Positions 1 through 64,000 of a DNA stretch of 64,000 nt are shown here, one piece after another. The stretch covers positions 28,296,186 through 28,360,185 of the forward strand of contig OZ034968.1 of the NCBI GenBank assembly GCA_964030785.1, written 5' to 3'. Position 1 is the first letter of the stretch. Each line of letters opens with the position of its first letter. Origin of the DNA: Siderastrea siderea. Taxonomy: Eukaryota > Cnidaria > Anthozoa > Scleractinia > Rhizangiidae. A program made the translations under genes and the position numbers. The notes under the pieces are model-generated. The model made no database searches, was not told the DNA's origin, and saw nothing but the letters and a program-made list of their open reading frames with translations.

Positions 1-1056
1 GGTAGCGTTGAGATGTACACATATTAGCATCCCACGTTGGGCAATCATCCTCCTGGTCGCTTCAGTCCCCGGCGACGGTGACCCAACTGGCATGTTCAAT
101 CAGTTTCGATTGATTCTACAGAATTCATCTAACTTATTGTTGTTAATCAACAGTAATGCAATCGAAACCTCTGCAAAGGCCAGGAGCCAACGGAAAGCGA
201 GCGAACAGGGTGCTCAAGGATATAATTTTTAACAGTTTTGGTAGTTTTTTCCGACGAGTAGTCGATTTGTTTTAGTAGGCAACTACTTTTGCGGTAGATA
301 AATAAAAAGAATAAAAGAGAGTAAATTACTTTCTAAGGACCTGACACTGCGGAGGATCGTTGACTAGTTTATCGTTAATCAATCCAGCCAATCAGATTCG
401 CCTGTTTTGTCCGCTGACAATCTTTAGAAAGAACAATGGCGGAGGAAAATGAAACGAGATATGTTTAGGGGAACATATGTTCCATTTTTTTCCTGCTAAT
501 GTTAGCTGATTGTAGCCCCGCTGCAATCTAGCTAACCAGACAAAACCTTTCAGAAAGCTAAAAATGCTTTCACTGGGAGAGAACTGGAAACAAACAAACA
601 AAAGAGCCAACCCTCTAAGCTCTAGCTGACACTGATTCCCAAGGGATCAATAAATAGCTTAACAGTACTAGCCGCCCAAATAACACCTTTTTCCGGAGGG
701 TAAACCAATATCACACTGTACTAACAGCATTAATCAAGTTACCCCACATATTTTTGTCACTCAATGTGTGTTTTATTATTCACTCTTTATCGTGATTTGG
801 GTGTTCAACAATTACAAGATGAATCTCGATTCGCTTACTATTCCTCGCAATACTAAATCAATATCTAAAATGAAATATTCTAATTTACAAAGTTCATTTC
901 TTTGATCAGTTTTCAGTCCGTCCAGTTTGTTTTGATCCCCCGGTTCTCCGTGAGATGTCAACGTCTGTGAAAGTCGAATTCTGCAATTCAGTGGAAAACA
1001 GATACTGTGTTAATGTTATTGCATTACAGGACGTATTTGCCCTCTAAGACCATTAA
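1..1056. other. No gene recognised
   Basis: AT-rich non-coding sequence. A 74-codon open frame at 8-232 has no recognisable domain, start context or splice support. Nothing else stands out. Confidence 0.5.
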
Positions 1057-1165
1057 GCCTCAATAGTGACCAACATCTAACTTCTCCTAACAATATCACT
1101 GCATGATCAAACACAAAGGTTATGAGAATAAAGGAAGTGATCACTAAAGATGAGACGTCTTGACG
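1057..1165 (+). repeat. Interspersed repeat fragment shared with the window end
   Basis: ATGAGAATAAAGGAAGTGAT and the following 23 bases (ending GACGTCTTGA) match 63960-64000 with few changes. Probably two copies of one interspersed repeat. Confidence 0.5.
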
Positions 1166-1835
1166 TGTACCCTAAGAAATATATGAAGACCAGTAAGGAG
1201 AAGACGCAAATTGAAATTGGGGCCATGTTTGGGTTAACTCTTTCACTCCTACAAGTGCCAAATTTCGAAAATAAAAAATTACAAATCTTTTTTTTTTGGT
1301 AAAATACTCATAGCTTTCATTTGAACGCTCACAACAAACAGTGCTTTGTTAGCTATTTTTAGTAAAACTAAAAGAGATACCGATATGTTAGTCGAATTAA
1401 GCCCACAAATAATCCTTCAGGTTTGTCGAAATCGGCTGTATTGGTGTATGGAAGCTGTTAATGAGTGCCTTAAACTACCAATAGCCAGGATGAAAATAGT
1501 TGCTACTTTTTCGGATCGAGTCCCTCCGTCGTTCGTGTCTTGGAAAAATCCCTAGAAGGGCCACACTGTTTTCTTGGAAACCTTTGTTTTGTCACTTCCA
1601 TGTTGTCTTGAGATGAAATTGTGTACATGAAACTGTTATTTGTTCAGAAAAGAAAGATTCTGCGCAGTTAATCGTTTAAACTGTACAATAGGGCTACTTT
1701 TGTGGTAGATGCAACGATTTTACCCTTGCTCGATATGAGTACGTTTTAGGAAGTCCGACGGACGGGCTACTGGATGTCAGACCGTCCGAGCATGGGCAAA
1801 ATTTGCGTTCGGCTCGTTAAAATTGTTAAAAGCCA

Positions 1836-2292
1836 CTATAAGCCCGAATTCAGAACTGAAAATGAATTTCAATAACAGCCTAGTAATTATATTCGGGATG
1901 TCCACACTTGTCTATAAATGTCTAATAAATAGAAGTGACTTTGGCCAAATAACATTGAGTTTTTGGTTTAATTTAGGGATCAGAAAGGAGTCGTTTCAAA
2001 CACCAAAGTTTAGAAGCGAAAGAAACGGCCGCAAGTTAAGTTCTTTAACCGGAAAAGAGTATGCTTTCCATTGTAATTCAATCCACTTTTTCTTACCCTT
2101 TTCTGCAGTATCATCGTATTTTCTTTGATACTGTTTTCTTCTGAAGTTATCAGCTTTGACTGGATTCATCCGGGGATCTTCTTCTCCAAATGTACGTCCC
2201 CACCGGAGCCCCTGTGAGGAGGCGGGTTGTAAGCAGACAGATAGGAAAATACACGAAACGAAGAAGAAGACTATAAGACTTTTAGTTTCCAT
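1836..2292 (-). CDS. Antho-RWamide II-type neuropeptide precursor (RWamide gene 1)
   Basis: Secreted neuropeptide precursor. Residues 1-26 are a strong signal peptide ending in PASS. The next residues are QGLRW, then Gly-Arg. Signal peptidase would expose the Gln (cyclised to pGlu), cleavage at Arg and amidation at Gly would give pQGLRWamide, the sequence known as Antho-RWamide II from sea anemones. Only one peptide copy is present; the rest (TFGEEDPR..., acidic then basic) is a spacer. The coding exon is 2097-2292. An acceptor AG sits directly upstream (exon starts at 2300), and the donor GTAAGA follows 2097 in phase 1. The last exon is less sure: the best phase-matched candidate is 1836-1855, adding VLNSGL and a stop, for 71 aa in total, close to its two paralogues. 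No clear poly(A) signal was found near it. The family and the peptide exon are secure; the 3' end is a guess. The gene points away from the other two RWamide genes. Confidence 0.82.
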
Positions 2293-2309
2293 GGTTTAAC
2301 CTGCAATAA

Positions 2310-5300
2310 AGTGAGAAGATGACATAAATAGAGTCGCATCGACCTCGTATGTTTCACTAACAGGTTTCTTTGCGGTCGACATGCGTAAATCGTAAACAAT
2401 TTCGAGAGGCCGGAATGTGTTAAGCCGTCGAAATCATTGAAAGCTGACAAGGGTTTGATTGCTGCGAGTTAAACGTTTTGGTTGGAAAGGTTTGGCGTAC
2501 ATTCGATTACCGTTGAGCCAACCGTCGAGTCATCGAATGTTGTTTTAACTTTTTTATTCTGTGAGTGAAATCCGAAGACGTCAATACTTTCCTATGGTAG
2601 ATTGGTCGTTTAAGTTGTCCGCGCTTGACAAAATAACATTTCGCGTTTTTAAGGAGAATTTCTATCGAGAAACGAGCATGTTTATGTTTTCTGCCTTTTT
2701 TTGCGATCGTGCCTACACCCATTGAACCTCGCTAAGAACGATTAAAATCAACGTGGTGAAAATGTAAGCTGTTGAGAATACACTGTACTCGAAGAGATTT
2801 TCATAAAAGAATTCGGAAATATCTTTTTCTAACATGTCTACTTCACAATATGTCTCTCGAAGAACCTTTGAAAATGCGATTTAAGACTGATAGAGCTTGA
2901 TCGAAAATCCTCACAGAAACAAGGGGTTGAAATTATAGAAAACTGCCAGATATTGAGGAATTTTTTTACTGTTTGAGTTACAGCCTCAAGAACAACCTTA
3001 AATAAATTATTGAACTTAATATTGATAAAATTTGATTAAAAGTTGTGAAGAAACGACAGTACAAAACTGTAGAATACTCGGCGAGAATTATTTGTCCAAC
3101 TAACAGAAAAAGAAATCGATTTTCCTTACGGTTGATGATTTTCTTTTAGTGTTCCTTCCTCCGCTTAAAACCCGTAGACTTTTGTGTACCTTTCTTCACT
3201 GTTCAACGGCTTATAAAGCCGATACCTCCGGCGACGTGGTTCGTTTTCACAAATTAAGCAGACTAAAAGGATAAAAAGCCTCTAAATGATGGCCACGTAA
3301 TTTGGTTTAATTACTTCCGCATTAAGGATAATGAAAACACAGACCTTTTGACAGAAATAAAGGTTCAATACACGTTCTCTACCATACAAAAATTTTCACC
3401 TGTTTTCTGGAATCTTGAAATCCCACAAATCGGGGTTCGTTAGCGACTTTTAACACTAAGCCAATTATAGGTACTGAATTTATTGAAGTAGAATTTTTTC
3501 GCCGTCTTTTGCTGTTCGATTTAAGGAATTAAATTTGCTTTCATGGACATGTTAATATTGTAAATATTTGGAACTGTCACTGAACAAATTTCTCAAATAA
3601 CGTCAGCCTTTTGCCGAGGAAGTATTAGCCTTAGACTAGTGCGTCAAGTAAAAATTTGTACACACAAACATAATTACTAAATTGATTCTTTGCAAACAAC
3701 TCTAGTTTTCCTTTGTTTAAGGCTAATTCGATTCACGACTAGCCATTGTCATTTTTTTGGGGGAAATAAACTTTTGATGTTCTTTTCCAACACCGAATTC
3801 TGTCACTGGAAAGTTGATTAATCATTTTCTCTAAATTACACAGCAGGGTGAAATTAAAGATGCAACTAAAAGATGTTGTTTTTAAAGAACCATACCAGCT
3901 TTTTACCAGCTTAACAACAGCAGATGTTTAAAGCCTCTTTGGGCGTTTTATTCAATTTTCTTGGGCGATCTGCGTTCAAGAAGGAAATCGAGAAATTACA
4001 GAACCACTAATTTTTTGCCAAGTTAGAAATTAAATTCAAAAAGCATTGTTATTTATCCTTCTGTCGCATTTACTTTACTGCTATAAGCTAATGTGCCATT
4101 TAAAGAATACAGCCGAGCAGGCTTTAATTGTCTCCTTGGGTTATTAACTTCAAAAAATTATCTTCAAAAAGCTTTGTTTTTTATCAATGCCACTCTTTTC
4201 TTCAAGAACACACTAATCCATTTAGGTGGAAATTCTGGAAAATATTTTCCTGTGCCTGCAGCAACTAACACAATGGAGAAGTGATGAGAACAAAATCATA
4301 TTAGGCCATAAATACTTTGACCTTAGTTAGAGAAATATATTGAAAATAAAATTTGTGAAAAGATCCTTGAAAGAAATAATTTGCTTCTTTATGGAACAAA
4401 ATCAAGAGCAATCTTCACATATTATGGCGCTCTTTAAGATTTAATTTCAAAATGTTCATTGCCTCTTTGGTGATTAAAAGCTCTTACTTTTTGGGAGCAA
4501 TATGTAGAAAAAGATTGTAATCTCAGGGAATATTGACCGTGACTCTGAGTTCTGGTGAGTAATTGGAAGTTACTATGACAAATTATCAGCGTGCAATAGT
4601 AATGGTATTGATCTAAGCGGGCAGGAAGTAATAAGGAACAGATGAATTACATGGACGTTCTAACATCGCTGGATAGATAAACCTACACTTATAGCTGTTG
4701 ACATTTAAGGGCAGTTAAAAGATTCAGATTCTACGCTTTTATAACCAAAACTACCGAGCGTTAAACTGAGGCTTTTAAATAGTAAAATCATATGATTTTG
4801 TCATCTACCGTGTATTGCTTCTGATATTGGCTTTTGCGTCATATAGCAACTAATGGTTGACAATTACAATTGGCCCAGAATGATATTTTGAAACGGAATA
4901 CAAACAAAGAGGGGGGAAAAGGAGAAAAAAGAAGCTGTGTACATGGTCCTATACTGAGGCGGTCGCGAGACTAAAGCAGATATTACTTTCTTTTGTAGGC
5001 GCCATACCGAATACTTTAAAGCACTCCTTCAGCTTGTTGTGACACATAACTTTAAATAGTCTTCAACAGTTTTATTTGTTGTGACCAGGACAGAATAGGA
5101 CTATGGTTTATAATACAGTTAGTGATAAAAAGGCTGTGACTTCCTTTGTTTTATCGGTACGGTGCTTCCACCTTTGTCGCTGACCTAAGTTTGATTTCAA
5201 TTGCTTGTGGTTTTATCGCTTTTTTAAGGGATAACCTTCCTTGAGACAGATTTAACTAGATTTCCAAATGCCTGTGGTTTTGTCGTTTTTTCAAGGACTG

Positions 5301-6030
5301 ATATTCCCCCCAGACATCCTGACTGATTTCAAACTGGTCAGTCGTAAATCAGTCCTAAAAAGGGAAAACTGATTAATAGAACCCGTTTCAATTTGTAACC
5401 GGCTCCACTGCAAGGAAACCTGGAGTGAGCAGTTTTTGGCTAAACCTCGGAAATAAAGAATTTCAACTTGTACCGCAGAAAAGAAAAAAAAATGTGAGAG
5501 AATTCAGCAAAAAATGTCAACTATAAGAAAATAGCATAACACATTTTAATAGTATTTTGAAGGCTGGTTTTCCTATCATCACCGCAATCTGAAATGCGCA
5601 AGGTTTAAAAAATAAGAAAGTTATAAAATGAACACGACTCAAAGATATTTATATCTCTTCCCAGTTTACAACAAATTTATAAACTAAAAGAATCAATTTT
5701 GTTCTTCAAAGATTACATGAAATCTTTAGTGTGTCGGCTTTGTGGTTTCAGTTGTTTTAACCTTCGTATAATTTTAGTTCAAGAAATCTAGGGTGAAATA
5801 TTTTACATAAAATAAATTGTATCTTTCCAGTTAATAAAGAGAAATTAAATAACATTAGCAAATTCTACATTACTGGTTGAAACTCGTTTTCTTTCCGATT
5901 GAGGTTACGCCTTCATCTGCGAACAATCAGATAAAGACACAGCGACGGACAAAAATTTTAACTCATCTTTTCGTGTCGTAGGTAAAGAATAATAGGCGAA
6001 TGCCAATTCCGTGGTCAAATCTTCTTCGGT
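2310..6030. other. Non-coding, AT-rich
   Basis: Upstream region of RWamide gene 1. Apart from the tentative 5' exon near 3.15 kb, only short unsupported frames and a local near-duplicate around 5205-5290 (TGTGGTTTTATCGCTTTTTT / TGTGGTTTTGTCGTTTTTTC). Confidence 0.5.
3129..3215 (-). promoter_or_regulatory. Possible promoter and 5' UTR exon of RWamide gene 1
   Basis: On the minus strand a TATAAG box lies at 3215-3210. It is followed by untranslated sequence and a GTAAGG donor just below 3129. The acceptor at 2301-2302, directly before the gene 1 start codon, needs such an upstream exon. The match is to simple motifs only, so this is tentative. Confidence 0.2.
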
Positions 6031-6206
6031 AATTAATTGAGGGTTGTCCAATACTCCGACAAATTTATGCATGGCATTGTGTTGTATTCACTTCACATAA
6101 CAATACTGTACAAAAGCATAACAAAAAAGAATGAAGCAAAACAATAAGAAATTTAACAATGCTTTGCATAAATTTGTCGGAGTATTGGACAAGTATGAAT
6201 TAATTA
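6031..6206. repeat. Short inverted-repeat element (MITE-like)
   Basis: Arms of about 45 bp read toward each other: TCCAATACTCCGACAAATTT near 6047 and its reverse complement near 6168, with AATTAATT at both outer ends and an AT-rich loop. No coding capacity. Confidence 0.6.
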
Positions 6207-6927
6207 GTTTAAGTAAATTCTAGAGAAATCCTCTGTCCACGCCTTGTTATTTGTTATAGTCCTACGTACTGAAGGAAGCTCAGTAATACATGTAAATTCT
6301 ATTACGACAGGAAGTTTCTACTTTTATCTTGCAGCTTTATGTTATGTCGCCATGCATAAGTGATTCCTTATGTAAGGAAATACTCAGTGGAGTTAAGTAT
6401 TTTGCCTTCGGGATAAAAGTTGTCTTTTTATGATACCATCAGGCCTCTCAGAGGGAAGCATGATGTTTCCCTTTGGTTTTCACATGAATGGGTTGACGCA
6501 GATACGTGGAAAGAAGTGTTTATCGTCGAGAATTACGTTAACCAGCGATCAGGCTCTGTTTTCGTTTCGTTCGTTGAAAAATTCAGGCGGAAAAGGCGAA
6601 ACATTTGAACAGCCTAATATCTACCGAAAATTCGATGCGTCATCAAAAAGACCATCGCTCTTGCTCGCCCTCGGGTTAAACGTGGCTTAGACGACGATAA
6701 CACAATTTTTCACTGAAAGTCACGCCATTTCTTCTAAGAATGGTTTTCATTTAGTTGTGTTCTGTATTTAGTTAACATCAGTTCAAGGTATTGCTTTGTA
6801 GCAGCAGGTTTCTTATTTTTTTGAGTGCTTTTTCGCTGCCCATGCATATCCTTGTGTGAAGTCGTTAATTTCAAAAGCATTCAGTGGAGTTTCAGGAGTG
6901 CCTTAGTTGCCTAAGGTATTCCCCGAT

Positions 6928-7311
6928 TAAAGGGACTGTCACGGGGATTTTTACGTTTTTGGGTGAAAAATGGCTGAAATTTAAATCAAGTACCTTTTCT
7001 CGCACATGGGATACGTACAACGTCAAAAGAAGGGAATCGAATAATTTCCTCAAAGGAGGAACAAACCTTAATCGTGGCGATTTTTCCAAGAAACGAAGGA
7101 AAAACGTCGAAACATCAACTTAATGTTTTCAAGTTGCAATCCATTCCCATCCTTGCAATCCGTAGCCAAACACCCTTAATTATAGTCTCAGAAAACTAGT
7201 GGAGCAATTTTAAACGAAGCTGCGAACCAGTATTTTCGGGGTTTCCTCTGATTGGAATATGTCTTTTAGCTTTTCAAAGTTTTCCTAAAAATTGGTGACA
7301 GTGTTCCTTTA
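6928..7311. repeat. MITE-like element with TAAAGG...CTGTCAC ends
   Basis: Left end TAAAGGGACTGTCAC and right end GTGACAGTGTTCCTTTA are imperfect inverted repeats. A diverged relative of its inner part lies at about 20700-21010, upstream of RWamide gene 2. The overlapping open frames are not convincing genes. Confidence 0.45.
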
Positions 7312-8019
7312 ACTTTGAAGAAAATCTTAAGTTTCTTACATAACTGTTATTCTGGGTATGAAAAAAAGTCCAGGTAGGCAAGACAAATTATAGGTAGATA
7401 AGCAGCCCACACGACGGGTGCTAAACGCCGGTTTTCTGTAGCATGAAGCTACCAGGAATCTGGGCGACGGAGCAGTTCATACGTTTGAGGAAGAACATTT
7501 GGTCTCCTGGGTTTTTCTTCAAATTCAATAGTTTATCCATAAATAAACCACTCTTCATAGCATATGAGATGGCTTAGTCCGTGATAAGAAGGAATTTTCT
7601 GATTGGCTTCCTAAGTGTTCTGTATTGTGTAATACGGGCCGCTAAGAAGGATCGCTCACAAATACAATATCATCATTCGTGCTTTCACAAATATTAAAAA
7701 CAAAAAATCGTAGGGTGGGACCTTTCTCCGTTGTGTCTGACATACAAAAAAGGCAAATTTCTGCAAAGTGTCACTAAAATTTTATTCAGTGTTTGCTACT
7801 CGCATTTACCTATACTGATCGCACAGTATTTGAAGAAAAACCGATTTTCAAGTTTTTCCCCACACGTTTTATGGGTCCTATACCCATTAACTTACAATTG
7901 CAAGAAATGAACTTGACCAATACCTTGAAGATTATTAAGGGGCTTTCAAAAGCGGTTTTTTTTTCTTTTGCAGTGATTTTATATAATTAAGTACGATTTC
8001 CAATCACTTGTGGATACTA

Positions 8020-8200
8020 ACGACGATATTCGATATTCGTTGCGATCTTACGGCGATATGATTGCAGCGGCAGACTGCGACAGCTCCGGCGTAGGAAAAT
8101 TGCGATCAAATTACCTTGAAATCGCTTCGAATATCACCGGCTGTTTTACTCAGGCGATTTGAATTCGCTCTTAAAATCGCTGAAAAATCGCCTACGTAAA
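8020..8200. repeat. Fragment of a 'GCGATCGCTGA'-rich repeat
   Basis: Many GCGAT/ATCGC words in a short stretch, as in the elements at 13360-14010 and 27125-27332. Probably a decayed copy of the same family. Confidence 0.35.
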
Positions 8201-8884
8201 CTACCTTAACGTTACTGTATTATGCGCAATTTTTGTTAGTGTTTTTTTCTTAACAGGATTAAGCACCGAACTACTTAGTTCAAAGGATTTTTCGGTTTTC
8301 GCTAATTTTAACGGCATTTTTTACTTTTTGTTAACAAGTGATTGATCATTGAGTATTAAGTTAAGAATTTGAATGACATCACTGAATTCCTTTGATTTAG
8401 ATGTCGCTAAAAATAAGCGGTAACCTTGAGGTAATTGCAGCCCTAATACTGCGGACCTGTCATGTGCGGGCCCCGTTTCGTGGTCATGTTCGACGAAAGG
8501 CAGTATTGCAATGGTTGTAAGTTTACTTGCACTGGAGATATTGTATAAATTTTAGTGTTCGAAGCACTGATTGACGCATTTTATTAGTTTTCAACTGAAG
8601 AGCAATTCATTTTTACAAATTCAATTGGTGGGGTGCTTGGAGGCCCAAACTATCGAAGAAAAAGAACAAACCAACAATCAAAGACACGAAGCATTACCCG
8701 GCCTTCCATTAGACTTAATGCACACTTTTGTTCGATGTTACATGATATATCACACCAATATGTGTGGTTGACGCGTAAAGGAAAAGGCGTAAGTGATACT
8801 TATACGGGAAAAATATCTACTGAAAGAAGCAGGTCTCTTTTAACAAGTTGAAATCCTGACACTGACAATCTTAGACAAGTCGAC

Positions 8885-9620
8885 GGGTTCTTTATTCAAA
8901 GTTCTTGGTTCTATTTATTGTATGAAACTGATTCAGAGTCATGAATGTGGTCTTAGCTCTAAAGTAGTCTCTATTGTTTATTTTTTCTAATATCTTGTGA
9001 ATGAAAAGCGTCGCTGTTCACAAGTTATAATCTTTGTACCATCTTGAAACGAGAAGATCGGGGTATCATTGACAGCTCTTTGTTGTTTAAAATGTCTATG
9101 AACTCATGTTCCCATTCTTAGCTCTAAGCTATTCTCTATCATACAAGTTTCTCTGACTTTCATTCTCTGAATGAAAAAGCGTCGCCGTTTTCAAGTTGTG
9201 AACTCTACGATGAAACATTAGGCTTGCCACAACAAGGATACGTACAAATTTCTATGTTGTTTAAAACTGATTCGCGGGCATGAATAGAGTCATCTTCCCA
9301 CTTTTAGATTTGACCTGTTCACTAAGATATAATTTCCTTTTCAACATTCTCAATGAAAGACGTCACTTTTTCATAAGTTGTAATCTACGATCTTCAGAAA
9401 ACATGACGGGGGCTCCGTTTAAAGCTCTTGATGAAAAACTGATAAAAAAAAAATAACGCAGGCGTGTATACTGACAGGTCACTAAGCTACTGCCTTTACT
9501 TTTTTTTTCTCTAACATCCCCTGAATGAAAACGGTCATTGTTTCAAATGCCATTTTTGCACGATATTTAGTCGACACAGCATGGACTCCTTAATTCAGGC
9601 ATAGCTCTCTATTGTGTCAG
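8885..9620. repeat. Four diverged tandem copies of a unit of about 175 bp
   Basis: The phrase TGAATGAAAA-GCGTC followed by CAAGTTGTAATCTACGAT recurs near 8999, 9169, 9352 and 9523, spaced about 170-183 bp. Other parts of the unit (GTTGTTTAAAACTGATTC, CTTAGCTCTAA) recur in the same order. No open frame runs through the copies. Confidence 0.55.
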
Positions 9621-9624
9621 AAAT

Positions 9625-12221
9625 ATTATTAATGAGCTTACCGCCGGGCTTTAGACGGCGATGCTAAATCCACGGTTCTCTATTGTCAGTATATTCCAGC
9701 TGGCAGGTCGATAAAGGTAGTTTTGTTGAGTCTCTAGTGTTTTTACAATAATTCAGAAAGTTAAAACAACATGAGTTCATTAGCGATATCCTGGCGATAC
9801 AATAAACTTTTTATCTTAAGCCTGTAATGTACCCCTGGAGCTATATGAAAATACACCGTATGTGAAGTCGTCAAAATATTATTTCACTCCATGAAAAAGG
9901 AAAATCCTTTGATGGTCACAATATAGAATTTCTGTTACAGACAAAACAATTAGAACCATTCTGTTGAGCCCAATAAAGAGCACCACAACAAAGTATATTG
10001 TAAAGGAAATTTTAACTGAAGTGAATGGATACACTTAAGGAAATCATTTACAGCCATACAACTTTGCACTAACAAACCAGGAAAGTGCTGCTTCAGAGTA
10101 GTATATTAAGTATCTTTGATTTGAGTGATCACGCTGTGGGATTTGCAGCAGAAGTAAATGATATAACCACTTTACCCAACTAAAGGTTAGACTAAAAGAG
10201 GAAAAGGCGAATCAGTATCCATCTTTCCCAAGCAGTTATACCTCTTCACTTGTGAAAGAAAACAGCTATCATGATAACCTCTAAGAAAAAACTTTATAGA
10301 TTTGTCATGCCATTTGTGTTGTTGCCTACGGATATTCTTTAGCCAATTGCCAAATACGAGCAATGATTGCATTCTAGCTACACTTAGCAAAGAAAGAGTA
10401 TATGTCAGCATCGTTGTTCCGAGTTCGAGTCGACGCATCTAGAGTAAGTTAAAGTTGAGTTCAAGTAAAGTTCTAGAACGAGGGCAAGCGGTGACCCTAT
10501 ATATATATAGCTATCTGCATCTGAAAGTTAACCGTTGAAAAATCATGCCTAACCTAAAATACGGAACTGCTAAATGCTAAAAAAAAAACTGAAAAAATCA
10601 GTAGTTATTTTCTCCTAACTCTAACCCCAGCTTAAGCAGTTAAGTGAAATCGAACTCAACTCGAAAGTATGAATTCCTTGGTACGTGGCTGATTGTGTGG
10701 CTGTACATACTGCTGCAACCTTTCCTTCTCGAGAGGTTAATGCAAAATAATGATAAAGAGCAAAATTAAGTGATTTATTGCATGTAGCTTTGATTAAGTC
10801 AGTCTTGGAGTTCTGCGAGAAGTTATAGCTGCATCGGGTAAGGTAGGCCCTTTAAAATACCCTGAACTTGACCCGAGCCTTAGTTTTGACAAAATAAATT
10901 ACACAGTTTTCAACATGTAACGTTTCTGGCAGTGTTTGTTTGCTTCAAGTAAATTCTCGAAAAAGGAGGTCGAATGAATAATGAAAATCAAAATGTTCGT
11001 TTATGAAAAAGGTCTTTTTTGAGATACCGTTCTATTTCTCAATTATTCATCATTACAATTGCGGTAATTGGTCAAATCTGATTTATTATAAGTTTGTTTG
11101 GCGTCGTTGTTGTAATCTTTTGATTTGCCTCAGAGGTATCTTGTTCCAAGGAAGGAAGTGAAATATTGTGCCAACCAACGCATAATTATGTTTTTTTAAA
11201 TATACGTCTTTTTATTAGCTGATTTTCAGTTGATTTTTGTTGTTGTTATTTTTAACTGGCTTAAATCTTATTTCGTTTCTCAGTATATGCCGGTAATGAG
11301 ACCACCAACAGGGACCATTTGGTCAACAATTCAGATTTATTATTGCTTTCAGATTACGGTATATCGAGCCCGTCCTTTAAATTTGACGCTTGCCATGCCA
11401 AGAGTCTAACATTCTATATGCAGGAAAATAAGAAAGCCTTTTTCCAAGCATACTTTACATATTGCCTTTTTGTCTGTTTTCTCTTCAGAATTAGACAACA
11501 TTATTTCTAGCGTTTTTTTTTCTGTTGGCTGAAGTTAGTTTGGCTTTTCAGTTCCGGATTTTAAGCGACGTTAAGGGAACCAAAACACCAGGAGCCTTCC
11601 TTCTAGTACAAAGGACCTTAAGTGTTGATAACCAATCTCCCGTTTGATCTTTATAAATATATGGATTTTTTCTGGTAGATAGAAATTGCCGGTTCCTTTG
11701 GAGGCGTTATATGCAAACATAATGCCTGCAGTAATCAGCTGGCCAAATAATTTCCTATATAAATGAATGAAGAAAACCAAATCCTCCACCTATTTGTAAT
11801 ACACTCGGACAAGAGGGTAGTATCACCACACAGTCTTGGCAGCAGAAAAACAAATTGAATTTGAGGCTGCGATAGAGACAAGTGTTTAAGGTATTTAATA
11901 CGTATACTGTTCGTGATATGGATTTCAGGGTTGCTATTTTTAAATTATCATTTTTACTTTCGATATATTTGCTGACAAAATCTTTTTTTATACATTGATT
12001 GTTATGAAATATTTGACACAAAGGTACTCCTCTTTGGTGTTGTAACTATTTTGGTGTGATTGTGAAAGCCAAGGCCATACAAACGCCGGGCAATAACTGT
12101 TTCATACAAACTGGCATGAAATCGGACCAAGGCTCCAAATATCCTGTAGAATATACCAACCATATTGAGTGACAAACGTAATAATTAAAAACAATTTTCC
12201 TCATAACTGATCGAGGTAAAC
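9625..12221. other. Non-coding, no feature recognised
   Basis: Unique-looking AT-rich sequence with only short open frames on both strands. Confidence 0.5.
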
Positions 12222-12637
12222 AGGCGGATCCTTGCTGACGTCATTGTTTACATCTTGAAAATTGAAAGTCACCCGATAAACAAAGATTATAACTAGAAGG
12301 AGCATACAACATTTAGTTAACATGCGAAGTTTGAAAGAAAAAGGATGGAAACCGGTTTTCAAATGATGCTTTCAAAATTTACAACATTTACAGACGTTTG
12401 TATGGCTAGGTGGCAACCCTTGCCAGCCAGCCCTACAAACGTCTGTAAATTTGACCTTTTTCTAAAAGGAATAGCTCGTTCAATTTTCAACATTCTCCTC
12501 TCATATTTGGTATTTTTACTAATTGTGCCAGTGTCTTTCAATTTGTCGTGTTTTCATTTGCCAGCTAGCTATAAAATTTTCGATAACTTATGATAATGCT
12601 TAGATCAAAGACTGCGGACATAAACAAGGATCCGCCT
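12222..12637. repeat. Nested hairpin element
   Basis: Outer arms AGGCGGATCCTTG (12222) and CAAGGATCCGCCT (12625) are exact inverted repeats. A second exact pair, ATTTACAGACGTTTGTA (12386-12402) and its complement (12434-12450), sits in the centre. Together they suggest a foldback or MITE-like element. Confidence 0.5.
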
Positions 12638-13268
12638 ATTGCCACTTGTTGAAATTGAAAGAAGACCAGCACATTGACTAGAAATTCTGTCGTCCAGAAA
12701 GAACTGTTGTCATTTATGAGAGAATACCTTCTTCCTGGTGTAATTTAGCCTTTCTACATTTTTCTTTTCATTTTAAACCATTTATCCTTAGTTCGTGGCT
12801 TAGAGCAGTCTTGTCGCCTCGATACTTTGTTTTGTTGATATCTCCGAGTTGAGCACTAGGCAAGCATGACTCTCACCGGCTCCTCCGCGTGTGTTATCAT
12901 GTTCCCGGCAAGATCCCCAAGTACCTCACCTCATGCCACCTGTTACAATTCTAGCCACACCTAAGTTAGCTGCTAGGATCAGTATCCATCTCTATCCTCA
13001 AAAGGAAGGCGTATAACATTCGCAGTACCTTCATACCGCTGATGGCTCGTTAACTTACCAACCACCACAATGGTTATATACATTAACATACTTTAATGCC
13101 TCCACTTTCTATCCCTAAGAGCGTTATACTATGAAGGGCATGATCTGTTCGTTTGCTTCGCTTAATGCATGCTTTACTTGTCGAATCGATGTAGCTACTT
13201 CAAAAAAAGTCAAAGTTAATTGCGAAATGACATGAATAAAATCGTCGCTTCAAAGTATTTTAAACCAA

Positions 13269-14010
13269 TGACCTTTACGATACAGGCTGTTGCGTAACGA
13301 ACTAGCAGTCTAAAGGACTGTATCGTAAAGGTCATTTCCGTGAAGAGATGTCGTGATAATGCGCACCGGGGCTCTTCTCCTATTCTCCTCTCAGCGATTG
13401 TTGCAGCAACGATCGCTGAGATATACTTCGGCTTCAGTTCTATCTCAGCGATTGTAGCGACCCAGTAGTAATCGTTGCGATCATACGGAAACCAACCTCC
13501 AGCGACGTAGCGATCACAGCGATCCTTGCGATGGTAAATATACCAGAATGCACTGCGTCCTGTACCCATTCCAAGATGGCGGCAAACGGCATGGCAGACT
13601 TTATGGAAAACGTAAAAGTGTACGACTGCGTATACAACAAGTTTTCAAAAGATACACAATAATGAATACATGACGGTCAATTGCTGCAATGCAATTGGCG
13701 AAAAGTTCGGCAAGTCTGCCGAAGATGCCGACAGCCGAGTTTAAAAATACAAGAACAGCGTATGGTACATTTTGGGAAAAAGAAAACAGTGCTATCTGGT
13801 TCTTTTATAGCCACATAAAGAAAAACAACAAGCTTCGAGCCTGTATCTACGATTGACTTTTTTAATGCAGGTCTTCTCGCATCATTTTCAATTTTCTCAG
13901 CTATCCTAGCGAACATGTGGAAATCGCTCAGCGATCAAAGTCGCAATTATCGCTCAACATTTTTTGTAGCAATCATAGCGGTACCAGCCTTAGCTATTCC
14001 TAAAATCGTG
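13269..14010. repeat. Hairpin plus 'GCGATCGCTGA' repeat fragments
   Basis: A perfect 17-bp inverted pair (TGACCTTTACGATACAG, 13269-13285 and 13318-13334) is followed by runs of AGCGATTGT / ACGATCGCTGAGAT words at 13390-13530 and 13920-13985. The long minus-strand frames here are made by these repeats and are not genes. Confidence 0.45.
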
Positions 14011-14872
14011 CTCTAAGCAAAAAAGAATCCTTTTTATGCCAACTACTTCACTCAAAAAATAAAAATAGAAATTTCAATTTCACCCGCTTTTACTTCCTCC
14101 TCTTATCTGTTTTCGGCTATATGTTGTAAAATGGAATGGTAATCAGTTTTATTTTCAATTTCTTATCCCTTTGATTTCCTATCACATTTTACACTCTGTA
14201 AATTACAACTGTAATGCCTTAGGACGAGAAAAGCGTATGAATGTATTAAGCAGACTGTTGTGGAAATAAAATTATGGAAACTTTACAAAAAACTGGCCAC
14301 TTCCTTCATTGAAAACACAATAAATTACTGCGGACACACGAGAGTTAACATAATACTGTAAGACTAGAAAAAATGCATATTAAACAAATGTAACATTAAT
14401 ATGAATTTGGATTCGAATTTTTTTTCGAAATTTAATTAACCGGCTTTCTTATCGTATATGAAAAAAAAGGGAAATAACAGCCCTAAGACCTAGTTTGAAC
14501 GATGGATATTTGTGATCTTTGGCCCGTTAACGAAAGTATTTCATGGTTTCCGAACGTTTTCCTTTAAAATTGAATTAGTCAAATAAACGGAAATTTCGTG
14601 GTTCTTAACTGTGGCCAGCACAAAGTTCTTCTTCTAATACAATACATTTTACACATCAGTGCGACAAACCTTTGAGTAAATTTTCATGTCGACACGTTGC
14701 TTTGCTGTGGCAATTAAAACACGTCTTGAAATTTTGAACAAATTCGTGGCAGCCTGAAACACAGGGAATGCAAAAAAATGCCACAAAACCAAGTCGTGTA
14801 TAAGTCTAATTTTTTTCTAGATAACGTTATTTGGAAAAGGGGTTATACAACCAGGAATTATTAAAGTATTTC

Positions 14873-14926
<54 letters not shown>

Positions 14927-14937
14927 TTGTTGTTGTT
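14873..14937. repeat. Hexanucleotide microsatellite (CGTTGT)n
   Basis: About nine copies of CGTTGT/GTTGTC then (GTT)n. It produces poly-Thr and poly-Gln/Arg frames on the minus strand that are artefacts. Confidence 0.9.
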
Positions 14938-15847
14938 TTGTTTTGTTTGGTTGGTTGGTTTTTCCTACCGTTTTCTCCTTTGTTTCTGAATTTTGTATGT
15001 TCAGCAAGCAAACTCTTTTCAGCAAAATATAGAAAAGCCAAGAAAAACATTTGTTGCTGACATGCATGATTTCTCTGTTAAAGCATTGGAGGCACTTTCC
15101 GGTAAAACTAAGCCGTCCTCTTAACAATCGAGGAAGCAGTAAATGTTTTTAGCGTAATTATCGTAATTACTGCAAACGCCTTTCAAAATTCGAACGAAAT
15201 TTTTTGAAGCGCGTTGGTCCCAGGCCTCCAATCAATCTCTTAAGGTTTTTGTCCGTCGTGGGACGCAAGCAAGGTAAAACCACGTTGTTTTAGTCTTGCT
15301 TCATATTTTCAGCTCTTACAATATTCAGCATTTAAGGCTTACACGAATACCTGTTCTCTTGTGGTAGAATTCCGTACCAATTTTTACCCCTTGTACATTC
15401 TATTTCATTTATTTTGGCGCATAAGTATTGACAATAAAGTAAACTATAAGCAAGTTTAAACAACACCAAACTCTTTTAGGAAGCTATCATGGTAACATGA
15501 GGCAAGTCGAAACAAGTATTTATAAGTTATTTACATTCTTTGCTCTGTGATAAATAATAAGATTAAAAAAACAGCGTTGGACGGAGCTCAAGCTAACCTT
15601 GTTCCAAGTGGCCAACTTGAAATCTAGATCTATTTTCTTAGTTCTGATCTCAGACTAGCTACGCCGAATGCAAAACAGTTATCTTCCACCGTGAATTCAT
15701 GTTGACGAGAAAATGTCGCAGAGGGAGAGAAATACCCTTCCCGGGGGGGAAGGAGGATGGAGAGAAAGAAAAACTGGTTATTGTGAAGCTGAACACCCAA
15801 ACACTCTCGTTATTTTATCTTTTACCATAAATGAAACTGAACCTCAA

Positions 15848-15876
15848 AAATAAAATAAAATAAAATAAAATAAAAC
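15848..15876. repeat. (AAAAT)n microsatellite
   Basis: Five to six perfect AAAAT units. Confidence 0.85.
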
Positions 15877-17419
15877 AACTTAAGACCAATCTCTTTAGGT
15901 ATCTTTGAGAAAAGCAGGTAAGATTTTAATTACATTTTGTTGATATACATCTATTTTGTATATGATGTGTCTTGTAGCGCCCATCTCTACCATCCCTCGA
16001 CTAACTCAGTTGGCGTCAGCCTCAACTTCTTCATCATCTCTATTAATTGTTATCCGCATGATCCCTTCCTATTTCATTCGTATATTTTAGGAAAGAATTG
16101 CATACAATCAGTCCCTTGAAGACATCGAAGGTTAATCAGACAAATAAAACAGTAAAATAAATGAAATTATTTTAAATAAGTTTGCAGACGCTAAACAAAA
16201 TGTTTGTCCAAGAGACGTTTGACCATTTTAATTTTTAAAGCAGTAGCTCATTTTCAAAGTAATCCTAAGTTGATAAGTTTACATACTGTATATGCTTTTT
16301 TTGAAATCTTTAAAAGGAGGCTGCTAAAATTTCCCGAATTCAGGAGTTGAGCAAATTTTACGGAACAATGCATAGTCTTTGTTCTGAAAATGGAGATAAT
16401 TTATTAATTAATTTGCTTGCAATTACTAAAAACAATAATCCTTTTTTTAAAAAAATCCTACGTTTATTTGGAATTTATTTTGGATTAAGCATTCCTTACA
16501 AACTTTTTATGAGTTATTCAGGGTTGTTTTGCCGTTAAGAATGAAAGTATGGGCTTAGTTGGTTAGCAATTGTACCTGCGAAATGCAAAGTTATGCCAAA
16601 TCTGTAAGACAAGCAAACACCCCTCGGCTATTTAGTTCATGGTGTCAACCTACCGTCTCTATAAATGTTGTTGAACAAAAAAGTTGAGAGAATACTCTCT
16701 CACTTAACAGTTAAAAATTATAGCTTTAAACAGGATGCTGAACTGTACTACTAAAAATGAAATAATCCGCATGAGGAACACCATGTAAAGAATTAGAATT
16801 CTCTCTTCTTCTTGCATTCGTTCATCACTCTACGGTATCGTTTTCTCTTTTTATTGTTCTTTTTTGTATTATTATTGGCTACCGTGGGAAAAAATTGCTT
16901 TCATCGCACGGTTGTAGATTGTTTCAGTTTGTAGCCAGAACCCTTTTTATCTCATTTTCCGTTTCCGTGATTTATGCAGCCTTCAAAAATATTTGTTTTA
17001 CTGCGAAACTAAAACACCCCGAAATTAAGATTCCCGCAGGGGCTCTTGCTTAGCAGCGATTCTTTATTTTTTTCTGAAGATTTAAGACTGCTTTATTTTG
17101 CACGGATGCAATACGTTCCTCTGTGTTTCTCTAAGGTGTATAGTATTGACCTTTGGAAAAGTGCTGCCGGTGTGGAAGAGGGTCAGAATACATGACTTAG
17201 CATAAGGCCGAAATGAGACCAAATTTCATGAATCATTCAAAAACAGAAAATAACAATATCCACTTCAAGTGCTAAAACACCTTGAGGACATTTAAACGAA
17301 CAAAGCACAATATAGATCCTCCAAACTGATTAGCAATCGTCGATGCTTGACATAATCGGCAAAACAATAACCTGACAAAGAAGATACTTTATTCTCGCTT
17401 TTTATTTAGTCACATTTTC

Positions 17420-18245
17420 ACGATTTTTGATCACCATAAAAAGGCGAAGGCTACAATTCTACAAAAACTTGGAGCCGTCTTCAGCTGATCTTAGCGCTCA
17501 CTTGAAATCATTACCCATAAAAACCTTTCGAAAGACGTGTTCACCAGCTTTGCGAAAATGAGTATAAATTACAGAGCTGTCAAAACATTTTTATTTCAAA
17601 AACATGCGAGGCTGAGTATTCCTTGGTTTCCGATAATCGTCCCTGATACCGCACTTAATTAAATCCTTTAAGCAATTGAAAATCGATCTCGAGAAAGATA
17701 CCAAAGTATCTGACTTTCCTTTGTTTTACCTTATTCATAGTATATGATCTATACGATCTACACCGTGTAATAAACTGAACTAATTTATCCGCCTCTAATG
17801 ATCCGCAAAAATCAGCTTTGTGTTTATGTTTTAGAATATTGCTCAGCGCTTAGTTTCGCATGTAATCGGGCATGCGGTTATGACTTGTTTCAGAATAATC
17901 ATATAACCATGCCTAGCCCAAAATAAAGGCCAACATTCTGCAAAAGGAAAAATTTAACTCGTCTTTCATTTGAGCTCTTACTTACCTCATGCAAAATTGG
18001 TCCAACGATTCAGGAAAATTATCGAGAATAAGAATCAATCTTGAGAAAGAACGGTACCAAAATTGCTATCTTCCCTTTAATTTATTTCACCGTTATTCAA
18101 AACGCGCGATCTACTAAGTGTGTAATAAACTCAACTAATTTATCCACCTCTAATAGCCGAAAAATCAACCTTCTATTTAATTTCGTTAGGAAATTATTTT
18201 ATTCAGTACTGCGTTTAGCTTTGCAACTAATCGGACCTTTCGTTT
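17420..18245. repeat. Two diverged direct copies of a segment of about 350-450 bp
   Basis: 17420-17875 and 17930-18245 share ordered words such as GTGTAATAAACT-AACTAATTTATCC, CTCTAAT, and ATCAATCTTGAGAAAGA / ATCGATCTCGAGAAAGA. This looks like an old tandem duplication or two copies of one interspersed repeat. Confidence 0.45.
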
Positions 18246-18259
18246 TATGTTTTATCTAG

Positions 18260-21200
18260 AATATTTACATTACGACGCCTCTTGGTGTCAGTAATAAAAA
18301 TATTTTTGAAAAGTGTGCTTCAGCGTCGATATCGTCCGATTAGAGAAATACTTCACCTTATCCACCTCTTCTATCATATTTATTTAATCTTAACAGCAAG
18401 CATTTCCAAGGGAATTCAGTGAATCATATATAATTTACCTAATTTTTACGTGAAAATCATGGCGAAATAGCTGAACTGCGTCGAAACAAATTTTTAAACC
18501 GGCTTCTGCTATCGTCGAAAGGTTATGGTGATTGTTTGAAAGTATTACCATATATCAAAAGATCAAAGTGCCGTCATCAAACTAAACACTTTGAAAATTT
18601 TTCTTTGCCTCGGGGGAAATTACTTAAAACTGAATTGAAATCTTATTACAATTCCATTAACGAAACTGACTTTATGTCACAATATTTTTTTATTAGCACG
18701 CATCCAGAAACAAAAGAAAAAAATAGGGAGAACATGAGAGATGTTCATAAGGAAACCAGAACATCCACATTGATATTTTTTTTCTTTCATTTTTGCCTTG
18801 CGATTTGCAGTTTTCTAGTTCCGAACTTCGAAGACGTCAGTTTGTAATCCTTTGAAATACGAGAAAATTAGTAACAACTAATTGTTTGTTCGTCTAAAAT
18901 ATCACAAAAACCTTCTCAATCAACGGTTCAGACGCGTTGCTGAAAACGGCGACTAATCCCTAAAAAGTCATCCGGTGAGACATGACACAAATAAATTTCA
19001 AATCCAACCTTCACTTGAGTGCAACAATGCCGTCAGGTGATAAAGACTTTTGGAATTATTCTAGCTTCCATTACGGAACAATAGTATGCTATTTAGATGT
19101 GAATCGCCATGTGTTGTGCGGAAACATTTTACGAGACCGCCAATTACGATCATAGCTTCCGAAGTGAGGAGGGTTTTTGTTCGTTGATAATAAAATTATC
19201 TCGAAGCGTGGTTCTTAAACCGAAAGGTGTAATACCTACGCTGCAAATTAGTTTACCGAAAGCAAATATATACGATGAGGCATTCAGCTTCCTCAGTTGC
19301 CTCGGGGATTCTACAATTTTCGCTTCAGCCTTTCTTCTGATCTAAGGTAAGTCGGTTTCTTTTATTTGAAATACTTCCACAACAGCTCCGGGAGGTTTTT
19401 GTCACCGGTTTTTTTCATGATCAAAATACTTTTAAAAATACAGCTATAAATTTTGGATTAGGTTTTCTTTTTTACTTGACCGCTTTTAAAGCCGACCAAC
19501 AGTGTCATTGTTTTTTTCGGTTCGTCATTTCACAGAAAGTTACGGTAACTGGGTGAGCTTGAATCGTTTCACCGGTTAATGATTACAGACAGTTTGTCTT
19601 TTTTCATTTCTCGGTCCGCTGTCCATAACAGTTTTCTTCCTTTTTCAATTGAATTGCAAATAAATATTGGTCTTGTGGTTTCAATACAAACATTTTACTT
19701 TGGTGGAAGATTCAACCTATTTGATGAGTTTTCACGATGGCAAACTCCAATGAAGAAATGACCTTAACGAGAACACATGTAAAAAAAGAGAGAGAGAGAA
19801 ATCTAAACAGTATAGAAATGTTTTATTTTCGCACATTTATTTCAGGGCGATACTGTTTTAAATTATTTGGCTCAAGTGCCCTCTCATACTGTTTTTCTCA
19901 GAGCTGTTGACAGTTTAAGTTCTTTTCTTCTAAACGCTTACCACTCAAACTGGTATGTAGTATGTGTTAGGACCGTCCCTAAAAGATAACACATTGCTGT
20001 TTTTTATAAATTATACGTTTGCTGTGATGTTACAACAAAAACCGTTGGCCTATGCAAGGTGTTTAGGGGTGTCGCAAGGTGTATTAAGAGATGTTTCGTG
20101 TTTTGAATTTAAATGTGGGTTAAAATTAAAAACAAAACTCTGCGGTGAAGATAAATGGATAAATGATTTTGGGGGGATGTCATGTGGCATGCGTTGCGGA
20201 ACGTGAACTCCTGAAATATCAAAAATCAAAGCGAACAATAATATCTTGCCTGAAAAATACCATCGCCGTTTTGTGATTATGGGCGAATGACCATGACAAA
20301 CGAATCAGAACTGGCGAATCTTGTCTCAAAAACCTGAGCCTGTAACAGCAGTGAAATTGGCTGAATTGGCTGTAAACAAGGTGGTTCCTAATAAAGAATG
20401 GAGCGTTCACTTCACACACCGTTGAAGACTGAAATGCTATTTTAGATGTCTTTCCACCATGACATGTTGTTGAATCTAAGCTCCTCCAAACAACTACAGC
20501 TATGAAAATTTCCAAACCAACACCCGAGAAAAATAAGATTTAAGTCTAAAATTTTTTTTAGGATATTTCTTACAAATCTTAGGCAAATTTCATTTCTTCA
20601 GCAATGGTCGTAGAATGGGCAAATGTTGTTTGTCAGTTGTTTATGTTTCAAATGGGTTACATTAGTTTCTACGTTTTTGAGTTAAACCTGTACTGAAGTC
20701 GAAACAAAGCACGTTTTCTCGTACTCAAAATGTTCGTAGACCACCAAAAGGAAGATTCACTGAGTGATCTTCTCAAAGGGAGAACAAATCATAACATGTT
20801 TTCGGTAATTTTTTTGACGATCCGAGTGAAGAAAAAAGATGGGCAATTTTTTTAAAGTTGCAATCAACTTCTATCCTGGCCATGCGCAGAAAAAGCATTT
20901 CATTTATAGATTTGGAAAACTAGTACTGACAGTAATTCTAAACACAATTATTCCTTTGATTTTAATATGTCATTCAGCTTTTTAAAGTAATTTTAAAAGC
21001 GAGAGACATGTAGCACTTTGAATAGTAGTTTATTGACAACTGAAATAGGAATGCCACGCTTCCTTTCTACGCCGGGAACTTTTTCTCTGCTTCTTGCCGT
21101 ACCAAAACGTCTTTAGACCTGAATTATGCTAAAAGTGGATCTTCTAAAAACCGATGTAAACCGCAACCTAATCATTTTGGTGAAGGTAGATAAATGTCAA

Positions 21201-21400
21201 TAAGGTAATAATGAATTTTAAAATCGAATGGCTGAAATTAGAGTTAACTTCAAAATAATTTTACATTTAAAATCATGACGATGCTATTGCCATTATACGT
21301 TTGATGTTTCATCGACTTTTTACTTTCACTGTACAAAATAATATTCAAGGAATTTACAGCATTTTTAAAGAAGTTATTGTTGCACTTTTAACTGATTTTT
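18260..21400. other. Non-coding upstream region of RWamide gene 2
   Basis: Contains the tentative first exon near 19.3 kb and a diverged repeat at about 20700-21010 related to 6980-7300. No domain recognised in the frames at 18536, 19109 or 19964. Confidence 0.45.
19267..19346 (+). promoter_or_regulatory. Possible promoter and 5' UTR exon of RWamide gene 2
   Basis: A TATATA box at 19267-19272 is followed about 75 bp later by a consensus donor, AAG|GTAAGT, after 19346. This could be the untranslated first exon that splices to the acceptor just before 21428, giving an intron of about 2.1 kb. Transcript data would decide. Confidence 0.25.
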
Positions 21401-21427
21401 TTCATATCTTTCATCACACTTCTGCAG

Positions 21428-22225
21428 ATGGTTAACAAGACACAACTCGCTTTCCTACTCGTGACATGCGCAGTAATAGCGCTGTTAATCCAGCCAGCTG
21501 TCAGTCAACAGGATATTCTTCGATGGGGCAAACGAGACAGCGATCTGTCGGACGAGCACGAACCGGAAAGTCTAAAGACTCGGCGGAGACAATATAATAA
21601 CGAGGAGGATTACTACAGTAAGCTAAGCCTTCGTCACTTCCGCTTTCCCATATTGTTTTCCCTCTTCTTCCCAAGAGTACCACGTAGAGCAGACAGAGAA
21701 AATTCTCCAAAATTATTGTTTCATAGAAAAGTACGGGGCTGTTCAATCGTTTTCATTTGAAATAATACACTTTGGCCCGACCAAAAGGATTCAACGTTTT
21801 CATTCAACTCCATCGAACATTGTTGAATTCTGCAAGTTTGACGCGTTTGAGCACCCTGTTGAATAACGTTAAATGATTCTAAAGGATAAAAATGTTGTGG
21901 AAAGGACTGGTGTTACACAACGTTCAGTTTGTTGGACCAAGGTCTTACAATTAAATCGACACCAAAGTCAGCCAGGGCAACCCATGTGTCATCAAATTCT
22001 CGAAATTTGTAGATCGCCTAATCGTGAAAAAAAAAATCTTCTTTGACAAGATAGTTGAGGTTATCCGATACTACTGGAAACATTAATTTAGTTACAAGAC
22101 AATACGTGTAGTTACTGTAGAGAAATGTATAAAGAACTCCTTTACTGTAGGAAGGCTAATTTGTACTATTTTTTCTTGCAGGACAAGAAAGAAAGAGAGA
22201 ACTTCCTGACTTTTTCCGACTTTAA
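21428..22225 (+). CDS. RWamide-type neuropeptide precursor, QQDILRWamide (RWamide gene 2)
   Basis: Secreted precursor of 77 aa encoded by two coding exons, 21428-21617 and 22182-22225. The ATG follows directly after an acceptor (pyrimidine-rich, ends CTGCAG), so an untranslated first exon lies upstream. Residues 1-26 are a signal peptide ending in PAVS. QQDILRW is residues 27-33, followed by Gly-Lys-Arg, a full amidation and dibasic cleavage site. The product should be (p)QQDILRWamide, or pQDILRWamide if signal peptidase cuts one residue later. A spacer rich in Asp/Glu and an RRR stretch follow. The intron is phase 1 (donor GTAAGC, acceptor TTGCAG) and the last exon encodes RQERKRELPDFFRL and a stop. 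A canonical AATAAA lies 86 bp after the stop. The peptide family is known from anthozoans; I do not recall this exact peptide being described. Confidence 0.88.
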
Positions 22226-22310
22226 TTAATCAACGAAGGCAGATATTTTAACTCAGAAAAATTATATTTATGTGCTAGAGTGAAAAGTGCAATTTGATTT
22301 ATAATACAGA

Positions 22311-22316
22311 AATAAA
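22311..22316 (+). terminator. Polyadenylation signal of RWamide gene 2
   Basis: AATAAA lies 86 bp after the stop codon of the second coding exon, a normal 3' UTR distance. It supports the placement of the last exon. Confidence 0.6.
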
Positions 22317-22319
22317 TTG

Positions 22320-24098
22320 CTCGCTGTGATTGTCAGTGATGACCTTAGTGGTGACAGTTGCTTTTGTAAAATTAACCGTTAAAAAGAACAGACCCCTGAC
22401 AGTAAATCGTCCCACACGCGAAAACCGCGTATACTGAAATTCATGAAATCCATATTTTCAGAAAAATCCCTAAAGCAAATCTCCTATGGCAAGCGAGAAA
22501 CGATGACGGTTATCTTGGACTGTTGTTTTGGTTTGAAAAAAGCTGGATGACTGAGAAAGAGACTGGAGACAAACGTTTTCGTTTGCATTTTGAAGGTTTC
22601 TCCTTTTTTCCTTTTGTCCAGTATCTGTTTTACTTAGCCGCACCAATCTATTTTATGGCATGTGGCATAATTATGCAAATGTAATATCTGCGCAATGACT
22701 CAAAGAAATAAATTAATCTGAAATGCATGGCGTTTTCCGCGCTAGTTTACAAGAGCAGCCGCTTTTGTGATGTCTGTTGCGATAAAATTAAAGCAATTAG
22801 AAGCTTACTAACTATTTCCTGTCTCAAGTGTCGAGTTTAATTAAGGCTATCATTAAAAAAACTAGGGGGAAAATCCAAAATGCCAGACATATGTTTCTGA
22901 CAAGGACTTCTTAAGAAGCAGCGTTCCAAGTGTCACGTTTGAACGATGAATACCCTCCTCTCTAAAGAAGCGAAGTTACTAAAAAAAAATAGATAAATAA
23001 ATAAATAAATAAATAAATAAAAAGAGCTTTGCCAAAGATTTTGCAAATAGATTAAAGCCCCCGTGAAACATCTGGGCGTGATAGACATGATAGCCAAGCC
23101 CTGCAATCGGGGATTGGAATGAGAACTCTCGCGGGAAATTATAAGATATATACAATTTCAGACCGTAAGTGATATGTACAGGTTTAAGAGTACAGGTCTT
23201 TGTTACTTATCTCCGGGCTGGTAGAAAAAGGAGTTCGAGTCGATTGAAGTCTTTAAACAGCTAGGGTTGGCTTTTACGAGTGACGGTCCAAAGAGCAATA
23301 ATGGGTGTGTCAACTAGTTATTCATTTTATTGGATCAGTATTGAGTTCTAAATATACCCATAAGACTTTGCGGTAGCTGATGTAAAAATTACCGAGTGTT
23401 AGAAAATTTGTGAGTTGCTGTAAACTTTAAGGCCGTTTAAAGATCATTCTTTGATGGCGAAAACTGCATGTGACCCGGTGATTTAGGCACGTCACCTACC
23501 CATGTGTTGAATAGTTCAGTATTGTTAAGATCAAGTCTGGTGACGTTTACTTTGTTTGCCACTTATAAAACTGGCATTAAGATTTGGACGCATGCTGCGA
23601 AAGGAGGCCTAAATACTTTCTCCCTGTGAAACGGTTTTCTCATGCACATAAAACATCTTCTTCCCATGAGATGAAGCGAGAAATTGTACTTTCTTTCAAC
23701 AACTGTTTTCCTAACTGGTCGAAGACATATGAGGGTGCTTTCATTTACTGACTATAAAACTTGGAAAATAGAAATATAATACAGGCTCACCACTCGCAAT
23801 GCTCAATTTTCCCTTTTTCTTACAATATGGGCTCTCAGTAAAGGAAGAACTATTTATGACGTGATCTCTAAGGCCCTAATAACAGAACCCAAAACGTTTT
23901 TCATTACCAAATTGTATCTCACCAATGGAAATCTTTAGATTTATTAAATTCAGTGTACAGTTTCACAGCTGGTGACGTGCTGACGCCAGTAAAGCTTGCA
24001 AGCAGCTCATGCCTACCGCATTCATTCCTCTTTTTTATCTAGGGAAGGGCAAGTGAGCTCTCAAATAAGTAAATAGCCGCGATATTACTACATTTGAG
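22320..24098. other. Non-coding, no gene recognised
   Basis: AT-rich intergenic sequence with one (AAAT)n array. Confidence 0.5.
22985..23021. repeat. (AAAT)n microsatellite
   Basis: About eight AAAT/ATAA units. Confidence 0.85.
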
Positions 24099-24906
24099 CT
24101 TTTATACTGAAGGCGAACGTTTATTGACTGTTCTACATCGCCCAAGTCAGCTTTATTTTTGCTACTGCATTAACCAGTCGAATAAAAAGTAAAGATACCA
24201 CTTTTTACTTCACAATTTTTTTTGACGACAATAACAACAAAAGCAACTTAATGAAAACGTTCTTTTACTGATTTTGATCTTTGCTGGATCAATTTTGGTG
24301 GTTTTTAGAGGTTTTGGAGAAAATCAAGATATCAAAGATGACGGAACCAATATGGCCACCGTTTGAGAACATGACGTAATTTTTGCGCCATATTACGTCA
24401 TAAGATCATGATACGGACCTCAAAGGAAACATTTTTGAGCGCAGTATCTACCCTAAAGTTTGGATGCCACAGTTTCAATATTCTCCGTCTTCGATGTTCC
24501 CGGTCTGAATAGGGTTAAAACAAAACTTCTTTCTGTTGTTTTAAGACTTCTTATTCTCATAAATTGCTTGCCTTGCGCGACGTGGCCTCGATTTACTTAG
24601 TTACTTGAAATTCAGTAGATTCCAAATATAATGGGAATCGCAGCACATTGAACCTTGCTGCCCATACAAACACATCTGCAAACCAAATATTGATTAAGAT
24701 TTTTCGTTCCAAAAAAATACTAAGACGTAATTTGGAACAAAAAAATGAAGATAACAAGAACCTTTATCGACTGCGATATTAATACGATTGGGCCTTTTAT
24801 ACTGAAGGGGTACGCTTATTGACTGTTCTACATTGCCCAAGTCAGCTTCATGATCATTTTTGCCACTGCATTTACCAGTCGAATAAAAAGTTAAGATACC
24901 ACTTTT
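24099..24906. repeat. Direct repeat pair of about 110 bp
   Basis: 24099-24206 and 24793-24906 share CTTTTATACTGAAGG, TTATTGACTGTTCTACAT and CAGTCGAATAAAAAGT in order and the same orientation, about 690 bp apart. Confidence 0.55.
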
Positions 24907-25375
24907 TTTTGGCGAAAAGTAAAAGCTATGGCGAGATGCAGCAACCAAATTAATATGTTTAAACTTCGTTTAAGTTCGTGCTCACTGAATAGAGAAGTGC
25001 AATCAATGTGTCGTTTGGAACAACTCCCGATATCGATGGAAACAACACACTCACTGCATCTACTCAACCAAGAACGGCTAGATGTACATCAAGTGCGTCT
25101 AGTTCAAATAGCGCAACCCTCTCTAATTTTTCCTTGGAACTTGGAAAAACAGCTTTTCGCTTTTGATATCCATCCAATAAAGTTATTCACCTCAGAATCG
25201 ACTACCGATAAATTGTAGTTAACTGTTGCCGTTTCAACCTTATCCAGACTGGGCGGGGGGAGGGGGACAGTGCAGAATCCGCCCGCACAGACTTTGGAAG
25301 CTTATAACTTTTGCACGCTAAAGCTAACATTTACGTTAAAGCCACCAGACTTGGTGATTTTTCCCGAAATTCATC

Positions 25376-26392
25376 CACAGGTAGCGAAAGCCTCAGTTAT
25401 GACTGAAAATCAATAAAATTCTGTGGAATTAACAGTGCTTCTTTGGTTATATCTTACTTACTTGCTATCTGGGGCAAAGGTTCGCTCTCCGAACGAGAAT
25501 TAGTGTGTTTCTAATGAGTATTTAATAATAATTACGAAAGGTGATTCACAATTCACCCGTACCATGCATACCTCTGTTCATTAAATGAGCTATATTTCTT
25601 ACTATACGCCAATTCCACTCACAATTTCCTCAAACCGGAATAAATCGACAGTGAAGAAACAATTATACTCCGGAAAAGTTCCATCTTTCCTTACGTTTGT
25701 CGCCATAAAACGGCAATATTTTGAGCTTCTTGCTCAAGAAATCAAATGTCGGCATTCGACCGCCGACCTCTGCGCACAAACATATGCAAATATGCTAAAT
25801 AAATCGCTGTTCTCGTCTCATTGGGTAATTCGCACAATAACGCGAACATGACAAAATCTACTGTTTTGGGTTGTGACGTTTCATGTTTGAGGCGTGGCTA
25901 TTTGCGCTTGCTTACCGTGCACGGCTCCCCGACACAGTTGATTTTGGCTTGTCCGATTTATTTAGCATATTTGCATATATTTGTGCGCAGAGGTCGGCAG
26001 TCGAATACTAACATTTCATTTCTTGTGCAAGAAGCTCAAAATATTGCGGTTTTATGGTGACAAACGATGGGAAAAATTGAACTTTTCCCGAGTATAGTTG
26101 TTTCTTCACTATGGATTTGTTCTGGTTTGAGGAAACTGTGAGTGGAAATGGCGAATATCAAGAAATATACGTCATTTAATGAACAGAGGTATGCTCGGTG
26201 CGGGTGAATTGTGTATCACCTTTCATAATTATAAAACTCAATGGGAGGATAAATTAGAAAGACACTTATTCTCGCTCGGAGAGCGAACTTTTGCCCCAGA
26301 TAGCAAGTAAGTAAGATATAAACAAAGAAATACCGTTAATTTTACATAATTTTATTGATTTTCAGTCATAACTAAAGCTTTGGCTACCTGTG
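25376..26392. repeat. Long foldback (palindromic) element, arms about 430 bp
   Basis: Left arm 25376-25806 and right arm 25953-26392 are inverted copies over their whole length, around a loop of about 146 bp. Examples: TTGCTATCTGGGGCAAAGGT / CCCCAGATAGCAAG, and the inner pair ATGCAAATATGCTAAATAAA (25784) with its complement (25953-25975). Open frames in the arms mirror one another and are not coding. A transcript across it would form a long hairpin. Confidence 0.8.
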
Positions 26393-29060
26393 ATTCACCT
26401 GGGAACAATTTGGTATAGAAAGTCCTTGTCTATCAAATTGGATGTTACCATGGCATCCACGTTTTTCCAGGAAGTTTTATGCAGATTTGTAGATTTTTCT
26501 CTTTTTTTAATTCTTTAATGCTCTCTTACGGTAACTTTTACACTTTCAGATCATTTTCTTTTATTTATTTTCATTAGTTTGGTCAGTCAGCTTCGGTGCT
26601 TTTGGGAGGTTTTTCAAAAAATCAAGAAATCCAAGATGGCCGATCCAAGACTGCCGACGTCGCATGGCGTAATTTTTATGCCATGTGAAGTCGTCAGCCC
26701 AAGTTGCGGGCTCCCTATTTTCCCTGGGGGCCATGGGAAGGGGTGCACCCAAGATGGCCGCCATTTGGAAACCACGCCATAAATCCACGTCACTTGACGT
26801 CATCGCCTCATTTTGGATTTACTATGTACCCTCGAAGTTTCGTTGTCATAGCGTTTAATCTTTTCGATAACATAGCTGGACTGTCTTCTCGAGAAACAGT
26901 CGTCGTGTTGGTTAAGAATTTAGCGATGGGATAAGAAGCATGTAGTTCAAAACTGTTTTGAGGAATACGGGTCCATAGTAACCATTTCATTTATTCTGAA
27001 AAATGTCGTTAAAAGAAAGGGCGGGCATAAAGGCTTCTAAAATAATTGACATGAGTTCAAAGATTGATTTGTGCAGTTTTGTTGTTGTTGTTGTTGTTGT
27101 TACTTAAGTTTAAATCATTATAATGCTGGTTTGCATATGGACGCTACCATCACTGCACGAATCGCTGTAAAAAATGTTCAGCAATCGTTGTGATCATAGG
27201 GAAAGCACACTTCAGCAAGCGTAGCGATCACAGCACTTCAAAACGATCGCTGAAGAGTGGTTTCCATATGATCGCAAAGATTGCTGAACGTTTTTTTTTT
27301 CCAGCGATCCTAGCAATCTTATGAAAACCAGCCGTTAGTTTTTTTTAGATTTCAGATGAGATTATGTTGCATCTAAAGAAGGGTATGCGCTGTATTTAAT
27401 ATAGTGGGTGACAACAGTACATAGCACCCAGTCTCTTTACTTTGCGTTTGTATTTCGTCATGCTTCTTTATCTGTGTTATCACTCAAAAGTCATAGAAAT
27501 ATAAAATAAATTCAGAAAAAGAGACTGTTTTACGTTATCTTTTAGTGGATAAACGATGCCACTTTTTCCATCTCTGAATTATCGTCTGTATTTACCAACT
27601 GAAAGTGTTTTTCTTAGAAATGTCTTAATATTGGACTGAACGTTAGCATCATCATCATTACTAGCTTGTTTTTTTTATTATTTGGGACTATCCAAAAGAG
27701 CAACAAACGCTACCCGATAAACAGATCTGTTCTTTTTGAGTTGGTCAGCGAATACTTCTCGTGTCCGTGTCTTTGATAATTCTTAGTGGCAAAACGGTGG
27801 CGCTTTTGTAAATAGTTTTTCTATATTTTTGAACAACGCATATAAAATAGAATTTTAAAAATGCTGCACAAAAAAAAATTTCCAAAGATCGTATTTCAAA
27901 AAAGTAAAAGTGAAGATGCACAGAGGGTACCCGTCGTCCATCCTCAAGTATCTCGAAACCGCAACCACATTTTTCGTAATGTTTTGTTGGCTAACAGATG
28001 CCGTTCATTCTAATTATATGTTCAAAACGACAACAATGTCCAAAATATTGTTTGCTTTTAAAAGAGACTCGGTGTTTAATTAACAGCATTCTCTGTACCA
28101 AAACGGGCATAAATCTAGATGACGGAAATTATATTGACTAGCACATTAGCGAGAACAAACTTACAAGACAAGAGTTCTTCCGTGCTATTGAAATGTCGAT
28201 TATTGTTAACACTGTTTACCGAGTCCTTTATGGCCTCTACAGGAGAAGTGTCGGTGGAACTTAAAGAAGAAGTATTCACATTACAAATGATTAATTAAAA
28301 CCTGGTTCGCTATTCAAGGGTCCGAGGAAACAAAAGGTAAGATCCGCATGGAATGAAATTTAATTAGAAATGACCGTGGATAAAGGATAGCGTCCCACAT
28401 GAAAAGGTATAGATTTTTGTAAGGAGCTGTCTATGCCCACACGCTTTATCAGCCTCGAACGTGGGCCGTTTTATCGCCTTGACATTTCCGAATAAACATT
28501 ATTGTAGAATTCGATGTTTTTTCGATGGGAAACAAAACAGAAAAAAGTCATTCGCGATATTAATATTTGCATTAACTATTGACAAAAATGTAAGCTTGAG
28601 TGTTATGTTTTGAAAATAATCGCTGCTTGATTTAAAGATGACATACAAGCTTCTCTACCATTTTTGTTTAAAGATTTGCCATATTAATGGTGCAAAAACA
28701 CCTCACTAGTAGAAGATAAACGATCAGCTGTGTTCATCACCGGTGAAAGGGACAATTTAATAACCGAAATTACCGCAATTATTAAAGTTACTGCTCACAG
28801 CTAATTAAGACGCCGACCACAGAAGGATTTTAAAGCATTGGGTTTTAGATAAAAGAAGCATCGAAAGGACAACAACTTGACAAGACTAAGCAGGAACCAA
28901 CATCGCTAGAAACCCAGCATTAGTCAAGAGAGAAGTTATCGACCGTCAGGTATGTTTGAAATTGTTGAATTTTCGTATAAAATAAACTGAAGAAATGACT
29001 GACATTAAATCTAAGGAGGCCATTAACGGCTGGTTTACGCCACTTTGACGCCCCCCTTCA
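26393..29060. other. Non-coding between foldback element and RWamide gene 3
   Basis: A GC-richer patch at 26630-26800 (ATGGCC words, CACGTCACTTGACGTCATCG) gives open frames on both strands, typical of a repeat. One MITE at 27125. Otherwise nothing seen. Confidence 0.45.
27125..27332. repeat. MITE-like element with GCTGGTTT ends
   Basis: Left end GCTGGTTTGCATATGG and right end CTTATGAAAACCAGC are imperfect inverted repeats. The inside is rich in AGCGATC / GATCGCTGA words, like the fragments at 8.1, 13.4 and 13.9 kb. Confidence 0.5.
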
Positions 29061-29068
29061 AGTTAAAC

Positions 29069-29176
29069 TATAAAACGCGTTGCTAGACCATTGTTGGTTT
29101 CAAAAGTCACTGGAAGAAGCTAATAGCTAATATTTTTACTGCTACGCACTTCGTAAAAGGATTTTGAATCTTTCAG
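29069..29176 (+). promoter_or_regulatory. Probable promoter and 5' UTR exon of RWamide gene 3
   Basis: TATAAAA at 29069-29075 precedes about 75 bp of non-coding sequence that ends in a perfect donor, CAG|GTAAGT, after 29176. Splicing to the acceptor at 30395 would place this exon 1.2 kb upstream of the coding exon. It matches the layout predicted for the other two RWamide genes. Confidence 0.35.
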
Positions 29177-30400
29177 GTAAGTAAACTGAATTTTCGCTCT
29201 TTGTGGCTTTACGATGCTAGCGTAGCGAGGCCTGATATTTTTGTATACTACAAATCAAACTTTTTTTTTCGAAATTATCAACTTCACTATTTTTGTGGAG
29301 AGCGGTTGGAATGACAAGGAGTAAAGCTGTTTCAATGATTACTAAAACATGAAAAAATATTTAAACTGAAACCGAAAACACGAAGCTAAGAAGAAAAGTG
29401 TTAAAGCGACCATCAAAAACATTAATCTCTAAAAAAACGTTCTTTGAGAATTTTTCTTTTCTGTCTTTACGTCAGTGTCCATATCTGTATGAAAAGGCAA
29501 AATAACAATGATGTCAAATCACATAACAAAGGACTTAAAAACAACGCTTAGGGCAAAGTACTGAAATAATCCGCAAGGATATCGAATTTTAACACATGCA
29601 TGTAGTACATGCCACCTTTGATAGCATCCGTTCATAACATTTGTTTACTTTCGTTTTGAGTTTTGAAGTTTCCTCTCTAAAATTGTGTGCGTTTATTGAG
29701 AGTGCCATTATTGCATTCACACACTTAGCGAAAGGAATACAACAAAAACATTTTCTGTGTTAAGTAAGTGCTCAACGAATTTAAAGTTTCTTTTACTGTG
29801 CCGGGTCCACTTTTAAGTCAGTTCCGTTTTTTCCTTTCGTAGCCTAAATAAATGACCACCACTTTTTTAGAAATGTAGTTATATCAACGTTATTTCAGCA
29901 ACAGCCTGTTACACACACAAAAAATAATAAATAAAGTAAAACAGCCTGTTACACAAGATGATCGTTAAGCCAATTATTACACGTTGTAAATTTCAATTTA
30001 AGATATTACTGCATTGTATTGCTTTCAGAGAAATAAGGACAGCAGAAGGGTGAGCTCTAAAAAAAGATATTAAAAATATTCTGAATAAATCTCTCAATGT
30101 CTCCTTTGAACTAGGACGGGTGTCACTTAAGAACCCTATAAAATAGCTAGCGTCAATTGTAACGTAAGACCTGAAGCGCTATCGCAAACGGTCGTGTGTA
30201 TCACTCTGATGAAGATGGACTGTACCCCCCCCCCCCCCTGGGAATGAGGGTAGGGCGGACAAATGCCACCAAAAAGTTAGTATAAGAAATAAAATAAATT
30301 ACATAATCCTTATAAAAGTATTAATTTGTCCAACTGATCGCAATGCCGGTTGTAAACTGCCCATTACTCACTAAAATTGTTTCTTTACCTTTCAGAGAAC

Positions 30401-31557
30401 ATGATGTCATCCAACAAGTTAGTTTCATTGCTAGTTCTCTCTTGCTTTGTTCTCTCTATGTATTCCCAATGTGTAAAGGGCCAACTTCCCGGCATTCGTT
30501 GGGGAAGAAGTTATCCAAATGATGACGTCACCGAAGAATACAAGGGGAAACTTTGGGGTTTAATGAAAAAGCGATTCAGTCAGCATCAACTAAACAGTAA
30601 GTTTTAAAAATGCTCTTTTAATGACCAACATTATGAGTTTTCTGTAGGGTTGAAACATATAAAATATGAAAAATCAGTAAACTTATATAATTAAGACCAC
30701 ACAAGTAATCAGTATGGATGAGTTACACGTTTCTGCGATCTTCTCCAACTGGAATTGCGTATTATTACATTTGTTAGAATGGATGAACCAAGCAGAAGTC
30801 GAAGAAAACACGTCTGTTTAGCCGGCGACGTTCCTGGGAAGACGACTAGTCACGAAGGGTTTTTATTTAATTTTCACCTACTTCTACAGCAGTTCTCAAC
30901 TGTTTGTCACGACAAAACGCCTGCGAGCCCGTCAAAATTGGTTTAAAATTTTGGATTTACTGATAAAACCAAAACAAACACAAATTACTTAATAAGAAAC
31001 TCAATCAATACCCGCTCTTATTGACTAAGAAAGTGACTCTAGTTTTTAGAAAAGCAAAACCAAAGCATACGTTAGTAGGCCATTTTCCTGACGATGGTGT
31101 ACTTCTAACACTTGCCGGAATTTGTTTTGTCCTGCATTTTGTTTTTCCTTTCTTCTAGACAGTACGCGCCCCACGTCCCCCGCCGCCACGTTGGTGCACC
31201 GTTAACCCTTTAACAAAAGGTTCCTGTTTCGCTTCTTCGTTATGGTACAACGGTGATAACGAAACCACCATAACCACCATGTCATTATAATCTCTCGGGA
31301 TTGGTTGTATATGCACCATTAAATTTTGTAATCCCAGGGACGTTTAGATAGCAATATCGCTAAATGCATGAGAAAACAAATAAGAATTAAAGATGTTGGT
31401 ATTAAACTGACGCTAGCGTGAAAAATGGCCTAATGCTTTCGACATTCGACTGAAAACCACCCAATACCAAAAAGGTTCTGACAGATTTACACTGGATGGT
31501 TTACTAATAGCTTTTATAATGTCCGCAGGTAAAGCTCAAGATTGGGAATCACCATAG
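30401..31557 (+). CDS. RWamide-type neuropeptide precursor, QLPGIRWamide (RWamide gene 3)
   Basis: Secreted precursor of about 74 aa. The first coding exon is 30401-30596, with acceptor TTTCAG at 30395 five bases upstream of the ATG. Two ATGs are adjacent; starting at the second (30404) gives a signal peptide of exactly 26 residues, as in the two paralogues. QLPGIRW-Gly-Arg follows the signal sequence directly, predicting pQLPGIRWamide. The remainder has no second amidation site. The donor GTAAGT leaves phase 1. The last exon is probably 31529-31557 (SKAQDWESP and stop), followed by AATAAATAAA near 31856. A second in-phase acceptor at about 31160 would give a different short C-terminus, so the last few residues are unsure. 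The peptide sits outside the known Antho-RWamide I and II sequences but has the same C-terminal RWamide and N-terminal Gln. Confidence 0.85.
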
Positions 31558-31855
31558 GACAACAAAAGAACCACCTTCCAAAGAAAAGCATCGTCCACCA
31601 AGTGCAAAAGAAGAACATTCAAAAACTGAACTATATTTACAAACGAGGAAACTGATTCTAAGGAAAGGTTGTTTTCTACTTTAAAGAAACGTTCGACTTT
31701 TAGCAGTTAAAAGGATAATATACTTGTTCGCTATCACATGAATTACCACAATACTAGAATATAATTCGTTTTTTGATTTAAGTTTGTTCTGTTAATGTTT
31801 GTTCAAAGAAATCAAAGGTTAATATTTTGAATGAATATATTCACTAACTCTTTGA

Positions 31856-31865
31856 AATAAATAAA
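31856..31865 (+). terminator. Polyadenylation signal of RWamide gene 3
   Basis: Two overlapping AATAAA hexamers lie about 300 bp after the predicted stop at 31557. They support a last exon running from 31529 to about 31.9 kb. Confidence 0.55.
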
Positions 31866-31869
31866 CCTA

Positions 31870-34800
31870 TTATATGTGTAGTAACTCATGATGTGTTTCG
31901 TTTCTTTGTTAAGAAATATTCAAACGTAGGTAGACGCAAAATAATGCTCCATCTACTTGATTCAAGTCGGTTTTAGGACAGATTTTAAGAGATCGTTACT
32001 GCAAGGCCGGGCACCACAGCAAAAAAGGAAAATCTAATCGAACGAAATATTCCAGCTACACGGAACAGCTGGATTATATCCGGGGAGTAGCCACGCCTGA
32101 GGAGCCAATTGGATTTAAGTATTTAGGCCGACTAAAATTTGCCCTTTGCTGTAATGCCAGTCTAGCAATCAGTTTGGCTTGTATACTGGTTAAGTAACGT
32201 CTGGCATGTGTATCCCTACAACAAAAGATCCCACAAAAAAGTGGCAAGAGAGTGTTAAAAAATGAATTGTTTCATCATGTGGACCCGGGCAATCAAGTGT
32301 GTGAACATTTTAATTACTTCCTTATTTATCATAGGAAGTGGTCACGTGGTTTCCATGAAATAATAGCCGTGGTCACACCATCCTAGACAAACATGATTTT
32401 CCCAGTATAATTTTCCCTTGCTAAGATAGCTGGGGTTTTCCTGCATCCAGGGAATTTTTTTGGCTGGGTAACTTTCCAATTGCGAGATTATTGTGTATTG
32501 CTCCGGCATTTTTTTAGCATTTTGGCGACGCTTAGATCATACGTAACGTTTTTCTTTATGAATAAAAATGAGAAGACGAAGAAACCAATTCCAACGGATA
32601 CGCTACCAAATACTTTGTCAGTTACATTTCCTGAGAGGTAAAAATTGTCGATACACATAAAATAAAACGTGCTGTAAATTAAACCTCAGGTTTCGTTAAC
32701 ATTGAGTACTGGCAGCACCGTCAAACAGACGCCATCTTCAATCTTTTTACACAAGGATGTCGCATGCAAATTAGTCAAACTAGATTATCACGCACTGCGC
32801 GAGCATTTTAAAAAACTCGCGGGCTTCTCATTGGTCGGTTAATCTGAGGAAACCGAACCACCCTTCAATCCACATAGGGTTTTGCTTGCGGCATATTTAA
32901 GTCTAATGTACTCAATCAATCTTCATGAAATCTCAGCTGGTAAATTTTTCCGAGGTAAAATCGGTTACACGGGAAAACGCCAGTTTCCCCAGGGAAACCT
33001 TATATTTACCTTGATAAAGTTGCCTCCTCTAACGACGTCTAATGCACATTATATTACTTTAACTTTAATAGCAACTACACATAGTTTCTATAGTTTTTTC
33101 ACTCCCAAATACCAGATTCCAGAACTCCCAGAAGCTATGGTAAATGTCTAGGGCAACCTCGTTTCCAGGGTGAGATGAAGAGAAGAGGTACACTGGGAAC
33201 AAAGTGATCTTGGAGCTGGAGACAGGGCTGCAAATGTTCAAATTTGTCAGCGGTAATGAACGAGGGCTCGTCAAAATGGCGGATCGAGATTTCCACTAGA
33301 TTTTTTACTTAGAAAAACAGAACTGTTGGTCAAGCTCGTTTCACATGGTTTAGATATTTTTCTTTGTTTTGTTAGACGGCTGGATTTATTTCCTTTCTAA
33401 ATTTAGTTGGGGACGATTTCATTTGGGCGGAAACAGGGAATGAAAAATGGGGACCAGCTTGATATATCATTTAATTAATTATAATTAATTGTTTAGTTAA
33501 AAGAGTAAGCTATCACTCCACATTTATGTTCCTTGCGTTCTGCTCTCTAGTCCCTTGCTTTTTTCACGTGACACAATCTTCCAACTGCAAAGTCGAAAAA
33601 CTCAAGAACAGTGGGACAACTCATTCCAAGGAAAAGACCAAAAGTCAAACCCAGATTTCCTGGCAAAAAGAATAACAAAGTAGTTAGCGTTCGCTGTCAG
33701 TATAGTAGAAGCCTATTCAAACAAGCTGCCATGACTTTTACCATTTCGAAAATTAGTATGTATTCAACACCTACTAAAGTCGAGCAAAGATCAACCTGGT
33801 ACAGCGGGCAAAACTCTATGTGGAGTTTTAGGACCACTCTTCAATATGGTGATGAGGTACAGCAACCAATGGTAAGGGGCAGAAAATGATAGGGTGAGGC
33901 TATTAATAGGGTCTCAATGGGCGGAGTAGCTTTCACGGTTGACAGTTAAGTCGACAATTATACGGTAGACGGTTAGCTTCATCGAGACCCTTTTACACTG
34001 CTTGTGGCTGCTTACCATTATCGTCCCAGTAACAAGTCAGACCCAGTTGCAGACACTTTTTCTGCCTCCAAAGGGTGTCCACTTTGGTCTGTATGCTGAT
34101 TTAAGGCTAGACTGCGAGTAGTCTCTAATTTTGGCGATGGCGATTGCGGGGCGGGCGAAATACACACGCGCGCGCGCGCGAAATTTCGAGGCGACGTGAC
34201 GCGAAGGGAGCGCCACATCGCCAAAATTAGAGACTACTCGCAGTCTAATTTAAGGCAAACTGAGCCAAAACAGTCAATGCCATGGAAAGTGGAAAGAGTT
34301 GAACGTCACAGACAAGGAACAAAGCGGAAACCCGCAGACGCCCAGGGGTGGTGGTCGGGGAGGATGGAAGGGTACTTTTACACCCATTGCTGCACACTGA
34401 ACTTATCCAAAGACGAAATAAGTCTTTTTTTATGCAGCATATGCAAAATGTGGGGCAGATTCGCCAAACGACTACTTTTTTGCACGCCTCTTTTGCTCTC
34501 GTCTTTCAGTTTAGATCTAATGCAAGCGAGAGAAGCACGCCGCCACTGTACATTTATTTTTGGACTAAGTTGGATCTAGGACTAGGTATCGGCAGTGTAT
34601 TGACGATAGAGCCTCTTCCTCTTTTCTAGGGTTTCTGCAGACTTGAGTAGGATTACACAGGGGGAACATTCGAGAAAATCAAAATCCACTTAAGCTATCA
34701 CTCATGAACAGACGGTCTTAATGGAGATCGCGTTCGTCTGAGACGCAAGTTAATGTTAATACTACACAAAGCACTGAAATCACAATGATTAGAGATTTTA

Positions 34801-36955
34801 TTATCCTCTCCTTTACTCATTGCATTTTCCAAATAAAATACCGGTAAACCTAAGCATACCAGCTGCTTATCTGATGTTAAACCTGCCTTCATCACCATAC
34901 CTCATTCTTAGACATATCAAAAAAATAACTCTAACTGGAAAATATTTACTTTTTAAATGCTGCAATTCTTACGATTTTATAATTAATGATTAGGCATTAA
35001 AACATTCTAGTTAAAGTTTAGTGTGGATATTAACTTTAACTCATTTTACTTTATTCTCACAATTGCAAGATTTTACTCTTATTGGTACTTATTTTCGCAC
35101 GTCTTCACGAAATTTATAACAAGTTGGTGCCTACCTAATACCATTTGTCGAGACAAGAAACTTCGCCAGAGGAACGGTATATGGTGATAAGTCATTACCT
35201 TTGAAAATTATTATGAAAAGAAAGTTTTGTTCACATATTTACTCGAAATTTGTTGCTCTTTTTTTCATTTTGTCCTCTTAAAATCGCGAAATTAAAGCCT
35301 CGCGAAATACTGGCTTGCCAAAATGGCGAAATTAAGTACGAATAATTAATTCAAATACAATGTTGCACCTAGTATTACGTGTAAGAATAATCGTATTACG
35401 TGTAAGAATAATCGTACAAAAATAGAATTGAGATTATCCCCCTGTATTTAGTTTATGAAGGGTGGTTATGAACACATCTGATAACGAACGCTTAAGAAAA
35501 ACATCCCGTTTGACAGGATAAAAATCCAGCCGATAAATGCCATCAAGGCATACTGAGGTACATTTTCAAAGACATGAAAGTTAAAATAAGTTCATTCTTG
35601 AGACAAAAGTTAAGTTCGTTCTTGAGACAAAAATTGTACAACCGTTAAGTTTAAAATCTTAAGAAACAAATGAGACATAAATATACATGACTAACACCCT
35701 GACCACATAAACCCAGTTCTGTGAACACAGCGTAGTTCAAGTATTTTTTTTAACAACCTTTTTTGTCTATCCTGTAGACAAAATGCGAATTTCATCACTA
35801 CTGCAGTACACGAATAAAACTATCACCGAGAAAAAAAAGATGAAAAAGTCATACTAGTAATCTTACGAATGTACGAAACCCAAAAAACAACTCTACCCAC
35901 AAAAAAGTCTGAAAAAGTGAAAACATTATAGTTTCAAAAAAAGTACGGTAATCGTAATCCTCGCTTTCGAGGGGTGCCTGTATGGGAAATAAATAAATAT
36001 ACCCATTTTGCTTTCGCAGGGGATATTAAAATTCAAATGTACGGAGTAGAAAGCAATAAATAATACCTGTTAGTGACACTGTTTTCAAACTAACAGCTAC
36101 GTATGCGAGTACAGAGTGAGCTTAGGAAAACTTCAAACGGCTTTACATTTCAGGGCATTTTCTCCTTGTCCCAAATTTCTTTCTTGTTTTCATCACTAAA
36201 TGGAACACGGAAAAAGTTTTCTATTTCTTAAGATAATATACTGTACATAACGAACGCGATAAATATTGCTAATTCCTCTAATCTTCGAGGAATTCTAGAG
36301 TTACATACTGAATACATGTACCGCAAATGTTGATAAAGATAAATAACCTTAAGGCATAACACTAAAAATCGCTCTATTTTAAAAGACTAAATTCACATTT
36401 ATGGTTACAAGCTATAGTACATGTCAAACCATTTCACGACTGAGAGAAAAAATTCTTAGTTTAAATGCTCACACATATTGTTATTCTGGCGGCTTGTTTA
36501 CACTAGCACCGGAAGCGATAGAAGTGGAATCGAAACAAAGTACGAGCTACAGACCACTGACACTGACGAAAGCAGAAACGGAAGTTTCGCTTTACTGCAA
36601 TGTGATTTTTGTGCTGATAATTTTGTTCATTCGCAAAGACTGCAACTGAATATAACTAAAGAACGAAAAGGTGTATTTTTACGGAAAAGAACGAATATTC
36701 TTGAGGCAGAACGGATAACTCTCTATCAGCCTTGGCAAGCGTTTCATCTTGAGAAACCATGTGAAATCGGCTAAGAAGTTGAAAAGTTTTCTGTTCCAAA
36801 CTCAGTTTGAGCTTTGTGATCAGCTTAGAAGTTTCCTTGCTCTTTTGGTAACATTTATCCTCTCCTCACAAGGTCGTTACTAGTGTAATCAAGCCTTAAG
36901 AGCGTAGGTGTACTCCACATATCTACCATACAGCATGAAGGCGATACACCCGCTC
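31870..36955. other. Intergenic region between RWamide gene 3 and the receptor 3' end
   Basis: A hairpin element at 34103. Frames at 33611-33889 and 34196-34629 have no recognisable domain; the second runs out of the hairpin's GC-rich arm. Short direct repeats at 35375-35415 and 35580-35630. Confidence 0.45.
34103..34250. repeat. Hairpin element with GC-rich loop
   Basis: TAGACTGCGAGTAGTCTCTA and the following bases (left) return inverted at about 34217-34246. The loop contains (CG)n from about 34167. The region is far more GC-rich than its surroundings. Confidence 0.65.
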
Positions 36956-37081
36956 CTAAACAAACTCTCCTGGTTGGTTATCTGGTACAAGATGCTGCCT
37001 GTCTGAGAGATCAACCCGGCTGTAGGGGCCGTTGTCTGACGTCAAATCCGAGAAGTCAGGCTGTTCGTAATTTTCAGGACG
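36956..37081 (-). CDS. Exon 9 of minus-strand receptor: cytoplasmic tail and stop
   Basis: 41 codons starting RPENYEQPDF and ending QPGEFV then TAG. Two tyrosines (YEQP, YSRV) in an acidic, polar context are typical of a receptor tail. The acceptor is TCTCTAG in phase 0. No poly(A) signal was identified within a few hundred bases downstream. Confidence 0.7.
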   Translation of the reverse strand, partial: RPENYEQPDFSDLTSDNGPYSRVDLSDRQHLVPDNQPGEFV

Positions 37082-40000
37082 CTAGAGACAAAAAAAAAAC
37101 GAATTCTCCAGTCAAAGAATACGACAAGAACGAAATGGAGATAGCACACACTCACATAGTGCTTGTGATAGATTAAAACTGAAGAGTGAGTTAGAAAAAC
37201 AATAAATAGTTTGCACTGTCATTGGCTGCATAGCCGTCTTTTATGAGGTTTTGTTAACCTGGCAATAGCGTCACGTGACATCTGTTTGGAATTTAGTTTA
37301 TAAATATAATGGAAAATGGCGGCTTCGTGCTTTAGTTGTTAATCCTGATGTAAACAAAAGCAGGGTTAAGCTAACCCAGGATTAGCATCAATTTTCAATT
37401 CACTTTTAATCCAAAACGACGTGGATTCCAGTAAATAATCTTCCCTTGACAATTTGACTTTGGTTACTTTCAACTTGTCAAGTAAAAATAAGCAGCGGTT
37501 ACGCTTTAAAATAATAAAATCAGAAACTTGGACAACATTTACCCCAGGGTTAGCGCTAATCTGCTTTCAAACAACTGGGCCCAAAAGAAGTTAGGAACAA
37601 TCGGAAAACTGTTACGCTAACCCCGGTCTGACAGAGATAATGCAAGGTTAACTGAAGCACTGTAAAACGGTTCCACAGTATTGTAACAGTTTAAAGGCCT
37701 GGAAACACGGTGCAACATTGCCTGCAAAACTGCGCACAACTTGAAAGTTGTACCATGTATCCACCCTTGAAATCGTTGCGCGCAACTGTTTGACCGTGTG
37801 TCCATCATCTGCAACATTGCGTGCAACTTCGTGACGCAATGTTGCGCGAGTGATGCATCGTGTGTCCGGCGCCTTAAAGCAAAAGATAAATTTCTGCCAA
37901 CAAAAAGAATCAGAATGTCAGGTAGTTTCGTTTATATGTGAGCTGAACACTAACAAAACAGCAGCAGGAGGAGAAACAACAACAACGACACTGAACATTA
38001 CCAGGTCTCCTATCACCTCTTCAAGGGATGAACGGCGGTTTCTTTCTCTGTTGAATTGATAAGTGGAAACCAAGTAAGCGATTCACATCCAAAATGGTTG
38101 TTTCTTACCCATGCAGGAAGCAACCTTCTTATATGTATACTGCAAAACACAACTTTGCGCCTTACCGTTTGCACACCGTGCAATTCTCGCGCAGCACTCA
38201 CTAATACTGTCTTTAACGAAAAACAGGAGACTTCAAGTAGTCTAAGCCATTTGGCTGACCCTAAAAACTAAACTAAAGCAACGAAAACAACCAAAAAATC
38301 TTGTATTTAGCAAACCTCTTTTTCTTTTTCCTGATCCAAACAGTATAAAAAGCAGCTAGAATTAAAATCAAGGATGACAAACAGCCAACAACAATCGCGA
38401 CAGACAAATCGGACTCAGGCTTTTTAGACGGCACGTGTGTTCCAGTTGGAGTACCTGCAAGAAATGTAAAGGCTGATTTAAAACAGAGACATGGGACTTC
38501 AAACAAGATTACAATATGGTGGAATATTTTGCTCACAAATAAATGTGCACATTCGATCAAACTTGGAGTACACTCTAAGGTAGGTCCAGCATAAACTGAT
38601 AATTTAGCAAGATCATGCATGATAAAATTGTATGCGCATTCCAATTCATTTCATCTCTATACATGTAGATAGGTTAAGTTGCACACGAGCCAAGGAGCCC
38701 CACACGGTCGGAGCTTATCTCGGTTCTGTAGCATGTAGCCTGCGATCACAGACATATTTCCGGCTGTCGTTTCTCTCCGGCGGAGAGAAACGACAACCGG
38801 GAATACGTCTGCATTCGCAGGCTATGTAGCTTGAAGCAGCTGAGAGTATTGTTAGTCCATCGCAGGGTTACCCCCAGCAGCATGTCGCGCCGGGGTACCC
38901 ATTTTATCCACCTGGGTGGAGACAGACAAAGTGGAGTAAAGTTTCTTCTCCAAGGAAACATGATAGCAGGGACTGGACCTCGGACCACCGACCTTCAGAT
39001 CTGAAGTCCAACGCGCTAACCACTACACCACCGCGCCCCCACTTCTCTATAGATAGCACGACAAAAAATGCTGTTGAGTAAAAGGTTGTCATTGGCAAAG
39101 ACATCATTCCTGATGATTACAACAGATTTATTTACATGTCAGCAAGGGATCAAAGAGATGGACCACCTTGCGCGTCCGGGGGGTGGGGATAATCAGGTAT
39201 ATTAGTAACAAAGAGGTGTGAAGACGTTTTGGGGGTCTGAAATTAGCGATTTGGGACTTTTTGGGGGTTAGAAATTTGTTGGTGGACTTTTTTTGGGTCA
39301 GATTTCTGCAGGACTTTTCTTACGGTTGATAAAAAGCAAGCATACCTCAGAGTTCTCAGTTTCGTAAACAGAGGGAATTCCCTTCTTTGTGCCTGTCAGA
39401 TGCGTGATGAATAAAGAAAAGTGAAAGCATAAATTGTCTTGGTTTTTCTTTTGTCATGCGGATAAAAAGGAGGTTATTCTTTTTTTTAGGCAGATGAAAA
39501 GGACTTTTTAGGTCACATTCTGGGCCGTTAGACTTTCCTTGGTTTCAGTATTTCAGTTTTAGCCTAATGGGACTTCATTAGGTGTAAAAAATTTGGCCTC
39601 ATTCGTATCTCCCCATGACTAGTATAAATGAGTACCCCGGGGGGGGGGGGGGGGGGTGGTGTCAAACCCAGATTGATGTAGACACAGAAGATTGCTGATT
39701 CTGCTTGCTTGCTTTCTGTTTTTCTGTTTTTGGCTGATTCCACTTGCTTGTAATCAAAGGAGGAAATTAATAGAGTATGAATTTTCAAATACAGGGTCCA
39801 AATCCTAATCATGGTGACTTGTATTTGATTCTTCAAAAGCCAAGGAATGAAAGCTCAGATTTAGCAAATTTGCAAAAGTCCATATCAGGCCTGTAACCAG
39901 AGGGGGTGCACGTGCACCCCCCTTCTCCACAGGCCCCAAAGGTTCACATTTTGATACTCAATGTCCAAGCTAAAAAGTACAGTCGCTTAAACTGAAGGAT

Positions 40001-43000
40001 ACTAATACATCTTTAAAACTTAACAGTGATAGTTAAAACCAAACAGTGGAAATAGCAGTAATGTATTCACTGGCAAACTAAAACCAGCTGCACTCTAATA
40101 GCCCAAGCCACTCAAAACATTTCAATGAGCGCAATGATGTCCGAGCTTATCTAAATGGATAATGAAATTAAAGTGCTGCAAACTTTAAAGGGAGTTTAGA
40201 AGATGAGCGAGCCAATGACAAGGGAGTGATCTCGCGATTTTTGTCATACATGTCACTTACATGTCGGGTAGTATTGTCTGTTTGTACAAGCGCAAAATCA
40301 GTTTTTGCATAATACCTTATGGCATGGGGAGGAGAAAACAGGAAAATAGAAAGAGGAAGGCTGGTCACATGGTCACTGGTAGTCACTCGTGGTCACTTTT
40401 GGTCAACTCGTGGTCACTCGTGGTCACTCGTGGTCATTCATGGTCACTCATGTGTACTTTTAGACATGATCACAGCGAGATATAGAAGCTAAATCACACT
40501 TATTTGCGTGATGTCCACCAATTTTGATCCCAGTATTATGCTCTGAGATTAACTCGTTATTCCTCAAATGAATATGAAACAAAATTACATCCCTTAATAA
40601 AGAGCCGGTAAGGGAACACAGAGAAACAATCCGTAGAGGGACTGGGGGGAGGGTTAATCCAAAGCAGTTCTAGAAATCCACAGGCATCCCAAATCATCAA
40701 AATAGACGTTTTCGAGTCACAAAGAGGGGGAAAAAAAATTTATGTTTCTACTGGTCTCTTATCGTCTTTTCCTGATATCAATATTCTATGAGAGGCCGTT
40801 GATCGGAGTGCCTTCTTAACGATTGCGCACTGTTAATAAAATTGTAGAGACTGCACAAGCTCCAGTACCTGACAATACTGATGGCAGTCTAACGCGGCAT
40901 CACTTGGAACCAGTGATGCAACAAGAAATAAATGACACCGGGAAGATTTCGACGACCTCTGAGGAATTTGGTTTTTCCACAAAGAAGCTACCAGTTGGTC
41001 AGAAATATCACTTGATTAAAAGTCATTTTGTGCCATTGATTAACAACAAGTTTCCAACGCGATTTCTTCATCATTGCCAAAGAGGGTTTCAGTCACGAAA
41101 GCTCAGTGAGTACCCATGAATGGTCTACAGCTCTTCAGTACATGTAGATGGAGTATTCTGGAAACATTGTACGTTGATGACATCTGTGCATTGCAGGAAA
41201 GATAAGGGCACTTCTGTTAAAAGCCTTTCATGAACTGGCATAAGCTTCAAGAAAAGGCAAAAAGACATTGAGCAAATGAAGTACCATCACGATGCAATGA
41301 ACGCCACTGAATCCTTCCTTACTGATTCTGTTGCAATCCCAGAGCAAAACCTGAACAACTGGTTAGATGACGAGAAGAGGAAGAATATTATCAAAAAAAA
41401 GGCACATCGTTAAATGTGTTTCAGAAGCCATCCTTTTCTGTGGTCGACAGTGCATTGCCCTGCGAGGAGATAACGAAGTCTTGACGGTGAGAGTGGTGGG
41501 AATACAGGCAACTTCTTAGCGGCTCTGCAGATGATAGCTAACCACGACGACATTTGCATGGGCAAAGAAAGGCTGTCATCCCTAGTACTAATGCACAGCC
41601 ATTACCAAGTTAAAATTGATTTGGATGATGCGGTAAATGTGTTTGCCACCAAACACCCATGGAGGCTGGAGCTCGCGACAATCCTGAAGGATTAGTCCTG
41701 CAGTATTTTGATGTATCATTTTACATCGTAAAATTATATTAGTCGTTAATAACTTTATTCAAACAATTTTATTCGAAAAATGTAATATTCAGTTCCTACC
41801 GTGTACTTCGCCGTTACAATTTCTCATGTATTGCTACTTTCCTAAATAAACGGATCAGACAATAAAAAACACATTTTGGTAGTTTGGTCCACTTTGGCCT
41901 CGTTAGCCCTTCCCCCCCTCCCCCGGATAAAATCCTGGTTACGGGCCTGCATATTAAGATTTCCTGGTAATCTTTGTTAGTCTCAAGACAAGTAAACCTA
42001 TGCTGCTTCACTCTTCCTCTGTCTATTTCAGTTAGAAAGCATTTCATCCTTTACAAATCAAAAGGACAAGCACAGGACTGAAAGGAAGGGGTTGCAGGTC
42101 TGGGACACTGGAACCCTCCACTCCCGCCTAGGTCTGCCAATGTAAACCATGAACAATACATGTATGAACTATTGGTCTTTACTAAACATTTCCAAATAGA
42201 ATGAAACCTGCTACATGTACACTGTACCTGGTTCTCTCAGTAGTTCACACTTTTCACAGCTCAAAGACATTTGTGCAGGTGGACCACATCCACCATTTGA
42301 ACAAAGCTGCACGTTGGCCAGGTTATTTGAGGTTCTGCTGAGGTTGTGCATTGTGTATGTGATCATTGAGCCATTATAATTTGCTGGCAGGGGAACAGAC
42401 AGAGTGATGGCAAGAGAACCTAAATCATTTTCATCATCAGCTGCTGAAGAATTCCAGATTGTGATCAAAGATCTGGTTGGAATGCCATTCCAGATGAGTC
42501 CATCAGTGGGCTGCAGATATCAAGTGCACATGGAAGCACTGTGGTTTAGTAGTACAAACAAATGGATAGATAAGTTGGTAGGGAACAAGACTAAACGTAC
42601 AGTGATGTTAAGCTGTTGCGCTGCCTCCTACGCTTTGTTACACATAATTAGTCAGGAGACATTAAACATAGAAGAATTGGGCACAGTTGCCAATGTTGTG
42701 GTCTGGCTTGTTTATACTCATTCAGGGGTTGGTAGGATAGGACCTTATTATAAAATGGATCCTGTTTCTGTGAGGCTTCCTAACTGTTAGCAGTGAAGCT
42801 AAATATCAACAAGTATAATTGACTAACTTGCTGACTGATTAAATGAATGAATGAGTGAATGAATAAATGAACGAATGAATGAATGAATGAATGTGATGAT
42901 TTCCTACTGTTTAAAAGCAGTGAAGCTAGGTGGCTAAATGAGCAGCTTGTGTTAATGACTGACTGACTGGCTGATTGACAGACTGACAGACTGACTGACT

Positions 43001-43104
43001 GACTGACTGACTGACTGGCTGGCTGGCTGACTGACTGACTGATTGCCAGACTGACCGACTGACAGACTGACTGACTGGCTGGCTGACTGACTGACTGATT
43101 GACA

Positions 43105-43154
<50 letters not shown>

Positions 43155-46100
43155 TTGACAGACAGACTGACTGACAGACTGACTGACTTAGTGAACAGTG
43201 GCTGAGTGGCTGACTGACTTAGTGAACAAATGAAATGTGGATGCTCCTGAGAGATGGCACGGTAATCTGTTTAATGGAGAGCTGGAATACATTTTACTCT
43301 TACTAGCAGTATTTTCACAAAAAATTATTAAATCAATAAAAACAGTACAAACAAACGTCAAACAAATAAATAAATAAAATATTAGACAAAATTAAAATCA
43401 GCTTACCTGCCACTTAAGAGTAGCACTGAATGATTCATCTTCACAAAAAACCTCACATGGCTGCAGCTGTGGAGGTTTAGATGGTTCTAAGATTTGAACA
43501 AGAAAATAAACGAGTGTGTAATACACATAATATTATAATATTCATGAGTACAGCAAATGTGTCAAGAATTTGAATGTGATTTTAACAACTGCATCATGAT
43601 CGATTGAGTGATGTGATACCTGAGAATCTGGTTTCATACCAAGGTGGCACTGAAAGAAAGTCTATAAGCTCTTAGATCTGCACTTGGTTTTAAGACGGAT
43701 TCCGCTCAACGTTCGAGCAATAAGTGCAAAAAATATTTACCAAAAAACTACTCATAGCATGGTAACATTTTAAATGCTATTTGAAACGTCTCACTCTAGT
43801 TCACTTGCCCAAGTGACCCCGCGATGAAATTCTCAAGCATAATTTCTCAAGAAAGTTAATTTCAAATCTCGTAAAAGTATGCTAAAAATGGGCGCCATTT
43901 TGTTTTGAACTGACATGAAGCGTCTTTTTAATTGAAATATGGATAACTTCAAATCCAATTTTCTCTCGCGGGGTCAGCTTGGGAGCAAAAGTAACGATAA
44001 GTTCTTCTTATCTGTTCTCAAAATGTGACAGTGCTGCAAGTATTTTTTTGGTAACTTAATTTTTGCACTTACTGCTCGAACGTTGAGCGGAAATCGTCTT
44101 AATATGGTAATACTGAGTATGATGATCACTATGGTATAATTTAATATGCAAATACATGTGCATTCAGGCATGGGTCATCTGTACCAATCGTTCTTTTGTT
44201 AATCCTTAAAATCAATGTTTAACATTCATTCCATGTCACGCGTGAACGTCATTTGCAAATTTGAAATGAACACCCAAAATTCCTCTTTGTAAATTCCAAG
44301 AATTGAATGTAATCTTCGAAATTTTGCATCTGAAAGTTGCGAATTATCTACAAAATACTACCACCATTCAGATAAAACATAGGCCCGCAATGCGTGCAGA
44401 ACCGACGAAGTGTTGGTTCGTCTCGAAAAGAAAGCAAGCGAGCCGTGCGTGACTGCAGCTTCAATAACATTCAAGCATCTGTAACAGCAAGTTGCAGTAA
44501 AAGTGTGTAACTGTAACTAATGCTTAAATTTGACCAACTGAAAAGGCGACCAATACCCTGGAAAGGAGGTCAACTGAATTATTCACCCTCTCCTCACCAA
44601 ACAGAGCTCCACAGACTATACATTCTTCACTCGAGATCATTTTTTCGCTGTCTTTTGGTCGGTCTTCCTCAAAACCCGGAACAAAAATTCTCAAAACAGA
44701 CGCATTTCAAAAAATGGGCGACAAATTTCCCAATATAAAAGTAACCACATCTTCACGATTGATCAGTATGGGCACCGTAACAGCCCAAAAGAATTGAACT
44801 TTTCCCCATACCTGGGAACCACACTTTGCGCACAGTTTCCTTTAATCATGTCAAGGGCTCCTTAAGCCAAATTGTGAATGCAAATACGAAATAAATCATT
44901 GCTATGCTCTATCGTACAGGTTACAAGAAAGCGCATTATAGGCATTTACCAGTCGTTTTGACCCACTCCACCCTCGACAAATGTTTTTACTTGGTTCAAC
45001 GTGCTAACTAGCGTAACGAAAATTGTCACAGTATTTTGCCCTTTGCGTTACCGAATGACGTTATGTTTAAAATCTGATGACTCAGCTCATCTGTCTTATC
45101 GCTTTGAATATTTAATTTTGTTGAATTAAACTAAAAAATTAAATGTTGATATACATTTGTCCTCAACTGAACATGCTTTTACCAAGAGTTGTGAGGAATG
45201 TATTTATATACTGTTGTGAATAGGGCACTATAAAAACACATGATTATCGATAAAGACAAACACATCGTCAGAATCTCAATGTGCTAACCGGCGTGACAGT
45301 ATTTTGTCTTTTGCGTTACCGAATGACGTAATGTTTAAAATCGGATGACTCGGCTCATCTGTCTTATCGCTTTGAATATTTTGTTGAATTAAAATTAAAC
45401 TTAAAAGATAAATTTTGTCCACAACTGAACATGCCGTTATCAAGAGTTGTAAGCGAAGCATTTATATACTGTTGTGAATATGGCACTATACAAACATGAT
45501 TATCGATCTGGAGAAATCAGTAACAAGCGAAGTCGTCGCTTTATCTCAAACACGTTAAAGCATGTCTTATGACGTAATCGTTAAATCTGGTTTCCTCTTC
45601 CGCAGTCAGCAAGTCAGTGTCTCGAACTCTAAAATCGAACAAATCGGTTCAAAATCAAAAGTAAAGCAGAAAAATAAAAAAGACTAACTGGTAGATCCTT
45701 CTGTGCCGCTTATAGTATACTATCCAAGAAGATCCAGCCTCGTGTAGTAATTCATTTCCCACCTGCCAATAACCTTTCTTAACGTTGGCAGCTAGATACT
45801 TTCCAAGTAATAAACATAACCACAACAACATACACCAGAATTTTCCTTTCATAACCTTTACTGAGAACGATTGTATCCTTACGATGTCTCAGCAACACTT
45901 TGGTCCCACCAGCATCAACAGTGCCACTGGACTTCACCTCCCGTTATTATCAGTCCTCCCTGCTTTCTTTCACTGGTATTGCACAGACATTTCAGTCCGG
46001 TGAAAACCAACACTGCTGGGCGGAAGTGTCCTTCTATTACCTACAATACTTTTTATGTGGACCCTTGTCCTATCGTGCGTGCGTGTGTGTACTAATCGAT

Positions 46101-49100
46101 GTGCTTAACTGCAGAATACGTCATCCCATCCCGTGGGGCATAGCGAAATACACACCTTGTGAACCTTACACGACGTATTTTGACCGACCAAACCAGTCGA
46201 CCCTCTTGTCACGACTGCTCTAACTCGACTTTGTCGGTTACACATAGGCCCGCAATGCGTGCAGAACCGACGAAGTGTTGGTTCGTCTCGAAAAGAAAGG
46301 AAGCGACCAAGACCAAGACCATTTTTCGCTGTCTTTTGGTCGGTCTTCCTCAAAACCCTGAACAAAAAGGCCATCACAATTCTCAAAACAGATGCATTTC
46401 AAAAAATAGGCGATAATTTTACCAATATAAAAGTAACCACATCTTTAAGATTGATCAGTATCGGCACCGTAACAGCCCAAAAGAATTGAACTTTTCCCCA
46501 TACCTGGGAACCACGCTTTGTGTACAGTTTCCTTTAATCATGTTAAGGGCTCTTTAAGCCAAATTGTGAACGCAAATACGAAATAAATCATTGCTATGCT
46601 CTATCGTACAGGTTACAAGAAAGCGCATTATAGGCATTTACCAGTCGTTTTGACCCACTCCACCCTCGATTAATGTTTTTACTTGGCTCAACGTGCCATG
46701 CTAACTGACGTAACGAAAATTGTGACAGTATTTTGCCCTTTGCGTTACCGAATGACATTATGTTTAAAATCTGATGACTCAGCTCATCTGTCTTATCGCT
46801 TTGAATATTTAATTTTGTTGAATTAAACTAAAAAATTAAATGTTGATATTACATTTGTCCACAACTGAACATGCTTTTCCCGAGAGTTGTAAGCAATGTA
46901 TTTATATACTGTTGTAAATAGGGCATTATAAAAACATGATTATCGATAAAGATAAACACATTGTCAGAATCTCAGCGTGCTAACCGGCGTGACAAAAATT
47001 GTGACAGCATTTTGTCTTTTGCGTTACCGAATGACGTAATGTTTAAAATCGGATGACTCAGCTCATCTGTCTTATCGCTTTGAATATTTTGTTAAATGAA
47101 AATAAAAATTTAAAGATATATTTGGCCGCAACTGAACATGCCGTTATCGAGAGTTGTGAGCGAAGCATTTAAATACTGTTGTGAATATGGCACTATAAAA
47201 GCATGATTTTCGATCTGGAGAAATTGGTAAAAAGCGAAGTCGTCGCTTTATCTCAAACACGTTAAAGCATGTCTTATGACGTAATCGTTAAATCCGGTTT
47301 GCTCTTCCGGAGTTAGCAAGTCAGTGTCTCGAACTCTAAAATCGAACAAATCGGTTCAAAATCAAAAAGTAAAGCAGAAAAATTAAAAAGAGTAACTAGT
47401 ATATAATTCCGGGCCGCTTATACTATCCAAGAAGATCCAGCCTCGTGTAGTAATTCATTTCCCACCTGCGAATAACCTTTCTTAACGTTGGCAGCTGGAT
47501 ACTTTCCAAGTATTAAACAGGTAAACATAACCACAACAACATACACCAGAATTCTCCTCTCATAACATTTACTGAGAACGATTCTATGCTTACGATGTCT
47601 CAGCAACACTTTGGTCCCACCAGCATCAACAGTGCCACTGGACATCACCTGCTGTTATTATCAGTCCTCCTTGCTTTCTTTCACTAGTATTGCACAGATA
47701 TTTCAGTCCGGCTAAAGCCAACACTGCTCGGCGGACGTGTGCTTCTACACCTACGATACTTTTTATGTGGCCCTTGTCATATCGTGCGTGCGTGTGTGTA
47801 CTAATCGATGTCTGTGTACGACTTCTTCTCTATATGTTCAGAGGTCAGCACAAAATTATACCACAACACAGTCGAAGCAAATCTTCCACCAAGCCTCCGT
47901 CACCTTTCTTGACCTGCCAATTTAAAATGGCGACTAGTCCGCTCTTGTTCTCACCTCATCCCATCCTGTGGGCCATAGCGAAATACACACCTTGTGAGTC
48001 TTACACGACGTATTTTGACCGACCAAACCAGTCGACCCTCTTGACATGACTGCTCTAACTCGACTTCGTCGGTTAAAAACTGGTATTTCTAAAATGCCTC
48101 ATATTTTATAGAAAAATGATATTTCATAACTATTTATCTTTGATTAACCAACAAAGTTCTCACGGGGATTCTGAATCTCCTGACTAGTGTTCAAAATTAA
48201 AATGCAAATTCGATAACTTGGTTCGAATTACAAAGATACGGTTCAGGCGTGACGTAGATTGGCTGTAAATACTGTAAATAAACCGTATTAACAATACCCT
48301 CAGGCAAGGTGTGATGGAAAACTGGTCCTCCTGGTATATACCGTGGACCACCGCAGGTGCATGTTGATTCATTAACTGGTATCTTGTATGTTATTCCACT
48401 GCAGATAGTCACAGAATAGTTAGTCCATGGTGTTAGACTGGTGAAGGTATAAGTGTTATTGTCCTCTGCTCCATGTCTTCTTTTCTTCAAGATAAAAATA
48501 ATTTATACTATTTAATATTTGGTCAATCATAATCATCATGTTAACCTTATGGATTGCCAGCTGCACTGAGCCCTACAAAGCTTTCGTCAAAATAGCCCTA
48601 TCTTTTACAGCTGATTTTATTGCTTATTTCATTGCTGATTTCATTCACTTAACTGTTATCATGTGATCGAAGCATCACAGAGAGAAAGGTAGGGATAAGG
48701 TGTAGGGAGGAATGATACCAAATGCGTCACATGAGTCACCAATAATTGTATGATATCACATCATGCAGATTCGATTCATATGGTGAGTTGGTGTTAACCT
48801 GGGGGGTAGGGTGGGGCACAAACCACTGGTTAAAATTATACCCATTGGGCTTTCTTATTACATGAAGTGTGTGACTGCATTGTTGTACATTGAATTTAGA
48901 CTTTTCTTTGAGTTAATATTAAATGAAATTAATTACCTTATTGCATTTTCCTGTTGATTGACCATGATCCTTCAGAAGGAGCACTTGATAAGTCATCGGT
49001 AAACGATATGGCCTTATCCACCACACAGTTAGTTGCCTTCTTTTTCTTGAAAAGAGTTGTATAGACTTTGGTGGAAGATATATAACTACAATGTACAATG

Positions 49101-52100
49101 TGTGAAAGATGCAATAAAAAAAAACATTTAATAACATTAAATAATAGCATAAGCTGCCCATTAGTAAACTGCAGTATTATTATACCCTTTGTTACTGACC
49201 GGCACAATCTGGCCAGGGATATTTTTCTTGAGGTTGTGGTACAGGCCTTCTTTTGCTCGTCCTGTATGCCATATATACCTGGTTTAGCCAAATATACCCA
49301 CCTGCCCCAACCTAATTCAGCCTTTAGTATTTCATCATAAAATTGTAAACCATTTAATTTTTTGGTTCTGAATTAAATTTTGACTGGCAAAATATGGAAA
49401 TGTCTTGGTCTTGAATGTTAAAACTGTGCATGTTAACTGTCAGTGACAAGATTTTATTAACAGGTGTGTATGTACATGCATGTACATGTTGCTCGCATCA
49501 ACCTTTTGAGCATGACACACACAAGCTTGCAGGAATTTTACTTTCTATATAGACTGAACTGCATCAGCAAAGCTGTAGAGTCGTATGATACTCACTTATG
49601 TCATTGTAGTTATGTTCCATACATTTGTAACGTGAACCCATTGGTGCAGTTACATTGAAGACTAAACACAAGTCATGATCTTCAGTTATTCCCATGGACT
49701 TGCAGTTTTTGGTGCTGTTACAAATCACGCAACTCCAAGACTTGGTAAGTGTACTTGTCTGATTTACCACTAGATGACAACCGTTAACTGGTCTCAGATC
49801 TTTTACATCAAGATCTGTTTCACCTGTATAACAGGAATTAGGGCAGGTCCTGCAGTATAATAAGTCATACTGCATGATTCCTCTAACGGGTATAGTCTCC
49901 AGAGAGACATTTATAAACAAGGGTGGCCATCCATATGCAGAAACCTTAGGAGTGTTGGGGACTGTTAATGTCACTGTATGATTTCCTGAAACTTAAAAGG
50001 AATAATAGATAGTCAGAAATATTGTTTGCTATATAATTTCATTGACCAGTATTTTACCTCTCAATAATTATTATGTTGACTTCCAGCTTAAATAAACCAG
50101 TCAACACGTTAAAATGCAGACTGCATACTGTCATTTTCTACCTATTTAGGCCTAGAGTATAGTAGGTCTAAGTTTATTCAAACTACACCCCCCAGGGGGG
50201 GGGAGAAGGGTATCTCCACATATAAGCTACCGGTATATGGGTACAGTATGTGCTGCTGTGAAGGATATGCAGGTTTTCAAGCAGTTTAGCTTGGGAATGG
50301 ATGTAGTAATAAGAGACTTTTGGTCTAGAACAGGGTATCATTTACCTGGAAACTTATCAGTTGTATGAGGAATTAAGTCTAGAATGGAGATTGACATTCA
50401 GTGAGTCTGGATACTGATATAGGTAGAGATTTTTGGTGTCTCAGATAGAATAGGGTTGCCTAATGCAGTTGAGCATGGTGTGGAATAGTGGGGTCTCAGA
50501 GTCCTAGCAGCCATCCCCACCCAAAATTTTACAGAGAACCACTCCCAGGACTACACTGCTGAATGTCTTATAACACTTCTGACAAAATTTAAATGTTATA
50601 TTTTTCACGATTAAAAAGATATACATCTTATAAGATGTTTCGGTGTGAAGTATCGTCGTATACTTTTACGAGTCGAAATACAGACGAGTAAAAATATACG
50701 GCGATACTGTATTTTCTCAATTAAACGCACCTGGCGTTTATTTCAAACTTGGCATGGTGGACCCGGCATTTCTTTGAATTAGCAGTTTATTTGGGCCCGC
50801 CATTTTTCAAGAAACGGTTATTATTCGTTTCTCTTGGCAGCTGTGTATCTTACCTTTAAATCTTAAGTTTATTATACAACAAATAAATGTCTGAGGGGCT
50901 TATGACAATTCTCTCTTTTATACCCGGCGTTTATCTGGGGTCCGGCGTTTAATCGAGAAAATACGGTACTTCTCACCGAAACATCTAGGGTGCGTTTCTT
51001 TGGGAAAATCCAAATCCGGATTCTTGTATCCAAAAACGGATTTTGCGTTTCTTTACCTAAATCCGAAAATGGATTAATCACGGATTAGCGATCTGAAGAA
51101 TCCACACTCCGAGTGGATACATCAGATCAAATCTAAATCCGGATTTTTAGGATTCGTGATCCGTGCGTTTCTTTAGGGGAAGGATCCGAAAATAGTACAT
51201 CTGTCAAGTGGTCTTCCATGCAAATTTACTGGTCTCGCCATATTTTCTCTCGATCTTGCGTGACAAAACATTCGATCGTAAAAAAGAATATTCAGGTGAT
51301 TATTCCGTTCCGTATATTTGAAATATACACGTCAGGATAACTTCATTTGTGTACCACTTCTGTAATTCAGGGACCAGATTTTGTTAACTGTGAACGCAAA
51401 TAGCGAGTTCACTTGAACTACTGCAGATACTGTCCTTGTTTATAAATTATTTGTATTCCATTCTAGTTTAATTCTTGGGCAGTACAAGAGTAATATCGTT
51501 CTGACATATATATTGCGTGCCTCCAGCCTGTCTTGTCATGACAAAATAATCCTTTTTCGGATTTTGCGTTTCTTTGGTGTCGAAGAATCCATATGATCTG
51601 GGATTACAATCCGTTTTCGGATTTTCCCAAAGAAACGCACCCAAAGTTACAGTTGTATTATGACAATAACAGACAGTATTCCCTGGAGAATATGTGCAGA
51701 CTTAATAACGTACTCTAGAGCAGACAATATTTTAAAATCTTCGTTAGACTGGGCCCGGGGTGAGAGATTCTAAGAACCAGATCGCTTTAATTTCCTAATA
51801 TCTCCATAATCTCTTGGACCCTGTAAATACAAACCCCCTACATGTACCTCCCATCCTTCTCTCCAAGAGTCCATCGACTAATTTCAAGAATCGTTAATAT
51901 CCACTGCGTAACTTCATTTACAGTAATGTGCATTCTGAATAATTCCAGTAAGCTAATAACAAGGAACAATATCAGCTGTCTTACTATATACTGACAACAA
52001 ACGGGCAAAGCAAGCGTTTCCGCCATGCCAACCTTAGACACTCACTGTCTACTAAGCCAAGAGAGCTCAAAAACGCTTGAGCTACAGTCAGGAGATAAAC

Positions 52101-52308
52101 CTTCCGACGATCGACCTTTACACTGAAATTCTAGCCATGAAATGCGATCATGATGGGACCTGTTGACGACCTCATAAGCACGTAAGCATGCTGCCTGGGC
52201 ACGCTCATTTACCTAAACAAAATAATGAGGATTGCGCTTACCTGGAACAAGATTTACAGCAGCTAAAGAGGTTAAAATCGTATAAATTCTAAGGAATTTT
52301 AAAATCAT
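36956..52308 (-). CDS. Type I cytokine-receptor-like membrane protein (gp130-like, short tail)
   Basis: Full gene model read from splice sites. Exons on the minus strand: 52308-52242, 49985-49596, 49085-48937, 48484-48298, 43486-43407, 42510-42228, 38454-38316, 38047-38002, 37081-36956. Every junction is in phase and the sum is 1467 bp (488 aa plus stop). Residues 1-22 are a signal peptide. Residues 23-152 form a Cys-rich first fibronectin-III-like domain, 153-264 a second (motif FTSLTPWTNYSVTI), 265-385 a third. Residues 403-426 are a transmembrane helix with the stop-transfer run RKKKKR. The 62-residue tail has Tyr452 and Tyr467 and no clear proline-rich Box1. No WSXWS motif was seen. The fold order resembles gp130/IL-6-receptor-type receptors, so a role in cytokine-like signalling is inferred. 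It shares a promoter with the plus-strand receptor at 52490. One donor (38315, GTTTGC) is non-standard but forced by phase. Ligand unknown. Confidence 0.8.
38002..38047 (-). CDS. Exon 8 of minus-strand receptor: juxtamembrane micro-exon
   Basis: 46 bp, encoding ERNRRSSLEEVIGDL after a split Arg. A pyrimidine-rich acceptor ends AACAG, and the donor is CTG|GTAATG. Phase 2 in and phase 0 out fit both neighbours, which is the main reason for calling it. Confidence 0.65.
38316..38454 (-). CDS. Exon 7 of minus-strand receptor: transmembrane helix
   Basis: Strong acceptor (TTTCTTGCAG). Encodes a short linker, then VAIVVGCLSSLILILAAFY and VWI, followed by RKKKK. The frame stays open to a stop at 38273, so an intron-retained, shorter-tailed form is possible, but a phase-2 splice at 38316 joins perfectly to the next exon. 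Confidence 0.75.
38735..38826. repeat. Short hairpin element
   Basis: AGCCTGCGA...GTCGTTTCTCTCCG meets CGGAGAGAAACGAC...TCGCAGGCTA as an inverted repeat of about 43 bp per arm. It lies in the intron between receptor exons 6 and 7, close to a SINE. Confidence 0.6.
38830..39041 (-). mobile_element. tRNA-derived SINE
   Basis: Read on the minus strand the head begins GGGGGCGCGGTGGTGTAGTG. It has an RNA polymerase III A box (TGGTGTAGTGG, matching TRGYNNARNNG) and a B-box-like GGTCCGAGGTCC about 40 bp on. The tail is unrelated to tRNA. The head is 39041 to about 38968. Too degenerate to be a working tRNA gene. Confidence 0.55.
40362..40450. repeat. Tandem GGTCACTCGT-type repeat
   Basis: About eight imperfect copies of a 10-11 bp unit (TGGTCACTCG) inside the hAT element, in its 5' part. 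Confidence 0.75.
40823..41690 (+). pseudogene. hAT (DUF4371/ZMYM1-like) transposase remnant
   Basis: The first 98 codons (40823-41119) are open. After that, conserved motifs of the family continue in order but in changing frames with internal stops: the zinc-finger and SEYP...VDGVF region near 41090-41170, the HHDAMNATESF region near 41290, and the CGRQCIALRG region near 41450. The catalytic C-terminal part with the dimerisation domain is missing. Confidence 0.6.
42228..42510 (-). CDS. Exon 6 of minus-strand receptor: rest of third FN3 domain
   Basis: Acceptor CTGCAG at 42511-42512. The exon continues KWQ with PTDGLIWNG, giving a continuous FN3 B-C strand region across the junction. Ends LLREP in phase 1 at GTACAG. 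An open plus-strand frame over the same bases is a shadow. Confidence 0.8.
42841..43200. repeat. (GAAT)n then (GACT)n tetranucleotide arrays
   Basis: (GAAT)n at 42841-42893 and a long (GACT)n array with CAGACTGA variants at about 42955-43200. It lies in the receptor intron between exons 5 and 6. Confidence 0.9.
43407..43486 (-). CDS. Exon 5 of minus-strand receptor: start of third FN3 domain
   Basis: Encodes EPSKPPQLQPCEVFC and ends SATLKWQ, again with the conserved Trp, at donor GTAAGC. Phase 1 in, phase 0 out. It is separated from exon 4 by the 4.8 kb intron that carries the tandem duplication. Confidence 0.8.
43690..44102. repeat. MITE with inverted ends of about 40 bp
   Basis: Left end TTAAGACGGATTCCGCTC with CAACGTTCGAGCAATAAG; right end carries the complement (44060-44102), ending GGAAATCGTCTTAA. 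No transposase. In the receptor intron between exons 4 and 5. Confidence 0.7.
45721..45935 (-). pseudogene. Broken copy of the type II membrane exon (unit A)
   Basis: Aligned with 47424-47645 of unit B. The start codon is changed and 4 bp are missing inside the membrane segment, which shifts the frame. The downstream frame (NVKKGYWQVGNELLHEAGSS) survives in the shifted register. Confidence 0.4.
47424..47645 (-). CDS. Possible N-terminal exon of a type II membrane protein (unit B)
   Basis: I do not recognise the protein. 74 codons from ATG at 47645: a basic N-terminus (LLRHRKHRIVLSK), a membrane segment ILVYVVVVMFTCLILG, then a polar stretch ending GSSWI before a possible donor, GTATAA. A short basic tail, one signal-anchor and a polar stem is the layout of Golgi type II enzymes. 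No following exon was found, so it may be a duplicated fragment. The matching place in unit A has lost the ATG (AAG) and carries a 4-bp deletion. Confidence 0.3.
48298..48484 (-). CDS. Exon 4 of minus-strand receptor: second half of second FN3 domain
   Basis: Contains TYTFTSLTPWTNYSVTI, the classic fibronectin-III F/G-strand pattern (L-T-P-W-T-N-Y-S-V). Phase 0 in, phase 1 out. Confidence 0.85.
48937..49085 (-). CDS. Exon 3 of minus-strand receptor: first half of second FN3 domain
   Basis: Begins PPKSIQLFSRKRRQLTVWW, the usual start of a fibronectin-III domain with the conserved Trp. Phase 1 in, phase 0 out (AAG|GTAATT). The plus-strand gene has the equivalent exon at 63062-63207 with the same phases. 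Confidence 0.8.
49596..49985 (-). CDS. Exon 2 of minus-strand receptor: Cys-rich first FN3-like domain
   Basis: 129 codons with many cysteines and several N-glycosylation sites, bounded by acceptor TTTCAG and donor GTGAGT, both phase 1. It occupies the same place as the 61936-62319 exon in the plus-strand gene and has a similar length, so the two are probably homologous. Confidence 0.8.
50707..50966. repeat. Short TIR element with TA target sites (pogo-like MITE)
   Basis: Ends CTGTATTTTCTCAATTAAAC and GTTTAATCGAGAAAATACGG are inverted repeats of about 22 bp, each next to TA. The terminal bases resemble those of the pogo-like element at 53932. Inside, the GGCGTTTAT motif is repeated. Confidence 0.65.
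50988..51642. repeat. MITE with perfect 24-bp terminal inverted repeats
   Basis: Left end GGGTGCGTTTCTTTGGGAAA plus four more bases is repeated inverted at the right end. Sub-terminal GGATTTTGCGTTTCTTT words recur inside. No transposase. It starts about 20 bp after the previous MITE. Confidence 0.75.
52242..52308 (-). CDS. Exon 1 of minus-strand receptor: signal peptide
   Basis: ATG at 52308 opens a 22-residue hydrophobic leader (MILKFLRIYTILTSLAAVNL then VP) that ends in phase 1 at a perfect donor, CAG|GTAAGC. It joins in frame to the exon at 49985, whose first residues read NHTVTLTV. Confidence 0.8.
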
Positions 52309-52489
52309 GATTTTGATAATAAAATAACTCGAAATCTACAATCATGCCGCCCATCATGGCCGCCGCGCGGATTCTTGGGAAACCGGAAGTGGATGTTTTC
52401 CGAGAATTTTGTTGCCTTTGATTGGTTCTTGGTTTACAAACATGGCGGCATGAAAGGACAACTATGGCTTGTGCTTTTGTGAGCAAATT
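52309..52489. promoter_or_regulatory. Bidirectional promoter of the receptor pair
   Basis: Only 181 bp separate the two opposing start codons. No TATA box. Motifs seen: TTCTTGGGAA at 52372-52381 (TTCN4GAA, a STAT-type site), ACCGGAAGTG at 52382-52391 (ETS consensus), ATTGG at 52421-52425 (inverted CCAAT box), and ATGGCCGCC/ATGGCGGC on either side (YY1-like). This is a typical compact TATA-less divergent promoter. The STAT-type and ETS sites abut each other; co-regulation of the two receptors is inferred. Confidence 0.6.
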
Positions 52490-52577
52490 ATGCTAATGAA
52501 CGTCGTAGCAAGTGCCATTTTGTTCTTATTTATCGGACCGTTTAACCATGTAAGGACGCGGGAGACAGGGACGACAG
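52490..52577 (+). CDS. Exon 1 of plus-strand receptor: signal peptide
   Basis: ATG at 52490, hydrophobic leader [15 protein letters not shown], then a Thr/Arg-rich linker to donor ACAG|GTAGGG in phase 1. An earlier GTAAGG donor at 52550 would leave phase 0 and does not fit the next exon, so the later one is preferred. Confidence 0.65.
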
Positions 52578-55252
52578 GTAGGGAAGCTTTGGTTTTTGAT
52601 CATTGCGTTGTTTGCCGTAAATTTCTGCGTGAAAATGGAGTAGGTAGAAGTGAAAGTGAGTAGACAGAAATGCCTGCACGAATGCGGAAATTGGGTATGG
52701 ATTTTCCGCAAGTCTTTCCGCTTTCTCACATCGAAATGTTTTGTTGTTTACTTTCGGATAAATTGTTTCTTTAGAAATTAAGCGTTAAATAGTGAAACAT
52801 TGGGTTAAATTTGCGGAAAATATTGCCTTTGAACAACAACCTGCAATCGTGATGTCGATGTTTAGCTCATAATTATATTTATAAAGCTTCAGGTGTCATA
52901 TTACGCTGTAGTATGAAACCGATAGTGCTGATTCGTTGGTTATTGAATATACCCTCGTATCAATGTGAATGAGCTACAATACCCAAGAAGTAAGGCAAAT
53001 TTAAGAAACTGGATTGGAATTGTCGGGAATTGAATATAAAGACCAGATTTGAAATCTCAGGCTATGCCCACGGGTTGAATTAAAATGTAGCTTTATACTG
53101 GCAGATTTAAAATAGCAATGATGATTATATAAAAACATCTAGGTGGCTTTCATCTGCATGCATAAATTAATTTACCCTAGCTAGTTTTCTTACACCACCA
53201 AGGTGCCTGTGTCGCTAGCTGCCGGTGCTGCCTCAATAGCAAGTGTCAGGTTTCTTTTTTTTTTTAGACCTCTTTACTTTATTGCCCAATATTGTATGTA
53301 AGTTTAGCACTTAAAACGTTAACAACATTGAGCAGAAAGTCTCAGATGCCTTTCTGGGCCCATTGAGGAGACCCTTTGTCAGTTTACACCAATGGTTAAT
53401 CATTTGATGGCATGGACGATTTTGGCTCTAGGAAATGAGCTTTTACATCATCAATACTATACCGGGGAGGTGCTTACATTGAATATTTCGATAAAATATT
53501 ACAAGTGTGCAATCTCTGTTTCATTCTACCTTTTCTCTCATATTTAATATTCTCAATTTACGTTTAAAAGAATAACTTGACTGACTATCTCTTATCTCAT
53601 CCGTCAAATTAATTATAAATATCTACCCCTTTGTTTGCAACAGTAAATTTTCGTACATTTGTTTAACTCACAGGCTTATGTAGACTTTTACTTATTACAC
53701 TGTAGTATGAAACCGATATTGCTGATTCGGTGCATTGTAAATCCTGACCACTGAAAAGAAAAGAAAAAACGGCCAGTGAATTTTTTTCAGTGGTGAGGTT
53801 TTTATCAGTGTTGCAAAATGTCATTTTACTGAACGGGTATTATTACCTTGGGATGATTCTGAAGTACACATTGCAGTAGTGCTCACTAAAGTTCATTTCT
53901 AGAACAAGGTTCACTTTATAATTAATTAGTACTGTATTTATTCGCCTATAAGCCGATCCCGGCTATAAGCTGAGACCCTAAACTTGTAACGCAGAATGCT
54001 GACCCAATGTTGACAAAAAAAATTCAGGAAACTCTCAGCTATAAGCCGAGACCCAAAAATTGAGCAATCTGCTCGAATAAAGCACAAAAAATATTGCGCA
54101 AATTTCCTAGGAAACTTACAAATTCAAGTTGAAGTGAATAATAATCACGATCGAAGTGCTGACCTCTAAGGAAATACCTTCTAAAGTTGTTGATTAATAA
54201 ACATGATCGAAATGCTAACTCCGAAATCGCAAGAGATTACGGCATTAGCGAGTCGATGGTCTGTCGCTGGAGACGTGACCAAGGAGTCCTATTCAACGGC
54301 GAGCTGAAGATGTCTGCCAGATGAAAGACGATGGGCTGCTACATCCCAAAATATCCTGAGCTCGATCAACAGTTGTTCGAGTGGTTTACGGAGCAAAGAA
54401 GTCAAGGTGAGAATTCATTTGTTATGTCTATGTTTTTTTGGATGAAACCAAAAATTAAATGAATTTGTCACGCAACTTTTTGACTGTGAGCGTTGTTTGC
54501 ATAGTATCACATTTCAACTCACTCGTGGGAACCAATACTTCCGATTGGTTGCAACCTCATGGAGTCAAAACAATGCTGTCAAAACAAACTTTACATTCGG
54601 CTCGCTCGATTTTATATATTTTCCACAGTGAATTAAATGTTATTGCTTGTGTCGTTTTAGGTATTGCCGTGAGCGGCTTAATGTTACGTCTGAAAGCGAA
54701 GGAACTAGCAAATGATCCAAGGCCTCCCTCGATGGTATCAAAACTGGAAGCGGCGCCATTCCATAAGCCTCCGAATGAAGACAACTCCGGCTCAACGCCT
54801 GCCAGATGACTTAGAAAATAAGATCCTGCAGTTTCACCGCTTCGTGATAGCAGCCAAACAGCGAATGCAGTATCCACTCGTGAAAATCTCTAACATGGAT
54901 GAGACCCCGATGCGGTTTGAGCTACCTTCATCGCGAACCCTTGAGACAATGCCCAAACTCCGGAATATACATTCGCTCGGCTTACACGTGAATAAATGCC
55001 AATTTCCTAATGTTGGAGAAAGTTCTGTTTAGTAAAAACTCTCGGCTATAAGCCGAACCCCCTTCTGTGGCCTAAATTTTACCTAAACTTGGCTTGACTT
55101 TGTCTAAAAATCGCTCGGCTTATAGGCGAATAAATACGGTAATTCACAGATGTCATCACTATTGTATTTTGTTGTTCTTTTCAAATTCGAGAAAAAAATA
55201 AAGTTTATGTATGATGTATCACCTTGTTATTTGAGACTGCAGTACATGTATG

Positions 55253-55293
<41 letters not shown>

Positions 55294-55723
55294 TAAAAAC
55301 TGGACTAGGTATATTGGATTTCTAGCATTGTGATTGGCTGAACAGAGCTAGGCTATCAGCTCATATACCTGCTGCGACAAATATGGTCAATGAACACTCA
55401 ACAACAAAGTGAGCTGAAAGTTTTTCCTCGCGAGCAGTTTTCATTGATTCATTCAACTTTGCAGTGAAACGCTGCAACACTTCGCAAGGTTTTGGCGCCT
55501 TTTTCGTTCAGTCGTGTGAGCGATTCTTGTTCCGTTTAAATTTCTTTTCTCATTTTTCCCGTTCTTTCTTGATTCTTTTTTTTAAATAGTGGTTAAGTTT
55601 TTAATAAAAAAATTATTCTACTCGGGCTTGCTGGATATCAAATGATTATAACCAACTCGGCGCTACGCGCCTCGTTGGTTATCTATCATTCGATATCCAC
55701 CTCGCCCTCGTAGAATAATTGTT

Positions 55724-55763
<40 letters not shown>

Positions 55764-56879
55764 TCAATCTGCTAATGTGTAGAATGGTTTTCAGAGAACG
55801 CTCAACTTTTCAGGAGCAGTAAATATTATAACGAAAATTATTCCAGGCTTCAGATGTATTTCATCGCTTTATTGCTACAGCTCTGTTTTGTATGGCCAAA
55901 GGATGACCACACTCTTCAGGCAATATTGGCGAATGACCGTTAAATTCGAATGCTGGCGTCTATATACAGATGGTTGCTAGGTAGTTGCGTTATGTTATTC
56001 TAAAGTTCTTAAGGACATATCTATTACGATGAGGGCATGAACTCGCTAATTCGTTTCGCTTATTTAGGGTACATAGATCTTTTCTACAGATTATTACAAA
56101 CTTTTCGTGAAGACACAGATTACATTTCTTGCTAAGATTATTGTATGGTCGGCATCTTTTCAGAACTTTCCATTTAATTTCGAAGGGTTTCTTTACATCT
56201 TTGAGAGTCCAAATGTGTTTTGAAAGTTCAGTTTCGTTTCTTCTGTTTGTGTGACGGAAAGAGGTCTGGTGGTTCCTGTACCGTTCCTTGAAGTTCGTTG
56301 CCAGTCCCACGTATGATTCAGTTGCTGCGTCAGTCCTAATTGTTGCTTGGTAAACCACATTTTGTTGAAGGCATTTTCCATCGAGTGGGCACTCTGTTTT
56401 GTTTCGGCAGTTGCACTCTTTTGGTTGCTGCGGTGTTGTCGTTGGGACATTTTAAAGGATGTTTTTGTTGTGTGATGTGATGATGGTTTTCATATTAGGC
56501 ATACATGAGTAGCTGAGCTTAAGTGTATGTCGGTTGAAGATCTTGTGTAGAGGGTGATTTTGTGAAAAACATTTGTCTACGATACCCAGAAACTTTTTTC
56601 CAAGGTTTGTTTTTACGTTTGCATCCCATGGGGGGTTGTACCACGTGATGTTTCTTTTCCGGTTCTTTCTGTTTCTAGTTGTTTGGTTTGCTTCTGGATT
56701 GTATGTAAGCTTAAAATTGTATCCGCTTTCATCAATTGCTTTTTGGTAGGGGGTGATGGCTGCATCGAAGACTTCTTTACTGGATGAAATACTTGTTAAT
56801 CTTTTGTTGATATTATCTGGGATGTTTTTTAGTCATGTTTTTTAGCAACCATCCACCTGCATTACTAAAAAACATCCCA

Positions 56880-56912
<33 letters not shown>

Positions 56913-57091
56913 GTATATATATATATAATTATGTATATATATATATATATGTATATATGTATATATATATATATATGTATATATGTCAGATGTAACTGAT
57001 GAAGGTCTAAGACCGAAACGTTTTTATTTTTTATTAAATTTTTTAACTTTTTAATCGTCAGAAGTTGTCTGTCCTCGCTTTCCTTCAACGA

Positions 57092-57133
<42 letters not shown>

Positions 57134-60100
57134 GTTAATGGTTGCCTCAGGCCAACAAAGAATGCCACTGCATCAGGAGGATCAAAGATTCACAGTCCAA
57201 GCCTCACTGCATGGAATTAAAACTCGTTGAAGGAAAGCCAGGACAGACAACTTCTGATGACTAAAAAGTTAAAAAATTTAATAAAAAATAAAAACGTTTC
57301 GCTCTTAGACCTTCGTCAGTTACATGAAAAATTGAACTTATCAAATCTACAGTGTACCTTAAATAAGATTACAGTACAAAACAAGACGCAAAATACAATT
57401 CAACGCTATGAGTTACGTAACCGGCGTGATTATAACAATACTAAAACGAGGATAATTAAGTGACGCTAATCAAAAACGTTCAAAAATAAAAACAATATAG
57501 TACAGCGATTATATAACGAAAAAAGGAAAACTAAACAATAACAATTAAACGCAATTACAAGGTGTAGATACAGGTACAACACTAAATAAATGAACGATAC
57601 AAGGCAAAAATTTAACAAAAGACCGGAAATATGCTACTATAAAAATAAGACTAAAAACTAAAAACTACTAATAAATTCAAAAAGATAACATTTGCAATGT
57701 GGTAAAAGAAAGAGCAGTCAAAAGGAAAGCAACCTACGTTAACGCAAACATGGATCATAACAAAATCCCAAATCGAGGCCTTTGGAGCCCCAAAGGGCCG
57801 ATAGACAACAAAATCCCTGGGGGGGCCCTTAAACAATAAATGACCGTAATAAGTGTCCCGGACAGGGCCTTAGTATACCCAACACCTAAGAGGCTGACAA
57901 AATCCAAGAAAAGGGCCTTTGAATTGCCATATATCGCGAACAAAGAATCGCAAAAAAACAAAAAGAAAATTAATTATAACAAATTCTATTCCTAGAATGA
58001 AATTCTTTTCTTTTATTTAAACCATGGGGTGCTAAAGAGAACAGCTGAGCACTCCAATAAGCCTCCTTTGTAATTAAAAGCCTGTCGATCTCATCCGAGT
58101 TGTTTGGGGCCTGCACCTGATCAATACATTGAAATGAAAAATCATCTAAAATGTGTGAAGTTTTGTTGAAATGCACTGCTACTTCAGCAGCACTGCTACT
58201 TGTGAGCATAGCAGACTTGTGATTACGAAACCTGATTCAAAAATCAGTGGTTGTAGATCCTATGTATTGCAAACGACATTTCTTGCAAGAAACCAAATAA
58301 ATCACATTTTTAGAATCACAAGAAAGTCTTGAATGAATGGTGTATTTTTTGCCCGTCTGCAAGCTAAGAAATGATTTGGATTCAACAAAGAAATTTCGAC
58401 AGATCGCATCTATTCCTTTCGCATTTGAAACAGCCATTGCTTTGTTGAATTGCTTGAATGTCCCTCTTCGGCAGTTTAACGAAATGGTGCCAATAATTCT
58501 TTAAGATTTTAGTACATGTAGTACATGTATATATATATATACGCACATTGTTTTAGTCTATATGGCGATAAATGATCTGCTGGTCAAGAGATTGTACAGT
58601 TGTGTTGAAATTAATAACTTGCATCCCTATAAAGGTTGTCATTAGTGTTAATTTCTGCATGTGGGTGTGCATGAAGTCATGTACTACAATCTGAGCAAAC
58701 ACAAATTATTGCCTGGCTACAGTATATAATGTATTATTAAAAACTGGACTAGATATATTGGGTTTCTAGCATTTTGATTGGCCGAACGGAGCTAGGCTAT
58801 CAGCTCATATACCTGCTGCGACCAGATATGGTCAATGAACACTCAACAACAAAGTGAGCTGAAAGTTTTTTCCTCGCGAGCAACCTGGCGAGAAAAGTGG
58901 ACCAGAAAAATCACTTGGCAGCAAATTTTAATTAAGTAGAAACACAGTGAAATGCAGACCTGCCAACTCTTATGGTTTCACCGTGAGACTCACGGTTTGT
59001 GGTATCAACTCACCGTCTTAAGATTAGGCCTCCAAATCTCACAGCGAATCAGAAAATCTTGAAATTGCCAAACAATTCAGGTAGTATGAAGCAATATTAA
59101 AAATTCGTGTCGAAAATGGCCAAATTTGTCACATCTAATGTTTGAGGGAAACCTGGGTACAATTCCAACCTTATTCCCATGAAACAAAGGTGCGCTAAGA
59201 TCTCTGGGAAAGTTAGAGCTGTGAACAGCTAACTGGCACCTAGCATCGACAGCGAAACAGAAACTGACTCTTCAAAAAATGCGGCGAAAGAGTACAATAG
59301 GTAGCACAAATAAGGTAAAGAATACCTTGAAACAAGAAATCTACCATTTTTATTTTCATTTAACACATATTTTGGAAATCTCCAGGTTTGAGGTCCAAAT
59401 CTCCAGGTTTTTCTGGTTTTTTTTTCAAAGTCTCCAGATTTGCATGTTTTGGAGGTTGGCAGGTCTGGAAATCGGACATAAGCATTTAATAATTTAAACT
59501 ATCACACGTTCGTCGTGGTAAGTCGGCCGGTGCGAAAATCATGAAGCAATCTAAACAAGTACTAAACAAACTACCAAGAAGGAAGGAAGGGCGAAATTTT
59601 TTCGGCTATAACACGCAAAATTGACATTGGCTTACCTACACTCGTTGTAGCTCTGTGTTCCAACGGGTCCAAATGTTCAGATAGAAATCGGATGTCATGT
59701 AAACAGAGTTGAATCACTTTCCCAGTTGTATGACTGAGTGTTGTTTTTAAGCTTACTATTCTGTCCGCAACCTGTAAACTAAGAACAGCTGCGTTTTGTG
59801 CTTTGTGTTTAACAAACTATGATCATGGTGAATTCTAATGTTCCTCGCTGCAGTAATCTTGCTTCTGAGCTGCATAAAAATTACCTCTTCAAGTTCAAAT
59901 TACTTCTGCCTTCAGTTCGATCAAACACACACGTGATGGCTCCATTGTGCGAACAGATTACAAACTTGTTCCGTTTCAACTCCAGCAGCTAATATGGTGA
60001 AATCATATAGCTTCAATCCGCTTTGAACGATGATTACAACATTATGCTTCAGGAAAAATCAAACATTACCATATTTCAGAGCCAATAATAAGAAGATTTT

Positions 60101-63100
60101 TTCCAAAACTTTTGCCACTTCGTTCACTTTTGAGCAGTTTTATTCATTCATTCAGCTTTGCAATGAAATGCTGCAACTCTTCGGAAGGTTTTGGCGCCTG
60201 TTTCATTCAGCCATGTGATTGATTCTTAATTGTACCCTTTTTATCTCTCTTATCTCTTTTCTCATTTTCCCTTTCTTTCTTGATTAAAAAAAATAGTGGC
60301 TTGCTGGATATCAAATATGATTATAACCAACTTGGTGCTACGCGCCTCATTGGTCATCTGTCATTCGATATCCAGCATGTCCTTGTGGAATAATTGTTAA
60401 ATATAATTCTGTTTCAGGCTCTGCCTTACTTCAGGTAAATTCACCCCAACAAGTGTTTCTCGCCGTTAATGGGGTACTTGAATTGAACTGTTCCTTTAGT
60501 GAACCAACCCATGATCTTCATCCAACTCTGTTACTGTGGAAACATAATAACACGTGGCTGCCCAATAGCAGTTATGTTGTCAATAACAACACAGTTCAAC
60601 TGAGGATAAGCCATGTTGGTTATGAGGATGCCGGAGTTTATGGATGTGGAGTGCCTCACAATTCTTCACAATTCCAAAATGTTTCCACGCCAAACATCAC
60701 AGTTGTTGTTGGAGGTATGAAAATTACAGTGCTATGTAAATTAATGTAGGTTGACAGTGTCTTTGGAGTCTTGATTCTTGACTACTGTACATTGTAGGTT
60801 CTCAATATTTGACTCTCACAAGAATCAAGTACTGAGAAATTACAAGTTGAACATCAAGAAGTGAATCAAGTATGAAGACTTGCAAGAATCAACAAAATTT
60901 AAATGACGATATTGTACTTGACTGATTCTCTGTCAGACTGTTGTACATGTATGTAACGGATTCCTCAATAGACTAATTGAGCAAATTAACAAATTGCAAC
61001 GTAAAGAGAGCATCTCAGTAAAACCTTGCCTTTGTGATCACTTCTGCTGGGTTCACATGCTTAATTAAATAATTATATTCTGTAGAGTAAAATAAATATT
61101 GAATAAAATACTAATTAAAAGAATTATAACAATTAAAGACAAATGAATGGCAAGTGTCTTCTCGCTTGATTTCAAAGTGTTACTGAAAATAGCTGGCCGT
61201 ATAGACCCATTAACACCCAAGACATTGCTTCATGGGCACAAAATTGGCAAGTTCACCTGCAAGTTCTTATATCTGTAGACAAAGTAACAATGATAAGTCG
61301 GTAAATTATGATCGTCCGGTTGAGTACTAGCTGTATTTAATAAAGTATCTACCTACCTCTACATACCTTGTCCTGAGAAGGACTGTTTGTGGTGACATTG
61401 ACTGACGTTTCGACAACCTTAGCGGAAGTCGTGATCAGAGTTAAGAGTCTTGACTCTGATCATGACTTCTGTTTAGGTTGTCGAAATGTCAGTCAATGTC
61501 ACCACATACAGTCCTTCCCAGGGCTATGTACACTCACCCGGATGATCATAATTTACCGACTTATGATATGACTCCTGGGTTCAAACCATTTAAAGGAACA
61601 ATGATTGCCAAATGACTGCCCATTTCAAGATGCATGTAATCGTGAGTTACTTAAAGAAATTTTGAATAAGTGCTTCTCTCTAATATTAGCACTGACCTGG
61701 GCACTGAACAGATATAATTATTAAAATTAATGTTTGGAACCTAAAAACAAAATGCCAAATGTGATTGATAAACGACCCTGCAGGCACATTATTTTAATTA
61801 GTTCATTTATAGCATTATAGTCTCCTAATGTAGTCTAGAAGACCAATGACTGAAAAACAGCTAAGGTCATGGTTGCCGTAACAATAATGATGACGGTTAT
61901 TTTTTGTTTGTTTCTTTCATTCTGTTTACTTGCAGAAAAGCCCAGACTCAAACAGGTTGCAGTTGTGAATGTGTTTGGCAAGCCAGTTCAGGAACTAACT
62001 TTGCAGTGGGTAGCACTGGATGTCAACTTGACATACAAACTGTTCATTGGTCGAAGCCCTTATACAGAACATTATTCACTTTGTCAGTTTCATAACTCAG
62101 CATTTTGTACACGGATACCAAAGAATAAGCATGAAGTGTTATCATGTCATGTCGAGAAGAAGGTTCTTGGACACTTGTTTCACTGGCAGGAGTTAACTGT
62201 ATCAGAGCCCTGTGGCAGTAACTATCCCAACAGATGTGATACCTTTTGTGCCAAAGTAGTGGTAGAAAATGCTTTTGGTGCAAGTGAGAGCGTGTCATGG
62301 TCGAACTTGAAGATGAAAGGTAAGATTCAACTGCTGATGTTCGTGTACATGTAAGTTATTAGTAGGTATCATGAAAACTGGTAGATAAGCCGCACTTTTT
62401 TACAGTGTACCTGAAGTTTTCTTTCCAAATGAGTGGATGCAGCTCAAAATTGACACTTATCTGGGAGAATAATTATTTAAAAATATTTGAATCTTAGAAT
62501 CTCATTCAAAAGATTCCAGTCCAACTCCTCTCCTTCCAATCACTACAGCCCCGGTTACTGAGGTTTTCTTATAATTTGCAAATCGTACAACTTCTTGAAA
62601 AACTGCCTTTAATACACGTAATTGAAGACATGATGGTAAAAAAGTAGCTGTGTTAATTAGAAATACTGTTATCTTTCATGTGCTCACAAGTAGACATGTA
62701 CATCAGTAACTGTTGACATTTATTTAACACTACAAGTATTTCAAAGCTACAGTCACTGTGATAAATGTGGATTTGACACTTGTCTACTAAGTTACCATTT
62801 AATAGACTTGTGTATGAAGTTCAAGTATCTTGGGCCCCTTGTGTAACTAAAAAGTGCTCTGAATTCTGCAACCCTGGAGTGAAGCAGTGGAGCTGTAGAG
62901 CCCAATTTTCTCATCTCCCAGCCCCAGAGCCCTGCATTTTTAAGCCCAGAGTCTAGGACCCCCGAGCCTCTTTGGGATGCTGGCAATAAAACCTGTTGAA
63001 GTACATGTAAGTTGATACTTGTAGATGTTCTGAATGCATGCACTATCTACTCATTTTCCAGCACAGTGCCCACCTCTTCAGAATGTAAATGTGTCAATGA

Positions 63101-63207
63101 ACGAGCAAAGGATGACAGTCAGTTGGAAGCACCCACTTCTTGTTTGGAAGAATTTCTCAGTCCACTATTACCTATCATACAATGTAACACAAGTTCTGAC
63201 TGGAACG
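52490..63207 (+). CDS. Type I cytokine-receptor-like protein with Ig domain (gp130/IL-6R-like), 5' part
   Basis: Partial gene, continuing past the window. Exons: 52490-52577, 60418-60714, 61936-62319, 63062-63207; all junctions are phase 1 and fit. Residues 1-21 are a signal peptide. Residues 31-128 form an Ig domain with Cys54, Trp70 and the DAGVYGC motif ending at Cys106. Residues 130-256 form a cytokine-receptor homology domain whose last strand reads [15 protein letters not shown], very like the corresponding V-x-A-E-N-A-L-G region of gp130. From about 257 another FN3 domain begins ([16 protein letters not shown]). The last donor could be at 63208 (phase 0, as in the minus-strand gene) or at 63212. 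An Ig-CHD-FN3 order is that of gp130 and IL-6-receptor-type receptors. The 7.8 kb first intron is packed with mobile elements. Confidence 0.78.
53932..55139 (+). mobile_element. pogo/Tigger-like DNA transposon, degraded
   Basis: Terminal inverted repeats of about 25 bp (CTGTATTTATTCGCCTATAA... and its complement, with one or two changes) with TA at 53930-53931 and 55140-55141. The inside keeps parts of a CENP-B/pogo-type transposase. Lies in intron 1 of the plus-strand receptor. Confidence 0.75.
54190..55032 (+). pseudogene. pogo/POGK-like transposase remnant
   Basis: Pieces in order: a helix-turn-helix ([20 protein letters not shown]), then [18 protein letters not shown] up to 54408 with a GTGAG donor-like end. 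An acceptor at about 54660 leads to [19 protein letters not shown], a second DNA-binding piece with [14 protein letters not shown], and the start of the DDE domain at NMDETPM. Stops and frame changes break it, and the catalytic core after the first Asp is missing. Confidence 0.65.
55256..55289. repeat. (TA)n microsatellite
   Basis: About 16 TA units directly before the repeat element at 55290. Confidence 0.9.
55290..55726. repeat. Short copy of a 'TTAAAAACTGGACTAG' element
   Basis: Nearly the same sequence as both ends of the longer copy at 58735-60405, but lacking its central part. It ends with the hairpin GGATATCAAATGATTATAACC / GGTTAT...CATTCGATATCC and is framed by (TA)n arrays. An internal-deletion derivative of the longer copy. 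Confidence 0.65.
55727..55760. repeat. (TA)n microsatellite
   Basis: About 16 TA units directly after the short element copy. Confidence 0.9.
55990..56810 (-). mobile_element. Penelope-like retroelement fragment, GIY-YIG part (copy 1)
   Basis: Minus-strand reading gives, in order, a conserved reverse-transcriptase C-terminal region ([38 protein letters not shown]), a Cys-rich piece ([16 protein letters not shown]) and a GIY-YIG-type nuclease region ([40 protein letters not shown]). The final 122 codons (55990-56358) are open; upstream there are stops near 56450. Truncated, no reverse-transcriptase core. Confidence 0.65.
56880..57130. repeat. (TA)n arrays around a Penelope terminal segment
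   Basis: TA/TATG arrays at 56880-56984 and 57092-57128. They flank the segment 56985-57091 that contains the ribozyme-like core. Confidence 0.85.
56996..57019 (+). ncRNA. Hammerhead-ribozyme-like core
   Basis: CTGATGA is followed by a perfect 4-bp helix (GGTC-TAA-GACC) and then GAAAC, the invariant hammerhead arrangement CUGAUGA - stem II - GAAA. A GTC triplet, a usual cleavage site, lies just upstream at 56985-56987. Hammerheads are known in the terminal repeats of Penelope-like elements, and Penelope fragments lie on both sides. Stems I and III were not proven. Confidence 0.5.
57296..57319 (-). ncRNA. Decayed inverted copy of the hammerhead-like core
   Basis: On the minus strand: CTGACGA - GGTC-TAA-GAGC - GAAAC. 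One invariant base (T to C) and one stem II pair are changed, so it should be inactive. Its flanks (57222-57330) mirror 56985-57093, showing two oppositely oriented terminal repeats. Confidence 0.45.
57970..58437 (-). mobile_element. Penelope-like retroelement fragment, GIY-YIG part (copy 2)
   Basis: Minus strand: [20 protein letters not shown] and [15 protein letters not shown], an in-frame TGA, then RFRNHKSAM and, in the 57970-58209 frame, a C-terminal region ([25 protein letters not shown]). This is the GIY-YIG nuclease end of a Penelope-like element of a different subfamily from copy 1. The inverted ribozyme-like core at 57.3 kb is in the right place and strand to be its 3' repeat. Confidence 0.6.
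58735..60405. mobile_element. Long copy of the 'TTAAAAACTGGACTAG' element, with nested insertion
   Basis: Ends match the short copy at 55290-55726 closely (left from ATTAAAAACTGGACTAG, right through the GGATATC hairpin). The middle holds a nested TIR element at 58955-59467 and about 650 bp of further sequence not present in the short copy. No transposase recognised. It ends about 12 bp before the Ig exon of the plus-strand receptor. Confidence 0.55.
58955..59467. repeat. Nested TIR element with CAGACCTGCCAAC ends
   Basis: CAGACCTGCCAAC at the left is repeated inverted as GTTGGCAGGTCTG at the right. GAAAT is found next to both ends. The inside has repeated CTCCAGGTTT / CTCCAGATTT words. hAT-like MITE, inserted in the larger element. 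Confidence 0.6.
60418..60714 (+). CDS. Exon 2 of plus-strand receptor: immunoglobulin domain
   Basis: 98 codons between acceptor TTTCAG and donor GGAG|GTATGA, phase 1 both sides, the usual phase of mobile Ig exons. Cys-Trp-(D-x-G-x-Y-x-C) pattern complete. Six or more N-x-S/T sites. The minus-strand paralogue lacks this exon. Confidence 0.85.
61291..61568. repeat. Foldback hairpin element, arms about 125 bp
   Basis: ATAAGTCGGTAAATTATGAT at the left returns inverted at 61545-61568. In the centre, GACATTGACTGACGTTTCGA meets its near-complement. It sits in the intron between the Ig and cytokine-receptor exons. Confidence 0.7.
61936..62319 (+). CDS. Exon 3 of plus-strand receptor: cytokine-receptor homology domain
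   Basis: 127 codons, starts [10 protein letters not shown] after TTGCAG, contains at least six cysteines and ends with the ENAFGASES strand before donor AAAG|GTAAGA. Phase 1 both sides. Confidence 0.85.
63062..63207 (+). CDS. Exon 4 of plus-strand receptor: first half of FN3 domain
   Basis: Encodes [20 protein letters not shown] and the following strand up to VLTGT. The conserved Trp and the phase 1/phase 0 boundaries match exon 3 of the minus-strand gene. The other half of the domain is not in the remaining 800 bp. Confidence 0.75.
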
Positions 63208-63879
63208 GTAGGTAACATGATTGTGTTAAATATTATTTTATAAGTTTGCTAGCAGAACCCGTGGTGGCCTGCTATGCCATCTCCTGTTGTGTTTCCTGTT
63301 CAAGTGGGCATCCTAGCCTGTTCCAGGCTCCAAGATATAGTCGGAAAAGTGGATCGAGAAAACAAATTGGAGCGAAAAATGCATGGGGGCTGGGGAGAGA
63401 CCACGCGTGGGAGCCTGTAAGCATTGTTTTACATACCTCATTCCAGTATACCAGCTCCTGGTATACCCTGTGATTGGTCAGTTTTGACAGTTTGCATCAA
63501 CACTTACGTCAATCATGATCACTTGGCTTCATGCACGCAGCAGAGTCAAAACATGGCGAGCATGTCAGATGCCCGTGCTTTGATTTCTGTGAGTCGAGGT
63601 AATTGCTTACATGTTCATCAGATTACACAGAAGGTAGAATTGCCTCCGATTCATGAAAAAAAATTGTAGCTCTACCTCCTTTTATCTGAATTTCAGGGAT
63701 TTTTCTTTTTGATGTGTACTTGGGGACTGGCACTAACTACACATGCGCAATGTCGATTTTTTAAATCCAGATGTTCATCCTCATTCATTTCACCTATGTA
63801 GCAGCACAAAATGCTGCAAAACAGTGTATCCACAAAAATCCCATAGCAACACCAGATCTGTAGTTAAGGGTTCTTCCCC
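63208..63879. other. Intron of plus-strand receptor, repeat-like
   Basis: Contains a GC-richer stretch from about 63305 (CCTGTTCCAGGCTCCAAGAT) to 63660 that looks like an interspersed repeat. No further receptor exon found. Confidence 0.4.
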
Positions 63880-64000
63880 TTTAACCCCTTAAACCCTAAG
63901 CCCCGATGAAAATGAAATTTCTCTTTACATGATCACTACTTGTTTGAATGTTCAAGTGATGAGAATAAAGGAAATGATCACTAAGGATAGGATGTCTTGA
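63880..64000 (+). repeat. Interspersed repeat, cut by the window end
   Basis: Contains the same ATGAGAATAAAGGAA-TGATCACTAA-GAT-TCTTGA block as 1120-1160. The preceding bases (AACCCTAAGCCCCGATGAAA) probably belong to it. Confidence 0.45.

Follow-up and report, generated by a model that had tools for sequence, protein, structure and literature searches.

A probable cluster of three paralogous Antho-RWamide preprohormone genes in the coral Siderastrea siderea

Antho-RWamides belong to neuropeptide family #10 of Koch & Grimmelikhuijzen (2020), in which a single peptide copy directly follows the signal sequence and several genes occur per species, and the main text of that study proposed the possession of many genes as a possible alternative to many copies per precursor (PMC7523074). 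Among its members are QGLRWamide, which is Antho-RWamide-2 and was isolated from a sea anemone, QLPGIRWamide of the corallimorpharians Discosoma sp. and Ricordea yuma, and pQLLGIRWamide or pQGLPGIRWamide, given for some stony corals (PMC7523074). A 2022 review put the numbers at one to four genes per species and 39 peptides (PMC9545775). Work cited in PMC7523074 found RWamide immunoreactivity in sensory-motor neurons and contraction of the Calliactis sphincter by these peptides. In Nematostella, Thiel et al. (2024) reported that three LRWamides cross-activate four GPCRs, three of which have a preferred peptide, and that the receptors are found in neuroglandular, mucous gland, endomesodermal and pharyngeal ectoderm cells; non-amidated peptides encoded beside LRWamide1 were detected there by mass spectrometry (PMC11087051). 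LRWamide-1 has also been mentioned in a putatively neural population (PMC10946136). The statement in the first-pass annotation of the present locus that Antho-RWamides act on muscle agrees with the Calliactis work (PMC7523074), but muscle need not be the only target, given the Nematostella receptors in gland and ectoderm cells (PMC11087051).

Here, we analysed a 64-kb stretch of Siderastrea siderea DNA (hereafter, the window) that very probably harbours three clustered, paralogous preprohormone genes of the Antho-RWamide type (LRWamide, family #10), whose products would be processed to RWamides acting on GPCRs. As in family #10, where most peptides start with Gln and end in an amidated RW, each precursor encodes one such peptide after the signal sequence, and two of the peptides predicted in the window, QGLRWamide and QLPGIRWamide, are identical to ones listed for that family (PMC7523074). 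The Nematostella set (LRWa1-3) is similar in comprising three LRWamides, each on its own single-copy precursor, with LRWa1 being pQGLRWamide, whereas its other two peptides, pQGGLRWamide and GPPQGLRWamide, differ from those of the window (PMC11087051). Placozoan PRWamide preprohormones share the Arg-Trp-amide end and the pyroglutamate start with our predicted peptides; unlike the precursors described here, they contain many copies located far from the signal sequence, and the review argues that they are not orthologous (PMC9545775).

With respect to genome arrangement, the main text of PMC7523074 contains no occurrence of scaffold, chromosome, cluster, intron, exon, locus or synteny and uses 'tandem' only for mass spectrometry, and in the main text of PMC11087051 scaffold, synten and intron are absent, with chromosome and tandem appearing once each in other senses. 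DILRW does not occur in the main texts of PMC7523074, PMC11087051 and PMC9545775, and no description of a physical RWamide gene cluster was found in the papers searched on hexacoral RWamides. Two things appear to be new: that three members are physically linked, and the peptide QQDILRWamide. The peptide family and the one-peptide-per-gene design are already known. Likewise, the proposal of the first-pass annotation that different RWamides are made through gene duplication, not through repeats within one precursor, is correct but had already been put forward (PMC7523074).

Searching all six frames of the window for [RK]WG[KR] yielded four matches, three of them in ATG-started precursor frames. 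These are QGLRWGR at 2194–2214 on the minus strand (gene 1, ATG at 2292), QQDILRWGKR at 21506–21535 on the plus strand (gene 2, ATG at 21428) and QLPGIRWGR at 30482–30508 on the plus strand (gene 3, ATG at 30401), for which the predicted mature peptides, pQGLRWamide, pQQDILRWamide and pQLPGIRWamide, have calculated [M+H]+ values of 641.352, 940.500 and 851.489, respectively. In each precursor, Met and a hydrophobic stretch are followed without a gap by the Gln-started peptide; judged from the position of the mature Gln (residue 27, 27 and 28 in genes 1, 2 and 3, preceded by acceptable −3/−1 residues), the predicted signal peptides are 26, 26 and 27 residues long. There is one [RK]WG[KR] per precursor, the cleavage site being Gly-Arg in genes 1 and 3 and Gly-Lys-Arg in gene 2, and all three peptides carry the family #10 ending (LRW, IRW or MRW, then Gly and a basic residue). 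The combination of an ATG, a hydrophobic stretch, acceptable −3/−1 residues and Q...[RK]WG[KR] was found in these three genes (four hits, gene 3 having two adjacent ATGs) and in none of 60 random sequences generated with a first-order Markov model of the window. When the motif was widened to Q...G[KR], the window still yielded these three genes only, and 30 random sequences gave a mean of 0.47 and a maximum of 3 matches. The first-pass description of three small precursors within 30 kb, each with a signal peptide of about 26 residues and a single Gln-started peptide ending in Arg-Trp-Gly-(Lys)Arg, is thus borne out.

The fourth match, KWGR at 39044 on the minus strand, was rejected, as its Met and hydrophobic stretch are accompanied by no Gln-started peptide. 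We found no convincing fourth copy of the gene when four profiles were run with hmmsearch against the 2,220 six-frame window segments of at least 20 residues, the best E values outside the three genes being 0.57 for the joint profile and 0.21, 1.4 and 0.071 for the gene 1, gene 2 and gene 3 profiles, respectively. A looser motif ending in G[KR][KR], applied without a random control, picked up an additional weak 31-residue frame at 52308 (minus strand). Pfam holds no model for the three precursors and returned nothing in 10 chosen ORFs located between 6.4 and 26.8 kb.

Judged from their sequences, the three genes appear to be ordinary, well-formed members of a known family, and their function would follow by homology. 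Each gene would be transcribed separately, with a non-coding first exon, a main coding exon and a short last coding exon. Signal peptidase would expose the Gln, which would cyclise to pyroglutamate, and cleavage at the basic residue or residues after Gly, together with amidation from Gly, would release the three mature peptides named above. Neuromuscular, gland and neuronal targets may respond to them through RWamide GPCRs, with receptor preferences that overlap but are unequal. In cnidarians, many copies commonly reside in one precursor; such a cluster would be a concrete example of another design.

The main coding exon (exon 2) is built alike in the three genes. Its coding part occupies 2097–2292 (minus strand) in gene 1, 21428–21617 (plus strand) in gene 2 and 30401–30596 (plus strand) in gene 3, and comprises the ATG, the signal peptide, the peptide with its basic site, a tail (acidic/basic in gene 1) and a phase-1 GTAAG donor, which lies 63–65 full codons past the ATG in all three. 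The upstream intron ends with an acceptor that directly adjoins the ATG in gene 2; in gene 1 the acceptor precedes the ATG by 8 bases and in gene 3 by 5. A phase-0 GTAAA inside the signal peptide of gene 3 was considered and not used as a donor. Upstream of each gene, a TATA-like box and a donor would delimit a short, putative non-coding exon 1: 3130–3215 (minus strand) for gene 1, with the box at 3215 and a GTAAGG donor that a stricter pattern missed; 19267–19346 (plus strand) for gene 2, with the box at 19267 and a GTAAGT donor at 19347; and 29069–29176 (plus strand) for gene 3, with the box at 29069, a GTAAGT donor at 29177 and a second donor at 29764. Genes 2 and 3 have further TATA-like sites upstream.

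The position of the last coding exon is well supported for gene 1. One of the 12 listed acceptors, that before 980, yields ...TAEK-EFDFHRR*; exon 3, at 958–980 (minus strand), then encodes FDFHRR and a stop, and the codon of its first residue, E, is divided by the intron. An annotated protein of Oculina patagonica, P0006, has the ending ...SAEKDFDFHRR (C-terminus DFDFHRR), and FDFHRR occurs a single time in the six frames of the window. Because of this match to an annotated protein, an alternative exon 3 at 1855–1836 (VLNSGL) was rejected, and the 1836 boundary of the first-pass annotation, which had the cluster extend over 1836–31557, is wrong; its other end holds as one candidate for the end of gene 3. 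For gene 2, the predicted last coding exon lies at 22182–22225 (plus strand; RQERKRELPDFFRL, stop), and of the five acceptors listed only 22182 precedes the AATAAA at 22311. Gene 3 has two putative last coding exons, both on the plus strand: alternative A at 31159–31205 (NSTRPTSPAATLVHR, stop), which has a strong polypyrimidine acceptor (16 of 17 pyrimidines), and alternative B at 31529–31557 (SKAQDWESP, stop), the candidate proposed in the first-pass annotation, the acceptor of which is below the tract threshold. The coding parts accordingly span about 958–31557 (or 31205).

Common descent is the best reading of the likeness among the three genes, because profile matches connect them and the intron has the same phase and position in each. 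A profile built from gene 1 and 12 relatives, including neither gene 2 nor gene 3, ranked gene 3 (E 2.8e-6) and gene 2 (E 1.2e-5) next after gene 1 among the 2,220 window segments, with the following match at 0.21; together with the phase-1 intron common to all, this upholds the paralogy that the first-pass annotation had claimed. In the same segments, the gene 2 profile matched gene 1 at E 5.9e-7 and gene 3 at 0.001. The gene 3 profile matched gene 1 at E 1.2e-5; for gene 2 it gave just 0.73, a poorer value than the 0.071 and 0.56 of unrelated segments. The hhalign probabilities are 96.6% for genes 1 and 2 and 96.2% for genes 1 and 3, but only 40.7% for genes 2 and 3, and exon-2 identity amounts to 17/55, 16/60 and 10/56 positions for these pairs, respectively. 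The kinship of genes 2 and 3 would thus be indirect, each of them resembling gene 1, with a weak direct likeness between the two. At the DNA level, the sole blastn match among the three gene regions is 18 bases long and links genes 2 and 3 (E 0.40); since DNA similarity is all but gone, a recent duplication was rejected and the duplications look old. The ATGs of genes 1 and 2 are 19,136 bases apart and those of genes 2 and 3 are 8,973 bases apart, gene 1 being directed away from the other two.

A protein search that finds only relatives with exact 5-residue words in common returned 13 proteins for gene 1 (one of which, P0001, is the window's own, leaving 12 others), five for gene 2 and one for gene 3; a named relative, of gene 1, is LOC144644426 of Oculina patagonica (P0006). 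Exon 2 of gene 2 encodes the same protein as P0014 while the read-through into the intron differs, which suggests that P0014 comes from another assembly of the same or a near species. The first residue beyond the exon is K or E, as expected from translation of GTAAG or GTGAG, in all 11 gene-1 relatives besides the spliced P0006, K in four and M in one of the five gene-2 relatives, and K in the single gene-3 relative, P0019. A viral and a genome contig set, each scanned once and only with queries from gene 1, contained 26 and 30 pattern matches, respectively, none of which proved to be a relative by tblastn.

Mean pairwise identity in the signal peptide, the peptide with its basic site and the tail is 0.82, 0.98 and 0.62 in class 1 (gene 1 and its 12 relatives) and 0.81, 0.84 and 0.48 in class 2 (gene 2 and its five relatives); for class 3, the single pair of gene 3 and P0019 gives 0.67, 1.00 and 0.77, the peptide of P0019, QGKLPGIRW, being two residues longer than that of gene 3. 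LSVCLQPASSQGLRWGR is invariant in the 10 class 1 members, out of 13, that were aligned; among the three unaligned ones, P0003 also has LSVCLQPASSQGLRWGR, Q is replaced by R in P0009 and L is replaced by I in P0013. A Montipora capitata peptide published as pQPVASQKHGLRWamide (PMC7523074, family #10) resembles a class 2 precursor, and because class 1 and 2 precursors have QPASS or QPAVS before the mature Gln, its signal peptide may have been taken five residues too short, in which case the mature form would be pQKHGLRWamide.

In the tree built from 21 exon-2 proteins, a branch with 100/100 support sets class 2 apart from the rest, and the same is true of class 3. Class 1 was not recovered as a single group in this tree (7% of 200 bootstrap trees), and its member P0008 was placed beside class 2 with support of 91/63. 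P0007 (class 1) and P0019 (class 3) lie on contigs that are both 908,579 long, the sole such coincidence among the 19 entries; this is a hint that relatives of genes 1 and 3 may be linked in a second genome. That the cluster is an old, conserved hexacoral array of three genes, in which each position is kept for a distinct RWamide (GLRW; LRW after an acidic/amide residue and one more; LPGIRW) and in which ligands and receptors diversified together, is a tentative proposal that we hold to be nearly, though not quite, an even prospect. Short neuropeptides offer too little sequence for orthology to be assigned, a gap that linkage, intron phase and the flanks of the precursor can fill. Should the cluster prove conserved, a one-to-one correspondence of coral and anemone RWamide genes could be established and every peptide assigned to its receptor.

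A rival reading is that only gene 1, the classical Antho-RWamide-2 gene, works as a neuropeptide gene and that genes 2 and 3 are decaying or repurposed duplicates; in its favour one could point to their fewer relatives in the exact-word search (five and one, as compared with 12 others for gene 1) and to their ill-defined last exons. However, the signal peptide, the Gln start and the Gly-basic site are all intact in genes 2 and 3, the recurrence of the gene 2 exon-2 protein in P0014 is accompanied by LRWGKR in five of five relatives, and the gene 3 peptide is the one published for two corallimorpharians (PMC7523074), which together make this scenario highly improbable. We regard as a shade less credible still the notion that the window encodes secreted amidated peptides of another use, such as venom or antimicrobial components, that merely resemble RWamides. 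Small secreted amidated peptides are indeed known from venoms too. Nevertheless, peptide 1 is identical to a neuropeptide isolated from a sea anemone, and RWamides are associated with sensory-motor neurons by immunoreactivity and with sphincter contraction (PMC7523074), while the LRWamides of Nematostella activate four GPCRs (PMC11087051). Three neuropeptide precursor genes of the RWamide family remain our preferred reading of the cluster.

Several further features were seen elsewhere in the window. An exon-like ORF at 60327–60746 (plus strand) matches the immunoglobulin V-set (E 5.5e-6, 27 bits, just over the Pfam cut-off of 26). Three ORFs have, by eye, the look of pieces of receptor ectodomains: 48197–48499 (minus strand), with a weak, sub-cut-off match to fibronectin III (E 0.014); 49564–49989 (minus strand), with no Pfam match; and 61854–62351 (plus strand), with an implausible match below the cut-off (E 0.015). 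Broken frames at 55993–58500 (minus strand) resemble a mobile element; within them, 55993–56451 gave a GIY-YIG match below the Pfam cut-off (E 0.0051) and 56455–56832 and 58240–58500 gave none. Penelope-like elements carry a GIY-YIG-type domain. A simple repeat at 42780–43270 (minus strand) produces Ser-Val-Ser-Gln-type repeats in several frames.
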